From: Hahella chejuensis KCTC 2396
GTDB lineage: Bacteria; Pseudomonadota; Gammaproteobacteria; Pseudomonadales; Oleiphilaceae
Assembly (NCBI RefSeq): GCF_000012985.1
Contig: NC_007645.1
Coordinates: 372,001-436,000 of the forward strand
Length of the DNA stretch: 64,000 nucleotides
Direction: 5' to 3'
Shown here: one piece after another, positions 1 to 64,000 of the stretch
Position numbering within the stretch: the first letter of the stretch is position 1
How the letters are laid out: each line of letters begins with the position of its first letter
Position numbers and translations under genes: made by a program
The notes under the pieces: model-generated
What the model saw: the letters and a program-made list of their open reading frames with translations, nothing else
What the model was told of the DNA's origin: nothing
Databases searched by the model: none

Positions 1-30
1 AGCGCCCAAAAAGCGTCTGGCGAGAGCATT

Positions 31-1194
31 CTATTCCACCTGTTTGAAAGGAAGGTGGGCGTTGGCGTCGCGCATGTATTCACTGACGCCCGCCCTCTCT
101 TCATCAAGAAAGTTGGCGATGGCCTGACGGAAAGCGGGATGCTCGATTCTATGCAGGGAGTAGGTGGGCGTGGGCCGAAATCCCCGCAGCAGCTTGTGCT
201 CTCCCTGAGCGCCGGCGTCGAATCGCAGCAGTTTATGTTCAATGCAGTAATCGATGCCCTGGTAATAGCAGGTCTCAAAATGCAGATGATTAAACTCTTC
301 AGTACAGCCCCAATAGCGGCCGAACAACGTTGAGTGGTTTTTCAGAAACAAAGCGCCGGCGACGAAGCGTTGCTCCCGCTGCGCCAGAATGAGAAATACT
401 TGTTCCGGCATAACCGCGATCAGGCGTTGGAAAAAGGCGTCGCTGAGATAAGGGCGCTGTCCTCGTTTCAGGTAAGTTAGCTGGTAGAAGTCATAAAACG
501 CCTCCAGTTCAGGCTCGCCTACATCCGCTCCTTCGATCAGCTTGAATGCAATGCCCTGGCTGAGCACTGCCTGGCGCTCTTTACGGATGTTTTTACGTTT
601 GCGTGAGGCCAGCGCCTGCAAAAAACCATCAAAGGAAGCGTAGCCTTCATTGAGCCAATGGAACTGGGTTCCGTGACGCAATAATAGGGAGGAGTCTGCA
701 CCCAGACTTTTCCGAGTTGGTTCGTCTGGAAACAGCAAGTGCCAGGAGGAGGCGCCGGTGTGATGCGCACGTTCGGCCATGGCGTGACTGACCGCCTGCG
801 AGATGCGCTTCCGGTCAGCGCCGGCGGAGACCAACACACGCGGTCCTACAGACGGCGTGAAGGGGATCGCAGTGAGTAATTTCGGATAATACTCCAGGCC
901 ATGGCGATGGTAGGCGTCAGCCCAGGCCCAGTCGAACACGTATTCCCCATAGGAATGGGTTTTCAGGTAGCAGGGGGCTGCGCCAAGCAAAACGTCCCGT
1001 TCGTCGCGGATCAGTAAATGTTGAGGTCGCCAGCCGGTTGCTTCGACGACGCAGCCGGTTGTTTCCAGCGCGTGCAGGAACTCGTAACGGGTAAAAGGAT
1101 TATCTACGCCGCTCAACCGGTTCCACTGAACGGCTGGGACGGCTTCAATGCTGTCGATAAACTCCGCGCGCAGCGCTGTCATACTCGGACCCAA
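31..1194 (-). CDS. FemAB/GNAT-like acyltransferase family protein (DUF482/COG3146 type)
   Basis: A 387-residue soluble protein without signal peptide or membrane segment. The overall pattern (early W-x-x-L and NPF-x-x-YEFL segment, central run KRKNIRKERQ, late FGRYWGC and HFETCYYQGIDYC) matches the DUF482 family, which is related to GNAT/FemAB aminoacyl or acyl transferases. Members of that family are annotated as peptidoglycan-related or GNAT proteins, but the substrate is not established. A second Met four residues downstream is an alternative start. It is the leftmost gene; the next gene on the same strand begins beyond a repeat element, so it is probably transcribed alone. Family assignment is from recognised motifs. 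Confidence 0.75.
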   Translation of the reverse strand: MGPSMTALRAEFIDSIEAVPAVQWNRLSGVDNPFTRYEFLHALETTGCVVEATGWRPQHLLIRDERDVLLGAAPCYLKTHSYGEYVFDWAWADAYHRHGLEYYPKLLTAIPFTPSVGPRVLVSAGADRKRISQAVSHAMAERAHHTGASSWHLLFPDEPTRKSLGADSSLLLRHGTQFHWLNEGYASFDGFLQALASRKRKNIRKERQAVLSQGIAFKLIEGADVGEPELEAFYDFYQLTYLKRGQRPYLSDAFFQRLIAVMPEQVFLILAQREQRFVAGALFLKNHSTLFGRYWGCTEEFNHLHFETCYYQGIDYCIEHKLLRFDAGAQGEHKLLRGFRPTPTYSLHRIEHPAFRQAIANFLDEERAGVSEYMRDANAHLPFKQVE

Positions 1195-1214
1195 TGCATG
1201 TTTCGATGAAACCA

Positions 1215-1356
1215 GGGAACCTCTGAAAAACTACCTGCGGCGCCATTGCGGCGTCAAAAGTCGGCTCAAAATGCTCATTTATTCACGATAAGCTGCGCTT
1301 TTTCGCCGACTCTTTCCTTGCACTGGCGGCCTCGCCGACGTTTTTCAGAGGCTCCC
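1215..1356. repeat. MITE-like inverted-repeat element
   Basis: About 142 bp bounded by near-identical inverted ends: GGGAACCTCTGAAAAAC on the left and its complement with one mismatch on the right. The inner arms continue to pair imperfectly (GCGGCGCCATTGC against GGCCGCCAGTGC, AAAGTCGGC against AGAGTCGGC) around a short AT-rich loop, so nearly the whole element can fold into one hairpin. It has no coding capacity and lies between two minus-strand genes. No clear target-site duplication is seen. A non-autonomous transposable element or dispersed palindromic repeat is the likely identity. Confidence 0.6.
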
Positions 1357-1435
1357 TAGGAATCCGGCCCATTATTGGACAGTTCGGCGTAAAGGAAAAG
1401 CCGGAGCGACGTCAGCGCGGTCCGGCGGAAGGGGC

Positions 1436-2179
1436 TTACATGACGGATTCCAGGCCGCGCTGAGCGAGAATTTCCCGCGCCTCGCCGGATTCATAGGTTT
1501 TACGCAGCGCCTTGTTGAACTGGTTCACCAGTTTGCGTCCGGTTTTTTTGCTGAATCCAATATGGTAGTTGCGTTCCGTGTGGGTCCAGGCGAAACGCAC
1601 TTTGTCCGTCAGCCCGCTTTGCCGCATCAGGTCGAGGCCCACGTCGCGATTGATATAAACAGAGTCGAGTTGTCCCTGAATCAGTTTTTTCAGGTTGCCC
1701 AGATCGTCTTTGGACAATTGTATGTCCATGTTCACCACTGGATTGATGCGATCCAGCGTCTTGGAGCTGCTGGATGGTCCGAAGACGCCCACCCGATGGC
1801 CGCTGAAACTGGACAGGGTCAGGTAATCTTTCTTGTCCGTCGCCGGCACGAAGAATCCCCAGCTGGTGCGCAGCACTGGCAGGGTGTAGTACATCCACTC
1901 TGCGCGGCTTTCGCTCCAGCTCACCAGGTAAACGCCATTAACGGCGCCGGCTTTTACCTGCTCTTCCGACTTGCTGAAAGATTCTTGTTTGATATTGCAG
2001 TCTACATTGATTTTCTTGCAGGTGAGCAGGATGACGTCGGTGACGGGACCGCCCATCTTGCCGTTTTCCTGGTAAACGAATGGACTGAATTCCGCAGAGT
2101 TGAAGATGAGCTGTTCGGATCTGGCGTAGCTCGCCAGGGAAAGGAAGATGAATGAGATGACCGAGATGATTAAGCGCAT
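1436..2179 (-). CDS. Periplasmic solute-binding protein, SBP_bac_3 type
   Basis: A 247-residue secreted protein. The start at 2179 is chosen because it begins a clear signal peptide (MRLIISVISFIFLSLASYA, cleavage near SYA-RSE) and is preceded by CAGGAG at proper spacing; the frame stays open upstream but has no signal there. The mature part has the family-3 solute-binding layout: an N-terminal ligand segment with SPFVY, a GGPVTDV stretch, and a late R-x-x-YHIGFSKK segment. Such proteins bind amino acids or similar small molecules for ABC uptake, or act as sensors. No transporter permease is adjacent, so it is an orphan binding protein here. Ligand unknown. Confidence 0.75.
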   Translation of the reverse strand: MRLIISVISFIFLSLASYARSEQLIFNSAEFSPFVYQENGKMGGPVTDVILLTCKKINVDCNIKQESFSKSEEQVKAGAVNGVYLVSWSESRAEWMYYTLPVLRTSWGFFVPATDKKDYLTLSSFSGHRVGVFGPSSSSKTLDRINPVVNMDIQLSKDDLGNLKKLIQGQLDSVYINRDVGLDLMRQSGLTDKVRFAWTHTERNYHIGFSKKTGRKLVNQFNKALRKTYESGEAREILAQRGLESVM

Positions 2180-2220
2180 TTTGACTCCTGTATAGTTGGT
2201 CGTTTTATCGGAGCGAACTG

Positions 2221-2255
2221 CAAAAAGGGGGCGGAACCGAAGTTCCACCCCCTTG
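2221..2255 (-). terminator. Rho-independent terminator of the exeM-like gene
   Basis: Read on the minus strand, a 13-bp stem with one mismatch (AAGGGGGTGGAAC pairing with GTTCCGCCCCCTT) closes on a UUCG tetraloop and is followed by a run of T. It starts a few bases after the stop codon of the nuclease gene. This is a textbook intrinsic terminator. Confidence 0.85.
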
Positions 2256-2261
2256 AACTAC

Positions 2262-4805
2262 TTACATCGGGCGGCGGCGTGCGAACCGCATGGTCAGCAG
2301 AGCCAGAATGCTCAGCAGACCCAGGCTGCCGCCCCCGTCATCCTTGCCTTTGTTGGTGTCGCCTCCGCTGTTTCCTTCGTCGGAGTCGTCATTTCCGTCG
2401 TTGTCGTCGACGGCTTCCAGGTTTAACGTCACCACAACCGGATCATGGTCGGAGCTGCGATAAGGGCCGACGCCGAAGTAACCGGTGGAGTCTTTGTAGT
2501 ATTTGAACAGGCCGTCCGCCTGCAGGGCGTAGGCTTCAATGGAGTTAACGTTCCAGTGATCGAGATCCACGATATCCTCCATGGCGGCGCTGCTGGCCAG
2601 GATATGGTCGAGGCTGCCCTGCGCGCCGTCGTAGGTATAAGAGAACCCTTCCGCATCATGGGTTTCCGCTACCAAAGCATAGCCATAGTTTTTGCTTACT
2701 TCCACTGCGGCGCCGGCGTCCATGCCGGTGTTGGCGGCGGTTTTAATGGTGTAGCCGTGGGTGGCCGGGTTGTAGTCGGTCAGCACGGAAATGGGGTCTT
2801 CCTTGGAGTAGGCGTTCAGGTCCCCCAGAATCAGAATGCGCTCAGGCAGGCCCAGCGTCGCCAGGGCTTCGCCCAGGGTGACCGCGGCGGAGACGCGCAA
2901 TGGGTTGCAGTTGCCCTGCATCTGATCGATATCCGTTGGTCCGCTGTTATCACAGGCGCTGCTGGAACGCTTGGATTTGAAGTGGTTGATGGATACCGCA
3001 AAGCTTTGACCGGAAGCCTTGTGAGTGAAGGCCTGCACCAAAGAAGGACGCATGGCGGCGGTTTCTGAGCCAAGCGTCTGCTCAGGCATGTCGATCACAA
3101 TGGCGTCGCCTTTGGGGGTGACGTTGGCGGCGCGATAAATCAGGGCGACGGTGATTTGATCCGTCCCAGGCTTGCCGCCGTCCTTCGTTGACACGTAAGT
3201 ATAGGCGTCTTCGCCGATTTCATTGTTCAGCGCCGTCACCAGAGTGTTGATGGCGGAATCATCGCCGAAGCCGTCGTTCTCCAGCTCCATCAGGCCCACG
3301 ACATCGGCGTCCAGGGTTTTCAACGCTTTGACGATGCGCGCCTGTTGCAACAGGAACTCTTCTTCTGTCGTAGCGCCCCGTGGGTTGGCGGAGTAGTCGA
3401 TGGAACCGTCGTCTTTTTTCACGCCGTTGAAATAGTTCAGGACGTTGAAGCTGGCCACCGCCAGATTGCCCAACGCGGCTTCCGGCGTTGCGGTGCGGCC
3501 GGGGGAGGTGACGCTGATCGGGGCCATCGGGTTGATGCGGTACACATCGTAGGAGAAGTTCAGCGGACCGGTGGCGGACACCAGATCGCCCAGCAGAATG
3601 GGATTGTCGTAGCCAAATTCAGGATAGAAGCTGACGCTGGCGGTGTTCTGGCTGGAGGAATTGTCTTCGATATAAAGCAGGTTGGCTTTGTTTTCCGTAA
3701 TGACGGCGTTGTATTCCGCGCTGCCGGGAATGGCGACGTCGGTGGGGGTCCATTTCAGCTTGTCGCTAATGGTGATTTCACCATAGCGGCCCAGGCCGTA
3801 AGTATTGGCGACCACCGCGTTGGACACGCTGACGACCATGCCTTCCAGCGCTTCAAGGTTAAGATCCGCGGCGAACGGCAAAGTAATGGGCGTCACGCTG
3901 GCGACGGCGTCGGTAGCGCCGCAATCCGCCAGTTCAGAGACGCTGATCTGGCTGTTGCCGTGATAGTCGGAAACGGCGCCTTTTATACGCACCAGATTGC
4001 CCAGGGTCAGAGCGCCGCCGCCATTGCTGAATGCGAAGATGCCTTCAGAGGTCTGGGGATTACCGTCTTCGTCAGAAGGTTCTTCCTGCACGAAGAATCC
4101 ATTGTTGCGAAACCCGGTGACGATGCCTTCTACCGTAACGGTTTGGTCTTTCATGGCCACAGCGTCAGCACTGCCTTGTACGGCGCTGATCAGCGTGGCC
4201 GCTTCGCCGCAGGCGCCCAGAGTCGGCGCAGGATCGCCGCCATCTCCACTGTCTCCTCCGTCCGCGCCAGGGGCTTTGCCCAGCCCGCTGAAGGTGTCTT
4301 TCGCCAGTGTTCGCCACTGATCCTGGTTAAAATCTGGGTTGGGAGTCGTATCTGTGCGGGACAGAGTGACATCTTTCAGGTAGGAGCTTGAGCCTTCTTT
4401 AAGCGTTCCCACACGGTCGACAATATCGCCGCCAACCAGGCGCAACACGACGGAATCGCCGCCATTAAAGCCGATGGCGTCGTCAGTTGAGGTGCTGTTG
4501 GCCAGCGCTTTCAAGCCATCATTAGCGCCGCTGTTAGCGTGAACATATACCGCGCCGGCCGCCAGGGAAAACGAAGGCAGGGTCATAAAAGCGTTAGGGG
4601 TTTCTGCGCCGTCTTTGAAACGGGCGATCTCATAGGCGCTGAGCTCTACGGCGTCGCTGCCGGTGTTGTAGAACTCCAGGGCTTTATTGTTGGAAGAACC
4701 TTCCACGTATTCCGAAATGATGAGGCCCGCCTGAGCGGAGAGTGGGAACGCGGTGATCATCGCCGCCATGAGGGCGCGGCGTCTGCTGTTTTCAGGATAT
4801 TTCAT
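2262..4805 (-). CDS. ExeM/NucH-family extracellular endonuclease
   Basis: An 847-residue secreted nuclease. The start at 4805 gives a signal peptide (RRRALMAAMITAFPLSAQA). Domains in order: a lamin-tail domain beginning GLIISEYVEGSSNNKALEFY, a central OB-fold-containing ExeM region (about residues 190-420), then an endonuclease/exonuclease/phosphatase domain from about 455 with SFNVLNYF, GLMELEN, SINHFKSK, ILGDLNAY and SSDHDPV, which carry the metal and catalytic residues. The C-terminus is GGGSLGLLSILALL followed by RFARRR, a GlyGly-CTERM sorting signal of the kind processed by rhombosortase after type II secretion. The role is degradation of extracellular DNA for nutrient recovery or biofilm remodelling. 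The gene is monocistronic and ends in a strong terminator. Confidence 0.9.
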   Translation of the reverse strand: MKYPENSRRRALMAAMITAFPLSAQAGLIISEYVEGSSNNKALEFYNTGSDAVELSAYEIARFKDGAETPNAFMTLPSFSLAAGAVYVHANSGANDGLKALANSTSTDDAIGFNGGDSVVLRLVGGDIVDRVGTLKEGSSSYLKDVTLSRTDTTPNPDFNQDQWRTLAKDTFSGLGKAPGADGGDSGDGGDPAPTLGACGEAATLISAVQGSADAVAMKDQTVTVEGIVTGFRNNGFFVQEEPSDEDGNPQTSEGIFAFSNGGGALTLGNLVRIKGAVSDYHGNSQISVSELADCGATDAVASVTPITLPFAADLNLEALEGMVVSVSNAVVANTYGLGRYGEITISDKLKWTPTDVAIPGSAEYNAVITENKANLLYIEDNSSSQNTASVSFYPEFGYDNPILLGDLVSATGPLNFSYDVYRINPMAPISVTSPGRTATPEAALGNLAVASFNVLNYFNGVKKDDGSIDYSANPRGATTEEEFLLQQARIVKALKTLDADVVGLMELENDGFGDDSAINTLVTALNNEIGEDAYTYVSTKDGGKPGTDQITVALIYRAANVTPKGDAIVIDMPEQTLGSETAAMRPSLVQAFTHKASGQSFAVSINHFKSKRSSSACDNSGPTDIDQMQGNCNPLRVSAAVTLGEALATLGLPERILILGDLNAYSKEDPISVLTDYNPATHGYTIKTAANTGMDAGAAVEVSKNYGYALVAETHDAEGFSYTYDGAQGSLDHILASSAAMEDIVDLDHWNVNSIEAYALQADGLFKYYKDSTGYFGVGPYRSSDHDPVVVTLNLEAVDDNDGNDDSDEGNSGGDTNKGKDDGGGSLGLLSILALLTMRFARRRPM

Positions 4806-5317
4806 TTTAATTATTTCCGAGTTACAACCAGGATTGTATAAAGTGCGTCCGGCCAATACTGCTCTGACTCCAGCCAGATATAACCGGACGAGAGCTTAGA
4901 GCAAGCGTTATGCCACGATCAAGGCGGGGAAATGGCGTAATGTGACTTGGTTACAATAAATAAAAGTACCTACTCCCTTAGGGGCACTGTGGTATCAAAA
5001 CAAAACGAGTTTAATAAGCGGCAAATCAATAGTTTATGAAGCGAAAGCCTGAGTTTGCCGAAGTGGGAGGGACTAATCCGGGATAGAGAAAAAAATCTGT
5101 TTATAATTTGACCATGCGATCAACAAAAGTGCATTTTCTGACGCAAAGGTCAAAAAGTGCGCATCCTGAAAAGATTCTTTCATGGCGAGATGTTCAGTCA
5201 ACAAATCCCAGTGGCCTGGGGTAAACTCCTTAACTCGTCATCTTTAAAGCAGAGACGGCGGCAAACCAAATAAAACTACAGGTGATCAGACCGGTGTCGG
5301 AAAATGAAGTCGCCGCC
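4806..5317. other. Intergenic region, no gene seen
   Basis: About 510 bp between the divergent nuclease and GIY-YIG genes. It is AT-richer than its flanks and must hold the promoters of both, but no convincing -35/-10 pair, RNA gene or small ORF with a ribosome site was recognised. Confidence 0.5.
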
Positions 5318-5611
5318 ATGAGTTGGTGTGTGTATATGTTGTTGGTCAGCGATAACTCGCTTTATACGGGCATCACCAATAACCCGGCGAAACGTTTCCG
5401 GGATCACTTGCAGGGGAGCGGAGCGAAGTATTTTCGCGGGCGTAAGCCAGTGCGTCTGCTGTATGCGGAGGTGGGGCATGATCGCGCCAGCGCAAGCCGC
5501 CGGGAAATTGAGATAAAAAAACTAAAACGCAGTGGCAAACTGCGCCTGATAGAAGAAAATGTATTGGATAACGCTTTTCGGGAGTTGAATCGTAGTTGCT
5601 TCGGCCTGTGA
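5318..5611 (+). CDS. GIY-YIG nuclease family protein (UPF0213 type)
   Basis: A 97-residue single-domain protein. VYMLLVSDNSLYTGITNN contains the GIY-YIG core (VYM for GIY, YTG for YIG), followed by the R in KRFRDHL and a C-terminal KKLKR-x-x-K motif, as in the UPF0213/YhbQ group. These small proteins have the GIY-YIG nuclease fold and are linked to DNA repair in some bacteria. The ATG at 5318 places the core at the usual distance from the N-terminus; a GTG at 5282 in the same frame would add 12 residues. Neither start has a strong Shine-Dalgarno sequence. Confidence 0.8.
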   Translation: MSWCVYMLLVSDNSLYTGITNNPAKRFRDHLQGSGAKYFRGRKPVRLLYAEVGHDRASASRREIEIKKLKRSGKLRLIEENVLDNAFRELNRSCFGL

Positions 5612-5667
5612 CGACAGGTCCCGCGTTCCTGAGGCGACCTTCACCAAGTGATATGGAGAACAACACG

Positions 5668-6312
5668 ATGTCCACGGACGTAATCGTCAGCCACTTTCTG
5701 GCTATTTTTTTCACTATGATTGGCGTGCATTACACCTGCCGTAGCCTGGGGCTGCGTAAACGCACCGGCGTCAGTCACATTCATTACGGCGCCGCCGTCA
5801 GCAAAAGCTGGTTTGTGCGGTGGGTGTTCAATCTGTTTCGTTTATTGATCCTGGCGGTAACGGTGGCGCGGGTATTCTATCCCAATGTGGACGCCTATCT
5901 TGGCGTATTTCCCGCCTTATACACGCCGGTGGTATTGTGGACGGGAATTGGCCTGCTGCTATGTTCCTTTGGATTGATTGACTATGTGCATTCCTACATG
6001 CACACGGACTGGCGCTCCGGCATCGACGCGGACGGCAAGGCGCAGTTGTTAACCCAGGGCCCTTTCCGCTATTGCCGCAATCCGCTGTTCGCCGGCGTGT
6101 ATATCGGACAGATCGGTCTGTTCCTGGCCCTGCCGTCGTTGTTCACCCTGGCCTGTCTGATTATCGGCGCCGGAATGATCGCCATTCAGACGAGACTGGA
6201 GGAGGCCGCTCTGCGACGTACATTCGGTCAAGCCTATGAGCGATACTGCGAGCGAGCCCCCCGTTGGTTTCCCCGTTTCGGTAAAGCTATGGGGCCGGGC
6301 TGGCAGGACTAA
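5668..6312 (+). CDS. Isoprenylcysteine carboxyl methyltransferase (ICMT)/PEMT-like membrane protein
   Basis: A 214-residue integral membrane protein with about five hydrophobic segments. Near the C-terminus it has GPFRYCRNPLFAG and later RLEEAALRRTFGQAYERYCERAPRW split across the motif, the hallmark of the ICMT/NnrU/PEMT methyltransferase superfamily, where RxxxNP and the EE pair line the SAM pocket. The start at 5668 is favoured because GGAG lies nine bases upstream; ATG at 5653 is an alternative. In bacteria such proteins methylate unknown lipids or small molecules. It converges with the next gene with only a four-base gap. Confidence 0.8.
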   Translation: MSTDVIVSHFLAIFFTMIGVHYTCRSLGLRKRTGVSHIHYGAAVSKSWFVRWVFNLFRLLILAVTVARVFYPNVDAYLGVFPALYTPVVLWTGIGLLLCSFGLIDYVHSYMHTDWRSGIDADGKAQLLTQGPFRYCRNPLFAGVYIGQIGLFLALPSLFTLACLIIGAGMIAIQTRLEEAALRRTFGQAYERYCERAPRWFPRFGKAMGPGWQD

Positions 6313-6316
6313 GCGA

Positions 6317-7279
6317 TCAGCCCTTTTCCGCTTCCAGCAGGCGCATGAAAATCTGGGTGATCTCCGCGGTTTTCTCCGGCGCTTCGATCATTGGCGCGTG
6401 GCCGACGCCATCAATGATCATCTTGCGTGAGTTAGTGATCAGCCGGGTGAATACCTCCGCATTGCGGTAGTTGATCACCCGATCTTCTTTCCCCCACAGC
6501 ACCAGGGTCGGACACTTGACGTTCTGCAACACTTGCTTGAAGTCATAATCGTGGCGATCCCTCACCAGCTCCGCGAATATATGATCGTATATGGCGGTAT
6601 TGGCGATGGCTTTTTCCGTGAGCACGGAGGTAATCGGCCAGGGAATGAACGGCTTGTCCTCCATGGCGAAATCCATAAGAACGCCAAAATCCTCCGGCTT
6701 TCTCACTATCAGCGGATTTTCTCCCTTTTGCAGGCGCGTTTCCAATTCGCTGGAAAACTCGTAAACGCCTGCTGGATCAATCAACACCAAAGAAGCGACA
6801 GTATCTGGATACTCGGCGGCGTACATGGAGGAAATTGCGCCGCCCATTGAATTCCCCATCAAATGAAAACGGGTCAGCCCGGCGGCTTCGGTAAAGGCGC
6901 GCACGTAGCCGACCTGATCGTCAATATCATAGGGAATGCTGGGGTCCTTGCTGCTGTCGCCATGGCCCAACAGGTCGACGGCGACAATGTGATAGCGCGC
7001 AGGAAGGTGGCGTATGAAGCGCAGCCAGTTCTCTTTGCTGGCGCCGAAGCCATGCAGCAGCAGGATAGTTTCGGCGTCCGGCGCAGCCTGATTCTGCAGA
7101 TAAGCGAAATGACGCCCCTGGGTCTCCAGGCTTTTGGGAGTGACCCCCGCCTGGGAACGCTCGAAGTCCATGGCGAGTTCGTACAGGCCGTATTTGATCT
7201 CGGAACACGCCGACAGCAGGGTCAGCGCAGCGACGAGAAACCCGGCCCGGAAGAATTGAGCGGAATGAGACATGCGCAT
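6317..7279 (-). CDS. Alpha/beta-hydrolase lipoprotein
   Basis: A 320-residue alpha/beta hydrolase with a lipoprotein signal (hydrophobic stretch ending LLSAC, Cys25 as lipid anchor). The fold is clear: oxyanion motif LLLHGFGAS, nucleophile elbow GNSMGG with Ser144, acid in LWGKEDRV and His in GVGHAPMIEAPE. It resembles carboxylesterases and lipase-like hydrolases of the MhpC/LipA type attached to the membrane. Substrate is unknown. A Met at residue 3 is an alternative start. It faces the preceding gene tail to tail. Confidence 0.85.
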   Translation of the reverse strand: MRMSHSAQFFRAGFLVAALTLLSACSEIKYGLYELAMDFERSQAGVTPKSLETQGRHFAYLQNQAAPDAETILLLHGFGASKENWLRFIRHLPARYHIVAVDLLGHGDSSKDPSIPYDIDDQVGYVRAFTEAAGLTRFHLMGNSMGGAISSMYAAEYPDTVASLVLIDPAGVYEFSSELETRLQKGENPLIVRKPEDFGVLMDFAMEDKPFIPWPITSVLTEKAIANTAIYDHIFAELVRDRHDYDFKQVLQNVKCPTLVLWGKEDRVINYRNAEVFTRLITNSRKMIIDGVGHAPMIEAPEKTAEITQIFMRLLEAEKG

Positions 7280-7530
7280 GCTGTTTCCTGTAAATCCATA
7301 CTGACAAACGGGGTTCTATAGATATTGCTGGGCAATGGATCTAAGGGCCGCCGTAAGCGGACATTTAATCAAATCAGGAGCCGCCGAGGCAACGGTCTAG
7401 CCTTGAATCTGAGCGGCGGCGCAGCTGAATTCTCCACACTGATCTACACTGAGATTGTTCTGTAAATCAAAGCGTCTTTTACTTCTATATGAATGTGACG
7501 CACAGGCTGATTGCGGTGGAGAACCAGGCT

Positions 7531-8451
7531 ATGACCGCTGACACCCAACCCCCTGACGACAGTTTTTGGCGCGACGCCGATCGCGAAGAAAGCGATGAGT
7601 TGAAGTTTCAGCTGGAGCAACGCGCGCGTACGGGCGAACCCATGCGCGGGTTCAAGTTGAGCCGGGCGGAACTGTCTGGGATTGATCTGGTGCGACGCAA
7701 CTCCAAAACCGGATACCAACTGGTGGAGTCCGACCTCTATCGCGCGAATCTGGAGGGCGCCCATTGTTTTCATCTGGATTTACGGGGTTCTTCCCTGATG
7801 AAGGCCAACCTCAGCAAGGCGAATTTACACTGCGCCAATCTGCAGGACTGTAATTTGCTGGGCGCGGTGTTTGAGCAGACCAAAATTGAACACATTCAGT
7901 GGGGCGAGAAGCTGTTGCAGGAGAAGCTGGCGGAAAAGGCCGCCAATCGCGAGCAAAAGCTGGATTTGTATCAGCAGGCGGAGGAAATCTACCGGCATCT
8001 GCGCAAAGTCGCGGAGCAACAAGGCCTGTTCGAAACCGCCGGCCATTTTTTCCAGAAAGAGATGCTGATGCGTCGCTTTCAGTTGCCGCCATTCTCCGGC
8101 GCGCGTTTCGTCTCCAAACTGGTGGATTTATTCTGCGGATATGGGGAGCGCCCCGACCGCGTCATTATCTTTTCCTGTCTTATCGTATTGGCCTTCTCTC
8201 TGATCTATTTCACCCTGGGCATCCGCGAAGGAGAGCAGGCGCTATACGCCGGCGGCGGCGCCAATCTGTGGTCGGAATTGCAGTATTTTCTGAGCTGTCT
8301 GTATTTCAGCGTCGTCACCTTCACCACCCTGGGCTATGGAGACATCGCCCCGGTGGGCCTTACCCGCGCATTCGCCGCGACTGAAGCCTTTGTCGGCAGT
8401 TTCACCCTGGCGCTATTTGTTGTCGTTTTCGTGAAGAAAATGACGCGATAG
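7531..8451 (+). CDS. Pentapeptide-repeat protein fused to a two-helix potassium-channel pore
   Basis: A 306-residue protein. The N-terminal third contains pentapeptide repeats (YRANLEGAHC, SLMKANLSKANLHCANLQDC) that form a right-handed beta helix, followed by a helical linker (EKLLQEKLAEKAANREQKL). The C-terminal part has a first membrane helix (VIIFSCLIVLAFSLIYF), a pore helix with the potassium selectivity filter TTLGYGD, and a second helix (SFTLALFVVVFV). This is the KcsA-type ion-channel-2 core with the repeat domain as cytoplasmic module. The ATG at 7531 has GGAG at nine bases; a start at 7489 would add 14 residues. Related fusions occur in marine gammaproteobacteria and cyanobacteria; the gating signal is unknown. 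Confidence 0.85.
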   Translation: MTADTQPPDDSFWRDADREESDELKFQLEQRARTGEPMRGFKLSRAELSGIDLVRRNSKTGYQLVESDLYRANLEGAHCFHLDLRGSSLMKANLSKANLHCANLQDCNLLGAVFEQTKIEHIQWGEKLLQEKLAEKAANREQKLDLYQQAEEIYRHLRKVAEQQGLFETAGHFFQKEMLMRRFQLPPFSGARFVSKLVDLFCGYGERPDRVIIFSCLIVLAFSLIYFTLGIREGEQALYAGGGANLWSELQYFLSCLYFSVVTFTTLGYGDIAPVGLTRAFAATEAFVGSFTLALFVVVFVKKMTR

Positions 8452-8548
8452 ACGGGCCGGCTGGAATCTGATCCCGCCATGGAACCCGCAGGACATGGGC
8501 TATAGTTAAATTAATTGTGACAGAATTGAAATATTCGGGAGCCGGATT

Positions 8549-9463
8549 ATGGGATTCTCATATTTCATTGTTGCGGCGGTGTTGAGCGCTTCATGCAGTC
8601 TGGAGCCGCCAGAGCTTACGCAGCCTTTATACAGGGTGGCGGTGATTGACCGTTTTTACCCTGGCGATGAGTCCTTCGCTTCCGAAGAAGATAAGGACAT
8701 GGACGGTTGGCTTAACGGCATGGTCGATCTGGATCGCGACCGCAAGCGTGAACCGCTTTATCATGGCGACATCGTCAGCCTTCTGGCTTCCGCCCCGCAA
8801 GTGGCGGTGACGCCCTATCCCCTGACTCCCGGCCAGCCTGCGCAGGCAGAAATCCTGCGCCAGCTGGCGGAAGTGCGCAAACATGTCTTCTGGGGCGAGC
8901 CCATTGACGCGGTGGTGTTGTCCTGGGAGTCCTCCACTTTGATTAGCGCTTTTGAAAAGCCCCTGCGTTCGGAAAATGTGGAAAGCTACAAAGCGGTCGT
9001 GCGCAGCTGGGCGGAGCATGATCCGGTATGGAGCCTTAGCTATCGCATCATTCGTCTAATGGAGGATCTGGCGGAAACAGGCGTGCAGGTCTACACCATC
9101 GCCGGCAATGGCGGGCGCGGCATGGTCAACACCTATTCCTTTGCGGATGGCGTGGTGACGGTGGGCGCGGTGGAGGAAGAGCTGGGAGACTTCATCGCCG
9201 ACAATGAATTGGTGGACACTCACGATCAAGCTGCGTATTTCTTCCGACTGGTGCTGGACGTTACCGGCGCTCCGGTAGGTTACGATGTGGACGGAGACGA
9301 TTGCGCCGACGTGCCGGTAACCTGCCTCACAGGCTATTCTCCTGAACGTACGGATTATCCGACCAGGCCCTGGCCGCCGTTGAAAGGCTCTTCCTTCGCC
9401 GCGCCCATGGCGCTGCGCAGGCATCTTTTGGGCGATCAAAGCCACAGGTGCTCTGGGACCTGA
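8549..9463 (+). CDS. Subtilase-like (S8) secreted lipoprotein, probable C-terminal frameshift
   Basis: A 304-residue protein with an N-terminal hydrophobic segment ending in a possible lipobox (LSASC). It carries the subtilase signature in order: Asp in VAVIDRF, His in YHGDIVSLLA, Asn in TIAGNGGRG, and the nucleophile region GSSFAAPMA. An insertion with acidic D-x-D-x-D-like segments (DKDMDGW, DVDGDD) may bind calcium. After PMAL the frame reads RRHLLGDQ, whereas the neighbouring frame reads AGIFWAIKATGALGPEAN and then stops at 9471-9473. The latter is what subtilases normally show after the Ser motif, so one base is probably displaced near 9411-9421. Mutation or sequence error cannot be distinguished here. 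Confidence 0.65.
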   Translation: MGFSYFIVAAVLSASCSLEPPELTQPLYRVAVIDRFYPGDESFASEEDKDMDGWLNGMVDLDRDRKREPLYHGDIVSLLASAPQVAVTPYPLTPGQPAQAEILRQLAEVRKHVFWGEPIDAVVLSWESSTLISAFEKPLRSENVESYKAVVRSWAEHDPVWSLSYRIIRLMEDLAETGVQVYTIAGNGGRGMVNTYSFADGVVTVGAVEEELGDFIADNELVDTHDQAAYFFRLVLDVTGAPVGYDVDGDDCADVPVTCLTGYSPERTDYPTRPWPPLKGSSFAAPMALRRHLLGDQSHRCSGT

Positions 9464-9488
9464 AGCAAATTGAGGGGCGCTTCCGCTG

Positions 9489-10034
9489 TTACGCCACCAG
9501 GTTGCGGAAGCCTTTTTTCAAATACTCCATCTGATCCGCCAGAATGCGTCGATTGGCCAGATACAGATACTCATAGCGATTCGGCGTATAAGGCACCGCC
9601 AGTAACTCCATGTTGCACTCGCTCAACAATCGCGCGCCTTTATGCCCGTTGCAGCGTTTGCAGGCCGTCACCACATTGGTCCACACGTTACGACCGCCTC
9701 GGCTCAAGGGCACTATGTGGTCGCGGCTCAGCAGGCTGTGGTGGAATTTTTCGCCGCAGTACATGCAGCGGAAGCTGTCTCGGGAAAAAAGGTAGCGGTT
9801 GAGGAGGGGAGGAATGCTGCGCAGTTCTTTGGGGTCCTTGCGGCCGACGATGATCTGCGGCACGTCAATAGTGGACTGAACTCCTTGCGAGTTGTATCCG
9901 CCATGCAGGGTGGAGCATATTTCTCCAAATGTATATAACGCCCTATCGCACACGATCTCAGTCACGGCGGCGTAAACATCCAGCCAACACTGAGGAAGTC
10001 CTGACGGCGTTATCTTGAGTACCATGGGATACAT
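9489..10034 (-). CDS. HNH endonuclease family protein
   Basis: A 181-residue protein with a Zn-bound HNH domain: CMYCGEKFHHSLLSRDHIVP, then RGG-x-N-x-W-x-N and CKRCNGHKG, so both CxxC pairs and the His-Asn core are present. The N-terminal half (about 80 residues) is shared by a conserved proteobacterial HNH family of unknown target, found outside phages as a chromosomal gene. The ATG at 10034 follows AGAGG. It converges with the subtilase gene and is divergent from the KAP gene. Confidence 0.85.
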   Translation of the reverse strand: MYPMVLKITPSGLPQCWLDVYAAVTEIVCDRALYTFGEICSTLHGGYNSQGVQSTIDVPQIIVGRKDPKELRSIPPLLNRYLFSRDSFRCMYCGEKFHHSLLSRDHIVPLSRGGRNVWTNVVTACKRCNGHKGARLLSECNMELLAVPYTPNRYEYLYLANRRILADQMEYLKKGFRNLVA

Positions 10035-10346
10035 GGACACCTCTGATCTTTCGTCAATTAGGCACGTTCCAGTGCTATATGAAATACATTTACTCTGACA
10101 GTTGTATTACAAGTGAGCCGTTTTTTCCATGTATTTCGGTAAATTAAGTGAGCAAGTCGATGATTTTTTGTACGCCCGGAACGGATTTTGTATTCCTGAA
10201 AGTGGTCAGTTCAAGCGCTGTAAAAATGTCGGGCGACGGTCGCCCAACGGGGCTTACTTCAGCGGCCTGTCCCGTCAACAATAACCGAACGGCTCTTTCC
10301 CTCTGCTACACTTTCAGCATCAGCCTTTCAGAGCAGGGATACGGAT
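10035..10346. other. Divergent intergenic region, no gene seen
   Basis: About 310 bp between the HNH gene and the KAP gene. It includes a short perfect hairpin (GGGCGAC, one base, GTCGCCC, near 10229). It presumably holds both promoters, but I could not identify them with confidence. Confidence 0.4.
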
Positions 10347-11141
10347 ATGAGCGGGAGTACTTCAGAGGCGCAGGTGCAGGCCGTTGGGGGCGCGTCGACG
10401 ATGAATAAAGCGTCTCCATCCGCCTGCAGTCCTTCCAGTAAAATCGCGTCAGAGAGCAGCAGCGACGAGGATCTTCTCAACCGTTCGTCTCTGGCGGATA
10501 CGCTCGCAAGCTTTCTGGCTGCGTCCGCAAACAATGATCATCAAACCATTGGTCTCATGGGAGATTGGGGCGTCGGCAAAACCTCGTTTATACAGCAGTT
10601 GAAAAAGACGCTGCGGGAAAAGCACGGTGACAAACAGCCCTTTATCTTCGGCGAATATAACGCCTGGAAATACGAACATACGGAAAGCCCGCAGGCAGGT
10701 CTGGCGCAAGAGACGATTAAAGCGCTGTCAGCGTTTCACGTCGCTGCAGGAAATGGCGGATCACCGTCCCTGAAACATAGTCAGGTAGGGAAGGCCGTGT
10801 TTTCCCTGGCTGCCATGCTTGTTCTCCTGCTCGGAGCGCTGCATTTGCTAAAAGGCTATGCCGGATTCAGCACCTGGGTGACGGATTTGACCGGCGACGG
10901 CATGCTGTCCTGGCTGATGTCCGCCAGCGTCATACTGGCGGCCTCTTCCATCCTGTATTTGCTGTATCTGGCCTATCACAATCGCCAAAAACTGCTGCTG
11001 ACATTCAAGTTCGGGTGGAAACTGAAGTCAGAGCGCATTTGTATCTTCGCCGCCGTATTGGGATTGCAGATCGTATTCTGGTGCATGCAATACACGGACG
11101 ACACTTCCGTGTATTTCGGGGTTTATGCTCTTATTTTGTGA
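10347..11141 (+). CDS. KAP-family P-loop NTPase, N-terminal fragment (gene split by prophage)
   Basis: The first 249 host codons of a KAP NTPase. Walker A is GDWGVGKT at residues 72-79, followed by the EYNAWKYE segment typical of KAP proteins. Three hydrophobic segments follow (about 145-165, 187-210, 230-246), as in KAP proteins where membrane helices sit between Walker A and B. The host gene stops being host at the 19-bp att core (11094-11112); the last residues (YFGVYALIL) and the stop are supplied by the prophage. Walker B is 33 kb away in the other fragment, so this product cannot hydrolyse NTP normally. KAP proteins include F-plasmid PifA, a T7-exclusion protein, and eukaryotic Kidins220. 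Confidence 0.9.
   Translation: MSGSTSEAQVQAVGGASTMNKASPSACSPSSKIASESSSDEDLLNRSSLADTLASFLAASANNDHQTIGLMGDWGVGKTSFIQQLKKTLREKHGDKQPFIFGEYNAWKYEHTESPQAGLAQETIKALSAFHVAAGNGGSPSLKHSQVGKAVFSLAAMLVLLLGALHLLKGYAGFSTWVTDLTGDGMLSWLMSASVILAASSILYLLYLAYHNRQKLLLTFKFGWKLKSERICIFAAVLGLQIVFWCMQYTDDTSVYFGVYALIL
11094..11112. other. attL: attL core
   Basis: The 19-bp sequence acggacgacacttccgtgt is repeated exactly at the other prophage end. Here the host-side base pair context extends it to a 21-bp site (11092-11112) with 7-bp inverted arms ACACGGA and TCCGTGT around CGACACT, the normal geometry of a tyrosine-recombinase core site with a 7-bp overlap. Confidence 0.9.
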
Positions 11142-11589
11142 TAATTTTAACTTTAAAAACAATGAGTTGTATTATTTAAAAAATAAGATTCGTGATATTG
11201 AGTGCAAAAGTGTCCACAAAGTGTCCATACAGATTGTAATTATGGGCACTGACCACCACCCTCCCTCAAAAAAGTCCGTGCATCTGCTTACTGGCAAAAT
11301 AGTTGGATAGTATCTTTCACAGGCTCGCAGGTACTAGGGACGGCAGCCTATCGCCTAATCATCCAATACCCGTTGACTAGCTTCAGTTCTTCTCAAACCC
11401 TTTCAAAATACGAAATCACGTGTTGATCGCTACTCCCTGTGGCGCGCGCTTTAGCCCGACTTTCTGATTTCACCACGGAAAAGATTCTGCAAAGCTCGCA
11501 GGCGTGGGGAGGAGTGAGTTTATCACTATTGAAGAGCCGTACCGTATTTCTAATCTACACTTTAATTTGAGCTATAGAAAAAGGCAGAA
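11142..11589. other. Prophage left-end non-coding region
   Basis: About 450 bp, AT-rich, between the truncated KAP fragment and the diguanylate cyclase gene. Apart from the integrase arm-type repeat no gene is supported; the open frame of 61 codons starting at 11125 has no ribosome site and overlaps the att region. Confidence 0.5.
11212..11227. repeat. Probable integrase arm-type site, attL side
   Basis: GTCCACAAAGTGTCCA, 118 bp inside the core. The same 16 bp occurs on the attR side at 43989-44004, 107 bp from that core. Each contains two close copies of a GTGTCCA-like unit. Paired arm repeats on both sides of the core are expected for HP1/P2 integrases. Confidence 0.65.
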
Positions 11590-12984
11590 ATGATGATGTC
11601 GCACAATATTACTGAGCTAGACTTAAAAAGGCTCCTTGAGCATGCTCATATTGGAGTCGTCATTCACCGGTGGGATACATCAATTGTTTACGCAAACCCG
11701 GCTGCATTACGCCTTCTCCGCTTATCGTATGAACAAATTATTGGCAAAGATGCATTTGATCCGCAGTGGGCCTTTCTAGATGATTCAGGGAAAAGTCTTC
11801 TAGTTGAAGATTATCCTGTTAATAAAGTGAAAAGGATGAAACATCATCTTTCAAATGAAGTTATAGGTGTGATTGATGGTTCAAAAGAAGACGTGAGCTG
11901 GTTTATGATTAATGCGTACCATGAAGGTGAAGCTGGCAGTGACGACTGTTTTATAATAGTTACATTTAGTGATGTTTCAGATTCTAAAAAATTATTTTCA
12001 TTTCAGGACATTGTTGAAAATACGCAAGATGTTGTAATTGTAACAGAGGCGGGAGAAATAGACTATCCAACAGGGCCTAAAATAGTATATGTAAATAAAG
12101 CATTTGAAACGTTAACGGGATACAAGCGCAAGGATGCTATAGGAGAAACGCCACGTATACTGCAAGGGGTGCTTACTGATAAGACGTCAAAAGGTCGAAT
12201 CCACTCTGCGCTAAAAAGCAATCAATCTGCCAGTGAAACTTTGTTGAATTATGATATAAAAGGTCGGCCGTACTGGATAGAAATGAATATTATTCCTTTG
12301 AAGAACAAATATGGTGATGTTACTCATTTTGCAGCTATCGAACGGGATGTTTCAGAGCGTAAGTTTCATATTGAACAACTAGAAAAAAGAAATAATGACT
12401 TAAAAATACTGAAAAGAGACCTGGAGAAGCTTGTTAAAGAGAGGACTATTGAGCTACAAAAGGCAAACGCTAAGCTTGAAAAAATGGCTTTTTTTGATCC
12501 GCTAACTAATATACCAAATAGACGTTATTTCATTGATCAAACTAATAAGTTGATGAAGTTTTGTAATAGAAGGGGATTGGTCTTCGCGCTTGGGCTTATT
12601 GATATAGATAACTTTAAGATATTGAATGACTCATATGGGCATGATGGTGGAGATATCGTTCTCAAGGAGCTAGCAAGGTATTTTTACGGTTTCTTCAGAT
12701 CGGATGATGCAATTTGTCGATATGGTGGAGAGGAATTCGCATTTGCGATGGCGCTCAATAATGAGTCTGATGCTGACAAGGTAACACTAAGGCTTTTAAT
12801 GGGAATTCGGGATTTAACAATACAAATTAATTCAGATGTTGTTTTGTCGATCACCACCAGCATAGGTGTAAAATTAGTTGATGCATCACATCACCTTGAT
12901 TTAAAGGATATAATAAATCAGGCTGATAGAGCACTATATCAATCAAAAAGAGAAGGAAAAAACAAGGTAACCATATATCAATAA
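11590..12984 (+). CDS. Diguanylate cyclase with two PAS domains (prophage cargo)
   Basis: A 464-residue cytoplasmic sensor enzyme. PAS 1 spans about 10-130 and PAS 2 about 138-258; a coiled coil (about 260-296, rich in E, K, L) leads into a GGDEF domain at about 297-464. The active-site motif GGEEF is at 379-383, the metal-binding Asp is in LIDIDNF, and an inhibitory I-site RSDD sits at 370-373, exactly five residues before GGEEF, so the cyclase should be active and feedback-controlled by c-di-GMP. PAS 2 has GETPRILQG where LOV domains have GRNCRFLQG, so it lacks the photoactive Cys. The gene is visibly AT-richer than the phage structural genes and lies at the phage end, as expected for a transferred lysogenic-conversion gene. 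Confidence 0.9.
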   Translation: MMMSHNITELDLKRLLEHAHIGVVIHRWDTSIVYANPAALRLLRLSYEQIIGKDAFDPQWAFLDDSGKSLLVEDYPVNKVKRMKHHLSNEVIGVIDGSKEDVSWFMINAYHEGEAGSDDCFIIVTFSDVSDSKKLFSFQDIVENTQDVVIVTEAGEIDYPTGPKIVYVNKAFETLTGYKRKDAIGETPRILQGVLTDKTSKGRIHSALKSNQSASETLLNYDIKGRPYWIEMNIIPLKNKYGDVTHFAAIERDVSERKFHIEQLEKRNNDLKILKRDLEKLVKERTIELQKANAKLEKMAFFDPLTNIPNRRYFIDQTNKLMKFCNRRGLVFALGLIDIDNFKILNDSYGHDGGDIVLKELARYFYGFFRSDDAICRYGGEEFAFAMALNNESDADKVTLRLLMGIRDLTIQINSDVVLSITTSIGVKLVDASHHLDLKDIINQADRALYQSKREGKNKVTIYQ

Positions 12985-13308
12985 ATTATCCAAAACAATT
13001 TTTATTTATTATTGCCAAAATCAAATAAATTTTTGTCGCTTGCAGTTAAACTTATATTTTCTTGTTGTTTCTCATATATAAGGATACTTTTGCATTAAAT
13101 TATCGTTTAATTTTTTAGCTTGTCAAAAATTATTTTAAAAATAACAATTTTGAAACCCTGGCGCTTATCTTTTGTTGGATGCAATCATAGCATAAATGCT
13201 GAGAAATTTTGAATTATTGTTATGAGTAAAGGTATGTATTTGAAGTTTTTATTAATGTTTCCTATAGCATAATTTGGGCTATCTGTTCAGCTAAAGAAGC
13301 GGCATAGT
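12985..13308. other. AT-rich non-coding stretch
   Basis: About 320 bp after the diguanylate cyclase, very AT-rich with T and A runs. No ORF with a ribosome site and no stable terminator hairpin was seen. Confidence 0.5.
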
Positions 13309-13659
13309 CTACATGGGTTTGCTGATTGTCATGACTTGATGGAATGCCGCTTTCGTCATGGGTATGAATCGCCGTCGTAGTCCCCACTCCTGAACCACTC
13401 CGATCAGATCCGCAATCACCTGCAACACGTCCACGCCACCGCCGCCCATGGCCGGCGCATGGATCTTCCTGGCCGCGCTGGCGATGTCCGTGTGGCGTCC
13501 CTGAACGGTTATGGTTTTGTTGGCGTTGGTCTGCTTGTCGCTCTCTTTGATCGTTGCTGAACGCGAACCGCCCACCGTGGCGCTGTCGTCACCTTGGACT
13601 GACGCTTTCCGGTTCCGTGCGGCCGTCTGGTTAAGATTAGCGGCGGTGGTCGTGTTCAA
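13309..13659 (-). pseudogene. Decayed partial duplicate of the baseplate spike gene V
   Basis: The translation aligns with residues near the C-terminal half of the intact V protein encoded at 14106-15191: shared runs include QGDDSATVGGSRSATI, HTDIASAARKI and GGGGVDVLQVIADLIGVVQE. It lacks about 16 residues present in the intact copy between ARKI and APA, and after VVQE the frame differs although the DNA still resembles the intact gene (CTTGATGG near the end), which shows a frameshift. It has no start of its own and lacks the N-terminal OB-fold. It is a remnant of recombination or of cassette exchange at the spike locus. Confidence 0.85.
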
Positions 13660-13751
13660 AATAAGACACTATTCGCCATAATCCGCCCTAATAAAGGCCA
13701 TAATTGCAGTGTATAACATAAGAATGGTCCAGCACTGAAAGAGGTGTTGCA

Positions 13752-14078
13752 ATGACTACTTATGACGTACATGAATCAAATAATGCCATTCGCTTTCTTA
13801 CACTGCACATCATAAAAGAGCTTGAAATAAAGCATCCAGATAGATTTTTAGAGATAAAAAATGATTTCCCATTAAATAACAAGGTTGCTGAATGCAAAGT
13901 GTTCATTGCTAAACTTCTGGATATAGACCATGATTTTTATTGCAGTCTCATTAATGATGTGGCAAAAAAGAAAATCTCAATCCTCTATCGTTCTTCATTA
14001 AATATTGAAAGTGTTTTTGATGGGCGTCTTTATAAAATCATCAATAGAAAGAGCTATAACAATGATTTTTATCTTTAA
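13752..14078 (+). CDS. Hypothetical protein, small orphan between spike gene copies
   Basis: A 108-residue soluble protein of unknown family, preceded by AGAGGTG at good spacing. The composition is rich in Ile, Lys, Asn and Asp and the DNA is much more AT-rich than the tail genes on either side, suggesting separate origin. It reads opposite to the late operon, lying between the broken and the intact V genes. No membrane segment or known motif is visible. The position, sandwiched by duplicated spike ends, suggests a cargo or immunity-like gene, but this is inference only. Confidence 0.6.
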   Translation: MTTYDVHESNNAIRFLTLHIIKELEIKHPDRFLEIKNDFPLNNKVAECKVFIAKLLDIDHDFYCSLINDVAKKKISILYRSSLNIESVFDGRLYKIINRKSYNNDFYL

Positions 14079-14105
14079 TAATCATGCGATTGATAGCTGA
14101 TATAA

Positions 14106-15191
14106 TCACGGCATAATGCTTGATATTTGGCCCTTTAACCCTTCTGCGCGGCTCGCCTGACTGCTATGGCTCCCACTGCTTGATGGCGTTCCGCTTCCTC
14201 CGTGTGTGTGACTCGCTGCTGTAGCCGCCAATTCTTGAACCACCCCGATCAGATCCGCAATCACCTGCAACACATCCACGCCCCCGCCGCCTATAGCGAT
14301 GGCCGGCGCTTGGATGGTCACGGCGGCGCTGGCTTTTAATTCGATGATTTGCGCCTGGATCTTCCTGGCGGCGCTGGCGATATCCGTATGGCTTCCCTTA
14401 ACGGTTATGGTTTTGCTGGCGCTGGTTTGCGTGTCGTTGCCGCTGATCGTTGCGGAGCGCGAGCCGCCCACGGTGGCGCTGTCGTCGCCTTGGATCGACG
14501 CGTGTCGGTCCCGTGCGACCGCCTGGTTAAGGTCGGCGGCGGTGGTCAGGTTTAGGTTATCCGCCGCAGACAGGTTGGCGTGGCCGCCGGTCAGCAGTTT
14601 TAACGCGCCCAGGGCTTCTACTGTCTTCACGCCGCCCACCTGTTCCACGCTATGTTCGCTGACCTCGATCTGGCTGTCTTGGTAGCGCTCCTGGTTGTCC
14701 AGGGCGTCCACGCGCCGGCGGGCGCTGGTGTCGGTTATATCCCCGTGCGTCTCGCGCAGCCAGTCGCCTTTGGCGCTCACACGCTGGCGCACCGCTTCGG
14801 ATTGCTGCCACACCAGGTCACCCGGCTGGACGCCAGGCGCGCCTAAACCCTGTCCCAACACCGTGCGGATAAAGGGCTGATCCGGCAGGCCGTAAGCGAA
14901 CGCCACCTCTACGATGGTCCCGGGTTCCGGGAAACCATACTGCCCGCGCTCGATGCCGCCATAGGACGCCGGCAACGGCAAGCAACGATAAAGGGGAAGT
15001 TCTGGGTCTTCCTCGCCCTGGGGCGACAGCACACGCACGTCTACGGCGTAGCGGGGGCGGAAGCGGTCGCAGAGTTCCGGCTTTTGCAGTGGGTCGCTGA
15101 TCGCCACCACCTTGGCCAGGCGCGGCAAATGCAGATTCCCGCTTAGCTCCGGGAACATTCGCAATACTATCTTTTTAATCTCTTCGTCCAC
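14106..15191 (-). CDS. V: Phage baseplate assembly protein V (tail spike)
   Basis: A 361-residue gpV-like spike. The N-terminal part has the OB-fold signature of phage baseplate V (ISDPLQKPELCDRFRPRYAV and the segment YGGIERGQYGFPEPGTIVEV). The middle and C-terminal part is a repetitive beta-helix (NLTTAADLNQ, DSATVGGSRSATI, KTITVKGSHTDI), and it ends with HTHGGSGTPSSSGSHSSQ, a His-rich tip segment like those that bind iron in spike apices. It closes the minus-strand tail operon. Its upstream neighbour, the hub gene, overlaps it by 25 bases. Confidence 0.9.
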   Translation of the reverse strand: MDEEIKKIVLRMFPELSGNLHLPRLAKVVAISDPLQKPELCDRFRPRYAVDVRVLSPQGEEDPELPLYRCLPLPASYGGIERGQYGFPEPGTIVEVAFAYGLPDQPFIRTVLGQGLGAPGVQPGDLVWQQSEAVRQRVSAKGDWLRETHGDITDTSARRRVDALDNQERYQDSQIEVSEHSVEQVGGVKTVEALGALKLLTGGHANLSAADNLNLTTAADLNQAVARDRHASIQGDDSATVGGSRSATISGNDTQTSASKTITVKGSHTDIASAARKIQAQIIELKASAAVTIQAPAIAIGGGGVDVLQVIADLIGVVQELAATAASHTHGGSGTPSSSGSHSSQASRAEGLKGQISSIMP

Positions 15192-15880
15192 GGCGCAGCG
15201 CTCCAGGTCAGGTTCATATGATTGTCAGCCAGGCACACCTGGGTGACGTAATGGGTTTGGTTTAGCCAGACGCCCGGGCGGAGCTTTGGCGCTGCTGGCA
15301 GGCGGGCGCGGTTTGCCACGCCGAAGCCGTTTAGTAAATGGGTTGGGATCTCTACAGGCCGCGCCGCCCAGTAGCTATGCGCCCAGCTTCCCACGTAGAC
15401 CGCGCCGTCGCCTTGCTGTTGCCAGATCATCTGCGGGATGGCGTACACCTCCGCCAAGGCGTCCATGCAGTGATAGCCGCCGCCCCAGGAATAAAACACC
15501 GGCGCTTTGGTGTTGGCGTAGGGTTCCGGGGGCGTCACGAAGATCAGCCCGCTGTCCTGACTGATTGCCGCCAGGGTTTCGTTTAGCGTGACGTGCCGCA
15601 GATTGAGCGCTAAGCGTCGGTTTAAGGTGGCGGTCAGTTCCCGACAGAAAACCCGCTGTTGTTGGTTGTCTAATGACGTGCAGCTTTCCACGTATCCGAT
15701 AAAAAAACGCTGTAAGGCGTTGGGGTCATAGCCCAGGGCGAACTGGACCAGACCCGACAAGGGGGCGTCCGCCTGCACGGTAAACACCGCCCGCCCAGGA
15801 CTGAACAACGCCAGGCGCACGTCTTCAGAGACCAATTTAAGCGGCGTTCCGCCCACGCTCAGGGATTTATGCAACTTCAT
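15167..15880 (-). CDS. Tail hub-like protein (gpD/gp27-like)
   Basis: A 237-residue protein directly upstream of the spike gene and overlapping it. The start (15880) overlaps the previous stop by four bases. The pattern of an N-terminal beta region (DVRLALFSPGRAVFTV), a central helical segment (HVTLNETLAAISQDSGLIF) and a C-terminal beta region resembles late control protein D and Mu gp44 hubs, on which the spike sits. Motif-level support is moderate; gene order strengthens the call. Confidence 0.6.
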   Translation of the reverse strand: MKLHKSLSVGGTPLKLVSEDVRLALFSPGRAVFTVQADAPLSGLVQFALGYDPNALQRFFIGYVESCTSLDNQQQRVFCRELTATLNRRLALNLRHVTLNETLAAISQDSGLIFVTPPEPYANTKAPVFYSWGGGYHCMDALAEVYAIPQMIWQQQGDGAVYVGSWAHSYWAARPVEIPTHLLNGFGVANRARLPAAPKLRPGVWLNQTHYVTQVCLADNHMNLTWSAAPWTKRLKR

Positions 15881-16398
15881 GCCAGCGCCCTGTCCACCTT
15901 GCTCAGGAACGTTTCAAAGCCGGTCAGGGTTTCCCCTTCGGCGGGCGTCTCTTCCTGGGCGGCGATGGTTTCCCCGGTCGCCTGTTGCGCCTCCGCCTGG
16001 CTCAGGTCGCGGCGCTGTTCGGTTTTCTCCGCCACGCTCAGATATTCCGCCAGGGTAAAACTGACGCGCCAGGCCTGGCTGGGGGACAGATCCTTGCACA
16101 CAAACGCCCCCGTAAATTGCACCTGGCGCACGTTCATCGCTCGCGCCGTGTCTTCCACAATGTCGTAAACGCGCAGCTTGCCGGCGCCGTCCTCCGCTTC
16201 CGCCACTTTCACTAGGTCGGTTAAATCTTTGGCGTGTTTCTTCAGAATCAGCAGGGACACCGTCAGCGTTTTCGGCTTGATGCCTTTGTTAGCGCGATCC
16301 GTGCCGCTGGTCTGGCCGCCCAGATCCTCGGTCTCGATGCGCAGATTGCCCGTCACCGTTAACTCGGTCCCGGGGACGGTAAAGTCGTTGAGTCTCAT
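15877..16398 (-). CDS. Phage tail/baseplate protein, function unknown
   Basis: A 173-residue protein. The N-terminal half is beta-rich (FTVPGTELTVTGNLRIETEDL) with a Ser/Thr- and Lys-containing central part; the C-terminal 50 residues are acidic and helical (EETPAEGETL). It overlaps its neighbours by four bases on each side (ATGA-type junctions), so it is co-translated with the hub and the preceding tail protein. Possibly a baseplate wedge or hub-associated component; I do not recognise the family. Confidence 0.6.
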   Translation of the reverse strand: MRLNDFTVPGTELTVTGNLRIETEDLGGQTSGTDRANKGIKPKTLTVSLLILKKHAKDLTDLVKVAEAEDGAGKLRVYDIVEDTARAMNVRQVQFTGAFVCKDLSPSQAWRVSFTLAEYLSVAEKTEQRRDLSQAEAQQATGETIAAQEETPAEGETLTGFETFLSKVDRALA

Positions 16399-17294
16399 AA
16401 CCCGAAATTCTCTTTTAAAAAGGTGAGCTGACCCACGCCGGCAACAAACAACGCTCCCGCCGTCAGCACGAATTCATGCCCCGGCGCACCTGCCTGTAAC
16501 TGCGCCGCTATGGCTGACGCATCGCCCTGGGCGTAAAGCGCATGACCTGCCTGACCAGTCAGCTGGCCTTTTAACTGGTCGTAGTGACTTTGCAGCTGTT
16601 GCAGGCGTTGGCGCTTTCGTTCAATGACGGCTTGCAGCTCTGCCACCGGGCTTGGTGTTTCCGCTGCGTAACCTTGCGCCGTGGCCAGCTGCGCCCCGAC
16701 CGCGCGCCCGTGTTGCGCCAGGCGCGGGATCTGCACGCCGTCGCGCGCTACCCAAAGCGGCGTCAGGGGCGCATCCGGTAGGATCCATTTTTCCTGTTCC
16801 AGGGTGGCCAGCTGCGCCGCCCGCCGCTGCGCCAGTTGCAGTTCCGGCGTGGGGAATACCGCATTAAAGGCCGCCAAGCGTTCGGCGAAGCCCGCCAGAT
16901 CCCGCGCCACGATCAACACGGCCACCGCGTCCAGCAGGCCACGGGGCCGGCCCGCGTCTTGGGCGTCGGTCAGTTTGGCCGCCAGGCGCGCCGCCGCATT
17001 GGGCGCGGACAAGTAACGATAGAGTCCGCCGCCGTCGCCCACGCCTTCCTGAAACGGATGCACGCACAACACGCGGCCTTCATAACGCATTAACGCCTGG
17101 TAGCTTTCCCGTGCTGCCGCCGCTTCGCTCGCCTGCGTCGCCAAAGGATTTCGCACATAGGATAAAGACACGCCTTGTATCCGCTCGCTGGCCTCTGCCA
17201 GGGATGCGTCCGCGCCGTCCAGGATCGGCGACGCCAGGGCGACGGTTTGCGCCTCGGTGTTTGACGCGTTGAACGCGGTCAGTCGCCAACGCAT
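16395..17294 (-). CDS. Phage tail protein, function unknown
   Basis: A 299-residue, Ala- and Gln-rich protein. The start at 17294 (MRWRLTAFNASNTEAQ) forms a TGATG junction with the stop of the upstream assembly-protein gene. A central helical region (residues about 90-180) and a coiled coil around residues 215-255 (ELQAVIERKRQRLQQLQSHY) are visible. It sits between the tail-fibre assembly gene and the hub genes, a slot occupied in HP1/K139-like phages by uncharacterised tail proteins. Structural role inferred from position only. Confidence 0.6.
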   Translation of the reverse strand: MRWRLTAFNASNTEAQTVALASPILDGADASLAEASERIQGVSLSYVRNPLATQASEAAAARESYQALMRYEGRVLCVHPFQEGVGDGGGLYRYLSAPNAAARLAAKLTDAQDAGRPRGLLDAVAVLIVARDLAGFAERLAAFNAVFPTPELQLAQRRAAQLATLEQEKWILPDAPLTPLWVARDGVQIPRLAQHGRAVGAQLATAQGYAAETPSPVAELQAVIERKRQRLQQLQSHYDQLKGQLTGQAGHALYAQGDASAIAAQLQAGAPGHEFVLTAGALFVAGVGQLTFLKENFGL

Positions 17295-17635
17295 CAGGAA
17301 CGATCCGGCGCACTGGGCCGCACGCACTGCGGAAAGTCCGCCTGCTGGGGATAGTCGCGCAAGGCGCAGCGATACGCCCGCCAGCGCTGCGCCTGGCCAT
17401 CGCTGTCGCGGTCCTCCACTTTGAATAATTCAATGTCCGCCCGTTTCAGCTCGGCGTCGCGCCAGGCGCGTTCCGCGCTCATTTGGGCGGCCAGCGCCGC
17501 CGCGTCATGATCGAAGGGAATCAGCGTCGCCTTGCCCCCGTCCACCTCGGCCAGGATCTGGCGGCGATGCCGGCGCGGATAGGTGGTGGCCTGACATATA
17601 AACTCGCCAAACTGGTTTTCTATATAGCGTTTCAT
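17294..17635 (-). CDS. Tail fibre assembly/chaperone protein (gpG-like)
   Basis: A 113-residue protein. The start at 17635 (MKRYIENQF) follows AAGGAG. Its C-terminal half has the pattern common to phage tail-fibre assembly proteins: ERAWRDAELKRADIELFKVEDRD, then QRWRAYRCALRDYPQQADFP. Such proteins help trimerise the fibre. It lies 16 bases after the fibre gene, the usual G position after H. Confidence 0.75.
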   Translation of the reverse strand: MKRYIENQFGEFICQATTYPRRHRRQILAEVDGGKATLIPFDHDAAALAAQMSAERAWRDAELKRADIELFKVEDRDSDGQAQRWRAYRCALRDYPQQADFPQCVRPSAPDRS

Positions 17636-17651
17636 CTTCGTGACTGACTCC

Positions 17652-19466
17652 TTAAAAGCGGGCGTCCAAAATGGCGCGGCCATGCCTGATCGCGGTGTGT
17701 CCGCTGCCGTTAGGCTGCATCGTGATATAACAATTTTTATCGGAGATCCCTTCCGCCTGCGCCCAGTCGCCGCCGTCGTAAGACAGGTCCAACAAACTGA
17801 CCGCCGGCGACACGCGCATGGTGGGATACCATAGGCTACCCACCGTGAAGCGCTCCTTGTCGGTGGTCCATCCTTGCAAGTAGGGAATCGTCAGCGCGCG
17901 GTAATAGCGTTGGCATTGCGCCAGGGCTTCATGCAATGAAATCAGTTCGAAGTCGGTGGAGCGGTGGCCTTGCTCCAATTGCAACGCATGCAGGCGCAGC
18001 TGGTGATTGATTGCGGCGCTGAAGCCGTAATCCGACGCGTCCTCAAAATGCACTGAGACAATCAGCCCCGCGCCGGTTCTTTTGGGGTCCAGGTGCCAGT
18101 CGCCGAATTCAAAGGCGATTTCCGCTTCCTGGTAGGGAAACGACGCATCGCCGGCCACCTCCACCGCCTTCCAGCCCAGCAAAATACTGGTGTCATGGTT
18201 GTGCGCCGCCAGGGCCAGCTTGCCCCGGTAATTGGCGCTGAAGCGGATTTTAAACACCAGGCTTACTTTGTCGGTCTTGTTAAGGTAGGTCAGCGGCTGC
18301 AAGGTCGTGGCCTCGACGAACTGGGCCACGCTCACCAGCGCCCGCGATGACGCCGTGGCGGTGCAGGTCAGCGCCAGGCCGATTTTGTCGTCAAGCAGAT
18401 GCGCGTTGAACTGGCCGTTGAATTCACTCAGCCGGTGCAGCTTCCAGCCGTCCGCCAGGTAGGTTCCCTGGATCGGGGCCAATACCTGGGGGCCGGTTTG
18501 CCACACCGCGCAAAAGGGATTGATCAGCAGATTTTTACGCCCGGATTTCAGATCGCTGTATTGCGTCTGACGCAGGTATTGCGGGTGCGGGTCAGGCGTC
18601 GCCTGGTGCGCCTCCAGCGCGGCCTGAATCGCCGCCGCCGACGTGGTGCGGCGATCCGTCACGCCGCCGTCCTGGGCAATGTCCGCCAGCTTCGCCACGT
18701 AATGGCGCACGCCGTGGGCGTCGGGGCCGCCTTCGATCTGGTCCGCGACGATTACTTCAAAGCGCGCCTCCACGCCGCTCACGTCGCCCACCAGGGCGGC
18801 GTCCACCCATACGCTGGCGGGTGCTTGCGGGACCGTGATAAACAGCGGTTCCGTCTGCTCGATGCGCACGCCGCCCACATAGCCGACGCCAGGCTGTAAT
18901 TCGTAACGAGAGCCCGATTTCACCAGCTTGAAGCCGTTCTGTATAAACGCCGCCGGGCCGTAGAGGTCCTGATTGCTCAGGCGCTCGCGTTCGTCGATGC
19001 CCAGCAGGCGGGCGGTGAAATCAATCTGCCAGGTGTCAGCGCTGACGCTGATATCCGTCAACGACTGCGCGCCGCTGAACTCCAGCATAAAGTTGCGGGT
19101 GATATTGTTGCCGGTGACGCTGCCCTGGGTTTTGCGTTTCTGTTGCAGCGGCACATGGGCGATGGCCACCACCGCATTATCGTTGGTGCGGGACACCAGG
19201 CCGATCCAGTTAAACGCAAAGTCGCCCTGGGTGCTGTCCAGGCTCAACGAATACACCACCAGGTTAGGATTGACGTAACCCACCTGGGTGACGCCGCCGC
19301 TAAACACCTGGCGGCTGTCTTCCGGCAAGCCTTCGTGACGGTCGATGGGCGCGGCGGGGTCCAGCCACGGCACGTTGGCCAGCACAAAGGCGTCTATGGT
19401 CAGCGGTTCGCCCGCCGCTTGTTTCTGGGCGATCAGACGTTCCCCGGCGAGGGTGATCACAGGCAT
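17652..19466 (-). CDS. H: Tail fibre protein H-like (DUF3751 N-terminus)
   Basis: A 604-residue fibre. The first 150 residues match the conserved P2/HP1 fibre attachment domain (start MPVITLAGERLIAQKQAAGE; FNWIGLVS; LEFSGAQSLTDI). A short shaft contains HQATPDPHPQYLRQ, a metal-binding fibre motif. The C-terminal half begins KNLLINPFCAVWQTGP, which resembles receptor-binding modules that start with NLL-N-G-F-x-x-WQ. It follows gene I and precedes the assembly gene. The C-terminal half determines host range and is expected to be variable. AAGGAG precedes the start. Confidence 0.85.
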   Translation of the reverse strand: MPVITLAGERLIAQKQAAGEPLTIDAFVLANVPWLDPAAPIDRHEGLPEDSRQVFSGGVTQVGYVNPNLVVYSLSLDSTQGDFAFNWIGLVSRTNDNAVVAIAHVPLQQKRKTQGSVTGNNITRNFMLEFSGAQSLTDISVSADTWQIDFTARLLGIDERERLSNQDLYGPAAFIQNGFKLVKSGSRYELQPGVGYVGGVRIEQTEPLFITVPQAPASVWVDAALVGDVSGVEARFEVIVADQIEGGPDAHGVRHYVAKLADIAQDGGVTDRRTTSAAAIQAALEAHQATPDPHPQYLRQTQYSDLKSGRKNLLINPFCAVWQTGPQVLAPIQGTYLADGWKLHRLSEFNGQFNAHLLDDKIGLALTCTATASSRALVSVAQFVEATTLQPLTYLNKTDKVSLVFKIRFSANYRGKLALAAHNHDTSILLGWKAVEVAGDASFPYQEAEIAFEFGDWHLDPKRTGAGLIVSVHFEDASDYGFSAAINHQLRLHALQLEQGHRSTDFELISLHEALAQCQRYYRALTIPYLQGWTTDKERFTVGSLWYPTMRVSPAVSLLDLSYDGGDWAQAEGISDKNCYITMQPNGSGHTAIRHGRAILDARF

Positions 19467-19479
19467 GGTAAAAACTCCT

Positions 19480-20076
19480 TTAAAGTCGTGCGACGAACAG
19501 TTGTGAATCGTGGTGAGGCTCCGCCAGACGTAAGGTCAGGCGCAGGCTGTTAGGCAAGGTCGCCGTCAGGGTGTGCTGGTCCCAGTCGAACGTCCCGGCG
19601 GACACGGCGAGGGTGACTGGGGTAATCAGTTCAAATTCGTAACGGCGACAGGTGCGCCCGTACATTTGCAGGATGATGCGCAATAGCTCCGGGTTGGCGC
19701 TCAGCTGACCGTCGGACAGACGCAGGGTGATGACGTCCCAGTCCCGTCCCGGGGCGCGTTCCTCGATCTCCACATAGCCCACCCCCAGGCGCTGCAAAAT
19801 ACGTTTGAAGCCGGCCACGCTGCCAGCGTCCACCGCATTGGCGTAGGCGTACTTCACCCGCAGCCGATAGAGGCTTTCCGGCTCGCCGGTAAAGCGCGCG
19901 ATATTGCGCTGCCAGGCGAGCAGATCCAGCACGCCCAGGGCGCAGGTTTCCGCGTCGGTCTGACGCAACGGCCAACGCAGCCAGTGTTCCACCCGCTCCC
20001 AGTAACGGCGGGCGGCGCGGGACAGCTTGGCCAGCTGCTCCCCGCCGAGCCAAAACGGCAATTTAATCTCGATCAT
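19480..20076 (-). CDS. I: Phage tail protein I (baseplate)
   Basis: A 198-residue gpI family protein: WLRWPLRQTDAETCALGVLDLLAWQRNI and the segment RLRVKYAYANAVDAGSVAGF are typical of the N-terminal tail-protein-I domain. It is part of the baseplate wedge with J. The start overlaps the stop of gene J by four bases. Confidence 0.85.
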   Translation of the reverse strand: MIEIKLPFWLGGEQLAKLSRAARRYWERVEHWLRWPLRQTDAETCALGVLDLLAWQRNIARFTGEPESLYRLRVKYAYANAVDAGSVAGFKRILQRLGVGYVEIEERAPGRDWDVITLRLSDGQLSANPELLRIILQMYGRTCRRYEFELITPVTLAVSAGTFDWDQHTLTATLPNSLRLTLRLAEPHHDSQLFVARL

Positions 20077-21242
20077 GGCAGGGTCACCGTCAGCGACTTC
20101 AGCCGGGGAATATCCATCTGGCTGGTGATATCGCTGGTTTTAAAATCAATAGACGCCAGCGCCGGAAACGCCGTGTGTAGCTCCTGCGCCAGGCGGCTGA
20201 AGGAAAACCGGCTAAACGGAAAGGTCCGCGTCGGCTGGTAGTCCTGATTCTCCCGAAACGCCGCCCGGATAAACTGCGTCACCGCCTGCTTTAACTGCTC
20301 CCGCGCGGCGGCGTCCAGATGACTGACCGCCCACAGATCCGCGCTGACGTCGTGCAGGGTTTCCGGCATGGCGAACACTTGCAGATCGTCGCCGTGGCCG
20401 TGGTTGCCTTCGTCGGAAATCCGCGCCTGGATGCGCGCCAAAAAGGCCGCGTCCGGCGTTCCGGTTTCAAACAAGATAAAGGCGTTTGCCGTCCCCGGAC
20501 CGCGCGGCGCTTCATGCTCAAAAAACACGTTATCCACGCTGACGCCGTCAAAGCCGGCGATAATCGCCGTATACACCGCGTCGGTGTGCCACTGATTCAC
20601 CGCGCTGAACTGGTTGCGCACCCTCAAGCGCAAGGCGTCGTCGGTCTCGCGATCCGCGCCTGGATGCAATAACCAGTTGTCCAGGTTGGTGACCGTTACC
20701 CCGGGAATGGGAGTTTGTAGGACGGCGTAATAACCCGCCGCCAGGTTGTAGCCGCTGCCCGTGTCCACCGCCTCCACGTCCACCAGTAACGTGGCTTCTC
20801 CATCAGAAAAACGTCGCGCCTGGGTGGTGTGCAGGCGGTAGATTCTGCCGTTGATGCTCGCGCTCTGTATGACAGTTCCCGCGCGTATCTCCAGCTGACC
20901 GGACAGGTCGCCCCGGGTGAACTGCACGCGTCCGCGCGCTTTGGCCGCCTGCTTGCGTTCCACCGCCACGCCCCAGGCCAGCAGATCCAGGGCGGAGCCG
21001 CTGGCCGTCTTCACGAACATTTGCGGGAGGACGCCGGTCATCAGCAGGTCCACCAGCCATAGCACGGGCATAGTCACCAGCGCCGACACAATGCGCCACC
21101 AGGGCGAATACTCGCTGTTGTTGCTGAACGCCACACCCTGGGCGGCGACTTCATTTTCCCAGACGGTTTTTAGCTCCGCCTCGGTAGTCGGAATGCCCGC
21201 CTCTTTGACTAGGCGCGCAAAGTCCGCGTGGTGATCGTTCAT
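20073..21242 (-). CDS. J: Baseplate J protein
   Basis: A 389-residue gpJ family wedge protein. It contains the standard segment GSALDLLAWGVAVERKQA, ARGRVQFTRGD, a beta-domain with GTVIQSASING, and GVTVTNLDNW-x-x-HPGADRETDDALRLRV, all characteristic of baseplate J. It overlaps both neighbours (DUF2590 gene and I) by four bases. Confidence 0.92.
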   Translation of the reverse strand: MNDHHADFARLVKEAGIPTTEAELKTVWENEVAAQGVAFSNNSEYSPWWRIVSALVTMPVLWLVDLLMTGVLPQMFVKTASGSALDLLAWGVAVERKQAAKARGRVQFTRGDLSGQLEIRAGTVIQSASINGRIYRLHTTQARRFSDGEATLLVDVEAVDTGSGYNLAAGYYAVLQTPIPGVTVTNLDNWLLHPGADRETDDALRLRVRNQFSAVNQWHTDAVYTAIIAGFDGVSVDNVFFEHEAPRGPGTANAFILFETGTPDAAFLARIQARISDEGNHGHGDDLQVFAMPETLHDVSADLWAVSHLDAAAREQLKQAVTQFIRAAFRENQDYQPTRTFPFSRFSFSRLAQELHTAFPALASIDFKTSDITSQMDIPRLKSLTVTLP

Positions 21243-21556
21243 AGGTAAAACTCGATGTGTCCGTATTTCAGGGTTTTGGCGGTGATATAAAACGTTTCCA
21301 GATCCGTTCGCGTGACCTTCGCCGTGCCAGGCGTAATCCGCGCGTCGTTCTCCACCCGGGTTTCAATCCGGCTCAGGTTCAACGCCACTTTTTCCGGGTT
21401 GCGCTCGCCGATCAGCTCCACCAGCAGGCCGCTGTCGCGGATCATGTGTTTGATATCCTGGGCGATGGACGCGCGCCCGCTGATCTCCTGCGGCACGCCG
21501 ATAGCGTCCAGGCTGATATCGTTGTTAACGATGTGCAGGTCGATAAAGTCCGCCAT
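21239..21556 (-). CDS. DUF2590 family phage protein (gpW-like baseplate slot)
   Basis: A 105-residue protein with the features of DUF2590: N-terminal IDLHIVNNDISLDA, GRASIAQDIKHMIRDSGLL, and KVALNLSRIETRVE. It stands directly upstream of J, where P2 has W (the gp25-like wedge protein), and its size fits that role. Function by position. Confidence 0.8.
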   Translation of the reverse strand: MADFIDLHIVNNDISLDAIGVPQEISGRASIAQDIKHMIRDSGLLVELIGERNPEKVALNLSRIETRVENDARITPGTAKVTRTDLETFYITAKTLKYGHIEFYL

Positions 21557-21559
21557 GAT

Positions 21560-23584
21560 TTACCCCGCCGCCATGCTCAGTTCGTCCGCCAGCATGAAGC
21601 CGTTTACCGGCCCGTTGGCGTTCACCTCCAGTTTCTCCACGGTCACGCCTCTGTTGGTCGTCGTATTCGCATTGCTGACTTGCTGCAGAAAGCCCCCGGG
21701 CGGCGTCTGGTTCACCCGGCCTTCGTCCAGCGCCGGCGCAAAGCGCTGGATGCTTTCGCGCTCCTGGCGCACTTTTTCCGAAAGCTGGATCTCGCCGCCG
21801 TCGCCGAGGTCGATCCCGGGAATGGCGTTGATTTTGTCTATCAACCAATCCACGCCGGCGCCGATCACCGCGAAGGGGTCCAGCTGCGCCAGCCAGTCCG
21901 TAAACTGCGCCCACCAGTCGGGGATCTTGCCAAACGAATCAATCACCCATCCCGCCAGATCCGCCGCCGCCAACAGGGGCGCGAATACCGCGCTTAAAAA
22001 GGCGTTGTCCTCGATCAGGCTGCGTAAGCCGGTCCACTTTTCCACGATCCAGCCCAGGGCGGCGGAAGCCGCCGCGCTGACTTCGTCCCAATAGATCACC
22101 AGGGCGGCCAGGGCCGCGATCAGCGCCACCACGCCCAACACGATCCAGGTAATGGGGTTGGCCAGCAGCGCCGTGGAAAACGCCCAGGTCGCCGCCGCGC
22201 CAGTCAGCAGGGCCGCCCGCATCGCAGTGAACGCCCCCGCCGCCAGATAGGTTCCGATCTGCAAAAGAAACAGCGCCGCGCGTCCGGCGCTGACCGCCAG
22301 CGACCAGGCGCGCATGGCTCCCGCTCCCAGCAACAGCACCGCGTGCCAGCCCGCCAGGACCAGCTGGGCGACCCCAGCGGCCAGGGCGAAGGCGGAAGCC
22401 GCCGCCACCAACCCGATCACGGTTAAAGTGGCGATCGCCACCAGGCGGGTGAGGTTCGGAAACAGCCGAGTCCAACGCGTCAGGGTGTCCGCGCCGGCGG
22501 TCATCCGATCTAACAGCGGTTGCAGCAAAGGCAGGAACGCCCGCCCCAAACTGACCTTGACCGCATTGACGCCCGCCGCCCAGCGCTGCCAGGGATCTAT
22601 CATGGCCTCGGCCATGGTCCGCGCTTTGTCCATGCCGGTCTGCGCCCCCAGCTGGTCAATGGCGCCGGCCAGGCCCTGGGTGTTCTGCATCAGCAGTTTG
22701 ACCAGGCCGACCGCTTCCGTGGAGCCAAAGGCCTGTTTCAATAGATCCGCTTTGGCCACCGTGTCGATGTCGCCGAACTTGCCTTGAATGCGGGTCAGGA
22801 TCTCCACCATAGGCAGCAGACGGCCTTGGCTATCCGTGAACGCCAGGCCCAGCGCTTTCTGGGCGTTGCCAACACCGGCTAAGAACGCCTTGTATTTGGT
22901 GCCGGCTTCGGTCCCGCTCATGGTCGCTTGCAGCGATCCCAACACCGCCATTTGTTCCGCCATGGTCACGCCCTGGCTTTGCGCTTCCGCGCCCAGATTG
23001 CCAAAAGCCGCCGCCATCTCCGCGCCGGTGGTTTTGAACATCTGCACCGCGCTGGCGGTCTGCCCGGCCAGGCGTTGCACCCATTGCGCCTTGCCCATCT
23101 GCTCCGCCGTGCGCTGAAACACGCCATACATGGTGCCCATGTAATTGGTGATCGTGGCGCTGTCGGATTTGGTGGCCTTGGCCAGCACGCCGCCGGCCTC
23201 GGTGAAGGCGGCCAGCTCGCGACCGCTCAGCCCGGCAATCGCGCTTTGAATGTCGTAACTGGAGCGCACGAAGTCGTCGGCGGCCTCGCCGTAGCGAATG
23301 GAAAAGCGCAAGGCGGTTTCCTCCAGGGTGCGCAAGGCCTCATTGGCTACACCCAGGCTTTTGACTTCCCCCAACGCGCGATCCATCTCGATGGCCGGCC
23401 CCAGCATGCTCTCCAGGGCCACGCCCGCGCCCAGCAAACCCGTCGCGCCGGCGGCCATCTGCACAAAGCCCCGGGTGGCGTGCTGGGTGAGCTTATCCAG
23501 GCTATGCTGGATCTTGCCCGCGACGCCGCTCGCCCGGTCGATCAGCGAGACGCTGAACATCAGCTTTTCGAGTTTGTTGCTCAT
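21560..23584 (-). CDS. T: Phage tail tape measure protein
   Basis: A 674-residue TP901-type tape measure protein. Residues 1-340 carry the conserved TP901 core (RASYDIQSAIAGL-like motif seen as SSYDIQSAIAGLSG, LGNLAVEA-like seen as AAAFGNLGAEAQSQG, and FLAGVGNAQKALGL). A central block of hydrophobic segments (about 375-500) follows, as usual for tape measures that contact or cross the inner membrane. Its length suggests a tail of roughly 100 nm, assuming the common rule of about 1.5 angstrom per residue. It starts eight bases after the E' frame ends. Confidence 0.93.
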   Translation of the reverse strand: MSNKLEKLMFSVSLIDRASGVAGKIQHSLDKLTQHATRGFVQMAAGATGLLGAGVALESMLGPAIEMDRALGEVKSLGVANEALRTLEETALRFSIRYGEAADDFVRSSYDIQSAIAGLSGRELAAFTEAGGVLAKATKSDSATITNYMGTMYGVFQRTAEQMGKAQWVQRLAGQTASAVQMFKTTGAEMAAAFGNLGAEAQSQGVTMAEQMAVLGSLQATMSGTEAGTKYKAFLAGVGNAQKALGLAFTDSQGRLLPMVEILTRIQGKFGDIDTVAKADLLKQAFGSTEAVGLVKLLMQNTQGLAGAIDQLGAQTGMDKARTMAEAMIDPWQRWAAGVNAVKVSLGRAFLPLLQPLLDRMTAGADTLTRWTRLFPNLTRLVAIATLTVIGLVAAASAFALAAGVAQLVLAGWHAVLLLGAGAMRAWSLAVSAGRAALFLLQIGTYLAAGAFTAMRAALLTGAAATWAFSTALLANPITWIVLGVVALIAALAALVIYWDEVSAAASAALGWIVEKWTGLRSLIEDNAFLSAVFAPLLAAADLAGWVIDSFGKIPDWWAQFTDWLAQLDPFAVIGAGVDWLIDKINAIPGIDLGDGGEIQLSEKVRQERESIQRFAPALDEGRVNQTPPGGFLQQVSNANTTTNRGVTVEKLEVNANGPVNGFMLADELSMAAG

Positions 23585-23591
23585 TGAGTCG

Positions 23592-24052
23592 TTACCCTTT
23601 CAAGGCTTTGGCGATGCCATTCGCCACGGCGATTTCGTGTTTACTCCAGTAATCGCGCTCTAAAAATAACGCGAGTCCCAGGGCGTCCTCGTTGGGCTCC
23701 TGCGCGGACAGCCACTTGGCGGCGTAGGCGCGTAGCTGGTCGTAGCCGTTGGCGGCGATCTGGTCCGCTATGCGCTGCGCTTTTTTGCCACGATGCCCAG
23801 ATCCGGGGTGTACTCCTCCAGCACCGCGCCGGCCAGCTGCACCTCCGCGCCTGGCGTTTCTCTGATTAGTTTCACCAGGGCGTCGCGCTGCTCCTGGGCG
23901 ATGGTCCCGACCAGAAAGTTATGGCTGGGGGCGATCTTGTTGTTAGGCGTCACCGCGTTGACGTATTTGTTGTACGCCTCGCGGGTCACGTTAAAACTGA
24001 AGTCCTGGCCGGCGGCCGTAACGTCAATCAGTTGGGTGGTTGGGTTGCTCAT
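23592..24052 (-). CDS. Tail assembly chaperone E+E' frameshift product
   Basis: If ribosomes slip back one base on A AAA AAG (23780-23786), translation of the E frame continues as AQRIADQIAANGYDQLRAYA and ends with NGIAKALKG at a TAA at 23592-23594. The extension is about 63 residues, helical and rich in Ala, as in P2 gpE' and lambda gpT. Its stop is only eight bases before the tape measure start. The extension frame has no start codon with a ribosome site, which supports frameshifting as its only expression route. Confidence 0.8.
23768..24052 (-). CDS. E: Tail assembly chaperone E (short product)
   Basis: A 94-residue protein (MSNPTTQLIDVTAAGQDF) of the putative phage tail assembly chaperone family found in K139-like phages. 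It ends KKRSA within the slippery region. Its start lies inside the end of the upstream holin-like gene, overlapping by 29 bases in another frame. It corresponds to P2 gpE by gene order, between lysis genes and tape measure. Confidence 0.8.
   Translation of the reverse strand: MSNPTTQLIDVTAAGQDFSFNVTREAYNKYVNAVTPNNKIAPSHNFLVGTIAQEQRDALVKLIRETPGAEVQLAGAVLEEYTPDLGIVAKKRSA
23780..23786 (-). other. Programmed -1 frameshift site
   Basis: On the minus strand the zero-frame codons GCA AAA AAG contain the heptamer A AAA AAG, one of the most efficient bacterial slippery sequences (as in dnaX). It is placed three codons before the E stop, and the -1 frame opens into the E' extension. Confidence 0.8.
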
Positions 24053-24254
24053 CTTGGTTAACTCCGTTGCGTTGTTTGCTGGCCTGTTCGCGGGCCAGGT
24101 CTAAATGCTTTTGTTTGTAATACCAGTTCATCACGAAGGTGGCGGCGGCGATCAGCAGCCCGCCCAGGGCGACCACCTGGCTCAGGCTCAAGCCGAATAA
24201 GGTCGCCACGGCGGAGCTGGCGTAAGCCGCCGCTGACGCGGCTTTGTCGTGCAT
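24024..24254 (-). CDS. Small holin-like membrane protein
   Basis: A 76-residue protein with two adjacent hydrophobic segments (about 5-25 and 27-45: SSAVATLFGLSLSQVVALGG and LLIAAATFVMNWYY) and a highly charged C-terminal tail (KQKHLDLAREQASKQRNG). This is the class II holin layout of HP1-type phages. It lies in the lysis block just after a 3TM holin gene, four bases away. Confidence 0.75.
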   Translation of the reverse strand: MHDKAASAAAYASSAVATLFGLSLSQVVALGGLLIAAATFVMNWYYKQKHLDLAREQASKQRNGVNQDEQPNHPTD

Positions 24255-24257
24255 GGC

Positions 24258-24737
24258 TCACCCCCTTTTACGGGCTTTCATAAAGTGCAGGATGCGGGGC
24301 GCGGCGTTGGCCAGCGCGCGCTCGCCAAACAGGAATCCCAACACCAGCACGTTGATGGTGATCAGCGCGGTTTGTTGCTGCTCGTCCAGGGTCCAGGCGC
24401 TGAACCACATCCAGTCCAGATACAGGGTGGCGAAGCCCCAGACCGGGCGCTGACAGCCTCGCAGAAACAACATGAGCGGCCCCAGGATCGGCAGGCGCAA
24501 CAAGTCCTTGGCGCTGCCTTCCAGTTCCTTGATGCGCTCGGTTAACTGCTTTTCCGCCGCCTGGCGCGCTAGCTCGGCCTGGCGCTTTTTTTCCAGCTCC
24601 AGGTTTTGCAGCGCCAGCTGCACATTGGCGCGCTGCGCCTCGCTCATGTCTGGCGGGAAATAGTCTTTAACGACCTGGTAAGCCCTGTCCGCCAGGCCGC
24701 CGGTCACTACGTCCACCACTTTGCTTAACAGGCTCAT
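24258..24737 (-). CDS. 3TM-type holin family protein (GTA holin-like)
   Basis: A 159-residue protein. The N-terminal 80 residues are soluble and helical (ANVQLALQNLELEKKRQAEL); the C-terminal half has hydrophobic segments (LPILGPLMLFLRG, PVWGFATLYLDWMWFSAW, TALITINVLVLGFLFGERA). It matches the Pfam 3TM holin of gene-transfer-agent release. The start overlaps the endolysin stop by an ATGA junction. Two holin-like genes in a row may be a holin/antiholin pair. Confidence 0.75.
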   Translation of the reverse strand: MSLLSKVVDVVTGGLADRAYQVVKDYFPPDMSEAQRANVQLALQNLELEKKRQAELARQAAEKQLTERIKELEGSAKDLLRLPILGPLMLFLRGCQRPVWGFATLYLDWMWFSAWTLDEQQQTALITINVLVLGFLFGERALANAAPRILHFMKARKRG

Positions 24738-25321
24738 AGATCCCCCTCATCCAGCAGGGTGTAAGTGAAACGATTGCCGTACAGCCCCGCCGCCTTGCGA
24801 CACAAGGCCATCAGCACATCAAAGTCGGCGCTGTCTGCAATGACCTGGCAGCCCGCTGACCAGCGATCTACGCGAAGGCTTTGACCCGCGTCAGTGGCGC
24901 GGTGGCAGTTAATGCCAAACAGGCCGGTTTCCACCTTGTCGCCGGTCTGCAAATACGCATCCCGGTTAGCGTCGCGATAGACCGTGATCGGTGCGCGCTG
25001 CACTAACGCCTCGTATTTGCCCTGGTGTTTGCCCAACGCCCACACGCTGGGATACTGGCCAGGTTTCACAATCGCCGCGCCGGCGGGGTTCGCCAAATGC
25101 TCCCGCCAATAAACGCCCGGGTCCGTGGTCGCGGGGAAACTAAAGCAGTGGGTTTGCCCTTGGATCTGAAACGCCACACAGAGCAAATCGTTAAAGGTGT
25201 CGGCGTGGCGATCCTGGGCGCGCACGCCCACCAGGTTCAGGTTGTAATCGCCCGTTTCAAAAAACCGGTGGCCTTGGTTACGCACCGCCGCGCGCAGTTG
25301 TTCATAGTTGATAGCCATCAT
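24734..25321 (-). CDS. Putative phage endolysin with H...SxGC motif
   Basis: A 195-residue soluble protein in the endolysin slot between the zinc-finger gene and the holin genes. The start at 25321 (MMAINYEQL) follows AAAGGGGG; the frame is open upstream but that part overlaps the zinc-finger gene. The C-terminal half has GLFGINCHRATD followed by DRWSAGCQVI, an H-x(n)-S-x-G-C arrangement reminiscent of L,D-transpeptidase/YkuD active sites and of some phage peptidoglycan hydrolases. No lysozyme or amidase motif is visible. The lytic role is inferred from position. Confidence 0.6.
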   Translation of the reverse strand: MMAINYEQLRAAVRNQGHRFFETGDYNLNLVGVRAQDRHADTFNDLLCVAFQIQGQTHCFSFPATTDPGVYWREHLANPAGAAIVKPGQYPSVWALGKHQGKYEALVQRAPITVYRDANRDAYLQTGDKVETGLFGINCHRATDAGQSLRVDRWSAGCQVIADSADFDVLMALCRKAAGLYGNRFTYTLLDEGDL

Positions 25322-25554
25322 CCGCGCCCCCTTTGGCGTATTTGCCGTTGCGCATGTTGGTAGTAGTCTTCGCATTCCACACAGCGGGAGACGCCGCCGA
25401 GTTGCTGGCGTAGCGGCGGAATCGCGTCCTCGCAGTCGATGCAATGAGCGCGGCTGGGTTGGCCCAAGGCGGAGCCGGCCCGCTGCCGGGCCAGTGCGGA
25501 CGCATTAAGTCGTTCTTGCAGTTCGGCGGCCTGGTCTAAGATGTCCCTTGCCAT
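25318..25554 (-). CDS. TraR/DksA-type C4 zinc-finger protein
   Basis: A 78-residue protein: an N-terminal helix (ILDQAAELQERLNASALARQ) followed by CIDCEDAIPPLRQQ and CVECEDYYQ, the four-Cys zinc finger of TraR/DksA. Short TraR-like proteins bind the RNA polymerase secondary channel and mimic DksA with ppGpp. Homologues occur in P2/K139-type phages at this place. It overlaps the endolysin start. Confidence 0.88.
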   Translation of the reverse strand: MARDILDQAAELQERLNASALARQRAGSALGQPSRAHCIDCEDAIPPLRQQLGGVSRCVECEDYYQHAQRQIRQRGRG

Positions 25555-25557
25555 GAC

Positions 25558-26013
25558 TTACACCAGCTTTTCCGTTTCCGACGCGTCCACGTAGGGCACG
25601 CCGTTAATGCGCACAAAGTCCGGGTCCGTCACGTCATATGCCAGTTTGTGGGTCAGCTGCTCGCCGCCGCTGGCTTTGGCGTTGAGGAGATCCGAAATTC
25701 TTAACTTGCAGCCGAACGCCTCTATGCGCAGTTCGCCGCCGCTGGTGGCGCCGTTAAACACCTGGTCGAAGGGCTCCAGGGCGCGGAAGCTGCCGGCGGC
25801 CTTGGCCGCGTCTAAAATGGTTTGCAGGTTGGTGGTGTCCACCGTGATATCGCCCGAGGCGCTGACTTCGCCGTCTACGTATCCGTTAGGAATGCCGCGC
25901 GTTTTGGTCACCGCCGTGGCGTCCTCAATGCTCAAAGTGACTTCCTCCACATGCACCAGCATGTCGCCGATCATCACGTCTATGTCTTTGCCGGAGAGGC
26001 GCTTTTGACTCAT
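25558..26013 (-). CDS. Tail tube protein (DUF2597)
   Basis: A 151-residue protein with the DUF2597 pattern: MSQKRLSGKDIDVMIGD, VEEVTLSIEDATAVTKTRG and GYVDGEVSASGDITVDT. It follows the sheath gene as FII follows FI in P2, so it is the tail tube subunit of this contractile tail. Confidence 0.85.
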   Translation of the reverse strand: MSQKRLSGKDIDVMIGDMLVHVEEVTLSIEDATAVTKTRGIPNGYVDGEVSASGDITVDTTNLQTILDAAKAAGSFRALEPFDQVFNGATSGGELRIEAFGCKLRISDLLNAKASGGEQLTHKLAYDVTDPDFVRINGVPYVDASETEKLV

Positions 26014-26031
26014 GGTTGTTGCTCCGTGTCC

Positions 26032-27135
26032 TTAGTGGGACAGATCCAAAATGATGTTGGCGGTAATGTCCTTGGGGCAGTTGTACGGCTGTACTTTTAA
26101 GTACACCTCCACCCGGGTTTTTGTGGGCCAAACAATCTCGATGCTCTCGTCCTTGGGGCTTTTGATCTCCCCGGGAAAATGTTCGCCCGCAAAAACGACG
26201 CTTTTGCTCATCTCACGCAGCGGGCGCATGAAATAGGTTTTATTGGCGGCGATGCTGACCGGGGTGGAATTCAGCGAACGGTTCGCCACCCGGGCGATGG
26301 CCAGAATGCGAATCGCGCGCGCGGCCTTGTCCACCACACGCAGGTTTTCAATCACCTGGTAATCGCCGGCTGGCACGTCCAACAGATTGCAGTCGCCCCA
26401 GTAGGTCCCCGGGTAATCCGGGTAACGCTGCACGCAGGACAGGCGGTTGGCGTCCAGGGTCGCCAGGGTGGCGTCCGGCAGCTCTACGCCGTCTCGATCC
26501 ACAGGGGCGTCCCCCAGACCCAACACGGACCCGGTAGCGACGCGCATCGGGCTATCGGCGATACTCACCGCCCGATTACACAAGCGCCCCACCAGCACGC
26601 CTAAGTCGTTGCGATGCAGCAGTGGGACCACGGCGACGCGAGGACAGGCCGCGCCGTGGGTGATCGCCGCCTGGGCCGCTTCGTAGTCGCTCCAGCTTTG
26701 CGTTTCAGAGTCCACGCCGGCGCTGGCGGTCAGCACAATGACGCGCCGCCCGATGGTCGTGCGGATCAATTCCGCCTTGGTCTGCATCGCCTCAATGGCG
26801 GCGGCGTCCGCCGCCGGCGAACACAGCGCCACCAGTTCCGGCGATACGGTCAACATGGCCTGATCTAAGGCCGCCTCCCAGGGATCGCCGCTGTTGATCG
26901 GCGCCGCGTAGGCTTGCCAGTTCTCGCCGCCATTGGCCTTGGCCGCCGCGACGTTGGTTTTTAGGGCGCTGTCGTCCGCGCCCAGGATCTCGTCCAGGTT
27001 GCTTTGGGTGTTGAGGGACAGCACCCGTCCCAGATTCTTAACGCCTACGCCGATAAACAGCGCCTTGCGCTCCACCTCGGGGAAGTTCCCTTGCGAGAGG
27101 TTCAAGTTATTGATGGTGACCTTGCCTTGCGCCAT
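26032..27135 (-). CDS. Tail sheath protein (DUF2586)
   Basis: A 367-residue protein of the DUF2586 family, the contractile sheath of K139/HP1-like phages: start MAQGKVTINNLNLSQG, then ALFIGVGV, RYPDYPGTYWGDCN, and RSLNSTPVSIAANKTYFMRPL. The YPGTYWGD segment parallels the sheath fold of other myophages. It sits 18 bases upstream of the tube gene. Confidence 0.88.
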   Translation of the reverse strand: MAQGKVTINNLNLSQGNFPEVERKALFIGVGVKNLGRVLSLNTQSNLDEILGADDSALKTNVAAAKANGGENWQAYAAPINSGDPWEAALDQAMLTVSPELVALCSPAADAAAIEAMQTKAELIRTTIGRRVIVLTASAGVDSETQSWSDYEAAQAAITHGAACPRVAVVPLLHRNDLGVLVGRLCNRAVSIADSPMRVATGSVLGLGDAPVDRDGVELPDATLATLDANRLSCVQRYPDYPGTYWGDCNLLDVPAGDYQVIENLRVVDKAARAIRILAIARVANRSLNSTPVSIAANKTYFMRPLREMSKSVVFAGEHFPGEIKSPKDESIEIVWPTKTRVEVYLKVQPYNCPKDITANIILDLSH

Positions 27136-27137
27136 GG

Positions 27138-27791
27138 TTAACCCTTTGTTGCCTGCTTGAATGTCTGCTCAAAAATGCGATCAATGAACGCGTCGATGTC
27201 GTGCTGCGTCGCCCCTAAAAAGCTCCGCGCCGGCAGAGGAATCAGCCAGCGCCCCTGGCGCGGTTTGTCGGTCAGCGCGCGCAGCACAGCGCCGGCCTGG
27301 CCGAAAGTCAGGTTCTGCGTGACCCACTTCAGCGTGGGGCGTTTGCGTCCGCGTCCCTGGCCGCGCGGGAGGGTGAATCCGGCTTCGCGCAACTGCCTGG
27401 CCTGGCCCCGGGTGGCCGGGGCGGCGTAGTCGGGGTGGCCGTGGCGCTGTTGCATGCGGGCGCGGGTCATGATTTCCGTGACGCCCTCTTGCTGCGCTCG
27501 CGCGATCCGTCCGACTAGGGTGTTTTTAAAGGTGATCGTCACCCGGTCCGCGCCGGCGAACACCGCCAGGCGTTTGCTCAAGCCCCGCAGCATTTTTTTA
27601 TTGCCCTGTTTGCGTGCTTGCCAGGGCTGACCGTCCAGGCCGGTCTGGCTGCGCAGGCGCTTGCGCGACTGGGTCCGCACCTGGCGCCCGATCTGTCCCA
27701 ATATCCGCTTGCGCTTGGCCGCCGGCAGTTTCAAAAGGTCCAGCTGGCGCTGTAGCTTCAGGTGGCCGCCAACCTCAATCTTTACGGACAT
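27138..27791 (-). CDS. S: Phage virion morphogenesis/tail completion protein S
   Basis: A 217-residue basic protein. The start at 27791 (MSVKIEVGGHLKLQRQL) overlaps the gene R stop; the frame is open upstream but overlaps R. RKRILGQIGRQVRTQSRKRLRSQ followed by DGQPW is the gpS/virion-morphogenesis signature. It completes the tail for joining to the head. Confidence 0.85.
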   Translation of the reverse strand: MSVKIEVGGHLKLQRQLDLLKLPAAKRKRILGQIGRQVRTQSRKRLRSQTGLDGQPWQARKQGNKKMLRGLSKRLAVFAGADRVTITFKNTLVGRIARAQQEGVTEIMTRARMQQRHGHPDYAAPATRGQARQLREAGFTLPRGQGRGRKRPTLKWVTQNLTFGQAGAVLRALTDKPRQGRWLIPLPARSFLGATQHDIDAFIDRIFEQTFKQATKG

Positions 27792-28263
27792 AGGGCGCAT
27801 CCGTGGGCTGGGCCTGGTCGTCGCCCACGCCGACCGCGTCGGGCTCGTACACGGGGACGCTTTCCACCCGCCAGCGTGCGCCGCCAAACTGGATCGCGCC
27901 GGCGGCGTCCACGACCAAGTCCAGGTTCTCGTAAAAGCCGATGCGGATTTCTATGTCGGCGGTATCGTCGCCGTTCACGTCCACGTCGATATCGGGATGG
28001 CCCAGGCCGTCCCGCTCCCGTTGCGGGTCGTGGTCCATGAGCCAGGTCACCACATGGGCGATCAGTAATTGCGGCGGGCCGCTGTAGCGCTCGACCACCA
28101 ACACCGCGTCATACTTCAGCCGGCACACGCGCACCCCCGCGCCCAGGCGCTTATCCGCCGCCTCCAGAGTTCCGTTTTCCATCCAGCTGTCCCACTGTTC
28201 CGCCGGCGCCAGCTCCTGGGACAGCAGAAAGCGGGTCAGCTCGCGCAGCTTCGCCAACGCCAT
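27775..28263 (-). CDS. R: Tail completion protein R
   Basis: A 162-residue protein with the P2 gpR pattern: N-terminal KLRELTRFLLSQ, then YDAVLVVERYSGPPQLLIAHVVTWL and PDIDVDVNGDDTADIEI. Its stop overlaps the gene S start and its start touches the gene L stop, so L, R and S are translated as a unit. Confidence 0.85.
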   Translation of the reverse strand: MALAKLRELTRFLLSQELAPAEQWDSWMENGTLEAADKRLGAGVRVCRLKYDAVLVVERYSGPPQLLIAHVVTWLMDHDPQRERDGLGHPDIDVDVNGDDTADIEIRIGFYENLDLVVDAAGAIQFGGARWRVESVPVYEPDAVGVGDDQAQPTDAPYVRKD

Positions 28264-28727
28264 TACAGCAACTCCGCCGTAATGCCCGTGGCCGCGCCCA
28301 ACAACCGACGCAGGGCGCGCACGCTGTCGCTTAACAGGCTTTGCTCGGTGTCGTCCGACTCTTTGGCCAGGTTCTCCGCCTGCGCCCGTCGGTTCATGGT
28401 GGCGAAGGCGTTCAGCAGCGACGCTTTGGCCCGGCAGGACACCGCGCGCAGGTAATACAGGACCAGCACGTTATGCCCGTCCAGCTGCTCTGCGCCGACC
28501 GCGTCCAAGGTTTTAAACCCGCCGCCCAGCCATTCCGCCTTACGCATCGCCAGGCTGAAATTAATGTCCAGCATGGCCTGGCGCACATGGGCCGCGACCA
28601 TGTCGCCGTGATACTCCGCCGGGATGCGGTAGACCCGTTGGAATTCCGCCAAAGACAGGTCCGGGAAAAAGCCGTCATTAGCCAGCGTCGCCTCTATAAC
28701 GGCGTTACTTTTACCGCTGAAACTCAT
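28263..28727 (-). CDS. L: Head completion/stabilisation protein L
   Basis: A 154-residue gpL-like protein: DGFFPDLSLAEFQRVYRIP, LVLYYLRAVSCRAKA and a C-terminal helical region with RAQAENLAKESDD. It forms part of the neck of P2-type heads. Gene order (M, L, R, S) matches P2/HP1. Confidence 0.88.
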   Translation of the reverse strand: MSFSGKSNAVIEATLANDGFFPDLSLAEFQRVYRIPAEYHGDMVAAHVRQAMLDINFSLAMRKAEWLGGGFKTLDAVGAEQLDGHNVLVLYYLRAVSCRAKASLLNAFATMNRRAQAENLAKESDDTEQSLLSDSVRALRRLLGAATGITAELL

Positions 28728-28797
28728 GGTCGCAGCCTCCGAATAAGAAGGCGGCGCGCACTGGGTTAAGCTGACGCGGCGCGAGGCCGGCAGCGCC

Positions 28798-28815
28798 CCC
28801 AGGCGCCCGCCTGGG
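28798..28815. other. GC-rich hairpin between M and L
   Basis: CCCAGGCG and its exact complement are separated by two bases in the roughly 100-bp gap between genes M and L. There is no T tract, so it may be an attenuator or RNA-processing hairpin. Confidence 0.4.
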
Positions 28816-28826
28816 TGGGTAGTCGG

Positions 28827-29528
28827 TTAGGCCAGTCCTAGCTTGGCCTGTAGTTTGGCGATGCGGGTTTTACAGCCCGCCGCCGGGTTGGCCGCCTGCG
28901 CCTGTTCGAAGTAATTAAGCGCCGCGTTCAGGTCGCCGTTTTGCTCCGCATTCAGACCGCACTGGCGGTACAGCTTGCCGGCGACAATGTCGTTCGCCGT
29001 GGGCCAGATTTGGTCTGTCAGCTTCGCCGCCGCGTCGTCCAGGTAGGGACTGGCGCTGTCGCCTGCTTTGAACTGACGCTCCGCCCAGTCGTGGACCTCT
29101 TCCAGCACATAGGTAGGCAGATCCCGTTTAAAGTGGCGGGGCATACATTGCTGTTGTTCGATGGCGAGGCCCGCCCAGGCCATGGCGCTTTCGATGTCGC
29201 CCACGTCGAACAACCAGATGATGCAGAACACCAGCACCTCGTTGGGGTAACGCTGGCCGCTGTCCTGGTAGGTCTGCAAAAAGTCCATGAACTGGGGCAG
29301 CACGCGCGCCTTTAACGCGACCTTGTCGGGGATGCCGTCCAGCTCAGCCAGCTGCTCCCGGCATTGCGTCAACGCAGCCAGCGCCACCTGGTAATCGCCC
29401 CGCACCCGGGGCGACAGGGCGCTATTCATTACTGACGAATTGCGCGCTACCTCCGCCGCGGTTATGGCGTCGTTGGCGGCCTGCTTCGCAAGACGGCGCT
29501 GTTTATGTTGGACGGTCAGCAACGGCAT
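28827..29528 (-). CDS. M: Terminase small/endonuclease subunit M
   Basis: A 233-residue gpM protein: ELDGIPDKVALKARVLPQF, FCIIWLFDVGDIESAMAWA and RHFKRDLPTYVLEEVHDWA are family signatures. In P2 gpM makes the cos cut with gpP. The last 50 residues form a short TPR-like helical tail (NGDLNAALNYFEQAQAANP), common in HP1-type M proteins. Confidence 0.9.
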   Translation of the reverse strand: MPLLTVQHKQRRLAKQAANDAITAAEVARNSSVMNSALSPRVRGDYQVALAALTQCREQLAELDGIPDKVALKARVLPQFMDFLQTYQDSGQRYPNEVLVFCIIWLFDVGDIESAMAWAGLAIEQQQCMPRHFKRDLPTYVLEEVHDWAERQFKAGDSASPYLDDAAAKLTDQIWPTANDIVAGKLYRQCGLNAEQNGDLNAALNYFEQAQAANPAAGCKTRIAKLQAKLGLA

Positions 29529-29531
29529 GGG

Positions 29532-30569
29532 TTAAGCCCAGTCGCCGGCGCCCGTGGGCAACTTCACGTTGGCGAACTCAAAGCCGGCGGCCTTGGTTTC
29601 GTCCTCGATCACATAGCCTTCGTTTAGGCTGTTGAAGTCTTCCACGCGGTTGCGTTTCGGGTTGTCGATCACCTGACGGCGCAGGCTGTCGGCCTGGTAG
29701 TAAAGGCTCAGGTTATCCAGGCTGGTGATCAGCAGGCCTCGGGCCGGGAAAAAGGGCGCGGTGATCGCAGGTAAACCGCCATAGGTGCGGATAATGGCCT
29801 GATTCTCCAGGCGCTCTTTTTCCGTTGGCTTGTGACCTTGCGCCGCGTACAGCTGCGCTTTGTCCTCCGCCAGCAGATCCCGCCCCATGATCACCACCAG
29901 GTCGCCGCCGTCGCGATGCAGTTCGTCCACCATCTGTAAGCAGGCGTGAACGGCGGCGTCCAGGTTGGCGAAGTCGCCGCCCTCGCCAATGCGGATCTGG
30001 CCGGCGGTCGCGCCTTCGACGAACCACTGCGAACCGGATTTAAATTCTCGTAGTTGCTGCAACCAGCCTTTGTTCACATCCTCGCCGTTGGGGTGGTCGC
30101 CAGGCTTAGTGGCGGGCAAGGCGCAACTGGTGCCCAGCCAGCCCACACGGAGCTTGGAAAGACTGATCGCCTTGCGCACCCATCCGCCGTAACGGGCTTG
30201 GAAGTCGGGAAACTTGGCCCAGGAATCGATGGTTTTGTATTTAATGTGGGTGTCGTATTCCACCGGGTGCAGCTCATAGCCTTTACTGCCCAGGGCCAGC
30301 ACGTCGCTGGTCTGGCGGTCGGCGCTGTCAGTGTCGGTGCGTTTGGGCACAAAGCCGGTCACGCTGCCGATCACCTTTTCCCCTTTCAGCTCGTCCACCG
30401 CCACCACGTTAATCAGCTGCAAGAACTCCGAACTTTCGGTGATCTTGTCCTGCAACTCCTGGGCGATAGTGGGCTCTACATTGAACTGCTCCGCGACGGA
30501 GCCTACGCCATAGGTGGCCGCCATGGCGGCGCACATGTCATTGAATAGTTGTTTCGTTTTAAAGTTCAT
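29532..30569 (-). CDS. N: Major capsid protein N
   Basis: A 345-residue P2-type capsid protein: the N-terminal LFNDMCAAMAATYGV, FLQLINVVAVDELKGEKV, DSWAKFPDFQARYG and GYVIEDETKAAGFE segments are the family's conserved blocks. Processing by the gpO protease at the N-terminus is known for P2. It is four bases from gene M. Confidence 0.93.
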   Translation of the reverse strand: MNFKTKQLFNDMCAAMAATYGVGSVAEQFNVEPTIAQELQDKITESSEFLQLINVVAVDELKGEKVIGSVTGFVPKRTDTDSADRQTSDVLALGSKGYELHPVEYDTHIKYKTIDSWAKFPDFQARYGGWVRKAISLSKLRVGWLGTSCALPATKPGDHPNGEDVNKGWLQQLREFKSGSQWFVEGATAGQIRIGEGGDFANLDAAVHACLQMVDELHRDGGDLVVIMGRDLLAEDKAQLYAAQGHKPTEKERLENQAIIRTYGGLPAITAPFFPARGLLITSLDNLSLYYQADSLRRQVIDNPKRNRVEDFNSLNEGYVIEDETKAAGFEFANVKLPTGAGDWA

Positions 30570-30594
30570 TCGGTCCGCTCGTAGGTGGTTGGAG

Positions 30595-31410
30595 TTACAG
30601 CACGCGCGGCGCGGCGTCGCCGACGCCTTCCGGGGTCAGGGTGCCGGGCGCTTCTTCCAGGGCGGCGCTGAACTCGGCCTTTAAACTGTCGTGCGCGGTC
30701 TTCAGGTCGGCGAACTCGGCTTTGATCTCCGCCAGGGCTTGCGCCAGATCTGGGGTTTCCGGTTCTTTTGGTGCGTCCTCGTGTTTGGCGTTTAGCTTGT
30801 CCGCGAGGCTGGCGAAGCCCTCCGCCAGAGCGCTGTTAAGCTGCTTGAATTGGTCTTCCGTCATGGCGTGCTCTTGTTCGTTGGGTTCGTGGTTGGTGTC
30901 CGTGCGCGCAAACTTACCCATGAGCCGGGAAAACAGGCTGGTCGGGTTGTCCACGCGCAGCGGCGCTAGTTCAATCGGGGCGGTAAACAGGTTGTCCGGG
31001 TGTTGCGCCCGGGCGTTAAAGCGCAGTTCCGACGTGCCCAGGCTGGCGGGTGAATCGGTCACCGCCAGGCCCGCCAGATAGGCTTTGCCGGTTCCCGCGA
31101 AATTCGGCTGGATCTCGATAGAGGTAAACAGCTTTTGTCCGCTGGTGTTCATCAAAATCAGTTGGTCCGAGGGGGCGATTCTGGCGAACAGACACTCCCG
31201 GCCTTTGTCGTCCTGTTCGTGCTTCACGTCCACCACCTGGCCGAGATTGCCGAAAATGCGAATGTGCTCGTACCAGATGTTCGCCGTGTATTCGGCGGGG
31301 TCGTAATTGGTTGCCATGTCGATGATGTCCTGGGCGGCGATGTTGCGCCCGTCAATCGTGGGTCCACTGGTGGCCACTTTGACAAAATCGGTATGCAGGG
31401 TGCGGGGCAT
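30595..31410 (-). CDS. O: Capsid scaffolding serine protease O
   Basis: A 271-residue gpO: N-terminal protease part (TDFVKVATSGPTIDGRNI, IWYEHIRIFG with the catalytic His, DSPASLGTSELRF with the Ser) and C-terminal scaffold region with a coiled coil (ALAEIKAEFADLKTAHDSLK). It starts the minus-strand late operon, divergent from terminase. Confidence 0.92.
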   Translation of the reverse strand: MPRTLHTDFVKVATSGPTIDGRNIAAQDIIDMATNYDPAEYTANIWYEHIRIFGNLGQVVDVKHEQDDKGRECLFARIAPSDQLILMNTSGQKLFTSIEIQPNFAGTGKAYLAGLAVTDSPASLGTSELRFNARAQHPDNLFTAPIELAPLRVDNPTSLFSRLMGKFARTDTNHEPNEQEHAMTEDQFKQLNSALAEGFASLADKLNAKHEDAPKEPETPDLAQALAEIKAEFADLKTAHDSLKAEFSAALEEAPGTLTPEGVGDAAPRVL

Positions 31411-31569
31411 GGGTTCGGGTCCGTCAGTCGTTGCGATGACGCCAAGATAGGCATTCCCACCGGCCCCGGCAAAGGCTTTGAATACGCGTCTTTCCTTGTC
31501 GTTTTTAGTAGGAATAACAAGGAGTTAAACAAGGATTAACGCCACCAAAAAGCCCTTACACTGGGCCGC
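31411..31569. promoter_or_regulatory. Divergent late promoter region between O and P
   Basis: The 159-bp gap separates the two divergent late operons, where P2 phages carry Ogr-activated promoters. It contains an inverted repeat CCTTGT (31494-31499) and ACAAGG (31517-31522) separated by 17 bases. The spacing is wider than the known P2 Ogr site, so assignment as an Ogr site is tentative. Confidence 0.35.
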
Positions 31570-33315
31570 ATGTCATCACGTTACCCCCCTGAAATCATCG
31601 AAGCGGCGAAGGGCCTTTTTCTTCGCCATATCACGCCGGCGGAAATCCAGCAGCAGCTGGGGATTAATAACGTCCGCGTTATTTACCAGTGGATTGAACG
31701 GCACAACTGGAAAGACATGCTGCAACACGAAACCGTCGAGCAGGCCACCGCCCGCCGGTTAATTCATTTGGTGGAAAAAACCAATAAGGTGGCGGTCGAT
31801 TACCAGGAGATAGACCGGCTCAGTAACCTGTTGGATAAGCTGGCGGGCATTGATTTAAAGAAAGCCAAAACCGCCCGTGAGAAAGCGCAGTCGGAACACG
31901 GCGACGCGGGCGGCAACCGCAAGAAGAAAAAGCGTGGCGTGAAAAATGACGTGAGCGGGATTACCCCGGAGCGTCTGGAGACGATCCGCAAGGAATTGTT
32001 TTATGACTACCAGCACCGCTGGCACGATAACAAAAGCCAGCGCACGCGTTTTATTCTGAAGTCACGCCAGATCGGCGCGACCTATTACTTTGCCTGGGAG
32101 GCCTTCCAGGACGCCATCACGTCCGGCGATAACCAGATCTTTTTATCCGCCAGCCGCTCCCAGGCGGACATATTTAAAGCCTATATCCTCAAGTTCGCGC
32201 GCGAGTATTTCGACACGGAATTGAAAGGCGTGGACGTGATCCCGCTCAGCAACGGCGCGGAGTTACGCTTCGTCTCCACCAATGGCCGCACCGCCCAGGG
32301 TTACCACGGTCATTTATACATTGATGAAGTGTTCTGGATTCCCGACTTTGACCGGCTCAACAAGCTGGCCAGCGGCATGGCGGCGCATAAGAAATGGCGA
32401 AAAACCTATTTCTCTACGCCGTCGGTGAAAAGCCATGGCGCGTACACCTTGTGGAGCGGCGAGCGTTACAACGAGAGCCGCCGCCATAAGGTCGAGTTTG
32501 ATCTGTCGCGGGCGGCGTTACGGGAGGGCCAGCTGGGACCGGATAAGGTCTGGCGTAATGTGGTTACCGTTGAGGATGCCGCAAACCAGGGCTGCGATCT
32601 GTTCGACATAGACGAGCTGAAGCAGGAATACACGGAGGCGGAATTCAACAACCTGTTTATGTGCGCGTTCATGGAAGCGGGCCTCTCCGTGTTCAAGCTG
32701 GACGATTTGTTGAGCTGCGCGGTATGCAGCAGCGACGTCTGGCCCGACTTCAAGCCCAGGCAGCCGCGCCCGTTTGCAAACTATCCCGTGTGGTTAGGCT
32801 ACGATCCGGCGCGCACGGGGGACCGCTCCACCGTGGTGGTGGTAGCGCCGCCGATGCATCCCGCCGGCAAGTTCCGCGTGCTGGAAAAGATCCAGTTAAA
32901 AGGCGCGTTCAGCTACCAAGCCAACCGCATCAAGGATTTGCTGGGACGCTACAACGTGCAGTTTGTCGGCATCGACTGCACCGGCCCGGGCCTGGGCGTA
33001 TTTGAGCAGGTGAAAGCTTTTTACCCTCGCGCCACGCCCATTCACTACAGCCTGAACGCCAAAACCGCCCTGGTGTTGAAAGCCATGGACGTAATCGAAA
33101 ACGCCCGCATTGAATGGGATGCGGAACACACCGACATTCCCCAGGCGTTCCTCCAGGTGAAGCAGACCACCACGGGCAACGACCTGGTCACCTATGTGGC
33201 CGACCGCAGCAGCAAAACCGGCCACGCGGACGTGGCTTGGTCGATCATGCATGCGCTTAGCAACGAACCTTTGGACCGTAAGCAGCGTCGTGGCTCCATC
33301 GCCATGGCCGGATAA
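31570..33315 (+). CDS. P: Terminase large subunit P
   Basis: A 581-residue gpP. An N-terminal HTH region (AEIQQQLGINNVRVIYQWIER) precedes the ATPase domain with a non-classical Walker A (RFILKSRQIGATYYFA) and Walker B (HLYIDEVFWI), then the RNase-H-like nuclease with WLGYDPARTGDRS, GIDCTGPGLG and the final HADVAWSIMHAL. It packages DNA into the capsid. It leads the short plus-strand operon with portal and Ogr. Confidence 0.94.
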   Translation: MSSRYPPEIIEAAKGLFLRHITPAEIQQQLGINNVRVIYQWIERHNWKDMLQHETVEQATARRLIHLVEKTNKVAVDYQEIDRLSNLLDKLAGIDLKKAKTAREKAQSEHGDAGGNRKKKKRGVKNDVSGITPERLETIRKELFYDYQHRWHDNKSQRTRFILKSRQIGATYYFAWEAFQDAITSGDNQIFLSASRSQADIFKAYILKFAREYFDTELKGVDVIPLSNGAELRFVSTNGRTAQGYHGHLYIDEVFWIPDFDRLNKLASGMAAHKKWRKTYFSTPSVKSHGAYTLWSGERYNESRRHKVEFDLSRAALREGQLGPDKVWRNVVTVEDAANQGCDLFDIDELKQEYTEAEFNNLFMCAFMEAGLSVFKLDDLLSCAVCSSDVWPDFKPRQPRPFANYPVWLGYDPARTGDRSTVVVVAPPMHPAGKFRVLEKIQLKGAFSYQANRIKDLLGRYNVQFVGIDCTGPGLGVFEQVKAFYPRATPIHYSLNAKTALVLKAMDVIENARIEWDAEHTDIPQAFLQVKQTTTGNDLVTYVADRSSKTGHADVAWSIMHALSNEPLDRKQRRGSIAMAG

Positions 33316-33329
33316 GTGAGCATTAGAAA

Positions 33330-34316
33330 ATGAGTAAATCGACTTCGCCCATGGCGTTTAGCTTTGGCGCGCCCGAGGCTGTTTTAGACACGACGCTGAC
33401 CTCTTACCTGGGCGTGTTTTTAAATCCCCATGGCGACTATTACGCGCCGCCGGTCAGTCTTACCGGGCTGGCCAAACTGCTGCGCGCCAACGCCCATCAC
33501 GGGACCATTCCCTATTTTAAGCGCAACATGCTGCGTAAGTTTTACGTGCCGTCGCCCGTGCTCAGCGCCACGGATCTGGAGAACGCCGGCTTCGATTACC
33601 TGGTGTTTGGCATGTGCTACTTTCAAAAGCTCTTTAACCGCCTTGGTCAGATCGTCCGCCTGAAACACATTCCGGCGTTGAATATGCGGCGCATGAAAGC
33701 CCCGGATCAGTTCTGTTTGTTGCAGCCAAACCAGGCGGACCCGTTGGCGTTTCGTCCGGGGGAAATCATTCAGTTAAAAGAGTACGACGTGAATCAGCAA
33801 ATCTATGGCGTTCCCCAGTACCTGGGCGGGCTACAATCCGTTTTACTGAATGAGAGCGCAACGCTATTTCGGAGGAAGTACTACAACAACGGCGCGCACA
33901 TGGGCTTCATCTTCTACACCGCCGACGCCCAGTTGGACCCCGAGGACGAGCAATCCCTAAAAGAACAAATCCGCGCCAGCAAAGGCGTGGGCAATTTTAG
34001 AAGCCTGTACATCAACATACCCGGCGGAAAACCCGACTCCGTGAAGATCATTCCCGTGGGCGATATCGCCACCAAGGACGAATTCGAGCGGGTAAAGAAT
34101 CTAAGCCGTAACGATGTATTAAGCATGTGGCGTATTCAGCCGGCGCTGGCCGGCATCATGCCGGAGAATACTGGAGGCTTTGGAGACATCGAAAAGATCA
34201 GCCGCGTTTACTATGAAAACGAAGTGGTCCCCATGCAGCATGTGTTTTTAAAACTTAATGATGGCCTACAGGCGCAGAAGCAAATCCGCTTCGTAGAGAT
34301 AATTAGCCCTAAATAG
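33330..34316 (+). CDS. Q: Portal protein Q
   Basis: A 328-residue P2-type portal protein: PPVSLTGLAKLLRANAHHG, YFQKLFNRLGQIVRLKHIPA, and GFGDIEKISRVYYENEVVPMQ are conserved. It starts 15 bases after terminase. Confidence 0.94.
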   Translation: MSKSTSPMAFSFGAPEAVLDTTLTSYLGVFLNPHGDYYAPPVSLTGLAKLLRANAHHGTIPYFKRNMLRKFYVPSPVLSATDLENAGFDYLVFGMCYFQKLFNRLGQIVRLKHIPALNMRRMKAPDQFCLLQPNQADPLAFRPGEIIQLKEYDVNQQIYGVPQYLGGLQSVLLNESATLFRRKYYNNGAHMGFIFYTADAQLDPEDEQSLKEQIRASKGVGNFRSLYINIPGGKPDSVKIIPVGDIATKDEFERVKNLSRNDVLSMWRIQPALAGIMPENTGGFGDIEKISRVYYENEVVPMQHVFLKLNDGLQAQKQIRFVEIISPK

Positions 34317-34380
34317 GGCATTATTTATCTGTAAACGGGTACTATGGTAATATTTTCTTTCACGAAAGAGGAAAGCAACA

Positions 34381-34644
34381 ATGCAAGTAAATTGTACCGA
34401 GTGTGGAAACAAAGCCATTATCACCAGCCGCCAAGCCTTGGACCCTAAGCTGGCGAACTTATACTGCGTCTGCAAAAACGCGGAGTGCGGACACAGCTTT
34501 GTCATGAATCTGGCGTTTAGCCATACGCTCAGCCCGTCGTCGTTTCAGGCTAAAAAAATGATGGTGGAAATGTTAAGGGGAATGGATCGGGCCGAACAGT
34601 TGGAACTGCTGGCCCAGGCTCGAAACGATATGAGTGTTATTTAG
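34381..34644 (+). CDS. ogr: Ogr/Delta-type zinc-finger late activator
   Basis: An 87-residue protein with the Ogr/Delta zinc finger: CTECGNKAIITSRQ, then YCVCKNAECGHSF (C-x2-C and C-x4-C). It activates late promoters with RNA polymerase alpha in P2. In P2 ogr lies after the tail genes; here it follows the portal gene, as in some HP1/K139 relatives. GAGGAAAG precedes the start. Its end overlaps the tail of the opposing 68-residue gene by eight bases. Confidence 0.9.
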   Translation: MQVNCTECGNKAIITSRQALDPKLANLYCVCKNAECGHSFVMNLAFSHTLSPSSFQAKKMMVEMLRGMDRAEQLELLAQARNDMSVI

Positions 34645-34843
34645 TGTCCGCTTTGATCGCTTTCCGTGCCTCCTCTAACTTTTCCATTATTAGCTCAATA
34701 ACCAAGTCGCACCCTAACTGATATTGTTCGCTTATCGCGTGTCGAGACCTTTCTTTCACTGAAAGTTGCACGAATTCCAATATTTGCTGACTTTCAGCCA
34801 AGCACTCCAAAGCATCAATAATATTTTTCGTCCTGTGTAACAA
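34637..34843 (-). CDS. Small protein downstream of a LexA box, function unknown
   Basis: A 68-residue, mainly helical protein (DALECLAESQQILEFVQL, DLVIELIMEKLEEARKAIKA), with a TTG start preceded by GGGAG. No family is recognised. A near-perfect SOS box lies about 100 bases upstream on this strand. In the P2 relative 186, the SOS-induced antirepressor gene tum lies in the same part of the map (between the replication gene and the portal end). An induction role is therefore plausible, but the protein is half the size of Tum and shows no visible similarity. Confidence 0.6.
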   Translation of the reverse strand: MLHRTKNIIDALECLAESQQILEFVQLSVKERSRHAISEQYQLGCDLVIELIMEKLEEARKAIKADTK

Positions 34844-35178
34844 AACTCGATAACTCCCAAATACTTCCTTTTATGCCTCAGAACCTCTTCTGTCTTTCTG
34901 GCTATAAAAAGATCAGATTTCACATTAAAATTTTCAGGTAACTGTATATAAATACAGTTATTTTTATATCACTTTTTTGTGAGAACGGTGTGTAACGAAT
35001 CTTTGTCAAATCTTTTCCGTTTTGTGAATTGCGTCACATTTTGTTTCTGTTTGCTCATTTACTAAACACAGTAATCAGTTCTACAGAGTTAGGGAGTCGA
35101 GAGACCTTTAAGGTAGAAGGGAGGAGTAGAACGAGAGGCACATAGCGCCTTTCAGCGCCATGCGAAAAGGAGGACAGG
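34844..35178. other. AT-rich regulatory gap containing the LexA box
   Basis: About 335 bp with no supported gene on either strand. It holds the LexA box and the promoter of the 68-residue gene, and is strongly AT-rich around 34900-35070. It separates the 68-residue gene from the end of the two-gene cassette. Confidence 0.5.
34942..34957. promoter_or_regulatory. LexA (SOS) box
   Basis: CTGTATATAAATACAG fits the gammaproteobacterial LexA consensus CTGT-N8-ACAG with an all-A/T centre; it is embedded in a larger 22-bp palindrome with 9-bp arms. The nearest gene in the right orientation is the minus-strand 68-residue ORF. SOS control of prophage induction is known for phage 186. Confidence 0.75.
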
Positions 35179-35979
35179 TTAATCGAGTTTAATGGGGCTT
35201 GAAGGTTTTATCCCCTTTGCTTCTTCAAACCGCTTTTGATACTCAGGAGAGAGCCTAACGTTTACAAACGACATGAACTCATCTATCGACTCCCTGGCGA
35301 TCTCAGCAATATTATGTGAAGGATTATTAAACTCTCTGTTTAATGCGTCTGGACTAAACATTATGGCTATCTCGTGATCATCAGATATAGGGAGATGATA
35401 TTCGATTTCATAAGGTTGCTGAGGGTGGCTCGCAACTATCTGATACCAGGCAAGTTGATTGATGTTTATTATCTTTACATCTTCATCAGACGTGGGGTAC
35501 GTCCAAAAGTGAACCTCTGGATCAATGGGAACTGCATAGTCTCCCCTGTGTGTCCATAAATAAGTGTTCGCCTCTCCCCATATTTCCTTGCTGTGATCCA
35601 GCAGCCATTTTTTCATATCGGATGATAAAAACAGGCTGTCAATATCACGGTTTTGCGGAGTACGCCTCCTCAACTTTATATCTACGGTTAAGCTGCCTAT
35701 TGCTCCCTCGCCGAAAGGCTTATCCCAATATTTCCACCCCCTGCGAAGTAAATTAATAGACATTCCCTTCTTATCGCTCCAAACCTTAAATTCACTATCT
35801 TTATAAATATCCACCTTGAAAGGCGTTCTAAGAACGCTTGTCGTTTTTTCATTAGGCGGACATTTAAACTCTAATATCGTTCCGGATAAGTCAAAACGAA
35901 TGATGGGGGCTGATTTGAAATCAGGCCGTAGCGGGTTTGCTATGGATGCACGAAAGCGCTTAATCCAGCGCATTACCAT
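35179..35979 (-). CDS. Unknown cassette protein B (soluble partner)
   Basis: A 266-residue soluble protein with no recognised family, signal or membrane segment. It is rich in Trp, Tyr and charged residues (RRGWKYWDKPFGEG, TYLWTHRGDYAVPIDPEVHFW) and has a helical C-terminal part (HNIAEIARESIDEFMSFVNV). Its start lies seven bases inside the end of the upstream gene, so the two are co-translated. The pairing of a large membrane-active-looking protein with a soluble second protein resembles effector/immunity or defence pairs, but no direct evidence identifies it. It occupies the position of P2 tin/old. Confidence 0.6.
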   Translation of the reverse strand: MVMRWIKRFRASIANPLRPDFKSAPIIRFDLSGTILEFKCPPNEKTTSVLRTPFKVDIYKDSEFKVWSDKKGMSINLLRRGWKYWDKPFGEGAIGSLTVDIKLRRRTPQNRDIDSLFLSSDMKKWLLDHSKEIWGEANTYLWTHRGDYAVPIDPEVHFWTYPTSDEDVKIININQLAWYQIVASHPQQPYEIEYHLPISDDHEIAIMFSPDALNREFNNPSHNIAEIARESIDEFMSFVNVRLSPEYQKRFEEAKGIKPSSPIKLD

Positions 35980-37346
35980 TTCGGCCTCATCTCACGCATT
36001 AACGCCATGAAGGATTCTTTATATCCTCCTGACTGTTTAATAACTTGAGTATTAAAATCCACGTTGCTCTTTGTCGGATGATAGTGTGGGTTAAGCACTG
36101 TACTTTTTGAGCTATTGGCAATGATGTTTCTTATTTTAGAGGCGCCAAACAAAACGCCGATGGCGGTAACAGTAACGGCGGCGGCGCCTCCAAAAGTTGA
36201 AATTATGGGAGCCCCCATTGCAATTGAGCCTATCTTAAAGCCCGTCCCAAAGGCGGAAGCAGTAAGTCCAAAGCCCCACGCGCCGTCTATTCGCGCCTGA
36301 ACACGAATTTTCTCCGCGACTTCTGCGGGAGCCCCTCCCCACTGCTCTAAAATGCCCGCTGTTTTAAATTGCTCAAGCATTTTAGACCTTACACAAGTCC
36401 AGTCGTCCGTTTGCGTCTTGGTGACGTCTTTCGCCAAAGACATTCCCCGCCTCTGCATTTCCAGCAGCAATGGATTTGCCGCCATTCCAGGCGCACCGAT
36501 AAATACAGTGTGTTTGTCTAATTGTAAATCAGGCGGCAGTTGTCGCAAGGCGGCCAGCATCAACTCCGAGCCGTTCCCGGTAATGGTCCAGTTAATCTCG
36601 CGTCCGATCTTTTGCGCCTTGTAAATCCCTTGAGCGAGCATAGTGGCTGTAAAGTTGGCGGATGTTTGCTTCTGCTCGGGAGTGGTCCATTCCGTGCCGC
36701 CCCGGTACAAAGGCGGCGGGTTATAAGCAATAGTGTAACCATTGCTTTCAAGGGTATCCGTGGAACCGGAATAGGCATCTTCAATAATGGGGGGCATTAT
36801 GTTTGTCGCCGCCTCTTTCAGATTGTCACAATGCCCATTAATAGCCGCATATTTATTAAGTAAGTGGTTTGACGGGGATGGGGACAAATGCCACTGATCC
36901 CTCCTATACCGCACATGGTAAAACCCCGGTTGATGTCCTTCCGCGTGTTCCACTAACTCAACGTCGGTTATGTACACCCCAGGAGAGAGCCCGCCGACGC
37001 TGTCTTGACGGATTACATAGCTGATACGCAGATTTTCCACCAAATCCACATGCTCAAAGGCGTTGCGCTTGTTGGAATAGGATTGAAAACCGCCTGCGCA
37101 TGATCTGAGGCGAGACAGGCGAGACAAGACAAGATTTTCCTTACCTCCCACTGTAAGCAGGTAGGCAAAGCGGCGACCGACTTCCCCGCCAGGAACATAA
37201 ATTTTTCTTCCCGACTCATTTCCTACGCCATCAAACATTAGCATGTAGCCAGAGGCCGCATTTCCATATGATCGTTTAAAGCCGTGGTTTATCAGGCTCG
37301 GTTGGCTCAAGCTTGTGCGAGTAAGTTCGGCGGCGGGCGCATTCAT
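35973..37346 (-). CDS. Unknown cassette protein A, possible hydrolase-like domain plus membrane hairpin
   Basis: A 457-residue protein preceded by AAGGAG. The N-terminal half (1-200) is a beta-rich region with no recognised motif. Residues about 235-310 read NFTATMLAQGIYKAQ, INWTITGNGSELMLAALRQL and HTVFIGAPGMAANPLL, which recall the nucleophile-elbow region of alpha/beta hydrolases; however, a clean G-x-S-x-G is absent. Residues about 360-415 are strongly hydrophobic (FGLTASAFGTGFKIGSIAMG and ISTFGGAAAVTVTAIGVLFG) and could form two membrane helices. No signal peptide. It is first gene of a two-gene operon in the phage accessory slot. It could be a superinfection-exclusion protein, a membrane toxin or a secreted effector. 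Confidence 0.6.
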   Translation of the reverse strand: MNAPAAELTRTSLSQPSLINHGFKRSYGNAASGYMLMFDGVGNESGRKIYVPGGEVGRRFAYLLTVGGKENLVLSRLSRLRSCAGGFQSYSNKRNAFEHVDLVENLRISYVIRQDSVGGLSPGVYITDVELVEHAEGHQPGFYHVRYRRDQWHLSPSPSNHLLNKYAAINGHCDNLKEAATNIMPPIIEDAYSGSTDTLESNGYTIAYNPPPLYRGGTEWTTPEQKQTSANFTATMLAQGIYKAQKIGREINWTITGNGSELMLAALRQLPPDLQLDKHTVFIGAPGMAANPLLLEMQRRGMSLAKDVTKTQTDDWTCVRSKMLEQFKTAGILEQWGGAPAEVAEKIRVQARIDGAWGFGLTASAFGTGFKIGSIAMGAPIISTFGGAAAVTVTAIGVLFGASKIRNIIANSSKSTVLNPHYHPTKSNVDFNTQVIKQSGGYKESFMALMREMRPKW

Positions 37347-37541
37347 ACGGGATAAATCTCCTTATTTAGGGTGTCTCTGAAAGGTAAAACTGGCCGTATA
37401 GTAGCCAAGTCCAGGCAAACGCTGAATCAGCCTAATGGCATAAATTTTTCTGGTCAATTCTACCGAGTGAAACGACGGGAAAGGGCCAGCCAGTAGGTTT
37501 ACCCACTGACTGGAGGATAGGGCTGATATTAAACGGGAAGG

Positions 37542-38120
37542 CTATAGATTAGTGTTATGATGTGCTGGCTCAGATAGTGCGGCGACGGCTCTAATCACCT
37601 CCACCGTGGTGAAGCAATCCGCCACAGCCCGGTGGGCGCCATACACTTCTATCCCCATTTGCGCGGCGGCCTTGGCTAAGCTCTGCCTTCTATAGCCGCC
37701 TCGTTTCGCGTCGGGCTCTTTCCGATATCTGGCGTAAGCATTCATAGCGCATTGCCAGTTTGCTTCAATCATCGGCAATCTGTAGGCGGCGCAGGTCTGC
37801 TTTAATAGCCGACGGTCAAAGTCGGCATTGTAAGCCACCACTGTTCTACCGCCGATCGCTCGCCAAAGTGAAATATACACGTCTGGAAAGTTTGGCTTGT
37901 TCGCCAGTTTTTCGTTGGTAACGCCGTGAATCTCAGCGGCTTCCGGCGGCACTGGATTAAGCGGGCGCACCAACTGGTCAAACAATACATTTCCACGCAT
38001 GTCCATGACGCTGATTTCTATCACTTCCGCCTGATCGTCCAGCCCCGTGGTTTCCGTGTCCAACACCACCACGCGGGAGCTTGTTAGCCATTCTTTAAAA
38101 AGTTCTAATCCGATATTCAT
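37542..38120 (-). CDS. DnaQ-like 3'-5' exonuclease (DEDDh)
   Basis: A 192-residue exonuclease domain protein: motif I VVLDTETTGLD, motif II VVAYNADFDRRLL, motif III GAHRAVADCFTT with the catalytic His, so all DEDDh acidic residues are present. Such enzymes proofread or process DNA ends; phage versions occur next to replication genes. It is the last gene of the early leftward block and starts with AGGAC upstream. Confidence 0.88.
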   Translation of the reverse strand: MNIGLELFKEWLTSSRVVVLDTETTGLDDQAEVIEISVMDMRGNVLFDQLVRPLNPVPPEAAEIHGVTNEKLANKPNFPDVYISLWRAIGGRTVVAYNADFDRRLLKQTCAAYRLPMIEANWQCAMNAYARYRKEPDAKRGGYRRQSLAKAAAQMGIEVYGAHRAVADCFTTVEVIRAVAALSEPAHHNTNL

Positions 38121-38184
38121 TTTTACAGTGTCCTAATAAGCAGAGGGCGAACGGTTGCGGCTCTCTGCTTGTGCTTCCATTTGA

Positions 38185-38352
38185 TTAATTCATATCGCCA
38201 TTATTAACTGGCGAAACGTCGTTGTTTTCGCTTGTCGTCTGCTTTGCTCGTTCGTTCCTGTCTCTTAACCAGCGGCGGCCCTTGCCGCCTTTCACTTGAT
38301 GCTTCAGCCAGGCGATGACGTGGCCGTTGTGTTTGGGGTGTTTGCGTTCCAT
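38185..38352 (-). CDS. Small basic phage protein, unknown
   Basis: A 55-residue protein (MERKHPKHNGHVIAWLKHQV) with strong positive charge in its N-terminal half and Asn-rich end. An in-frame GTG at 38373 is an alternative start, with AGAGGAA between them. It lies between the early unknown genes and the exonuclease in the same direction. No family recognised. Confidence 0.45.
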   Translation of the reverse strand: MERKHPKHNGHVIAWLKHQVKGGKGRRWLRDRNERAKQTTSENNDVSPVNNGDMN

Positions 38353-38389
38353 TGCCGGCGCTTTCCTCTGCACGTTTCACCACGTAGAA

Positions 38390-38524
38390 TCACACTCGGG
38401 CTAACGCATGGGCGCGTAGCGGTGCCGACTTGTCGGCCTGGTGCGGGTTGTCAGGACTAATGCTTGTGCGGCTGACAGCGTCCCGGTCAAGTTCTGCTGT
38501 CAGTGCTCCTTTAAAGTCATTCAT
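38390..38524 (-). CDS. Small ORF translationally coupled to the upstream phage gene
   Basis: A 44-codon frame (MNDFKGALTAELDRDAVSRT...) whose ATG overlaps the stop of the 184-residue gene in an ATGA junction, with GAGGGG about a dozen bases upstream. The overlap and operon position make it credible, though short length and absence of a known family limit confidence. Confidence 0.45.
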   Translation of the reverse strand: MNDFKGALTAELDRDAVSRTSISPDNPHQADKSAPLRAHALARV

Positions 38525-39075
38525 ATCAGCAACCCCTCTATAACCGACTCGTAATAGCTATCCAGCACGCCTCCGGCCAGATCGCTTTGGCTACATACGC
38601 CATGGCTGGCGACAAGTAGCGTTCCCCAGACGGGCTTTAACAGGCTGGCCATGGTCGCCAGTAAAATCTGGTCGCGGCGCTTGGCGTTGAGCAATGCCGC
38701 ATTTAGCGCCGCCGGGGATCTCAAACCGATTTGCTCCAGACGGCTAACGCCCTTGTAGCGTTCTTTCATGGTTTGGATAGCAAAGGCGCTTTCCCCCAGC
38801 AGTTCGACGGCTTGGCTCCAGTAGAAGAAAAAAGCCGGGGTCGCCTGGGGAAGTTCGTGCGGCGCTCTGTAGTGGCGCTTGCCCAGGGTTTCGAGCACGG
38901 CGAGCCGGCCTTTTGTTTTCGCCTCATGCACCCAACAGCGCAGCGCCTGCCGCGAATTAAGGGTTTTCGACATGCCCGGCGCAATCGCCAGGCCGTTGCA
39001 GATCCCCGCCGCCCAGGTTTCCATTGGGCATAAGGGGGCCTCTAAAGTGGGCGCAATCGCCCCTTTATTCATCAT
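38521..39075 (-). CDS. Early phage protein, unknown
   Basis: A 184-residue protein preceded by AAGGAG. Helical, Ala/Leu-rich, with a central segment ATPAFFFYWSQAVELLGESAFA and no membrane-length hydrophobic helix. It follows the candidate replication origin and precedes small early genes and the exonuclease, so it is probably an early-operon gene. Family not recognised. Confidence 0.6.
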   Translation of the reverse strand: MMNKGAIAPTLEAPLCPMETWAAGICNGLAIAPGMSKTLNSRQALRCWVHEAKTKGRLAVLETLGKRHYRAPHELPQATPAFFFYWSQAVELLGESAFAIQTMKERYKGVSRLEQIGLRSPAALNAALLNAKRRDQILLATMASLLKPVWGTLLVASHGVCSQSDLAGGVLDSYYESVIEGLLI

Positions 39076-39140
39076 GGTGTTAACTCCTTTACATTGATTC
39101 CGGGTCAGCCCCGGGCCTGAATCTCCCCCGATAATTGGGT

Positions 39141-39473
39141 GGGGGGTGTCGGGAATTGGTAACTTTGGTAACCAAGTTCCGAAAAAGTAATTTAAACCTA
39201 TGTTTTTAAAGTGTTTTTCAGCCTCCGCGATTTGGTAACTAAAAGGTAACTAGAAGGTAACCTAAAAAGTTACCACGTTGATTTATAACGATTTTCCATT
39301 TTTGAAAAAGGGAACCTGCGAGTAACTTTTCAGAGCTTCAAAAGGTAACCTCGGTTACTAAAAAGTTACCTAAAAGTTACTTTTTTATTTTCTCTATAAG
39401 TCATTGTATTAATTAATAAATTCAGTACTTTTTTAATAGTGGTTACCAAAGTTACCAATTCCCGACACCCCCC
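39141..39473. other. Candidate phage replication origin: 34-bp perfect inverted repeats with GGTAAC iterons
   Basis: Left arm 39141-39174 and right arm 39440-39473 are exact reverse complements over 34 bases. Each arm contains two GGTAAC units nine bases apart. Between the arms are three more direct GGTAAC units at 11-base spacing (39234, 39245, 39256), one at 39344, and opposite-orientation GTTACC-type units at 39269, 39354, 39365 and 39376, set in AT-rich DNA. No ORF is present. The region lies 60 bp beyond the end of the primase-helicase gene. P4-type primase-helicases bind iterons at an origin built like this, so an origin is the best reading; a transcription-control region is an alternative. 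Confidence 0.6.
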
Positions 39474-39497
39474 TGAAAAAACGGGCTTCCCATGCTT

Positions 39498-39524
39498 AAC
39501 GCGCACATAGGCGCACGTATTTAC
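39498..39524. repeat. Operator-like 10-bp repeats at the end of the replication gene
   Basis: Tandem 10-base units CGCACATAGG and CGCACGTATT match the GCACRTA repeats of the early operator region near 42520. They lie between the iteron region and the replication gene stop. Confidence 0.35.
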
Positions 39525-39532
39525 ATATTTAG

Positions 39533-42187
39533 TTAGCGCTTAAAAACCCAACAATGAATGGTCTTTCCGAGCAATTTGCTTTTCACTTTTCGGGTGTCGG
39601 AGTACTTGTAGCGCCGGCTATTCGGCAACAGCTTTTTCAACATCTTAAGGTCCAGGGATCGCTGGCCATGGTTGCGGCACATCTCATCAAAATGGTTCAG
39701 GTTGATAGCGATCCCGCCCGTTCCGACCAGGTGGTTAAGCATCTCCACCATAGCGCTTTGGTGGTACGCCTGCGGGTCCGGTTGCTGGTTCAAGTACTCG
39801 TATGAATCCCAGAACTCCGCCACCGCCGGATGGTCGTCCGCCAGGCGCTCCTGACGACTGAGAGCACGCCCATACAGATAATCGCTCAAACCACTGAAAA
39901 CGCTTTCATTAAGAGTTGGGAAGATATGCCGCAACGCTTTTGCAGCCGCCATTAACTGGGCGTGGTTTTTCACCAAACGCAGCAGGCTGGTTTTAATTTC
40001 CCCGCGGCTGGTGAAGACTTCCTCATAGTGATTAAACTCGTTGAAGAACGTGTTTAGGATCTGCGTTTCATTCTCCAGCGCCTTACGCAGAAAGCCCGCC
40101 ATCTGGTCGACGCCTTGCCGTTCGAACCACTGCGCCAGCTTTCGCGTGCCAGGTGTGTGGTGTTCCGTCGTACAGTGGCAATGGACAATCCGTTGCAGCA
40201 AGGGCGGCGATCCGTCCACCTCGGCATTTTGCGCAAACACCAAGCCGCCTAAAAAGAGCGGTTCTTCCGTGTCGTTGCCGCGCTTGGCGACGCCCAACGT
40301 TCCGACCGCGCGCCCGTTAAAGAAGGGTTTAAACTCGTCGAAATCAAACTGCTTCTTTTTCACGTCCGGCTCGTCGCCCCGGTCGGATTCGATCAACACC
40401 AGGGGCATATTAGAGCTTTGCGTAAATGCGCGCCGGCGTCCGGCGGCCGTTGACTTCATGGCGTCGAATCCTTCGTAGTCGTCGCGGCCCAAGAGTTTCC
40501 AAAGAAACTCAATCAGCGTGGATTTACCGGCGCCCGGATCGCCCGTCAGTTCAAGAAAGGGGAAGCTCTTGTGCTTCGCCCGGATCTGCTGAACGAACAA
40601 CGAGCCCAGCCAGAAGGCCAGCGCCGTTAATCCCTGCCAGGAAAAGGTCGTTATAAAGTTGTCGATCCACTCCGGGTTGAACTCCCCAGGCTGCACCCGA
40701 AAGCCCTTGAAGCTGGTTTTGATGCCGCTCCGCTCCAGTTCAAAATACCCCTCCGCATTCAGTTCCAGTTGTTTGCCTTTGCTGAAAGCAAAGGTCTGGT
40801 AGACGTAGGCTTGGCTGTCGGCGTGGTAACCCACATACGGAATGGATTGAATCTCTTTGACCTTACGGTTTAACCACTGCTCATGCAGCATGGCCATGTC
40901 TTTGGAGCTACCGGAAAACGCGCCATAGCCTTTGGTGATCATCGCCTTATGAAAGCTAGACGGCGTGTCGATGTTGCTCCCGTCCAACTGGATTAACGCA
41001 TCCGCGTTATTGCTGCTGTACTGCACCCGGAACACATAGAATTTTTCGTCCAGGATCTCGTCCCGCTCCGCATAAAGCAGTTCCGGCACAAAGTTACTGA
41101 TCGGGAAGGCTGTGCAGTGCTGGCTAAACGAGTCGTAGCCTTTACCTAGCGTCAATACTGCACCTTCCAGTGCTTCATATAGCTTAGTCACGTCCACTGA
41201 TACGGAATGCAGCCGGTTATCAAAGTCGATAACGAAGTGAGAATGGCTCTTCCACAAATAGTATGCGTACGCCTTCCACATCACGTTTTTCGCCGTGAAC
41301 ATTTTCCCCCGGTACTGCGCTTCCTCCAGAAACGTATTGTGGATCATGTCCAGGCGGTAAAGGTCGTCCCAGTCCTTGCTGGTCCCAGTTAGAGAGATCT
41401 CGACTTTTTCACCCGCCATCTGGAGCTTGGTGTAGTGGGATTTCATGCTCTTGCGGCCCGCTGCGTCATCATCCAACGCCAGCACCCAAGTGATTTTTTT
41501 CCCTAAATAGGGTTTTATCGCCTCGCTTGGGTAGTAGCCGGCGGCCAGGATCGCCACCGCCTTACGCTCGGAGAAGTGCAGCGCCAAGGCGTGGAAGATA
41601 CCTTCCACGATATAAACGCGATCACCTTGTTTAAGCTCCTGGGTCGGAGGCATCCACCACTTGCCCTTAACCGGATCAACCAACACCCATCGCCCATTGA
41701 CGTTATGGCGTTTGCCGCTGAAGTTGATGCGCTGGCCGTCGTCCTTCTGCTTGTCGATCAACCGTTCCCAATAAAGGGTCCGGTCGCTGTTCAGATAGAA
41801 ACGGACCGTATTACACCACTCCTGAGACTTGGGCAGCTTATAGCTGCCTTGCTCATACCAGCCCACCATTTCACTAAGAGGAAAGCGGCGATTGTGCGCC
41901 AGGTAGGCGTCCGCCGTGGCGTTCGGGTTTGCCTCCGTGGTGGGGAAGCGTTCGGAGTAGTTATTGAAAAGTTCCGGGTATATTTCCCGGGTTGTCTCGC
42001 TATAGCCGCAATGTTTTAGCCGGTTACAGCTGACGCGCCAGGGCTCTTTCATGCTGACGAAAAGCTCTTTCTTTCCGCAGTTTGGGCATTTGCCCTGCTG
42101 TAAGTATTCCCCTACACGCTTGAAAGCGAACTGGCCATCGCTGGCCAGCGCCTCCGCTATTTCGTTTCTGTTATCGAAAGTTTGCAT
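39533..42187 (-). CDS. Phage primase-helicase replication protein
   Basis: An 884-residue protein. Near the N-terminus a zinc finger has CPNCGKKELF and a second Cys pair (CNRLKHC). A Toprim domain follows with VYIVEGIFHALAL (catalytic Glu) and VLALDDDAAGRKS (DxD). The C-terminal half is a helicase-like ATPase with Walker A LTGDPGAGKSTLIEF. This combination makes primers and unwinds DNA, as in P4 alpha or T7 gp4, and replaces the rolling-circle nickase A of P2. The ATG at 42187 has TGGGG upstream; a GTG at 42205 overlapping the upstream stop is also possible. It is likely the trans-acting factor for the adjacent origin candidate. Confidence 0.85.
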   Translation of the reverse strand: MQTFDNRNEIAEALASDGQFAFKRVGEYLQQGKCPNCGKKELFVSMKEPWRVSCNRLKHCGYSETTREIYPELFNNYSERFPTTEANPNATADAYLAHNRRFPLSEMVGWYEQGSYKLPKSQEWCNTVRFYLNSDRTLYWERLIDKQKDDGQRINFSGKRHNVNGRWVLVDPVKGKWWMPPTQELKQGDRVYIVEGIFHALALHFSERKAVAILAAGYYPSEAIKPYLGKKITWVLALDDDAAGRKSMKSHYTKLQMAGEKVEISLTGTSKDWDDLYRLDMIHNTFLEEAQYRGKMFTAKNVMWKAYAYYLWKSHSHFVIDFDNRLHSVSVDVTKLYEALEGAVLTLGKGYDSFSQHCTAFPISNFVPELLYAERDEILDEKFYVFRVQYSSNNADALIQLDGSNIDTPSSFHKAMITKGYGAFSGSSKDMAMLHEQWLNRKVKEIQSIPYVGYHADSQAYVYQTFAFSKGKQLELNAEGYFELERSGIKTSFKGFRVQPGEFNPEWIDNFITTFSWQGLTALAFWLGSLFVQQIRAKHKSFPFLELTGDPGAGKSTLIEFLWKLLGRDDYEGFDAMKSTAAGRRRAFTQSSNMPLVLIESDRGDEPDVKKKQFDFDEFKPFFNGRAVGTLGVAKRGNDTEEPLFLGGLVFAQNAEVDGSPPLLQRIVHCHCTTEHHTPGTRKLAQWFERQGVDQMAGFLRKALENETQILNTFFNEFNHYEEVFTSRGEIKTSLLRLVKNHAQLMAAAKALRHIFPTLNESVFSGLSDYLYGRALSRQERLADDHPAVAEFWDSYEYLNQQPDPQAYHQSAMVEMLNHLVGTGGIAINLNHFDEMCRNHGQRSLDLKMLKKLLPNSRRYKYSDTRKVKSKLLGKTIHCWVFKR

Positions 42188-42201
42188 TGATCGCCCCAGA
42201 C

Positions 42202-42399
42202 TCACTTACGTTTTTCGCTTTCTTCGATGCACTCTTGCGCTAAACGAGCCACATTTATTAATACCAACCGCCCAATATGCCTAACGGGTAAATATCCTCT
42301 TGCGATTTGCCCTCTCACCTGGTCTTCGCGAAGTCCTGAGAGCTCAGCAAAAGCTCTTTTGGTCATGAGTGGAGAGGGGAATATGATTTTTTCTTTCAT
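42202..42399 (-). CDS. AlpA/Cox-like helix-turn-helix regulator
   Basis: A 65-residue protein with the AlpA/excisionase HTH: LMTKRAFAELSGLREDQVRGQ followed by GYLPVRHIGRLVLINV. In P2/HP1 phages the gene divergent from the repressor encodes Cox, which is both early repressor and excisionase. AAGGA precedes the start. It is first gene of the leftward early operon, overlapping the replication gene. Confidence 0.85.
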   Translation of the reverse strand: MKEKIIFPSPLMTKRAFAELSGLREDQVRGQIARGYLPVRHIGRLVLINVARLAQECIEESEKRK

Positions 42400-42659
42400 G
42401 CTAAATACATCCTTTATGCCTGTTTTGTGCTTGTATGTGCTTGCACCAGGGCATTATTTACCCTTCGCAATTGGTGTGTCAACGGAAATATGCCTTCAAT
42501 CAGGCATATAATGCCTGTTAATCGGCACATACGAGCACATACAGGCACGTATCAACACATTAGCTATTTTTATTTCATCCTTTTTGTTGCAATTTCTGCC
42601 CCCAAAAGTGTAAAAATGTGCCGATATGAGCACGTATTTGTCGTTACAGAGGGTAAGAA
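42400..42659. promoter_or_regulatory. Lysis-lysogeny switch: divergent early promoter and operator region
   Basis: The 260-bp gap between the Cox-like and repressor genes has four head-to-tail 10-base repeats (ATCGGCACAT ACGAGCACAT and two further units, 42521-42560), another pair in inverse orientation near 42427-42445, a single pair near 42618-42637, and a perfect palindrome CAGGCAT-ATA-ATGCCTG at 42501-42517. A possible repressor-operon promoter is TTGCAA (42587) with TAAAAA (42611). The helical phasing of the 10-base units is what Cox-type proteins use; the palindrome suits a dimeric repressor. Confidence 0.6.
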
Positions 42660-42977
42660 ATGAGACTTAAGGCTGGTGAAAGACTTAAAGCGCTTCGTGA
42701 ATTAGCGGGATTTACTCGACAAGAGTTTTCAAGCATCACAAATATCGAGCTTATCCGGTTGACGAATCTAGAAAAGCTAAGAGCTAGGGTCGCAGAAGAT
42801 GAATATGAAAAGCTTGGTTTGCTATTCCCTGAAGTAATTCCTTGGTTTGCGTACGAAGGTGACATTTCTCTAGAGGCATTAAGATCAAGTGAGCAGAAAC
42901 TTTGCCGCCTAATTGCAGCAAGGTTTGAAGCTGGACAGATTCCAGAAGGTTATTTTTTGGAGGAAAAATTTAAGTAA
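42660..42977 (+). CDS. Phage repressor (HTH/XRE-type, C-like)
   Basis: A 105-residue protein. The N-terminal LKAGERLKALRELAGFTRQEFSS is a HTH start with the second helix pattern of XRE proteins, followed by ELIRLTNLEKLRARV. It is about the size of the P2 C repressor (99 residues). It overlaps the integrase start in a TAATG junction, so repressor and integrase are co-expressed in the lysogen, as in P2. Confidence 0.8.
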   Translation: MRLKAGERLKALRELAGFTRQEFSSITNIELIRLTNLEKLRARVAEDEYEKLGLLFPEVIPWFAYEGDISLEALRSSEQKLCRLIAARFEAGQIPEGYFLEEKFK

Positions 42978-43987
42978 TGGCAGTGAAGAAAGTAGCCAAC
43001 GGGTGGAAAGTAGACATCCGACCAGAAGGGGTTTATGGGAAAAGAATAAGAAAAACTTTTCCAACCAAACGGCAAGCTGAACAGTGGCAGATAGACCAAA
43101 AGGCAAAGGCTAACGCTGGCGAGTGGAGCCCACCAAACAAAGACCGCCGCAAGCTCTCTGATTTAGTGAACACTTGGTATGACTTACATGGGCATACTTT
43201 AAAGGATTGCGATAATCGCTTGAGATCACTAACGGCCCTAGTGAATAGATTAGGAGACCCTATAGCAAAAAACTTCACTGGAGAAGACTTTCTTGAATAC
43301 CGAAGATTTAGACTGACACAAAAGCATGAGCACAGGGATAAGCTTGTGGAGCCAAATACTGTAAATCATGAGCATGCCTATCTCTTTGCTGTATTTAGCA
43401 AATTAATTAAGATTAAAAACTGGAAGCTTGATAATCCATTGAAAGGACTCTCAAAACTTACGATCGATGAGCCAGCACTTGTTTATCTGGAACAGGATGA
43501 AATAAGGGCATTGTTGGCATCCCTAAAGGAGTCAAAAAACCCTAATGTGTTAGTGATTTCAAAGATATGTTTGTCTACAGGCGCGCGGTGGGGTGAAGCT
43601 GAATCACTTCAGGCTCAACAAGTGAAACAAGGCAAAATCCACTTTATTAAAACTAAAAACAGTAAGTCCCGAGCTGTACCCATTTCAGACGAGCTTTCAA
43701 AAGAAATAATAGCAGGGCGTCCTAGATTTGGCCGACTGTTCCCGGGTACATCAAAACAAGCCTTTCGCCTTGCAGTAGAGCGCTCAGGCATCAACTTACC
43801 CGATGGTCAAATGACCCACGTACTCAGACATACGTTTGCTAGCCACTACATGATCAATGATGGAAACATTCTAAAGTTAAAAGATATCCTCGGGCACAAA
43901 ACACTATCTATGACTATCCGTTACGCTAAGCTCGCTCCAAAACATTTGGCAGATGCAGTAACTCGAAACCCTTTAGCCACGCTGTAG
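42977..43987 (+). CDS. int: Tyrosine-recombinase integrase (HP1-type)
   Basis: A 336-residue integrase, the length of HP1 integrase. Catalytic residues are Arg204 (STGARWGEA), Lys near 227-230 (KTKNSKSR), His281 and Arg284 (HVLRHTF), His307 (LGHKT) and Tyr316 (IRYAKLA). The N-terminal 60 residues form the arm-binding domain (KTFPTKRQAEQWQIDQKAKA), and the middle is the core-binding domain. It lies 109 bases from the attR core. Confidence 0.95.
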   Translation: MAVKKVANGWKVDIRPEGVYGKRIRKTFPTKRQAEQWQIDQKAKANAGEWSPPNKDRRKLSDLVNTWYDLHGHTLKDCDNRLRSLTALVNRLGDPIAKNFTGEDFLEYRRFRLTQKHEHRDKLVEPNTVNHEHAYLFAVFSKLIKIKNWKLDNPLKGLSKLTIDEPALVYLEQDEIRALLASLKESKNPNVLVISKICLSTGARWGEAESLQAQQVKQGKIHFIKTKNSKSRAVPISDELSKEIIAGRPRFGRLFPGTSKQAFRLAVERSGINLPDGQMTHVLRHTFASHYMINDGNILKLKDILGHKTLSMTIRYAKLAPKHLADAVTRNPLATL

Positions 43988-43988
43988 A

Positions 43989-44004
43989 GTCCACAAAGTG
44001 TCCA
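43989..44004. repeat. Probable integrase arm-type site, attR side
   Basis: The same GTCCACAAAGTGTCCA as at 11212-11227, same orientation, beginning just after the integrase stop and 107 bp from the core. See the attL-side entry for the reasoning. Confidence 0.65.
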
Positions 44005-44062
44005 CCCAAAGGAGTTAGTACGTGCATAAATGAGATCGTGACGAGCGAAAAATCAATAGTTT

Positions 44063-45172
44063 ATGTCAGTACGTGCCGGTACTAGCAGCCTCAGGACGGA
44101 CGACACTTCCGTGTTTTCCTCAGGGCTCGGCAAAATCGCCGCGCATATTCCCGCATTGCTGCTGGCGGGCTCATACAAGTATTTCCAGACGGTTTGGGCG
44201 AGCCCCATGGCGCCGGAACTTAACACTTATCTGCGCCTGCCCACCTATGGCCATTATCTGGGAACCGCTCCTGTCATGCACAATCATCTGCAATCGCTCT
44301 GCGAGTTGCGGCTGAATCCGAAAAAAGGACCGCAAAGCCGCTTTCTGCTGGTTGTGGAGGATTTGGATCGCTGCAGTTATGAAAACATCGTCAAAACCTT
44401 TGAGACCCTGCGCCTGGTGATGAATATTCCCCGCGTCACCGTGATTATCGCCATCAATCAGCAAATCGCCCTGACGGCGCTGGCGATGCACTACGAAAAG
44501 CTGGCGCCGCAACACAAATGGCAGAATCCGCAAGCGATTGCGCGGGACTATCTGGCGAAAGTCATGCATGCGCCCATTACCCTCAGTGAGCCGGACGCCG
44601 CCGCCGTGACCCGCTATTTGGGAAGTGTTTGCGGCGCCCAGGCGGACCAGCGACAGGAAACGCCCCACATGGCGATCCATAAATTGCTGCCCGATTCCCC
44701 GGCTCGTGCGAATGAGGAAGGCATGTCTCCCCAGCAAAAACAAGCGTTTTACTACTGGCTGGAGCATTTCGAGCTAAGCAATCCCAGGCAAATAAAGCGG
44801 TTGTATAACGGTTATAACCTGTTGCGCGCCTGTCTGCGGGAAGACTGGTTGCAGACGGAGGAGGAAGCGCCTGGTCTCAGCGATAAGCGCAGACCTCTCG
44901 CCTATCCCATGATGGTTGCGTTGTTTGCGATGGAATACGCCAACGATCGTCCTGACCAGCTTGGTGAGAAGGGGCTGCATAACTGGAAAAAGTTCCTGCG
45001 CGGCGAGCGGGGCAAGCCGCTGGAGGACGGCGATAGCCTGGGGCGTATCGACCATGAGGTTCTGGCGATCCTTAAAGAGCCTGTGTGGGAAGACAAGTTA
45101 ACACCGGCGATCAAGGCGTTTGTGCTGCCCGCTATTGAAACTGAGGAGATTAAGCCAGTGCTGAAAGGCTGA
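44063..45172 (+). CDS. KAP-family P-loop NTPase, C-terminal fragment (gene split by prophage)
   Basis: The last 358 codons of the KAP gene, beginning at the att core. The first 11 codons of the open frame (MSVRAGTSSLR) are phage DNA and lack a ribosome site. Walker B is in FLLVVEDLDRC, with DLDRC at residues 100-104 of this frame, corresponding to about 338 of the rebuilt 607-residue protein. VTVIIAINQQIALTALAMHY (sensor-like strand and helix) and FELSNPRQIKRLYNGYNLLR are further conserved KAP elements. On its own it lacks the Walker A motif. Confidence 0.9.
   Translation: MSVRAGTSSLRTDDTSVFSSGLGKIAAHIPALLLAGSYKYFQTVWASPMAPELNTYLRLPTYGHYLGTAPVMHNHLQSLCELRLNPKKGPQSRFLLVVEDLDRCSYENIVKTFETLRLVMNIPRVTVIIAINQQIALTALAMHYEKLAPQHKWQNPQAIARDYLAKVMHAPITLSEPDAAAVTRYLGSVCGAQADQRQETPHMAIHKLLPDSPARANEEGMSPQQKQAFYYWLEHFELSNPRQIKRLYNGYNLLRACLREDWLQTEEEAPGLSDKRRPLAYPMMVALFAMEYANDRPDQLGEKGLHNWKKFLRGERGKPLEDGDSLGRIDHEVLAILKEPVWEDKLTPAIKAFVLPAIETEEIKPVLKG
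44096..44114. other. attR: attR core
   Basis: Exact copy of the 19-bp attL core. The left 7-bp arm here (GGACGGA, phage-derived) is degenerate compared with ACACGGA on the host side, while the right arm TCCGTGT is kept. The reading frame of the KAP gene passes through it (T-D-D-T-S-V). Confidence 0.9.
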
Positions 45173-45247
45173 TGCAAAGCGCCTTCAACCTTTCCCTGAT
45201 ACCATTTCCCGCCGCATATCAGTAAAGTGAGTATTTAGGGCTGGTTA

Positions 45248-46093
45248 TTGATCGTACGTTTTATGCTGAGTAGAGTTTTGGGCGGGTATTTGCGACCGCT
45301 GATTTTAGCCGTGACAGTGCTCCTTTCCGCTTGCGCTGAGACTACATCCAGTCCGCAATTGCGTCTTAGCAATGCGGATCTGGAGTGGGTGGGGCGCAAA
45401 GTTTTTCAAAATGAATGCGCGGGTAAACGCGAATGTCTGGTGACCTGGAATCAGGGAGAGGCGTTTCCATCCCTGGGAATTGGTCATTTCATCTGGTATC
45501 CCGCGGGTGTCGAGGAGAAGTTCAAGGAAAGCTTTCCTCTGCTGTTTCAATACATGCTGACGCAAGGCGTGGTCGCTCCCTCCTGGATATTGGAACTGGA
45601 CCCGCTCGACGCCCCCTGGCCAACCCGACAGGCGTTTCTGGCCGTTCAGAACAGCCCGCAGGTGGAGGAGCTACGTGGCTTCCTGGAGCGCACTAAAGCG
45701 CAGCAGGCCGCTTTCATGTTTCAGCGGGCGACGGCTTCGTTGGAGGCAATCATTGCATCCGCTCCCGCTGGCAGTCATGAAACCATTCGTCTGCGGATAA
45801 TGCGTTTAAGCGAAACTCGCGGCGGCGCCTATGCGCTGATTGATTACGTCAATTTCAAAGGCGATGGTCTGTTGGAAACCGAGCGCTACAAAGGCGAGGG
45901 CTGGGGCCTGAAGCAGGTGCTGGAGGAGATGGATCGCTTTGAGCAGGGGCGCACGCCTCTGCTGGCGTTTCGCATGGCGGCGATCTTCGTACTGGAACGG
46001 CGGGCGAATAACGCCGCAAACCCTATCGAAAAGGAAAAATGGCTGCCGGGATGGAAAAACCGGCTCACCACCTACACGGACCCGGAGGCTTAG
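45248..46093 (+). CDS. Lysozyme-like lipoprotein, conserved unknown
   Basis: A 281-residue protein with a lipoprotein signal (LILAVTVLLSAC). The segment VGRKVFQNECAGKRECLVTW, then FPSLGIGHFIWYPAG, recalls lysozyme-like folds in which the Glu of QNEC and the G-x-GH block are conserved; catalytic activity is not proven. The start is a TTG at 45248 or ATG at 45263; neither has a strong ribosome site. It is followed closely by arfB. Confidence 0.7.
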   Translation: MIVRFMLSRVLGGYLRPLILAVTVLLSACAETTSSPQLRLSNADLEWVGRKVFQNECAGKRECLVTWNQGEAFPSLGIGHFIWYPAGVEEKFKESFPLLFQYMLTQGVVAPSWILELDPLDAPWPTRQAFLAVQNSPQVEELRGFLERTKAQQAAFMFQRATASLEAIIASAPAGSHETIRLRIMRLSETRGGAYALIDYVNFKGDGLLETERYKGEGWGLKQVLEEMDRFEQGRTPLLAFRMAAIFVLERRANNAANPIEKEKWLPGWKNRLTTYTDPEA

Positions 46094-46098
46094 TCATC

Positions 46099-46518
46099 GT
46101 GCTGGAGATTTCCAACAAAGTCAGCATCCCCGATCATGAAATTGATATGCAGGCCATCCGCGCCCAGGGCGCAGGGGGGCAGAACGTCAACAAAGTGTCC
46201 TCCGCCGTGCATCTGCGCTTCGATATCAACGCGTCGTCGTTGCCGGAGATATACAAGGAAAGGCTGCTGGAGCTGAGCGACCAACGCATCACCAAAGACG
46301 GCGTTATCGTCATTAAAGCCCAGCAGTATCGCACCCAGGAGCAAAATCGCGAGGATGCATTAATGCGGTTGAAGGAAGTCATCGTGGCGGCGATGGCGAC
46401 GCGCAAAAAGCGCATCGCCACCAAGCCCACCAAAGGCTCGCAAACCCGACGTCTGGAAGGCAAGACCAAGCGCGCCAAGGTCAAATCCGCCCGCGGGCGG
46501 GTGAGCCGTTACGACTGA
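46099..46518 (+). CDS. arfB: Alternative ribosome-rescue factor ArfB (peptidyl-tRNA hydrolase)
   Basis: A 139-residue protein with the catalytic GGQ in RAQGAGGQNVNKVSSAVHLR and a basic C-terminal tail (KTKRAKVKSARGRVSRYD) that inserts into the mRNA channel of stalled ribosomes. It hydrolyses peptidyl-tRNA on non-stop complexes. The GTG at 46099 has GGAGG about ten bases upstream. It lies five bases after the lipoprotein gene. Confidence 0.93.
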   Translation: MLEISNKVSIPDHEIDMQAIRAQGAGGQNVNKVSSAVHLRFDINASSLPEIYKERLLELSDQRITKDGVIVIKAQQYRTQEQNREDALMRLKEVIVAAMATRKKRIATKPTKGSQTRRLEGKTKRAKVKSARGRVSRYD

Positions 46519-46528
46519 TTTATATTAT

Positions 46529-46580
46529 TAACATGGCAATGATATTGGCATGTTAGTAATCAGGCGCATGGATGCGCCTG
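46529..46580. terminator. Paired hairpins between convergent genes
   Basis: Two adjacent inverted repeats: a 12-bp stem with one mismatch (TAACATGGCAAT, loop GAT) and a 9-bp perfect stem CAGGCGCAT/ATGCGCCTG. They lie between arfB and the opposing nucleotidase gene and can act as a bidirectional terminator. Confidence 0.55.
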
Positions 46581-46597
46581 CGCGGCGGCTAGCCTGA

Positions 46598-48514
46598 TTA
46601 ATAGTTCTCGCAATCCGCCGATAAGCTGTGATTGCAGCCGTCGCGGCCAATGTAATGCTGAGTGCTGTACTCGGCGATCGGCAGTTTATCCACGGTCATG
46701 CCGTCTTCGGTGAGGGCGTCCACATAGTCCACGAACCCCTGCGCATACTCGGTGAACGTATCCACATACAGCCCGGCGTTATAAGGCGTGGCGAAAGTGG
46801 TGTAGCCGTCCTGGCCGGAGGCGATGAAGTCGTTAGTGACCACGGTGTAGGTCGCGTTCAGGTCGATGGCGTTCCAATCCCCCGCCACCCGTGAGTTCAC
46901 CTCCACATTGGACAGGCGCGCGCCCTTGGTCTGTGAGGCGTCTACGTTGAAACGCAGGCCGGCGGCGTAAGGATAAGACCCGGAAGAACCATTGTTATCC
47001 AGGGTATTGGACAGCGCATCCTCCAGCACGTCGACAATTTGTCGTCCGGTCATTTGCAGCGTCACCAGGGTGTTGGAGAAGGGCAGTAGAGTATAGGCGT
47101 CCGCCACAGTGAAATCGCCCATGGGGATGTCCGTTCGCACGCCGCCGCCGTTCTGGATAGCGATATCGGCGGTGGGCGTCACGGTCAGGAAGGCTTTGGC
47201 GACAATATTGGAGATGTCGCTGCCGTTAACATAGTTCTCCGAGACGTCGCACAGGCTGGAGCGCGATTCGCCGGGCCAGCGCACCAAACACAGATTTTCA
47301 GATACCGTGCCGATCACGGTCTGCTTCAGGGTATCCACTTCATCGTCATAAATCGCCAGCAGGCGTTCTGAAATGGCGTCGGGCGTGGTGGACAGGATCT
47401 CCTTGTGGCTGGTCAGGGCCTGCGTCACCCGGTCGGCGTCAGCAGCGGGCAGGGGGTTGGTCACTTTGTCCGCGGCTGCGTAGGTAAACGTCTTGGCGAC
47501 GGGCATGTAGGGGTTACCGCTACAGGCGGTGATTTTTCCGTTGTCATCGAATGTGACGTCCAAAGCGCCCAGCAGATGCGCATATTCCCAGGCGTGTACG
47601 ATGCAAACCGCGTCTCCGGCTTTGTCCGTGGCTTTTTTCGGATAATCGCTGACGACGTTGAAGCCCAGCTGGGTGAATGTTTCTCCGCCCATCAGGGTGT
47701 GGGAGTCGCCGCCGACAATGACGTCCACCCCGGTCAGGTTCGCGGCCAGAGTCTGATCGTTGGTATAGGTGTAGTGGGTCATCAGAATGATTTTGTTGAC
47801 GCCCTGAGCGCTGATTTCATCAATGTATTTCTGCGCCGTGGCGGTTTCGTCGAGTAGCGTGGTGCCGGCGTCGGGGCGGCTGGACTCTTGTGTCTTCTGG
47901 GCGATATCGATGCCGATGAGTCCAATTTTCTGGCCGCCTACTTCCTTAATCACGTAGGGTTTGATGTAACCCTGGGCGATAGGCGAAGCGTCGCCAGGGG
48001 CGACGTTGGCCGCCAGCACCTCCGTCGCGCAGTCATCCGCCGCCAGATAGTTCAGGAATGAAGCCAGCCCGGCGTCGCCGTTGTCAAACTCATGATTACC
48101 CAGGGCGAAGGCGTCAAAACAAATGCGGTTCATCATTTCCGCATCCGCTTCTCCGCCGAACAAGGTGAAATACAACGTGCCGGTGACCGCGTCGCCAGAG
48201 TGCAGTTTCAGGACATTGCGCTTCTCGTCCGCCAATCTGTCGGCCAGGCTGGTCAGCATGGGAAAACCGCCGTAGGACACAGTCACCGAACCGATGTCGG
48301 CTCCACCGTCGGTCTTGGTTTGCAGCCCCAGCGCGCTGACGTCGTAACTGAACGTGGAAGCGGCGAGATGAGAGTGGTGATCGTTAATGTGCAGAATGCT
48401 CAGGCTGAACCCGGAATCGTCGTCGCCATTGCTGTTATTGCTGTCGCTGCAGGCGGCGAGTGCGATCGTCGCGCACAAAACCGCGCTCGCGCGCGTTAGA
48501 GGAAAAGGCGCCAT
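46598..48514 (-). CDS. Secreted 5'-nucleotidase/2',3'-cyclic phosphodiesterase family lipoprotein
   Basis: A 638-residue protein with a lipobox (ATIALAAC) then an Asn/Asp-rich linker. The metallophosphatase domain has LSILHINDHHSHL, LHSGDAV, ALGNHEFDNG and VGGDSHTLMG, which bind two metals; the C-terminal 5'-nucleotidase domain contains QNGGGVRTDIPMG and ASGQDGYTTF. It releases nucleosides and phosphate from nucleotides outside the cytoplasm, complementing the ExeM-type nuclease encoded 42 kb away in the window. Confidence 0.9.
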   Translation of the reverse strand: MAPFPLTRASAVLCATIALAACSDSNNSNGDDDSGFSLSILHINDHHSHLAASTFSYDVSALGLQTKTDGGADIGSVTVSYGGFPMLTSLADRLADEKRNVLKLHSGDAVTGTLYFTLFGGEADAEMMNRICFDAFALGNHEFDNGDAGLASFLNYLAADDCATEVLAANVAPGDASPIAQGYIKPYVIKEVGGQKIGLIGIDIAQKTQESSRPDAGTTLLDETATAQKYIDEISAQGVNKIILMTHYTYTNDQTLAANLTGVDVIVGGDSHTLMGGETFTQLGFNVVSDYPKKATDKAGDAVCIVHAWEYAHLLGALDVTFDDNGKITACSGNPYMPVAKTFTYAAADKVTNPLPAADADRVTQALTSHKEILSTTPDAISERLLAIYDDEVDTLKQTVIGTVSENLCLVRWPGESRSSLCDVSENYVNGSDISNIVAKAFLTVTPTADIAIQNGGGVRTDIPMGDFTVADAYTLLPFSNTLVTLQMTGRQIVDVLEDALSNTLDNNGSSGSYPYAAGLRFNVDASQTKGARLSNVEVNSRVAGDWNAIDLNATYTVVTNDFIASGQDGYTTFATPYNAGLYVDTFTEYAQGFVDYVDALTEDGMTVDKLPIAEYSTQHYIGRDGCNHSLSADCENY

Positions 48515-48647
48515 AAGACATGCTCCACAGTGAATTTGAGTGTTGAAGTTCGTTGTTATCGGAGCTGGGAGTGTCCCACTGAATTATTGCGGCAATGTTG
48601 CAACTAACGGGGAAGAATAGAGGGGATCGCCGCCCATTGCGCTGTAT

Positions 48648-49436
48648 TCAGGGAGCGATGCCGTCGCGCGGCGTCAGGGCGGCGGCGCCCAGATATTTCT
48701 GGCGAATGCGGTTGTACTCGCCGGACTCGCGAATCATGCGCAGCCCTTTGTTGAACTTCAGCATAGTGTCCAGACTCATTGGGTGTCGTTTGCTGAAGCA
48801 GGTGTAGTAGGGCGCGCTGGTCATGTTGATGAAGTTCAACTCGGGAGGGTTCTCCATCTGTTGCGCCTCGTACTGAATCGTGTCGGCGAAGGAATAAATG
48901 GCGTCTACGCGTTGAAAGATGAGCATATTGAGCAGCAACTTGTCTGTCCCCACGGTTTCGATGTTTTCCAGCCCCGCTTTTTCCAACTCCGTCTCCAGGT
49001 TATAGCCGCGCACAACCGCCAGCTTGTAGGGCTTCATATCACTGAGGGCGCCGATTTTATTTATTTTGCGTCCGTTTAGCGTGAAAAAGCCTTTCTCCAG
49101 CGCGCCAAGTTCGTCGGAAAAATATAGAAAGCTTTCTCTTTCCGGTAGATAGGAGCAGCTGCAGAGACCATCGTAGGCTCCGGTTTTGGCCAGTTCCAGT
49201 GCGCGATTCCAGGGAAAATAACGAAAAGTGACCGCAATGCCGACCTGTTGAAAGGCGGCCTGTAACAGCTCGATATCATAACCCGGCCGGTCCGTGTTCT
49301 CGGGAGAGTCGATTTTTTGAGGAGGAAAGTAATTGCAGGCCAGATTGATGGCGCTGTCGGCGGAAGAGGAGGTTGTCCATAGTCCTGCGCTGACCAGTAA
49401 CCAAGACGCCACTCTACGTAAAAAGACGGTACTCAA
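48648..49436 (-). CDS. Periplasmic solute-binding protein, SBP_bac_3 type
   Basis: A 262-residue protein with a signal peptide (SWLLVSAGLWTTSSSADS). The mature part shows NYFPPQKIDSPENTDRPGYDIELLQAAF, shortened here to its key elements PPQ and GYDIELLQAAF, FPWNRALELAKTGAYDG, and FNKGLRMIRESGEYNRI, the family-3 binding-protein layout. The start is a TTG at 49436; GTG at 49412 is an alternative. No ABC permease is adjacent. Confidence 0.75.
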   Translation of the reverse strand: MSTVFLRRVASWLLVSAGLWTTSSSADSAINLACNYFPPQKIDSPENTDRPGYDIELLQAAFQQVGIAVTFRYFPWNRALELAKTGAYDGLCSCSYLPERESFLYFSDELGALEKGFFTLNGRKINKIGALSDMKPYKLAVVRGYNLETELEKAGLENIETVGTDKLLLNMLIFQRVDAIYSFADTIQYEAQQMENPPELNFINMTSAPYYTCFSKRHPMSLDTMLKFNKGLRMIRESGEYNRIRQKYLGAAALTPRDGIAP

Positions 49437-49855
49437 TAGGACCTACCCGTATGCTCGCAACCAAATCAACAATTATCGTCAGGCCTGGCGCTCCGCGGCG
49501 AGTGCTTGTTTAGGAGAGCATCGCCGCACAACCTCGCGCTGGGCAAATTTTCACCAATCTAAAATATGTCCGGCCATGGTCTATTTCAATTCCGGCGCGC
49601 TCCCAGCGTTTGTCTTTTTACACTCTTTTTAAAAATGACGCTATTTGACTTTTTTACAGTATATCAGTGAAAAAACGAGTCAAAATGTCACGAACAGGCT
49701 GGCAACGGGGCGGGTCAAGGGGGCAGCGAGTTCCTGTCGTTTCGATGTTTACAATTTGCGTCTGCGTGAGGAAGGGGAGCCGAGACGCTCAGGGTTAAGC
49801 TAGCGCCCTCTTTACTCGCCATGTTCACCCACTCTGTCGACAGGAGGACATTGAT
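49437..49855. other. Divergent intergenic region, no gene seen
   Basis: About 420 bp between the binding-protein gene and the next plus-strand gene. The centre (49600-49690) is AT-rich and probably promoter-bearing. No ORF with a ribosome site and no RNA gene was recognised. Confidence 0.4.
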
Positions 49856-50227
49856 TTGTCATATGAACAGCGATTGCGACGCACCCAGAAAGAGTATCCT
49901 TTCGATCTTTGGGCGGAGCGCTTCCAGGATGGGTTGGAGCAATATACGGACGAGAATAACGACGCCGCCAGACGGATTATGGACAATCTGCTGCAAGCTC
50001 TGCTGGAGCTGGGTGAAGGCGCGACGGAAAAGGTGAAGGTCAAACAGTTTGAAGTCGCCGTGGAGTCGCTTAACTACCTTAACGACACAGTGGGCGGGGA
50101 CTTGATCGAAACGGCGGAAAGGGAAGAGCTGTGCGATCTGTTTGACGCCATCGCGGTAGCGGCTGGCATCGATCCGGAAAATTATGGCGACGGGGAGGGT
50201 ATCGCCAGCGAGTGGCGAGACTGGTAA
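49856..50227 (+). CDS. Conserved hypothetical protein, acidic
   Basis: A 123-residue acidic helical protein (RRIMDNLLQALLELGEGA, ETAEREELCDLFDAIAVAAG). The TTG start is supported by GGAGG nine bases upstream; no in-frame ATG exists nearby. It begins a run of three small plus-strand genes. Family not recognised. Confidence 0.65.
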   Translation: MSYEQRLRRTQKEYPFDLWAERFQDGLEQYTDENNDAARRIMDNLLQALLELGEGATEKVKVKQFEVAVESLNYLNDTVGGDLIETAEREELCDLFDAIAVAAGIDPENYGDGEGIASEWRDW

Positions 50228-50311
50228 GCTGCTGATGTGACAAGTCGTCCGCTCTGATGCAGGCGCGTTGGAGTGGGCGCGAAAGGAATAATAATCAGCG
50301 AGAAAGCAGGA

Positions 50312-50782
50312 ATGACCGACTTCCACGATATTCAGAAGACTTTTCCCCATGAGCAGGATTGGACGGCGCTTCAGGAAAATACCCTGATAGAATTAGTCCA
50401 AGATTATCAATCCAAACCTTCCTGCGCCAACTCCGCTCTTGTCGAGCTCGCCATCCGCAATCACCCTAAAACCATCGAGTTAAGCGAGCATATACTGGAT
50501 GATGCGCAGGCGGATAAATGGCTGAAAGCCTCCGCGCTGGGCTCCCTTCTGACCAAGGATTTCAAGCGCGCCCTGGACAAGTCCCTGGGTTTTATCGACC
50601 ACTGCGATCACCGGTTGCTCTGCGAACTGGTGGAAGCGATGAACTACGAGTTTCAGGGCGAACTCAAAGACTACGCCGCCAACCACGCTACGACTCAGAA
50701 ACTGAAACAGCGCCTGCGCGCCGGCGCGGACAAAGACGTGGATTACTGCGAATTGTTTTACGAGTATGTGGGGGCTGAGTAA
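50312..50782 (+). CDS. Hypothetical helical (HEAT-like) protein
   Basis: A 156-residue protein starting at MTDFHDIQKTF, with AGGA just upstream. The body is a chain of paired helices (SALVELAIRNHPKTIELSEH, ADKWLKASALGSLLTKDFKR) like HEAT-repeat proteins. No enzyme motif. Located between an unknown gene and a phosphatase gene. Confidence 0.65.
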   Translation: MTDFHDIQKTFPHEQDWTALQENTLIELVQDYQSKPSCANSALVELAIRNHPKTIELSEHILDDAQADKWLKASALGSLLTKDFKRALDKSLGFIDHCDHRLLCELVEAMNYEFQGELKDYAANHATTQKLKQRLRAGADKDVDYCELFYEYVGAE

Positions 50783-50824
50783 AAATAGCCCCTTTCGCGT
50801 ATTCGCAAGATAAGGAGTCATAAC

Positions 50825-51325
50825 GTGCTCGTCAGCACTATTTATCCCGTCCAACCTATCGGCAGCGGACGGCTTTTCGTCATGGCCAAACCGGTCGCCG
50901 GGGAGTGGATGGAAGAGGAGTTCGCGGGCATCGCCCGCAGCGGCGTCACCAGAATGCTGTCTCTACTGGAGACTCAGGAAATTCGCGAGCTGGGACTGAC
51001 GCAGGCGCCGGAGCTGTGTCGCCGCTTGGGCATGGCGTTTACCCATTTCCCCATTCCCGATTTCGGGTTGCCCAGGTCCGTGCGGGACGTCGCCACGCTG
51101 CTGGACGCTATTTATCCCGCGGTGTTGGCGGGCGAGCATCTGGTTATTCACTGCCGCGCGGGCATCGGACGCACCGGCACGATCGCCGCCTCACTGCTGG
51201 TGCGTCATGGCTGGAGCCCAGAGCAGGCTTTCGCGGAAATCAGCTTGAAGCGCGGTGTAGAAGTGCCGGATACCGACGCCCAGAGGCGTTGGGTGATAGA
51301 GCATGCGCGCGCCTTATCCCAATAA
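50825..51325 (+). CDS. Dual-specificity/tyrosine phosphatase-like protein
   Basis: A 166-residue phosphatase with the CX5R signature HCRAGIGRTGT, a PIPDFGLP segment that carries the likely general-acid Asp, and C-terminal RGVEVPDTDAQRRWV. It is of the atypical dual-specificity (KAP/CDKN3-like in the eukaryotic sense) type often encoded in bacteria. GTG start with AAGGAG upstream. Confidence 0.85.
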   Translation: MLVSTIYPVQPIGSGRLFVMAKPVAGEWMEEEFAGIARSGVTRMLSLLETQEIRELGLTQAPELCRRLGMAFTHFPIPDFGLPRSVRDVATLLDAIYPAVLAGEHLVIHCRAGIGRTGTIAASLLVRHGWSPEQAFAEISLKRGVEVPDTDAQRRWVIEHARALSQ

Positions 51326-51540
51326 AGCCACCCTACTGTCTACGTATTATTACTTAGATTGAGTCCGTAGTTATGCGGGCGTATTCGCCCACCGCCTAAC
51401 GGCGCTAATACGGATAGAATTTGATCAGTCAAAAAGAGAGCATTTTGTGAAGCGCCCGGGTACGAGTGCGACGCGAGCCCGTTGCCGTCCACGGCGATGG
51501 CGGTTATTACGCGAAAATAAATATAAGAAAGGTACACAAT

Positions 51541-52665
51541 ATGACTCTTAAGCGATTCCTGAGAATCCTTCCCGTATCTGTTTTGTTGGCTTTCGGAATC
51601 TCCGGATGCAACGAATCCAGTCCGGCCGCCAGTGCGCAGGCCGCCTCTCCAGAAGCCAAAAAGCCGGAACAGGTCTACACCCTGAGAATGGCGGAAACCT
51701 GGCAGCCCAACTTCCCGGTATTCGGCGACGCGCCCCGTAATATGGCGGCGATGGCGGAGAAAATGTCCAATGGACGGCTGAAAATCACCATTGATTCCGC
51801 CAACAAGCATAAAGCGCCCTTCGGCGTGTTCGATATGGTCAAGACCGGCCAGTATGACATGGGCCACTCCGCTTCCTATTACTGGAAGGGCAAAGTGCCT
51901 GAGACGCTTTACTTCACCACCATGCCTTTCGGCATGATTGCGCCGGAGCAATACGCCTGGTTTTACTACGGCGGGGGCATGGATTTGATGGAGAAAGTCT
52001 ACGCCAGGCACAACATACTTTCGTTCCCAGGCGGTAATACCGGCAACCAGATGGGCGGTTGGTTCCAGAAAGAAATCAACTCATTGCAGGACCTGCAGGG
52101 TCTGAAAATGCGTATTCCCGGATTCGCCGGCGAAGTATTGGCCAAAATCGGCGTGAGCCCCACCAATATCCCTTCCGGCGAGCTATATACCGCGTTGGAG
52201 CGCGGCACCATCGACGCTCTGGAGTGGGTCGGTCCCTCTCTGGACTTGCGTATGGGCTTCCACAAAATCGCGCCTTATTACTACACCGGTTGGCATGAGC
52301 CTGCGACCGAGTTGCAGTTCATGATCAATAAGGCATCCTGGGAGAAACTGCCTGCGGATCTGCAGGAGATTTTGCGGGTGTCCATGCGCACAGCCGCCTA
52401 CGACATGTATATCCAGTCCACTCATGAAAGCGCTGTGAATTGGGCGACCATTCAAACGGAATTCCCCAACGTCAAACTGCGCACTTTCCCCAAAGAGGTT
52501 ATCGCCGCCATGCGTAAAGCGAACGATGAGCTGCTGGCGGAAAAGGCCACTACCGATCCCATGGCGGCGGAGATCCTCAAGTCGCAGCACGATTACATGC
52601 TGAAAGCGCGTCGCTGGACTGAGATTTCCGATCTCGCCTACCTCAACAGCCAACCCCAAGGCTAA
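51541..52665 (+). CDS. dctP: TRAP transporter substrate-binding protein DctP
   Basis: A 374-residue DctP-family lipoprotein (VLLAFGISGC lipobox). Features include LRMAETWQPNFPVFGD, a central LKMRIPGFAGEVLAKIGVSP with the Arg that binds the carboxylate of substrates, and LEWVGPSLDLRMGFHK. The late W and Y pattern and PYYYTGWHEP resemble the subfamily binding keto-acid or mannityl-type ligands. First gene of the TRAP operon; AAAGG upstream. Confidence 0.92.
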   Translation: MTLKRFLRILPVSVLLAFGISGCNESSPAASAQAASPEAKKPEQVYTLRMAETWQPNFPVFGDAPRNMAAMAEKMSNGRLKITIDSANKHKAPFGVFDMVKTGQYDMGHSASYYWKGKVPETLYFTTMPFGMIAPEQYAWFYYGGGMDLMEKVYARHNILSFPGGNTGNQMGGWFQKEINSLQDLQGLKMRIPGFAGEVLAKIGVSPTNIPSGELYTALERGTIDALEWVGPSLDLRMGFHKIAPYYYTGWHEPATELQFMINKASWEKLPADLQEILRVSMRTAAYDMYIQSTHESAVNWATIQTEFPNVKLRTFPKEVIAAMRKANDELLAEKATTDPMAAEILKSQHDYMLKARRWTEISDLAYLNSQPQG

Positions 52666-52825
52666 TCGCAGATAATCCCGGGGCCGCTCAGACAGAGCGC
52701 GCCTCCGGCGGATTCTTCACGCCGGCGTTTGCGGAAGTCGGCCTGCAGCAGGCGGGCTTGAGGGCGCGCTGCGTGCTGAAGAAGTGCGCTGGGGGGACTG
52801 TCCTGCGCCCGGGCTGGAGTGGAAT

Positions 52826-53371
52826 ATGCAGTGGATTAAGTTCTTCGATCGCCTGTTCGAACGGGCGTCTCACATCTGCGGCCTTATCGCCGCGGGCTGT
52901 TTCCTGCTGATGCTGGTCAACGTGTTTTACGACGTGGTGATGCGATACCTGTTTAATCAGGTGTCTATCGGTATGCAGGAATTGGAGTGGCATCTGTTCG
53001 CCGCCGTCTTCTTGCTGGGCGTCCCTTATGCGCTGCGTACCGACGGTCATGTGCGGGTGGATGTGCTGTACGAAGGCTGGTCTGACCGGCTGAAAGCCAT
53101 CGTCAATATGGTGGGGGCGATTGCGTTCGTCACGCCATTCTCTCTGCTGGTGATGTATTTCGGTTTTGGCTTCACCGTGGATGCTTTCAATCTGATGGAA
53201 GGCAGCGGCGATCCCGGCGGTTTACCTTATCGCTGGATCATTAAGTCATTGATTCCTCTGTCCTCACTGCTGATTTTACTGTCCGGCCTGGGCATGATCA
53301 CTCAGGCGCTGAGAGTGCTGCTGTTGGGAGAGAAGTACGCAGAGTCTCATGCGAAGGAGGGCTTGGCGTGA
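52826..53371 (+). CDS. dctQ: TRAP transporter small permease DctQ
   Basis: A 181-residue membrane protein with four hydrophobic helices (GLIAAGCFLLMLVNVFYDVV, LEWHLFAAVFLLGVPYAL and two more) and the conserved ELEWHLF and DGHVRVDVLY. The start at 52826 follows GGAG. Its stop overlaps the start of the large permease gene. Confidence 0.92.
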   Translation: MQWIKFFDRLFERASHICGLIAAGCFLLMLVNVFYDVVMRYLFNQVSIGMQELEWHLFAAVFLLGVPYALRTDGHVRVDVLYEGWSDRLKAIVNMVGAIAFVTPFSLLVMYFGFGFTVDAFNLMEGSGDPGGLPYRWIIKSLIPLSSLLILLSGLGMITQALRVLLLGEKYAESHAKEGLA

Positions 53372-54654
53372 TTGGCATTATTATGTTCGCGGTGGCGTTG
53401 CTGATGTTGATGTTCGGCTTCCCCGTCGCATTCACTTTTGGCGGCGTGGCGCTGGTGTTCGGTTTGATCGCTCAGGGCCCCGAGCTGTTCGCATTCATGC
53501 CTTACCGCATTCAAAGCATCATGGAAAATACCGTGATGATGGCGATCCCCATGTTTATTTTCATGGGCTTGGTGTTGCAGAAAACCCGGCTGGCGGAGCA
53601 ATTGCTGGAATCCATGGGCCGGCTGTTTGGCGGCGTGCGCGGCGGACTCGCTATTTCCACCGTATTGGTCGGCGCCTTGCTGGCGGCCTCCACGGGCGTC
53701 GTCGGCGCCAGCGTGGTCGCCATGGGGCTGATTTCCCTGCCGGTCATGTTGAAGTATGGCTATCACAAAGGGTTGAGCACTGGAACAATCTGCGCTTCCG
53801 GCACTCTGGGGCAGATTATTCCGCCTTCCATCATTCTGATTATTCTTGGCGATGTGATGGGCATCCCTGTGGGCGACCTGTTTCAGGCGGCGGTGGTTCC
53901 GGGCGTGGTGCTGATCGGCGCTTATATCGCCTACATTCTGATTGTCGCCTGGCTGAATCCGAAAATGGCGCCGGCGCTGCCGGATAATGGCGATAACCGC
54001 GCGCAGCAGGTGAAAATTGCGCTGTTCTCCATCCTGCCGCCATTGGCGTTGATCCTGGTGGTGCTGGGCTCTATTTTCACCGGCGTGGCGACGCCCACGG
54101 AGTCCTCCGCGCTGGGCGGCGTCGGCGCGTTGCTGCTGGCGGTGTGTTATCGCCAGTTTTCCTGGAAAATGGTGTGGGAGTGCAGCCGCGAAACCGTCAC
54201 CGTCACCGCCATGGTGTTTGCGATCCTGTTGGGCGCGACCGCGTTCTCAATGACCTTCACCTACACGGGGGGCGACACCCTGGTGGAGCATTGGATGACG
54301 CAGCTGCCCGGCGAAAAGTGGGGCTTCCTGATCCTCACTATGCTGGTTATTCTGGTGTTGGGGTTCTTCATCGATTTCGTGGAGATCTCTTTTATTATTG
54401 TGCCGATCCTGGCGCCGGTGGCGGAATCGCTGGGCATCAGTATGGTCTGGTTTGCGGTGCTGATCGCCATGAACCTGCAAACCAGCTTCCTGACGCCGCC
54501 GTTCGGGTTCAGTTTGTTCTATCTTAAAGGGGTCGCTCCGAAAGAGGTGACCACGATGGACATCTACCGGGGCGTTACGCCATTTATCATCCTGCAGGCG
54601 CTGGTGCTGATAGTACTGCTGGTCGCGCCGGGGTGGTTCGGCTTTGAGGTCTGA
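53368..54654 (+). CDS. dctM: TRAP transporter large permease DctM
   Basis: A 428-residue DctM permease with about twelve hydrophobic segments; the conserved ALLAASTGVVGASVVAMGLI, GTLGQIIPPSIILIILGDVM and GVATPTESSALGGVGALL are hallmarks of the sodium-coupled transport domain. It starts with GTG overlapping the dctQ stop in a GTGA junction. Confidence 0.94.
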   Translation: MIGIIMFAVALLMLMFGFPVAFTFGGVALVFGLIAQGPELFAFMPYRIQSIMENTVMMAIPMFIFMGLVLQKTRLAEQLLESMGRLFGGVRGGLAISTVLVGALLAASTGVVGASVVAMGLISLPVMLKYGYHKGLSTGTICASGTLGQIIPPSIILIILGDVMGIPVGDLFQAAVVPGVVLIGAYIAYILIVAWLNPKMAPALPDNGDNRAQQVKIALFSILPPLALILVVLGSIFTGVATPTESSALGGVGALLLAVCYRQFSWKMVWECSRETVTVTAMVFAILLGATAFSMTFTYTGGDTLVEHWMTQLPGEKWGFLILTMLVILVLGFFIDFVEISFIIVPILAPVAESLGISMVWFAVLIAMNLQTSFLTPPFGFSLFYLKGVAPKEVTTMDIYRGVTPFIILQALVLIVLLVAPGWFGFEV

Positions 54655-54715
54655 TTGAGGCGACGCGCAGGGAGGCGCTCCGCCAGATCCTGTTTATCTG
54701 CTGGAGGCTTGCGTC

Positions 54716-56056
54716 ATGACGCTGCGCACTAAAGTTGTTCTGTTGGCGTTAGCGCCGCTGTTGTTGATCTCCATCGCGTTTGCGCTGGCGATGGTGAATC
54801 TGGCGGATGAGCTGGCGCAGCGTGAGCTGGAAACCTTTGAGAATAACTTGTTGCGCTCTAAGGAAACGGCGCTGAAGAGTTATGTCAGCATCATGCGCAT
54901 CACCGCCGGTTATCTGGTTGAGAAAGCGGATTCCGACGAGGAGGCGCAACGCAGCATCCAGGAACTGATGCAACGCATGCACTTCAGCGAGGACGGCTAT
55001 TTCTTCGCCTATACTCCCAGCGGCGTGAATCTGGTGCACGCCACCCAGCCCGGACTGGTGGGCATGGATCTGCTGAATATTCAGGACAACAACAGTAATT
55101 ACGTAATTCGAAACTTGCTGGCGCGCGCCACGGAAGGCGGCGGCTTTCACAATTATCTCTGGCAGAAACCGACCTCCCGGGTGACGGTGGACAAGATCAG
55201 CTATGTGGAATCGTTGCCGCCCTGGAACTGGATGTTCGGCACGGGACTGTATCTGGACGACATTCAACAGGAAATGGAGCTGATCAAAGACGGCGTGGAC
55301 GAGAACGTGGCGGATGCGCTGCTGACCTTTGTCATCATAGCCTTGCTGGCGGTGATGGGCGTGCTGGTCGCTTCTATCTGGTTCAATGTGCATGAGCATC
55401 GGCTGGCGGATCAAAGCCTGAAGGAACTCAGCCATAAAACCGTGCAGTTACAGGAGGAAGAGCGCCGCCGGGTGTCGCGGGAGCTGCATGACGGCATCAA
55501 TCAGCTGCTGGTGTCGGTGAAATATCGTATCGAGACGGTGCTTGGCCTGCTGCAGGAAGGCCAGCAAACCTTGCGTGAACCACTGCTGAAAGGGCGCGAA
55601 ACCTTGAAGCAGGCGATTCAGGAAGCCCGTCGCATCAGCCACGACTTACGTCCCAGCATTTTAGACGATTTAGGCCTGGTGGCGGCGTTGGAGCATCTGG
55701 GCGAAGATTTCGAAGAGCGCTCCGGCATTGAGGTGTCGGTGTATCTGCAAGTGTCGGAAACCAGACTGGATGAAGATATCGCCACGACTCTATACCGCAT
55801 CGCCCAGGAAGCGTTGTATAACGTGGAGAAACACGCTTCAGCCAAACAGGTGACGCTACGACTGGAACAGGACGCTGAAGGGCTGTTTCTGGAAGTGAAG
55901 GACGATGGAGTCGGATTCTCATTGCGCCGCCTGGGACATGGCAGAGGCATCGGCATTCGCAATATGCGCGAGCGAGTGGAGTTTCTTGGCGGTAGTTTCA
56001 GTGTACATTCGGAAGAAGGCAAAGGGACCTGCATTCAGGTGACCTTCATGGGATAA
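54716..56056 (+). CDS. Cache-domain sensor histidine kinase (HisKA_3 type)
   Basis: A 446-residue membrane kinase. One helix at about 8-28, a periplasmic Cache domain (HFSEDGYFFAYTPSGVNLVH, SLPPWNWMFGTGLYLDD), a second helix at about 200-222, then the HisKA_3 dimer domain with phospho-acceptor His in RRVSRELHDGINQLL and an HATPase with EALYNVEKHA and DDGVGF. GGAGG precedes the start. Encoded directly after the TRAP operon, it probably senses the transported compound. Confidence 0.9.
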   Translation: MTLRTKVVLLALAPLLLISIAFALAMVNLADELAQRELETFENNLLRSKETALKSYVSIMRITAGYLVEKADSDEEAQRSIQELMQRMHFSEDGYFFAYTPSGVNLVHATQPGLVGMDLLNIQDNNSNYVIRNLLARATEGGGFHNYLWQKPTSRVTVDKISYVESLPPWNWMFGTGLYLDDIQQEMELIKDGVDENVADALLTFVIIALLAVMGVLVASIWFNVHEHRLADQSLKELSHKTVQLQEEERRRVSRELHDGINQLLVSVKYRIETVLGLLQEGQQTLREPLLKGRETLKQAIQEARRISHDLRPSILDDLGLVAALEHLGEDFEERSGIEVSVYLQVSETRLDEDIATTLYRIAQEALYNVEKHASAKQVTLRLEQDAEGLFLEVKDDGVGFSLRRLGHGRGIGIRNMRERVEFLGGSFSVHSEEGKGTCIQVTFMG

Positions 56057-56066
56057 AGAGACAAGA

Positions 56067-56690
56067 ATGATAAGACTGGTATTGGTTGACGATCATATTC
56101 TGGTGCTGGAAGGCATCCGCGCCCGGCTGGAACAGGAGCCGGATATCGATGTGGTGGCGCAGGCCACGGACGGTAAGCAGGCCATAGACGCAGTGGCGGA
56201 GCATCAGCCGGATGTCGTAATGATGGACGTGAGCATGCCGCGTATGAACGGTATCGACGCCACTGAGTATATGGCGCAGCACTTCCCCGATACCCGCGTG
56301 TTGATCCTCAGCATGCATAACAATAAAGAGTATGTGTCGCAGATTCTGCACAAAGGCGCCAAGGGATATATTCTTAAAGATGTGTCTGTGGATGAAATGA
56401 TTCGCGCCATCCGCACGGTTTATGAAGGCGGCACCTACATCAGCAGCGGAGCCTCGGCGGCATTGTTCTCGCAGCCGCAATTGCGCGGCGAGTCTTCCGC
56501 CAGTCTGACTCACCGGGAGGCGTCGGTGTTGAAGAAAGTGGCGGAGGGCAAGAGCAACAAGGCGATCGCGGAAGAGCTTGCCATCAGCGTGCGTACAGTG
56601 GAAACTCACAGGCAGAATATCAAGGCGAAACTGGGACTTAGCTCCACGGCGGAATTAACGAAATACGCCATTAAGCATGGGTTAATGTAA
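56067..56690 (+). CDS. LuxR/NarL-family response regulator
   Basis: A 207-residue regulator: receiver domain with DDH, phospho-acceptor Asp in VVMMDVSMPRMNG, Lys in GAKGYILKD, and a C-terminal HTH with LTHREASVLKKVAEGKSNKAIAEEL split over its helices. It pairs with the adjacent kinase (ten-base gap) and likely controls the TRAP operon. Confidence 0.93.
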   Translation: MIRLVLVDDHILVLEGIRARLEQEPDIDVVAQATDGKQAIDAVAEHQPDVVMMDVSMPRMNGIDATEYMAQHFPDTRVLILSMHNNKEYVSQILHKGAKGYILKDVSVDEMIRAIRTVYEGGTYISSGASAALFSQPQLRGESSASLTHREASVLKKVAEGKSNKAIAEELAISVRTVETHRQNIKAKLGLSSTAELTKYAIKHGLM

Positions 56691-56737
56691 GTCGGTTTAA
56701 CGTTTCGCCTGTCAGCGTAAGTATAGAGGATCGGCCG

Positions 56738-57223
56738 ATGCGTATACCGGGGTTAATATTAATCACCATCTTAATGGCGCTCGCCTCCGGGTGTAGCTCG
56801 GTGCGGGTTAACCATCCGCCAGCGGCGACGCCGTCTCCCGACCAGATATCCAGCCCTGTCGCCGCCGCGCTTTATGACCAGTATGACGAGTGGCGCGGCG
56901 TGGACTACCGCTATGGGGGCCTTGATAAGTCCGGAGTCGACTGCTCAGGCCTGGTGTATCTCACCTTTCAGGAGCGCTTCGACGCCAAATTGCCCAGAAC
57001 CACTAAGGGACTGGCGCAAAAAGGGCGTCAGGTGAGTCGCAAAGAACTGCAACCCGGCGATCTGGTGTTCTTCAAACCCGGCGGCTGGAAAGGCCTGCAC
57101 GTGGGCATTTACGTGGAAAACAACCGCTTCCTGCATGCATCGACCAGTAACGGAGTGGAACTGGCCTATATACATAACGGTTACTGGGCCAATCATTTCT
57201 GGCAGGCGCGGCGGGTTAAATAG
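56738..57223 (+). CDS. NlpC/P60-family lipoprotein peptidase
   Basis: A 161-residue lipoprotein (ILMALASGC). The NlpC/P60 domain has the catalytic Cys in VDCSGLVYLTF and His in LHVGIYVENNRFLHAST, with RTTKGLAQKG between. It resembles NlpC/Spr endopeptidases that cleave D-Glu-mDAP bonds of peptidoglycan. Confidence 0.9.
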   Translation: MRIPGLILITILMALASGCSSVRVNHPPAATPSPDQISSPVAAALYDQYDEWRGVDYRYGGLDKSGVDCSGLVYLTFQERFDAKLPRTTKGLAQKGRQVSRKELQPGDLVFFKPGGWKGLHVGIYVENNRFLHASTSNGVELAYIHNGYWANHFWQARRVK

Positions 57224-57325
57224 TGGGTCCTGCGTCGCCTGCGGAGAAAAGCGTTAGGCTATGCGCATCACTCATCAGCTGCTGAATAAAGAGCTGTTCA
57301 CGGTTTCACCAGGTTTAAATACTTC

Positions 57326-57661
57326 TTGAGAAATATCCTATTTGTTTGCAGTCGTAACCAGTGGCGCAGCCCTACTGCAGAGCAGGTTTGGCGCAGGCAT
57401 CCAGAGCTGAGCGTACGCTCGGCGGGGACCAGTCCCAAGGCCCGTAAAACGATTGGCCCAGCGGATCTTCGTTGGGCCGATGTTATTTTGGTCATGGAAG
57501 ATAAGCATAAGCATCGCTTAATGGCCGACTATGGCCGTTTGTTGCAGCACAAGCAGGTGCATGTCCTTGATATTCCCGATGACTATCAGTACATGGACCC
57601 AGAGTTGGTTGAAATACTGCAAACATCCGTTGCCTGCCTTCTGGAATTAACCAATTTTTAA
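57326..57661 (+). CDS. Low-molecular-weight phosphotyrosine-phosphatase-like small protein
   Basis: A 111-residue protein with VCSRNQWRSPTAEQV, a CX5R-S loop like LMW phosphatases, VRSAGTSPKA, and a C-terminal LDIPDDYQYMDPELV. This short family lacks the DPY acid-loop region of full-size enzymes, but the DIPD segment could supply an Asp. The start is TTG with a weak ribosome site. Confidence 0.8.
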   Translation: MRNILFVCSRNQWRSPTAEQVWRRHPELSVRSAGTSPKARKTIGPADLRWADVILVMEDKHKHRLMADYGRLLQHKQVHVLDIPDDYQYMDPELVEILQTSVACLLELTNF

Positions 57662-57740
57662 TCAACTAACGTCAGTCTAAATGGGCGTCTTTCCTATATG
57701 ATGGTTCGTTCAACTATTGAACCGTTGCGTGGGACTGACC

Positions 57741-58067
57741 ATGAAAATGACGAATCTTCTTGAAAGGAAGTTGATTGGCGTGGACCCATTTTGGGTCGTC
57801 AGAATCGATTATTCTCCTTTGACCGCAAAATTGTGTCTGGATCTCACGCCAGAGCCGGAATCCGGCATCGTTACCCGCAGAGCGATTTTTTCCGGCGTCA
57901 CCACGTGCAAGACAGATTATTTTGACGCTGTCGGCGATGCTGATTACATGCCCACTGTCATTGGCGTATTAAGTGCGCAGAAAGGCGCGCAACAAAAGAT
58001 TGTCGTTACCACGGACGCCTTTGAAATGACCTTTGACTGCGCGGGAGAGCCCGAAATCGAGGTCTGA
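57741..58067 (+). CDS. Conserved hypothetical protein
   Basis: A 108-residue soluble protein (MKMTNLLERKLIGVDPFWVV). Alternating beta strands (AKLCLDLTPEPESGIV, QQKIVVTTDAFEMTFDC) suggest a small beta fold. A TTG 24 bases upstream is an alternative start. No family recognised; neighbours give no clear clue. Confidence 0.6.
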   Translation: MKMTNLLERKLIGVDPFWVVRIDYSPLTAKLCLDLTPEPESGIVTRRAIFSGVTTCKTDYFDAVGDADYMPTVIGVLSAQKGAQQKIVVTTDAFEMTFDCAGEPEIEV

Positions 58068-58216
58068 TTTCACAAAATTTTTCCCGCCATGCACATTTGA
58101 GACTGTTTGTCAGCCCTTATAATTTTCGGTTATCTCTTTATAATGTTCGGCCCTCTCGGAGGTGTGTCTTCGAGCAGGAAAACGAAGAGTGTGCGGCAAC
58201 GAATTTGAGGTTTTTG

Positions 58217-59032
58217 GTGATAGTTTTTACTGCTACCGATCAAGTTACGGGGAAAGTTTTTGCGGGCAGCACCCGCAGGTCATTGGAGGATCATTGGGGG
58301 CATTTGTTAGTCCAGGAATCCGAAGGCGCGATGGGAGAGTTCTTTGAAACTCTGCGGTCCAGCGGCGCGGACTCTTTCAAAATGGAAGAGTGGGGCTACT
58401 CTGACAACCCTAAAGAACTTCGGGAAATGTTGGCTGAAGCGATGGAAGCGCTGGGCGCCAGGGCAATCAAAGTCACACTGACTCGGCCAGAGAACAAATC
58501 CAAACCATCAATGGACCTGATGAAAGAGTTGGAAGCATTGAAACAGGAAATGTCGGACGGCTCTGACGATCCCGACTATACGCCGAAGAAGAAAGAGGCT
58601 GTGGTTAAGCCGGAAGCTCCCAAGACTGTCCCTAAAGCGGAACCGAAACCACTGCGTCACACCGCTTCCACCCGTGAGGCGGAAGAGATGCGCGCATTGA
58701 TCGCCGGTATCGAGGCCCGCCGTCGCGGTGGGACCAAAGCGGGGCAAAAGGCGGCGAAGAAAGCTGGCGCCGCTGGTCTGGCGAAAGCGGCCAAGTCTGC
58801 GTCTGGCGCAGCTGAAAACGCTGCCCCAGTCAGCCGTCCCAAGCTGTCTGAAGGCCGTACGGGCTCCGCTGCGAAGGAAAAACGCATTCGTGAAGCGATT
58901 GCGGCTGAGAAAGCGGAATTGGAAGCGCAAAAGCGTAACCAGGCTTCTGATGAGGCTAAAGAGATGCGCGAGATCATGGCGCGTTTGGATCAGCGCACCA
59001 AGGAAACGGCGCGTATCCATCGTCGTCTGTAA
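58217..59032 (+). CDS. Degenerate GIY-YIG-like domain with long Ala/Lys/Glu-rich tail
   Basis: A 271-residue protein. The GTG at 58217, preceded by GAGG, places VFTATDQVTGKVFAGSTRRS at the N-terminus, where VFT and FAG stand for GIY and YIG; RRSLEDHWGHLL, then the late FFETLRSSGADSFKMEEW, align with the rest of that fold. The second half (130-271) is low-complexity, Lys/Ala/Glu-rich (TKAGQKAAKKAGAAGLAKAA) and ends in a helical RIREAIAAEKAELEAQKRNQ. The aromatic residues of both catalytic motifs are altered, so nuclease activity is doubtful; it may be a nucleic-acid-binding derivative. The frame is open upstream to 58097. Confidence 0.6.
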   Translation: MIVFTATDQVTGKVFAGSTRRSLEDHWGHLLVQESEGAMGEFFETLRSSGADSFKMEEWGYSDNPKELREMLAEAMEALGARAIKVTLTRPENKSKPSMDLMKELEALKQEMSDGSDDPDYTPKKKEAVVKPEAPKTVPKAEPKPLRHTASTREAEEMRALIAGIEARRRGGTKAGQKAAKKAGAAGLAKAAKSASGAAENAAPVSRPKLSEGRTGSAAKEKRIREAIAAEKAELEAQKRNQASDEAKEMREIMARLDQRTKETARIHRRL

Positions 59033-59284
59033 TTCTGTAGTACAGCGCATTTTAAGCAGGGCTCTGTGATCAGCAGGCCCTGCGACCTCTCATTAATATT
59101 CTCAATACCTTCTCTTCCCTATCTAAATAGTAAGTAGTAAGCAACAGCGTTATCTTGTGCTGACCTGTCCCACCCGTCTGCGTCTTTTTTAGTGGCTACT
59201 TTGTCGCTAACGGTTCTGATGTTATGATGCCGCCTCCCCGCCGTTAGGCGGAGGAACAACAATGACGGAAACATCAATGGAGGT

Positions 59285-59482
59285 GTGTCATGCGTACCAA
59301 ATACGAAGAAATGCTGTGCTTTCGAGGTCACCAGTAAGCGCAGAAAAGGCTATCCATCTGAAACGCAGGTGAAGCGCGGCTACAGAGTCGTTCATGGAGA
59401 CAAAGATCTGCATGAGAAGCTGGGGAGAAATGATCCCTGTCCCTGTGGCTCACGGAGGTTATTTCAAGCAATGTTGTCTTAA
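59285..59482 (+). pseudogene. SEC-C motif protein disrupted by frameshift
   Basis: The open frame ends [19 protein letters not shown], but in the next frame the DNA continues [11 protein letters not shown] from about 59457. A SEC-C zinc motif needs NDPCPCGS-x-x-x-Y-x-x-CC, so the Cys pair lies out of frame by one base. One extra T near 59460 explains this. The start is also uncertain: an ATG at 59290 opens a different short frame. Likely a recently inactivated small gene or a sequence error. Confidence 0.6.
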
Positions 59483-59728
59483 GTCAGGTTGCTTTCGACG
59501 GCGTTAACCGAGACGACTATTTCCGCTAAGCAGGCGCTTGCGACCTTGATGTCGACAAGCGCGCAAAATCAAACTTACCTCAGCCATCGCCGCCGCACAT
59601 TTTATGCGGGGCGATGGCCTCCAGATACTTCTCTATCCCAGCTATTTTCTACTGCATTGACCCTTTGAGCGTGAGCGGGGTACATTGCCTGCAGCGATAT
59701 TTGATTTACAGCGTTATGGCGGTGGCGT

Positions 59729-60352
59729 ATGAGTCTGGATTCTTATTTGATGTTTGTGGCGGCCTCTTTGATCGTGGTGATGATCCCCGGACCTTCCGTC
59801 ATGCTGGTGGTCAGTCAGGCGTTGTCGTCAGGGAAAGGCTCTGTCACGCCTTTGGCGGCGGGCGTGGGGTTGGGAGATCTGGTCGCTATGACGCTATCCT
59901 TTCTCGGGCTTGGCGCCATTCTGGCGGCTTCCGCCCTGACGTTTACTATTTTGAAATGGGTCGGCGCACTGTATCTGGCCTATTTGGGCGTGAAAATGTT
60001 TCGCGCTTCAAGCTCACTGACTGCTGAAGACGGACAGGTCGCCGATGCGAGCGGACGCAGCCAGTTCATCAGCGCATTCATCACCACAGCGCTTAACCCC
60101 AAAAGCATTATCTTTTTTATCGCTTTCGTACCGCAGTTTGTTTCCACTGAGGCTGCACTGGTTCCGCAATTCTTCATACTCGGCGCGACTTTCCTGGTGC
60201 TGGGCGTACTTAACGCCGCTATGTATGCGCTGTTCGCCGGCAAGTTACGCTCCATGCTGCGCAACCCTAAAGCCTTGCAACGTTTCAACCGTGTGGGCGG
60301 CTCCCTGCTGGTCGGCGCCGGAGTGCTAACCGCGGCGACGAGACATGGGTAG
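59729..60352 (+). CDS. LysE/RhtB-family amino-acid exporter
   Basis: A 207-residue membrane protein with six hydrophobic helices. The LysE signature is IPGPSVMLVVSQALSSGKG near the start, with ALNPKSIIFFIAFVPQFV in the middle. It exports amino acids such as threonine or homoserine derivatives. It heads a compact run with AlkB-like and MOSC genes (12- and 11-base gaps). Confidence 0.9.
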   Translation: MSLDSYLMFVAASLIVVMIPGPSVMLVVSQALSSGKGSVTPLAAGVGLGDLVAMTLSFLGLGAILAASALTFTILKWVGALYLAYLGVKMFRASSSLTAEDGQVADASGRSQFISAFITTALNPKSIIFFIAFVPQFVSTEAALVPQFFILGATFLVLGVLNAAMYALFAGKLRSMLRNPKALQRFNRVGGSLLVGAGVLTAATRHG

Positions 60353-60364
60353 GACTGTAACCCG

Positions 60365-60883
60365 ATGCCCCCCGATCTCATTTTAAAGTCAGCCTTTGTG
60401 GCGAACCCAGACGCGCTGTTCGGCGAACTGAAAAATAACGTGTGTTGGGATGAGCGCATTAAAGCGAGAAAAACCGCCAGTTATGGCGTTTCCTATGATT
60501 ATTCGGGCATGACCTATCCACAAACGGAAATGCCGGAAAGCTTGGCGTCGATATGCCGTGATATTGAGACGGCCCTCGGCTTTCGCCCCAATAACTGTTT
60601 GCTCAACTACTACCCTGACGGCGACTCATCCATGGGGTATCACTCCGATTCGGCGGAAGAGTTGGCGCCGGGAACCGGCGTGGCGATTATTTCTTTGGGC
60701 GCCGAGCGGCGCATTTCCTATCGAAGTAAAGCGGATAAGGCGCATGTTGTAACCTATATGCTTGAACATGGCGCGTTACTGTATATGGACAAGGGCGTAC
60801 AGGACCGCTGGATGCATGCGATTCCCAAAATGCCGGGCGTGGGGGAGCGCATCAGTCTTACATTCCGACTCATTCTCAAATAA
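60365..60883 (+). CDS. AlkB-like 2OG-Fe(II) oxygenase
   Basis: A 172-residue dioxygenase. Iron ligands His and Asp are in MGYHSDSAEEL, distal His in RWMHAIPK, and the 2-oxoglutarate Arg in RISLTFR; NNCLLNYYPDGDSSMGYH is the family's conserved strand. It probably demethylates alkylated nucleic acid or, as in some short members, other substrates. Confidence 0.9.
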   Translation: MPPDLILKSAFVANPDALFGELKNNVCWDERIKARKTASYGVSYDYSGMTYPQTEMPESLASICRDIETALGFRPNNCLLNYYPDGDSSMGYHSDSAEELAPGTGVAIISLGAERRISYRSKADKAHVVTYMLEHGALLYMDKGVQDRWMHAIPKMPGVGERISLTFRLILK

Positions 60884-60894
60884 GGAACCTTGGC

Positions 60895-61599
60895 ATGCAG
60901 TCAATTGGAACTGCGTCATCCTTGTGGCGCTATCCGGTTAAATCCCTTCTGGGAGAAAAACTCGATGCTCTGGCGCTTGATGGACGCGGTGTGGTCGGCG
61001 ACCGCATATTCGCTGTCCGCAATGCGGCAGGTAAATTTGGCAGCGGCAAGAACACCAGACGCTTCGCCAGAATGGAAGGGCTTTTGACGATGAGCGCGAG
61101 TTGGGACGCCGGCTCGGTGTCGTTGCGACTAGCTGATGGCCGGGTCATGTCGAACGACCATCCCGATCTGAATCAGGCTCTTTCCTCAGTATTGGATCAG
61201 GAGGTAGAGTTGGTGCGAGAAGCGGCTGTATCGCACCTTGATGCGGGGCCTGTACACCTGATTTCCACTTCTGCGCTTAATTGGTTGCGAGGACTACTGC
61301 CTGAGTCTTTTATCGACGAGCGACGTTTTCGTCCTAATATTATACTGTCGACCTCTGGCGTTGGCGTGATTGAGCACGACTGGCTGGGTAAGACTCTTTC
61401 CTTTGCCGGCGGGCTGCGTCTGCACATTACCGGACTGACTGAACGGTGCGTCATGACGGGAATGCGGCAGTCAGATTTGCCCGATGATCTTATGATCACC
61501 AGGACGATTGGCGAGCTTATGCAGTTTAATTTCGGCGTATATGCCCAGGTGATGGAGCCCGGTATTCTACGGCAAGGCGAACACGCATTTTTAGAATGA
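60895..61599 (+). CDS. MOSC-domain protein
   Basis: A 234-residue protein with the MOSC beta-barrel N-terminal domain (LWRYPVKSLLGEKL, GVVGDRIFAV) and C-terminal MOSC domain with RFRPNIIL and the molybdenum-cofactor sulphur Cys in LTERCVMTG. MOSC proteins carry sulphur or reduce N-hydroxylated compounds. Third in the LysE-AlkB run. Confidence 0.88.
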   Translation: MQSIGTASSLWRYPVKSLLGEKLDALALDGRGVVGDRIFAVRNAAGKFGSGKNTRRFARMEGLLTMSASWDAGSVSLRLADGRVMSNDHPDLNQALSSVLDQEVELVREAAVSHLDAGPVHLISTSALNWLRGLLPESFIDERRFRPNIILSTSGVGVIEHDWLGKTLSFAGGLRLHITGLTERCVMTGMRQSDLPDDLMITRTIGELMQFNFGVYAQVMEPGILRQGEHAFLE

Positions 61600-61739
61600 T
61601 TTCTCTGCGGGCCATGACTGAAATGAAAGTATCCGCACAGGATAAGGAAGCTACGTCTAAACTTTTCTTGTCATTCATTAAAACGGGAAGGCGCGACGCA
61701 GGAGGCTTCGTCCTATCCTCAACGTAAGAGGTAAGCGTC

Positions 61740-62363
61740 ATGGGGTGGTTGGCGGCGGGAGCGGTTATTGTCTTTATACTCTATCGTGTGCTGCTTAGTC
61801 GGGCGCGACGACAAGCCCTGCAGGCATTTCAGTTTCCCCGTAGCATAAAGAGCAAAGTCCAGAACAAATACCAGCATCTGAATGACTCGCAGTTAGAGAT
61901 GGTTATGACGGGGCTGAAGGAGTATTTTGCGCTCTGCCAGCTTGGCGGTCGGCGCATGGTGGCGATGCCCTCGCAGGCAGTGGACGTGGCTTGGCACGAG
62001 TTCATATTGTTCACCCGCGCTTACGAGCAGTTTTGCCAGAAGTGTTTCGGCCGGTTTTTACATCATACGCCCGCCGAAGCCATGCAAAGCCCCACCCAGG
62101 CGCAGAGCGGCATCAAGACCGCATGGCGGTTGGCCTGCCATAAGGAAGGCATTGATCGTCGTAACCCAAACCGATTACCGATGATTTTCTCAATGGATCA
62201 CGATTTACAGATTCCTGATGGCTTTGTCTACAGCCTCAACTGCAAAGGTCCGGGCGGCGTGGGCTATTGCGCCAGTCATATTGGCTGCGGCTCCGGTTGC
62301 GCCGGCGGCGGAGATAGCGATGGCGGCGACGGAGGATGCGGAGGCGGTTGTGGAGGAGATTGA
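61740..62363 (+). CDS. Membrane-anchored glycine/cysteine-rich domain protein
   Basis: A 207-residue protein: one N-terminal helix (GWLAAGAVIVFILYRVLL), a cytoplasmic helical domain with AVDVAWHEFILFTRAYEQFC and FGRFLHHTP, as in glycine-rich-domain-like (GRDP) proteins, and a tail of Gly/Cys clusters (CASHIGCGSGCAGGGD, GGCGGGCGGD). The tail resembles metal-binding or bacteriocin-like Gly/Cys sequences but its role is unknown. The next gene starts four bases after its stop. Confidence 0.7.
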   Translation: MGWLAAGAVIVFILYRVLLSRARRQALQAFQFPRSIKSKVQNKYQHLNDSQLEMVMTGLKEYFALCQLGGRRMVAMPSQAVDVAWHEFILFTRAYEQFCQKCFGRFLHHTPAEAMQSPTQAQSGIKTAWRLACHKEGIDRRNPNRLPMIFSMDHDLQIPDGFVYSLNCKGPGGVGYCASHIGCGSGCAGGGDSDGGDGGCGGGCGGD

Positions 62364-62367
62364 GATC

Positions 62368-62850
62368 ATGAAAAGCAGTACGTCTGCGCCCTTATTTTTT
62401 CTTGAGGGTGTGGTTCCAGCAAGGCACGGGGAGGTTGAGGATTGGTGGGCTCGATTGGGCGATTCTTTACAAAGCGAAATTATTGCTTTTTGGCAGGGAG
62501 ATGCAGACTCGCCTTTGCAGAAGACTATCGCCAACGTCAGGGAATATTTGGTCGTTAGCAGGCTGCATGAAGAAAATGAGCAAGATGCAGAGTTGGAGTT
62601 GGATTACCCAAACAGAGAGTTCTATGAGTATTTGGTGAATCATGAGATTTACCTGGATGTGTTCGACAAGCGTTTTCATATTTGCAGGGCGCATAAAGCG
62701 ATACGCGAAAAACTATTGTTAGGCCGCCTGCCTACTGACTTTGTTTGCCCGTTTATGCGCTCAGAGTGTGTTGTGCGTCAGGCGCTGGAGCGGTTTGGAG
62801 GCGGAGATATTCGCTTACGTCTGAGGAAACGCGGGGAAGCGCAAAAGTAA
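62368..62850 (+). CDS. Hypothetical protein partnered with the Gly/Cys-rich gene
   Basis: A 160-residue soluble protein starting MKSSTSAPLFFLEGVVPARH. It has acidic stretches (EENEQDAELELDYPNREF) and a late Cys pair in FVCPFMRSECVV. It is separated from the Gly/Cys-rich gene by four bases, so the two form an operon. No family recognised. Confidence 0.6.
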   Translation: MKSSTSAPLFFLEGVVPARHGEVEDWWARLGDSLQSEIIAFWQGDADSPLQKTIANVREYLVVSRLHEENEQDAELELDYPNREFYEYLVNHEIYLDVFDKRFHICRAHKAIREKLLLGRLPTDFVCPFMRSECVVRQALERFGGGDIRLRLRKRGEAQK

Positions 62851-62907
62851 AATCAGGGGGCTGGACCGGGCGTTAGAGCTTTCCGCCTTTCTCGCGTAAG
62901 CGCCCCC

Positions 62908-64000
62908 TTATCCCGCTTTCGCCTCGACGTTCTGCGTCTCGACATTGTTTTCCGTCAGCCAGTCGCGCACTTTCTCCGCGATTTCCTGCTCCGCCTCCAC
63001 ACTTGCTTGCTCCAGCTTCGGCAGGAATTTTGCGCCCACCAGGGAGGCGCCCAGCGAGGCAATTACGCTGAGCCAGCCGGTGACGCCTGGACGGACACAG
63101 CCGAACACTCTCGCCAAACCGGGAATTTCCACTATCGCCACCAGCATTGCCGCAGCGCTGATCGACGCCAAGGCGACTTTGCGCGAGCCTTTGCCGGCCA
63201 TAATGGTTTGCGTGAGTTGTGAGCCGATCAACGTCAGCAGAGCGACGGTCGACGCATGATCCGGTCCCCGCAGCAGACGGTCGACAGCCCAGGTGACGAC
63301 GGTGACGCCGCCGGTCAAGCCTGCGCGCCATTGAATTTCCCGGGTCAGCGCGACGCCCAGGGATGCTTCCGGGCCTTCTTCCAATAACTGGCGCGCTTTC
63401 AATTTGGTGGGTTTGCGCAGAGCTACTGCGAGAGCCGGGACGGAATCGGTCAATAGATTGATCAGTAATAGTTGCCGCGCATTTAATGGCGAGCGTCCTT
63501 CCAGCAGCCCGGCGATCAAGGTAAAGCCGATCTCTCCCAGATTGCCTCCGACCATCAGGCTTACTGCATCGCGCACGGCGGTCCATAAAGCGCGTCCCTC
63601 CAGCACTGCGGTGACGATGGTTTCTATACGGCCATCCACCACCAACAGGTCCGCCGCTTGTTGGGCGGCCACACTGCACTCCGCGCCCAGGGCGATGCCG
63701 ACTTCCGCCAGCCGGATCGCCGCGGCGTCGTTGGCGCCGTCTCCGGTCATGCCAACCACTTCGCCGCAGCTCTGCAGAGCGGTGACGATGCGCGCTTTCT
63801 GCGCGGGAGAAACGCGGGCGAACACGGATACCTGCGACGCCGTCTGCGCCAGTTCCTGATCGTCCATAGCATCTATCTGAGCTCCGGTGAGCACGGCGTC
63901 GCGGCCGTCCATATGCAGGTCGCGGGCGATGGCTTCCGCCGTCACCGGATGGTCGCCGGTAATCATTTTTACTTTGACGCCGGCTTCCCGCAACAGATTG
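62908..64000 (-). CDS. Cation-transporting P-type ATPase, C-terminal part (cut by window edge)
   Basis: At least 361 residues of a P2-type ATPase without its N-terminus, which lies beyond the window. Visible motifs: KMITGDHPVTAEAIA (P-domain), the GMTGDGANDAAAIRLAEVG hinge, and membrane helices with GEIGFTLIAGLL and INLLTDSVPALAVALRKPT. The DKTGT phosphorylation motif is outside the window. The membrane domain carries NLLTD as in calcium/sodium pumps. Ion specificity cannot be fixed. Confidence 0.9.
   Translation of the reverse strand, partial: NLLREAGVKVKMITGDHPVTAEAIARDLHMDGRDAVLTGAQIDAMDDQELAQTASQVSVFARVSPAQKARIVTALQSCGEVVGMTGDGANDAAAIRLAEVGIALGAECSVAAQQAADLLVVDGRIETIVTAVLEGRALWTAVRDAVSLMVGGNLGEIGFTLIAGLLEGRSPLNARQLLLINLLTDSVPALAVALRKPTKLKARQLLEEGPEASLGVALTREIQWRAGLTGGVTVVTWAVDRLLRGPDHASTVALLTLIGSQLTQTIMAGKGSRKVALASISAAAMLVAIVEIPGLARVFGCVRPGVTGWLSVIASLGASLVGAKFLPKLEQASVEAEQEIAEKVRDWLTENNVETQNVEAKAG

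Follow-up and report, generated by a model that had tools for sequence, protein, structure and literature searches.

Does the P2-like prophage in this part of the Hahella chejuensis KCTC 2396 genome interrupt the coding sequence of a KAP-family NTPase gene, and if so, how did it come to use that site and what has become of the gene? We examined a stretch of 64,000 nucleotides (contig NC_007645.1, positions 372,001 to 436,000; hereafter the window), for which a first-pass annotation had proposed that a 19-bp repeat lies in the KAP reading frame on both sides of the phage, and that removal of the phage restores a single frame. The features that bear on this are the following, in window coordinates.

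10347..11141, + strand: 5′ part of the KAP NTPase gene, with Walker A and three predicted membrane segments; the stop lies in phage DNA just past the core (Pfam, orthologue alignment, hydropathy, motifs)
11094..11112, + strand: attL core, 19 bp, with inverted arms flanking the 7-bp spacer CGACACT
11113..44095, no strand assigned: P2-like prophage (PHROGs and Pfam)
44096..44114, + strand: attR core, 19 bp
44096..45172, + strand: 3′ part of the KAP NTPase gene, with Walker B and the C-terminal half (Pfam profile positions 149-290)

The window has exactly two copies of the 19-mer ACGGACGACACTTCCGTGT, at 11094-11112 and 44096-44114, and both lie in the KAP frame from codon 250 onward, as had been proposed. 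Twelve 19-mers are repeated in the window; apart from this one, they form an overlapping set of 11 within a single pair of duplicated phage segments, and a search of the whole 7,215,267-bp genome for the 18-base core, allowing up to 2 mismatches, recovered only these two sites. The proposed restoration of the frame was likewise reproduced in silico: when the flanks are joined at the repeat, removing the prophage and one 19-bp copy (33,002 bp, or 33.0 kb), they form a stop-free frame of 607 codons with GDWGVGKT at residues 72-79 (Walker A) and DLDRC at 338-342. The Pfam KAP_NTPase profile matches the two pieces separately, with profile positions 1-79 on the left piece and 149-290 on the right. 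Residues 1-255 of the left piece align with intact orthologues, after which the frame adds just a few phage-encoded residues before its stop; the right piece is 92% identical to the orthologue of Hahella sp. HN01, and an open frame that begins at 44063, on an ATG supplied by the phage, continues into it.

We then compared the locus with related genomes, because the annotation had suggested searching there for uninterrupted 607-residue orthologues. The joined KAP protein, searched against 146 related genomes (E up to 0.001), had matches in 11 of them, host included; three were full-length, and the remaining seven outside the host covered short stretches only, at 26-38% identity. The full-length orthologues (G001, G004 and G005) all belong to the host's genus, are colinear, stop-free and 607 residues long, and share 87-88% identity with the joined protein, so that an intact gene is present in three of the six other genomes of the genus examined; the other three (G002, G003 and G006) had no KAP match at the same threshold. 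The G004 locus and the HN01 locus are one and the same, and it was also the only relative encoded among 15 pattern-matching stretches in a search of genome contigs with the KAP protein. When the window without the phage was compared with these three genomes, approximately 17.8-20 kb around the site proved colinear with a phage-free arrangement in each: G001 aligned in a single stretch at 90.5% identity and HN01 (G004) in one at 90.7%, with a further piece of 58 bases. G005 aligned in three successive segments at 86-90%; the two small breaks between them lie one to the left and one to the right of KAP. The intact orthologues carry the core at the same codons as the host, a further expectation that was upheld; all 19 bases are identical in G005, and a single base is changed in G004 and in G001, both of which keep the 7-bp spacer. 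Separately, a dispersed repeat of about 70 bp (window about 46523-46594) has roughly 20-40 matches in each of the host (G000), G001, G004 and G005, with no more than 40 candidates scored, and the right-hand colinearity break in G005 coincides with it.

The repeat, the reading frame and the phage-free loci of the congeners together place attB within the KAP coding sequence, and confirm that a P2-like prophage splits a KAP gene that is whole in close relatives. There is practically no chance that the repeat is a coincidence or the arrangement an assembly artefact without any insertion, given a phage-free arrangement in three congeners with the core the same or one base different, and a host genome that is a single contig. 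The suggested search for other prophages at the same site drew a blank in viral contigs, among which the 18-base KAP core had no exact match and a search with the KAP protein returned three stretches that fit the pattern, none of them confirmed as a relative.

The description of the element as a P2-type prophage agrees with its gene content according to PHROGs and Pfam. Its main genes are listed here.

11590..12984, + strand: PAS-PAS-GGDEF diguanylate cyclase gene, cargo adjoining attL, 37% G+C
29532..30569, − strand: major capsid protein, P2 type (phrog_70)
31570..33315, + strand: terminase large subunit (phrog_3746 and others)
33330..34316, + strand: portal protein (phrog_68)
34381..34644, + strand: Ogr/Delta-like transcription activator (PF04606, phrog_603)
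39533..42205, − strand: DNA primase/replication protein (phrog_1139)
42660..42977, + strand: transcriptional regulator, candidate repressor, a role suggested by its position (phrog_147)
42977..43987, + strand: tyrosine integrase, 336 aa (PF00589, PF24624)

Portal, large and small terminase, scaffold, P2-type major capsid, sheath, tape measure, baseplate, tail fibre, primase, Ogr-type activator, regulator and integrase were all recognised, including a contractile tail, and this set is that of P2. The integrase frame is full length, stops 108 bp short of the attR core, and contains GARW at residue 202, HVLR at 281, GH at 306 and RYAKL at 315, motifs that in this family hold the catalytic R, H-x-x-R, H and Y of a tyrosine recombinase. 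Among 20 prophage frames scanned with PHROGs, none was recognised as a Cox protein or excisionase. The PAS-PAS-GGDEF gene differs from the rest of the element in its composition (37% G+C vs 55% in the prophage); its GGEEF motif is intact, and the protein has partial matches in 109 phage records, none covering more than 80% of its length. Several other observations concern the phage DNA itself. A perfect 34-bp inverted repeat lies ahead of the primase gene (39141-39174 and 39440-39473, 265 bp apart), and a second prophage of the same genome, treated below, has comparable arms of 31 bases set almost equally far apart. Two segments (13383-13656 and 14228-14552) are duplicated at 84-89% identity, one copy in the frame 13309-13659, which has a weak baseplate match, and the other in the baseplate gene 14106-15191. 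Three proteins encoded in 35179-37346 and 38521-39075 (266, 457 and 184 residues) went unmatched by Pfam, PHROGs and NCBIfam under the limits applied, and positions 8000-49000 gave no Rfam match at gathering thresholds.

The interrupted gene encodes a clear member of the KAP family. The intact orthologue scores 116.8 bits against KAP_NTPase (PF07693; cut-off 20), and between its Walker A and Walker B motifs hydropathy predicts three strong membrane segments, at residues 150-168, 190-208 and 231-249, with the att site directly after the third. Of 369 genomes from the class, 5 have homologues (E up to 1e-8), host included, which makes the gene rare. Phage-exclusion ATPases belong to the KAP family, and it could thus be asked whether this protein is a defence ATPase whose disruption disables a phage-exclusion gene to the phage's gain. 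PADLOC gave partial matches to the QatA, PDC-S20 and PifA models and a weak one to PDC-S49, which speak for such a role. We did not assign the protein to QatA, PifA or PDC-S20, however, as the partial matches are spread over several KAP families and the NCBIfam QatA equivalog model reached 75.4 bits against a cut-off of 600. Moreover, the four host ORFs scanned beside the site (at 7489, 8549, 45248 and 46598) had no PADLOC match, and hence no adjacent QatB, QatC or QatD, and the locus is colinear in all four Hahella genomes that have the gene, the host and three congeners, rather than lying in a variable island. On this balance we consider a defence role turned to the phage's benefit unlikely; if KAP does exclude phages, the insertion would amount to a phage disabling host defence through its choice of site. 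Among the matches listed for literature on KAP P-loop proteins, PifA and membrane, none was about KAP as judged by title.

What the insertion means for the gene can be judged in part from its substitution pattern. In Nei-Gojobori counts from four sequences, given here as values without error bars, dN is 0.041 and dS 0.308 on the host's terminal branch (dN/dS 0.132), and the branches of the three intact genes have dN/dS of 0.102, 0.104 and 0.142. Residues 1-249 evolve faster on every branch (dN/dS 0.184 in the host, 0.130-0.254 elsewhere) and residues 257-607 more slowly (0.088 in the host vs 0.037-0.089). Relaxed selection following the interruption was looked for and not seen, the host value falling within the range of the intact branches. 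From the undecayed state of the gene we therefore infer either recent integration or continued restoration, and these sequence comparisons fit a recent insertion and repeated restoration equally. NTPase function is very likely lost in the lysogen, because the predicted Walker A and Walker B motifs are on separate polypeptides. The alternative that a functional protein is formed from the two pieces in the lysogen, or a functional right half translated from the ATG at 44063, would draw on the in-frame phage ATG just before attR and on the few phage residues that the left piece gains; we regard it as very improbable, since by eye no ribosome-binding sequence is evident before 44063, the Walker motifs are separated and the break falls after a membrane segment. 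A different proposal is active lysogeny, with the prophage as a reversible switch that restores the NTPase in some cells or conditions, as SPbeta does for spsM. The frame-exact core, the intact integrase motifs and the lack of decay in either half of KAP are all compatible with a switch of this kind, but recent integration explains the undecayed gene equally well and a single lysogen was found, and so we hold active lysogeny to be rather doubtful.

The shape of the core bears on how the phage came to use this site. The core has inverted arms around a spacer that fits the 6-8 bp range of an overlap, and it adjoins the integrase gene; around the 7-base spacer CGACACT the number of paired arm bases is 7 in attB, 10 in attL, 5 in attP and 5 in attR, and we infer that this spacer is the overlap for strand exchange. 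Of the approximately 64,000 window positions, 5 show inverted arms of at least 7 bases flanking a 7-base loop, attL among them. The attB inverted repeat resembles a tRNA anticodon arm in shape. Sites of related prophages are similar in part. The prophage of G105 shares DNA similarity with ours along the element, has an integrase 65% identical, and carries GGA/TCC adjoining a 7-bp spacer; unlike ours, it targets tRNA-Phe and has a 49-bp repeat, which starts at the anticodon arm GGGA-CTGAAAA-TCCC. Contig L063 terminates in a near-identical 3′ part of tRNA-Phe in which the first C of the loop is replaced by T, and the left junction of the second prophage reads GGGA-CTCGGAA-TCAG, where ARAGORN called no tRNA. 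The KAP attB, the G105 site and the second-prophage site have in common GGA-C, five bases, A or T, and TC. Judged from this small set of sites, the KAP site may be a look-alike of an anticodon arm.

The second prophage is also P2-like and lies at about 6867447-6901216 of the host contig (G000:C1; loci L052-L054). Through much of the structural region its DNA is about 90% identical to that of the first, in an alignment that stops short of the PAS-PAS-GGDEF gene, and its integrase is 69% identical, but it has a 15-bp core at another site, with no tRNA called there. In G004 the alignment of its joined flanks runs through the att site and stops exactly there, so that this comparison yielded no phage-free form of the site, and the att may be a hot spot; a 173-codon open frame spans the joined site and has no support as a gene. 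Within this prophage ARAGORN called a tRNA-Tyr with the unusual anticodon ata (L052 11714-11789), a call that is probably false. In the excerpted part of one published table, the row for H. chejuensis KCTC 2396 gives the number 8 together with phage proteins, without positions (PMC2075365).

To place these sites in the wider family, we surveyed the neighbourhoods of related integrases. Of 293 genomes of the order, 39 had matches (E up to 1e-30), host included, and 57 of the 59 matches listed are outside the host; the loci examined came from the best matches of 29 genomes and make up 29 of the 57, with approximately 1.5 kb on each side and less at contig ends. A tRNA or tmRNA gene lies downstream of the integrase in 18 of the 29 loci and on the other side in none, and the G105 locus (L021), judged by its repeat, is a nineteenth tRNA-site locus. 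Among 39 integrase loci on viral contigs, a set that includes near-identical contigs, a complete tRNA gene follows the integrase in 10, the sequence stops within 750 bp of it in 14, and in the other 15 it continues for over 1 kb with no tRNA called. At one of these loci, the second prophage (L062), a doubtful tRNA call falls on the upstream side of the integrase. The expectation that relatives often use other sites, tRNA genes among them, thus holds for the 18 of 29 loci in the order; a general rule that relatives use tRNAs is borne out only in part, with a whole tRNA downstream in only 10 of 39 on the viral contigs. We conclude that tRNA sites are frequent in this integrase family but far from universal, since 15 of the 39 viral-contig loci continue beyond 1 kb without a called tRNA, and that non-tRNA sites are not rare.

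A FastTree phylogeny of 69 integrases (68 loci and that of the window) placed the window integrase in a clade of six (support 0.993) together with L060, L061, L021, L063 and the second prophage, and its pairing with L060 within this clade has a support of only 0.538. L060 has a tRNA-Met gene approximately 110 bp downstream of its integrase, L061 is followed after approximately 70 bp by the start of a frame with GST_N and GST_C domains, and the L021 and L063 integrases are at tRNA-Phe, so that three of the five closest relatives use or adjoin a tRNA gene. We give the L060 and L061 sites as integrase neighbours because no left att partner was found in the contig ends read; a 10-base match in L060 was judged to be chance. 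Given an anticodon-arm-like core and tRNA genes at or beside three of the five closest integrases, the KAP site looks like a target switch in an integrase lineage that often uses tRNAs. The six integrases are close and their sites differ (two at tRNA-Phe, one next to tRNA-Met, one next to a glutathione S-transferase gene, one at a 15-bp site with no tRNA called, and one in the KAP gene), which makes them a useful set for learning how integrase specificity changes.

Taken together, we are highly confident that a P2-like temperate phage used its own tyrosine integrase to insert at the 19-bp core in a resident gene for a membrane KAP NTPase. In the mechanism we propose, the integrase would recombine the phage with the anticodon-arm-like core in the KAP coding sequence, with strand exchange presumably over the 7-bp spacer; in the resulting lysogen the parting of Walker A from Walker B would abolish the NTPase, and exact excision would restore the gene. 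A more far-reaching version, in which an integrase lineage of tRNA arms moved to the KAP repeat such that lysogeny disables and excision returns a defence, forming a heritable and reversible immunity switch, seems to us decidedly unlikely. The integration itself is well supported as a natural interruption of an uncharacterised membrane KAP NTPase, and the whole gene in close relatives is available for comparison.

The first-pass annotation had considered a KAP gene notable as an attB, and this stands as far as the choice of gene is concerned: among the matches listed for the open-licence literature, as excerpted, no described case has a prophage with a KAP or defence gene as its attB. The use of a coding gene as attB is, by contrast, well known, and three systems offer comparisons within the excerpts of the reports cited. 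In Bacillus subtilis, the SPbeta prophage splits spsM, and its excision during sporulation restores the gene (PMC4191935); the KAP case likewise has a prophage splitting a coding gene whose frame is restored by exact removal, here in silico, whereas the excision reported for SPbeta is tied to sporulation and involves another phage and another gene. The phiSa3int prophages of Staphylococcus aureus insert into hlb and inactivate it (PMC6597384), and they resemble our prophage in occupying a coding gene; they are described in most isolates, as opposed to the one case here, and again phage and gene are different. The dusA-associated integrases also have a protein-coding target, but theirs is the 5′ end of dusA, in more than 200 bacteria (PMC4482086), while the site described here is in the middle of KAP and known from one case. 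Against this background of coding-gene attB sites, the split KAP gene clearly adds a new case, in which the gene targeted is an unusual one.
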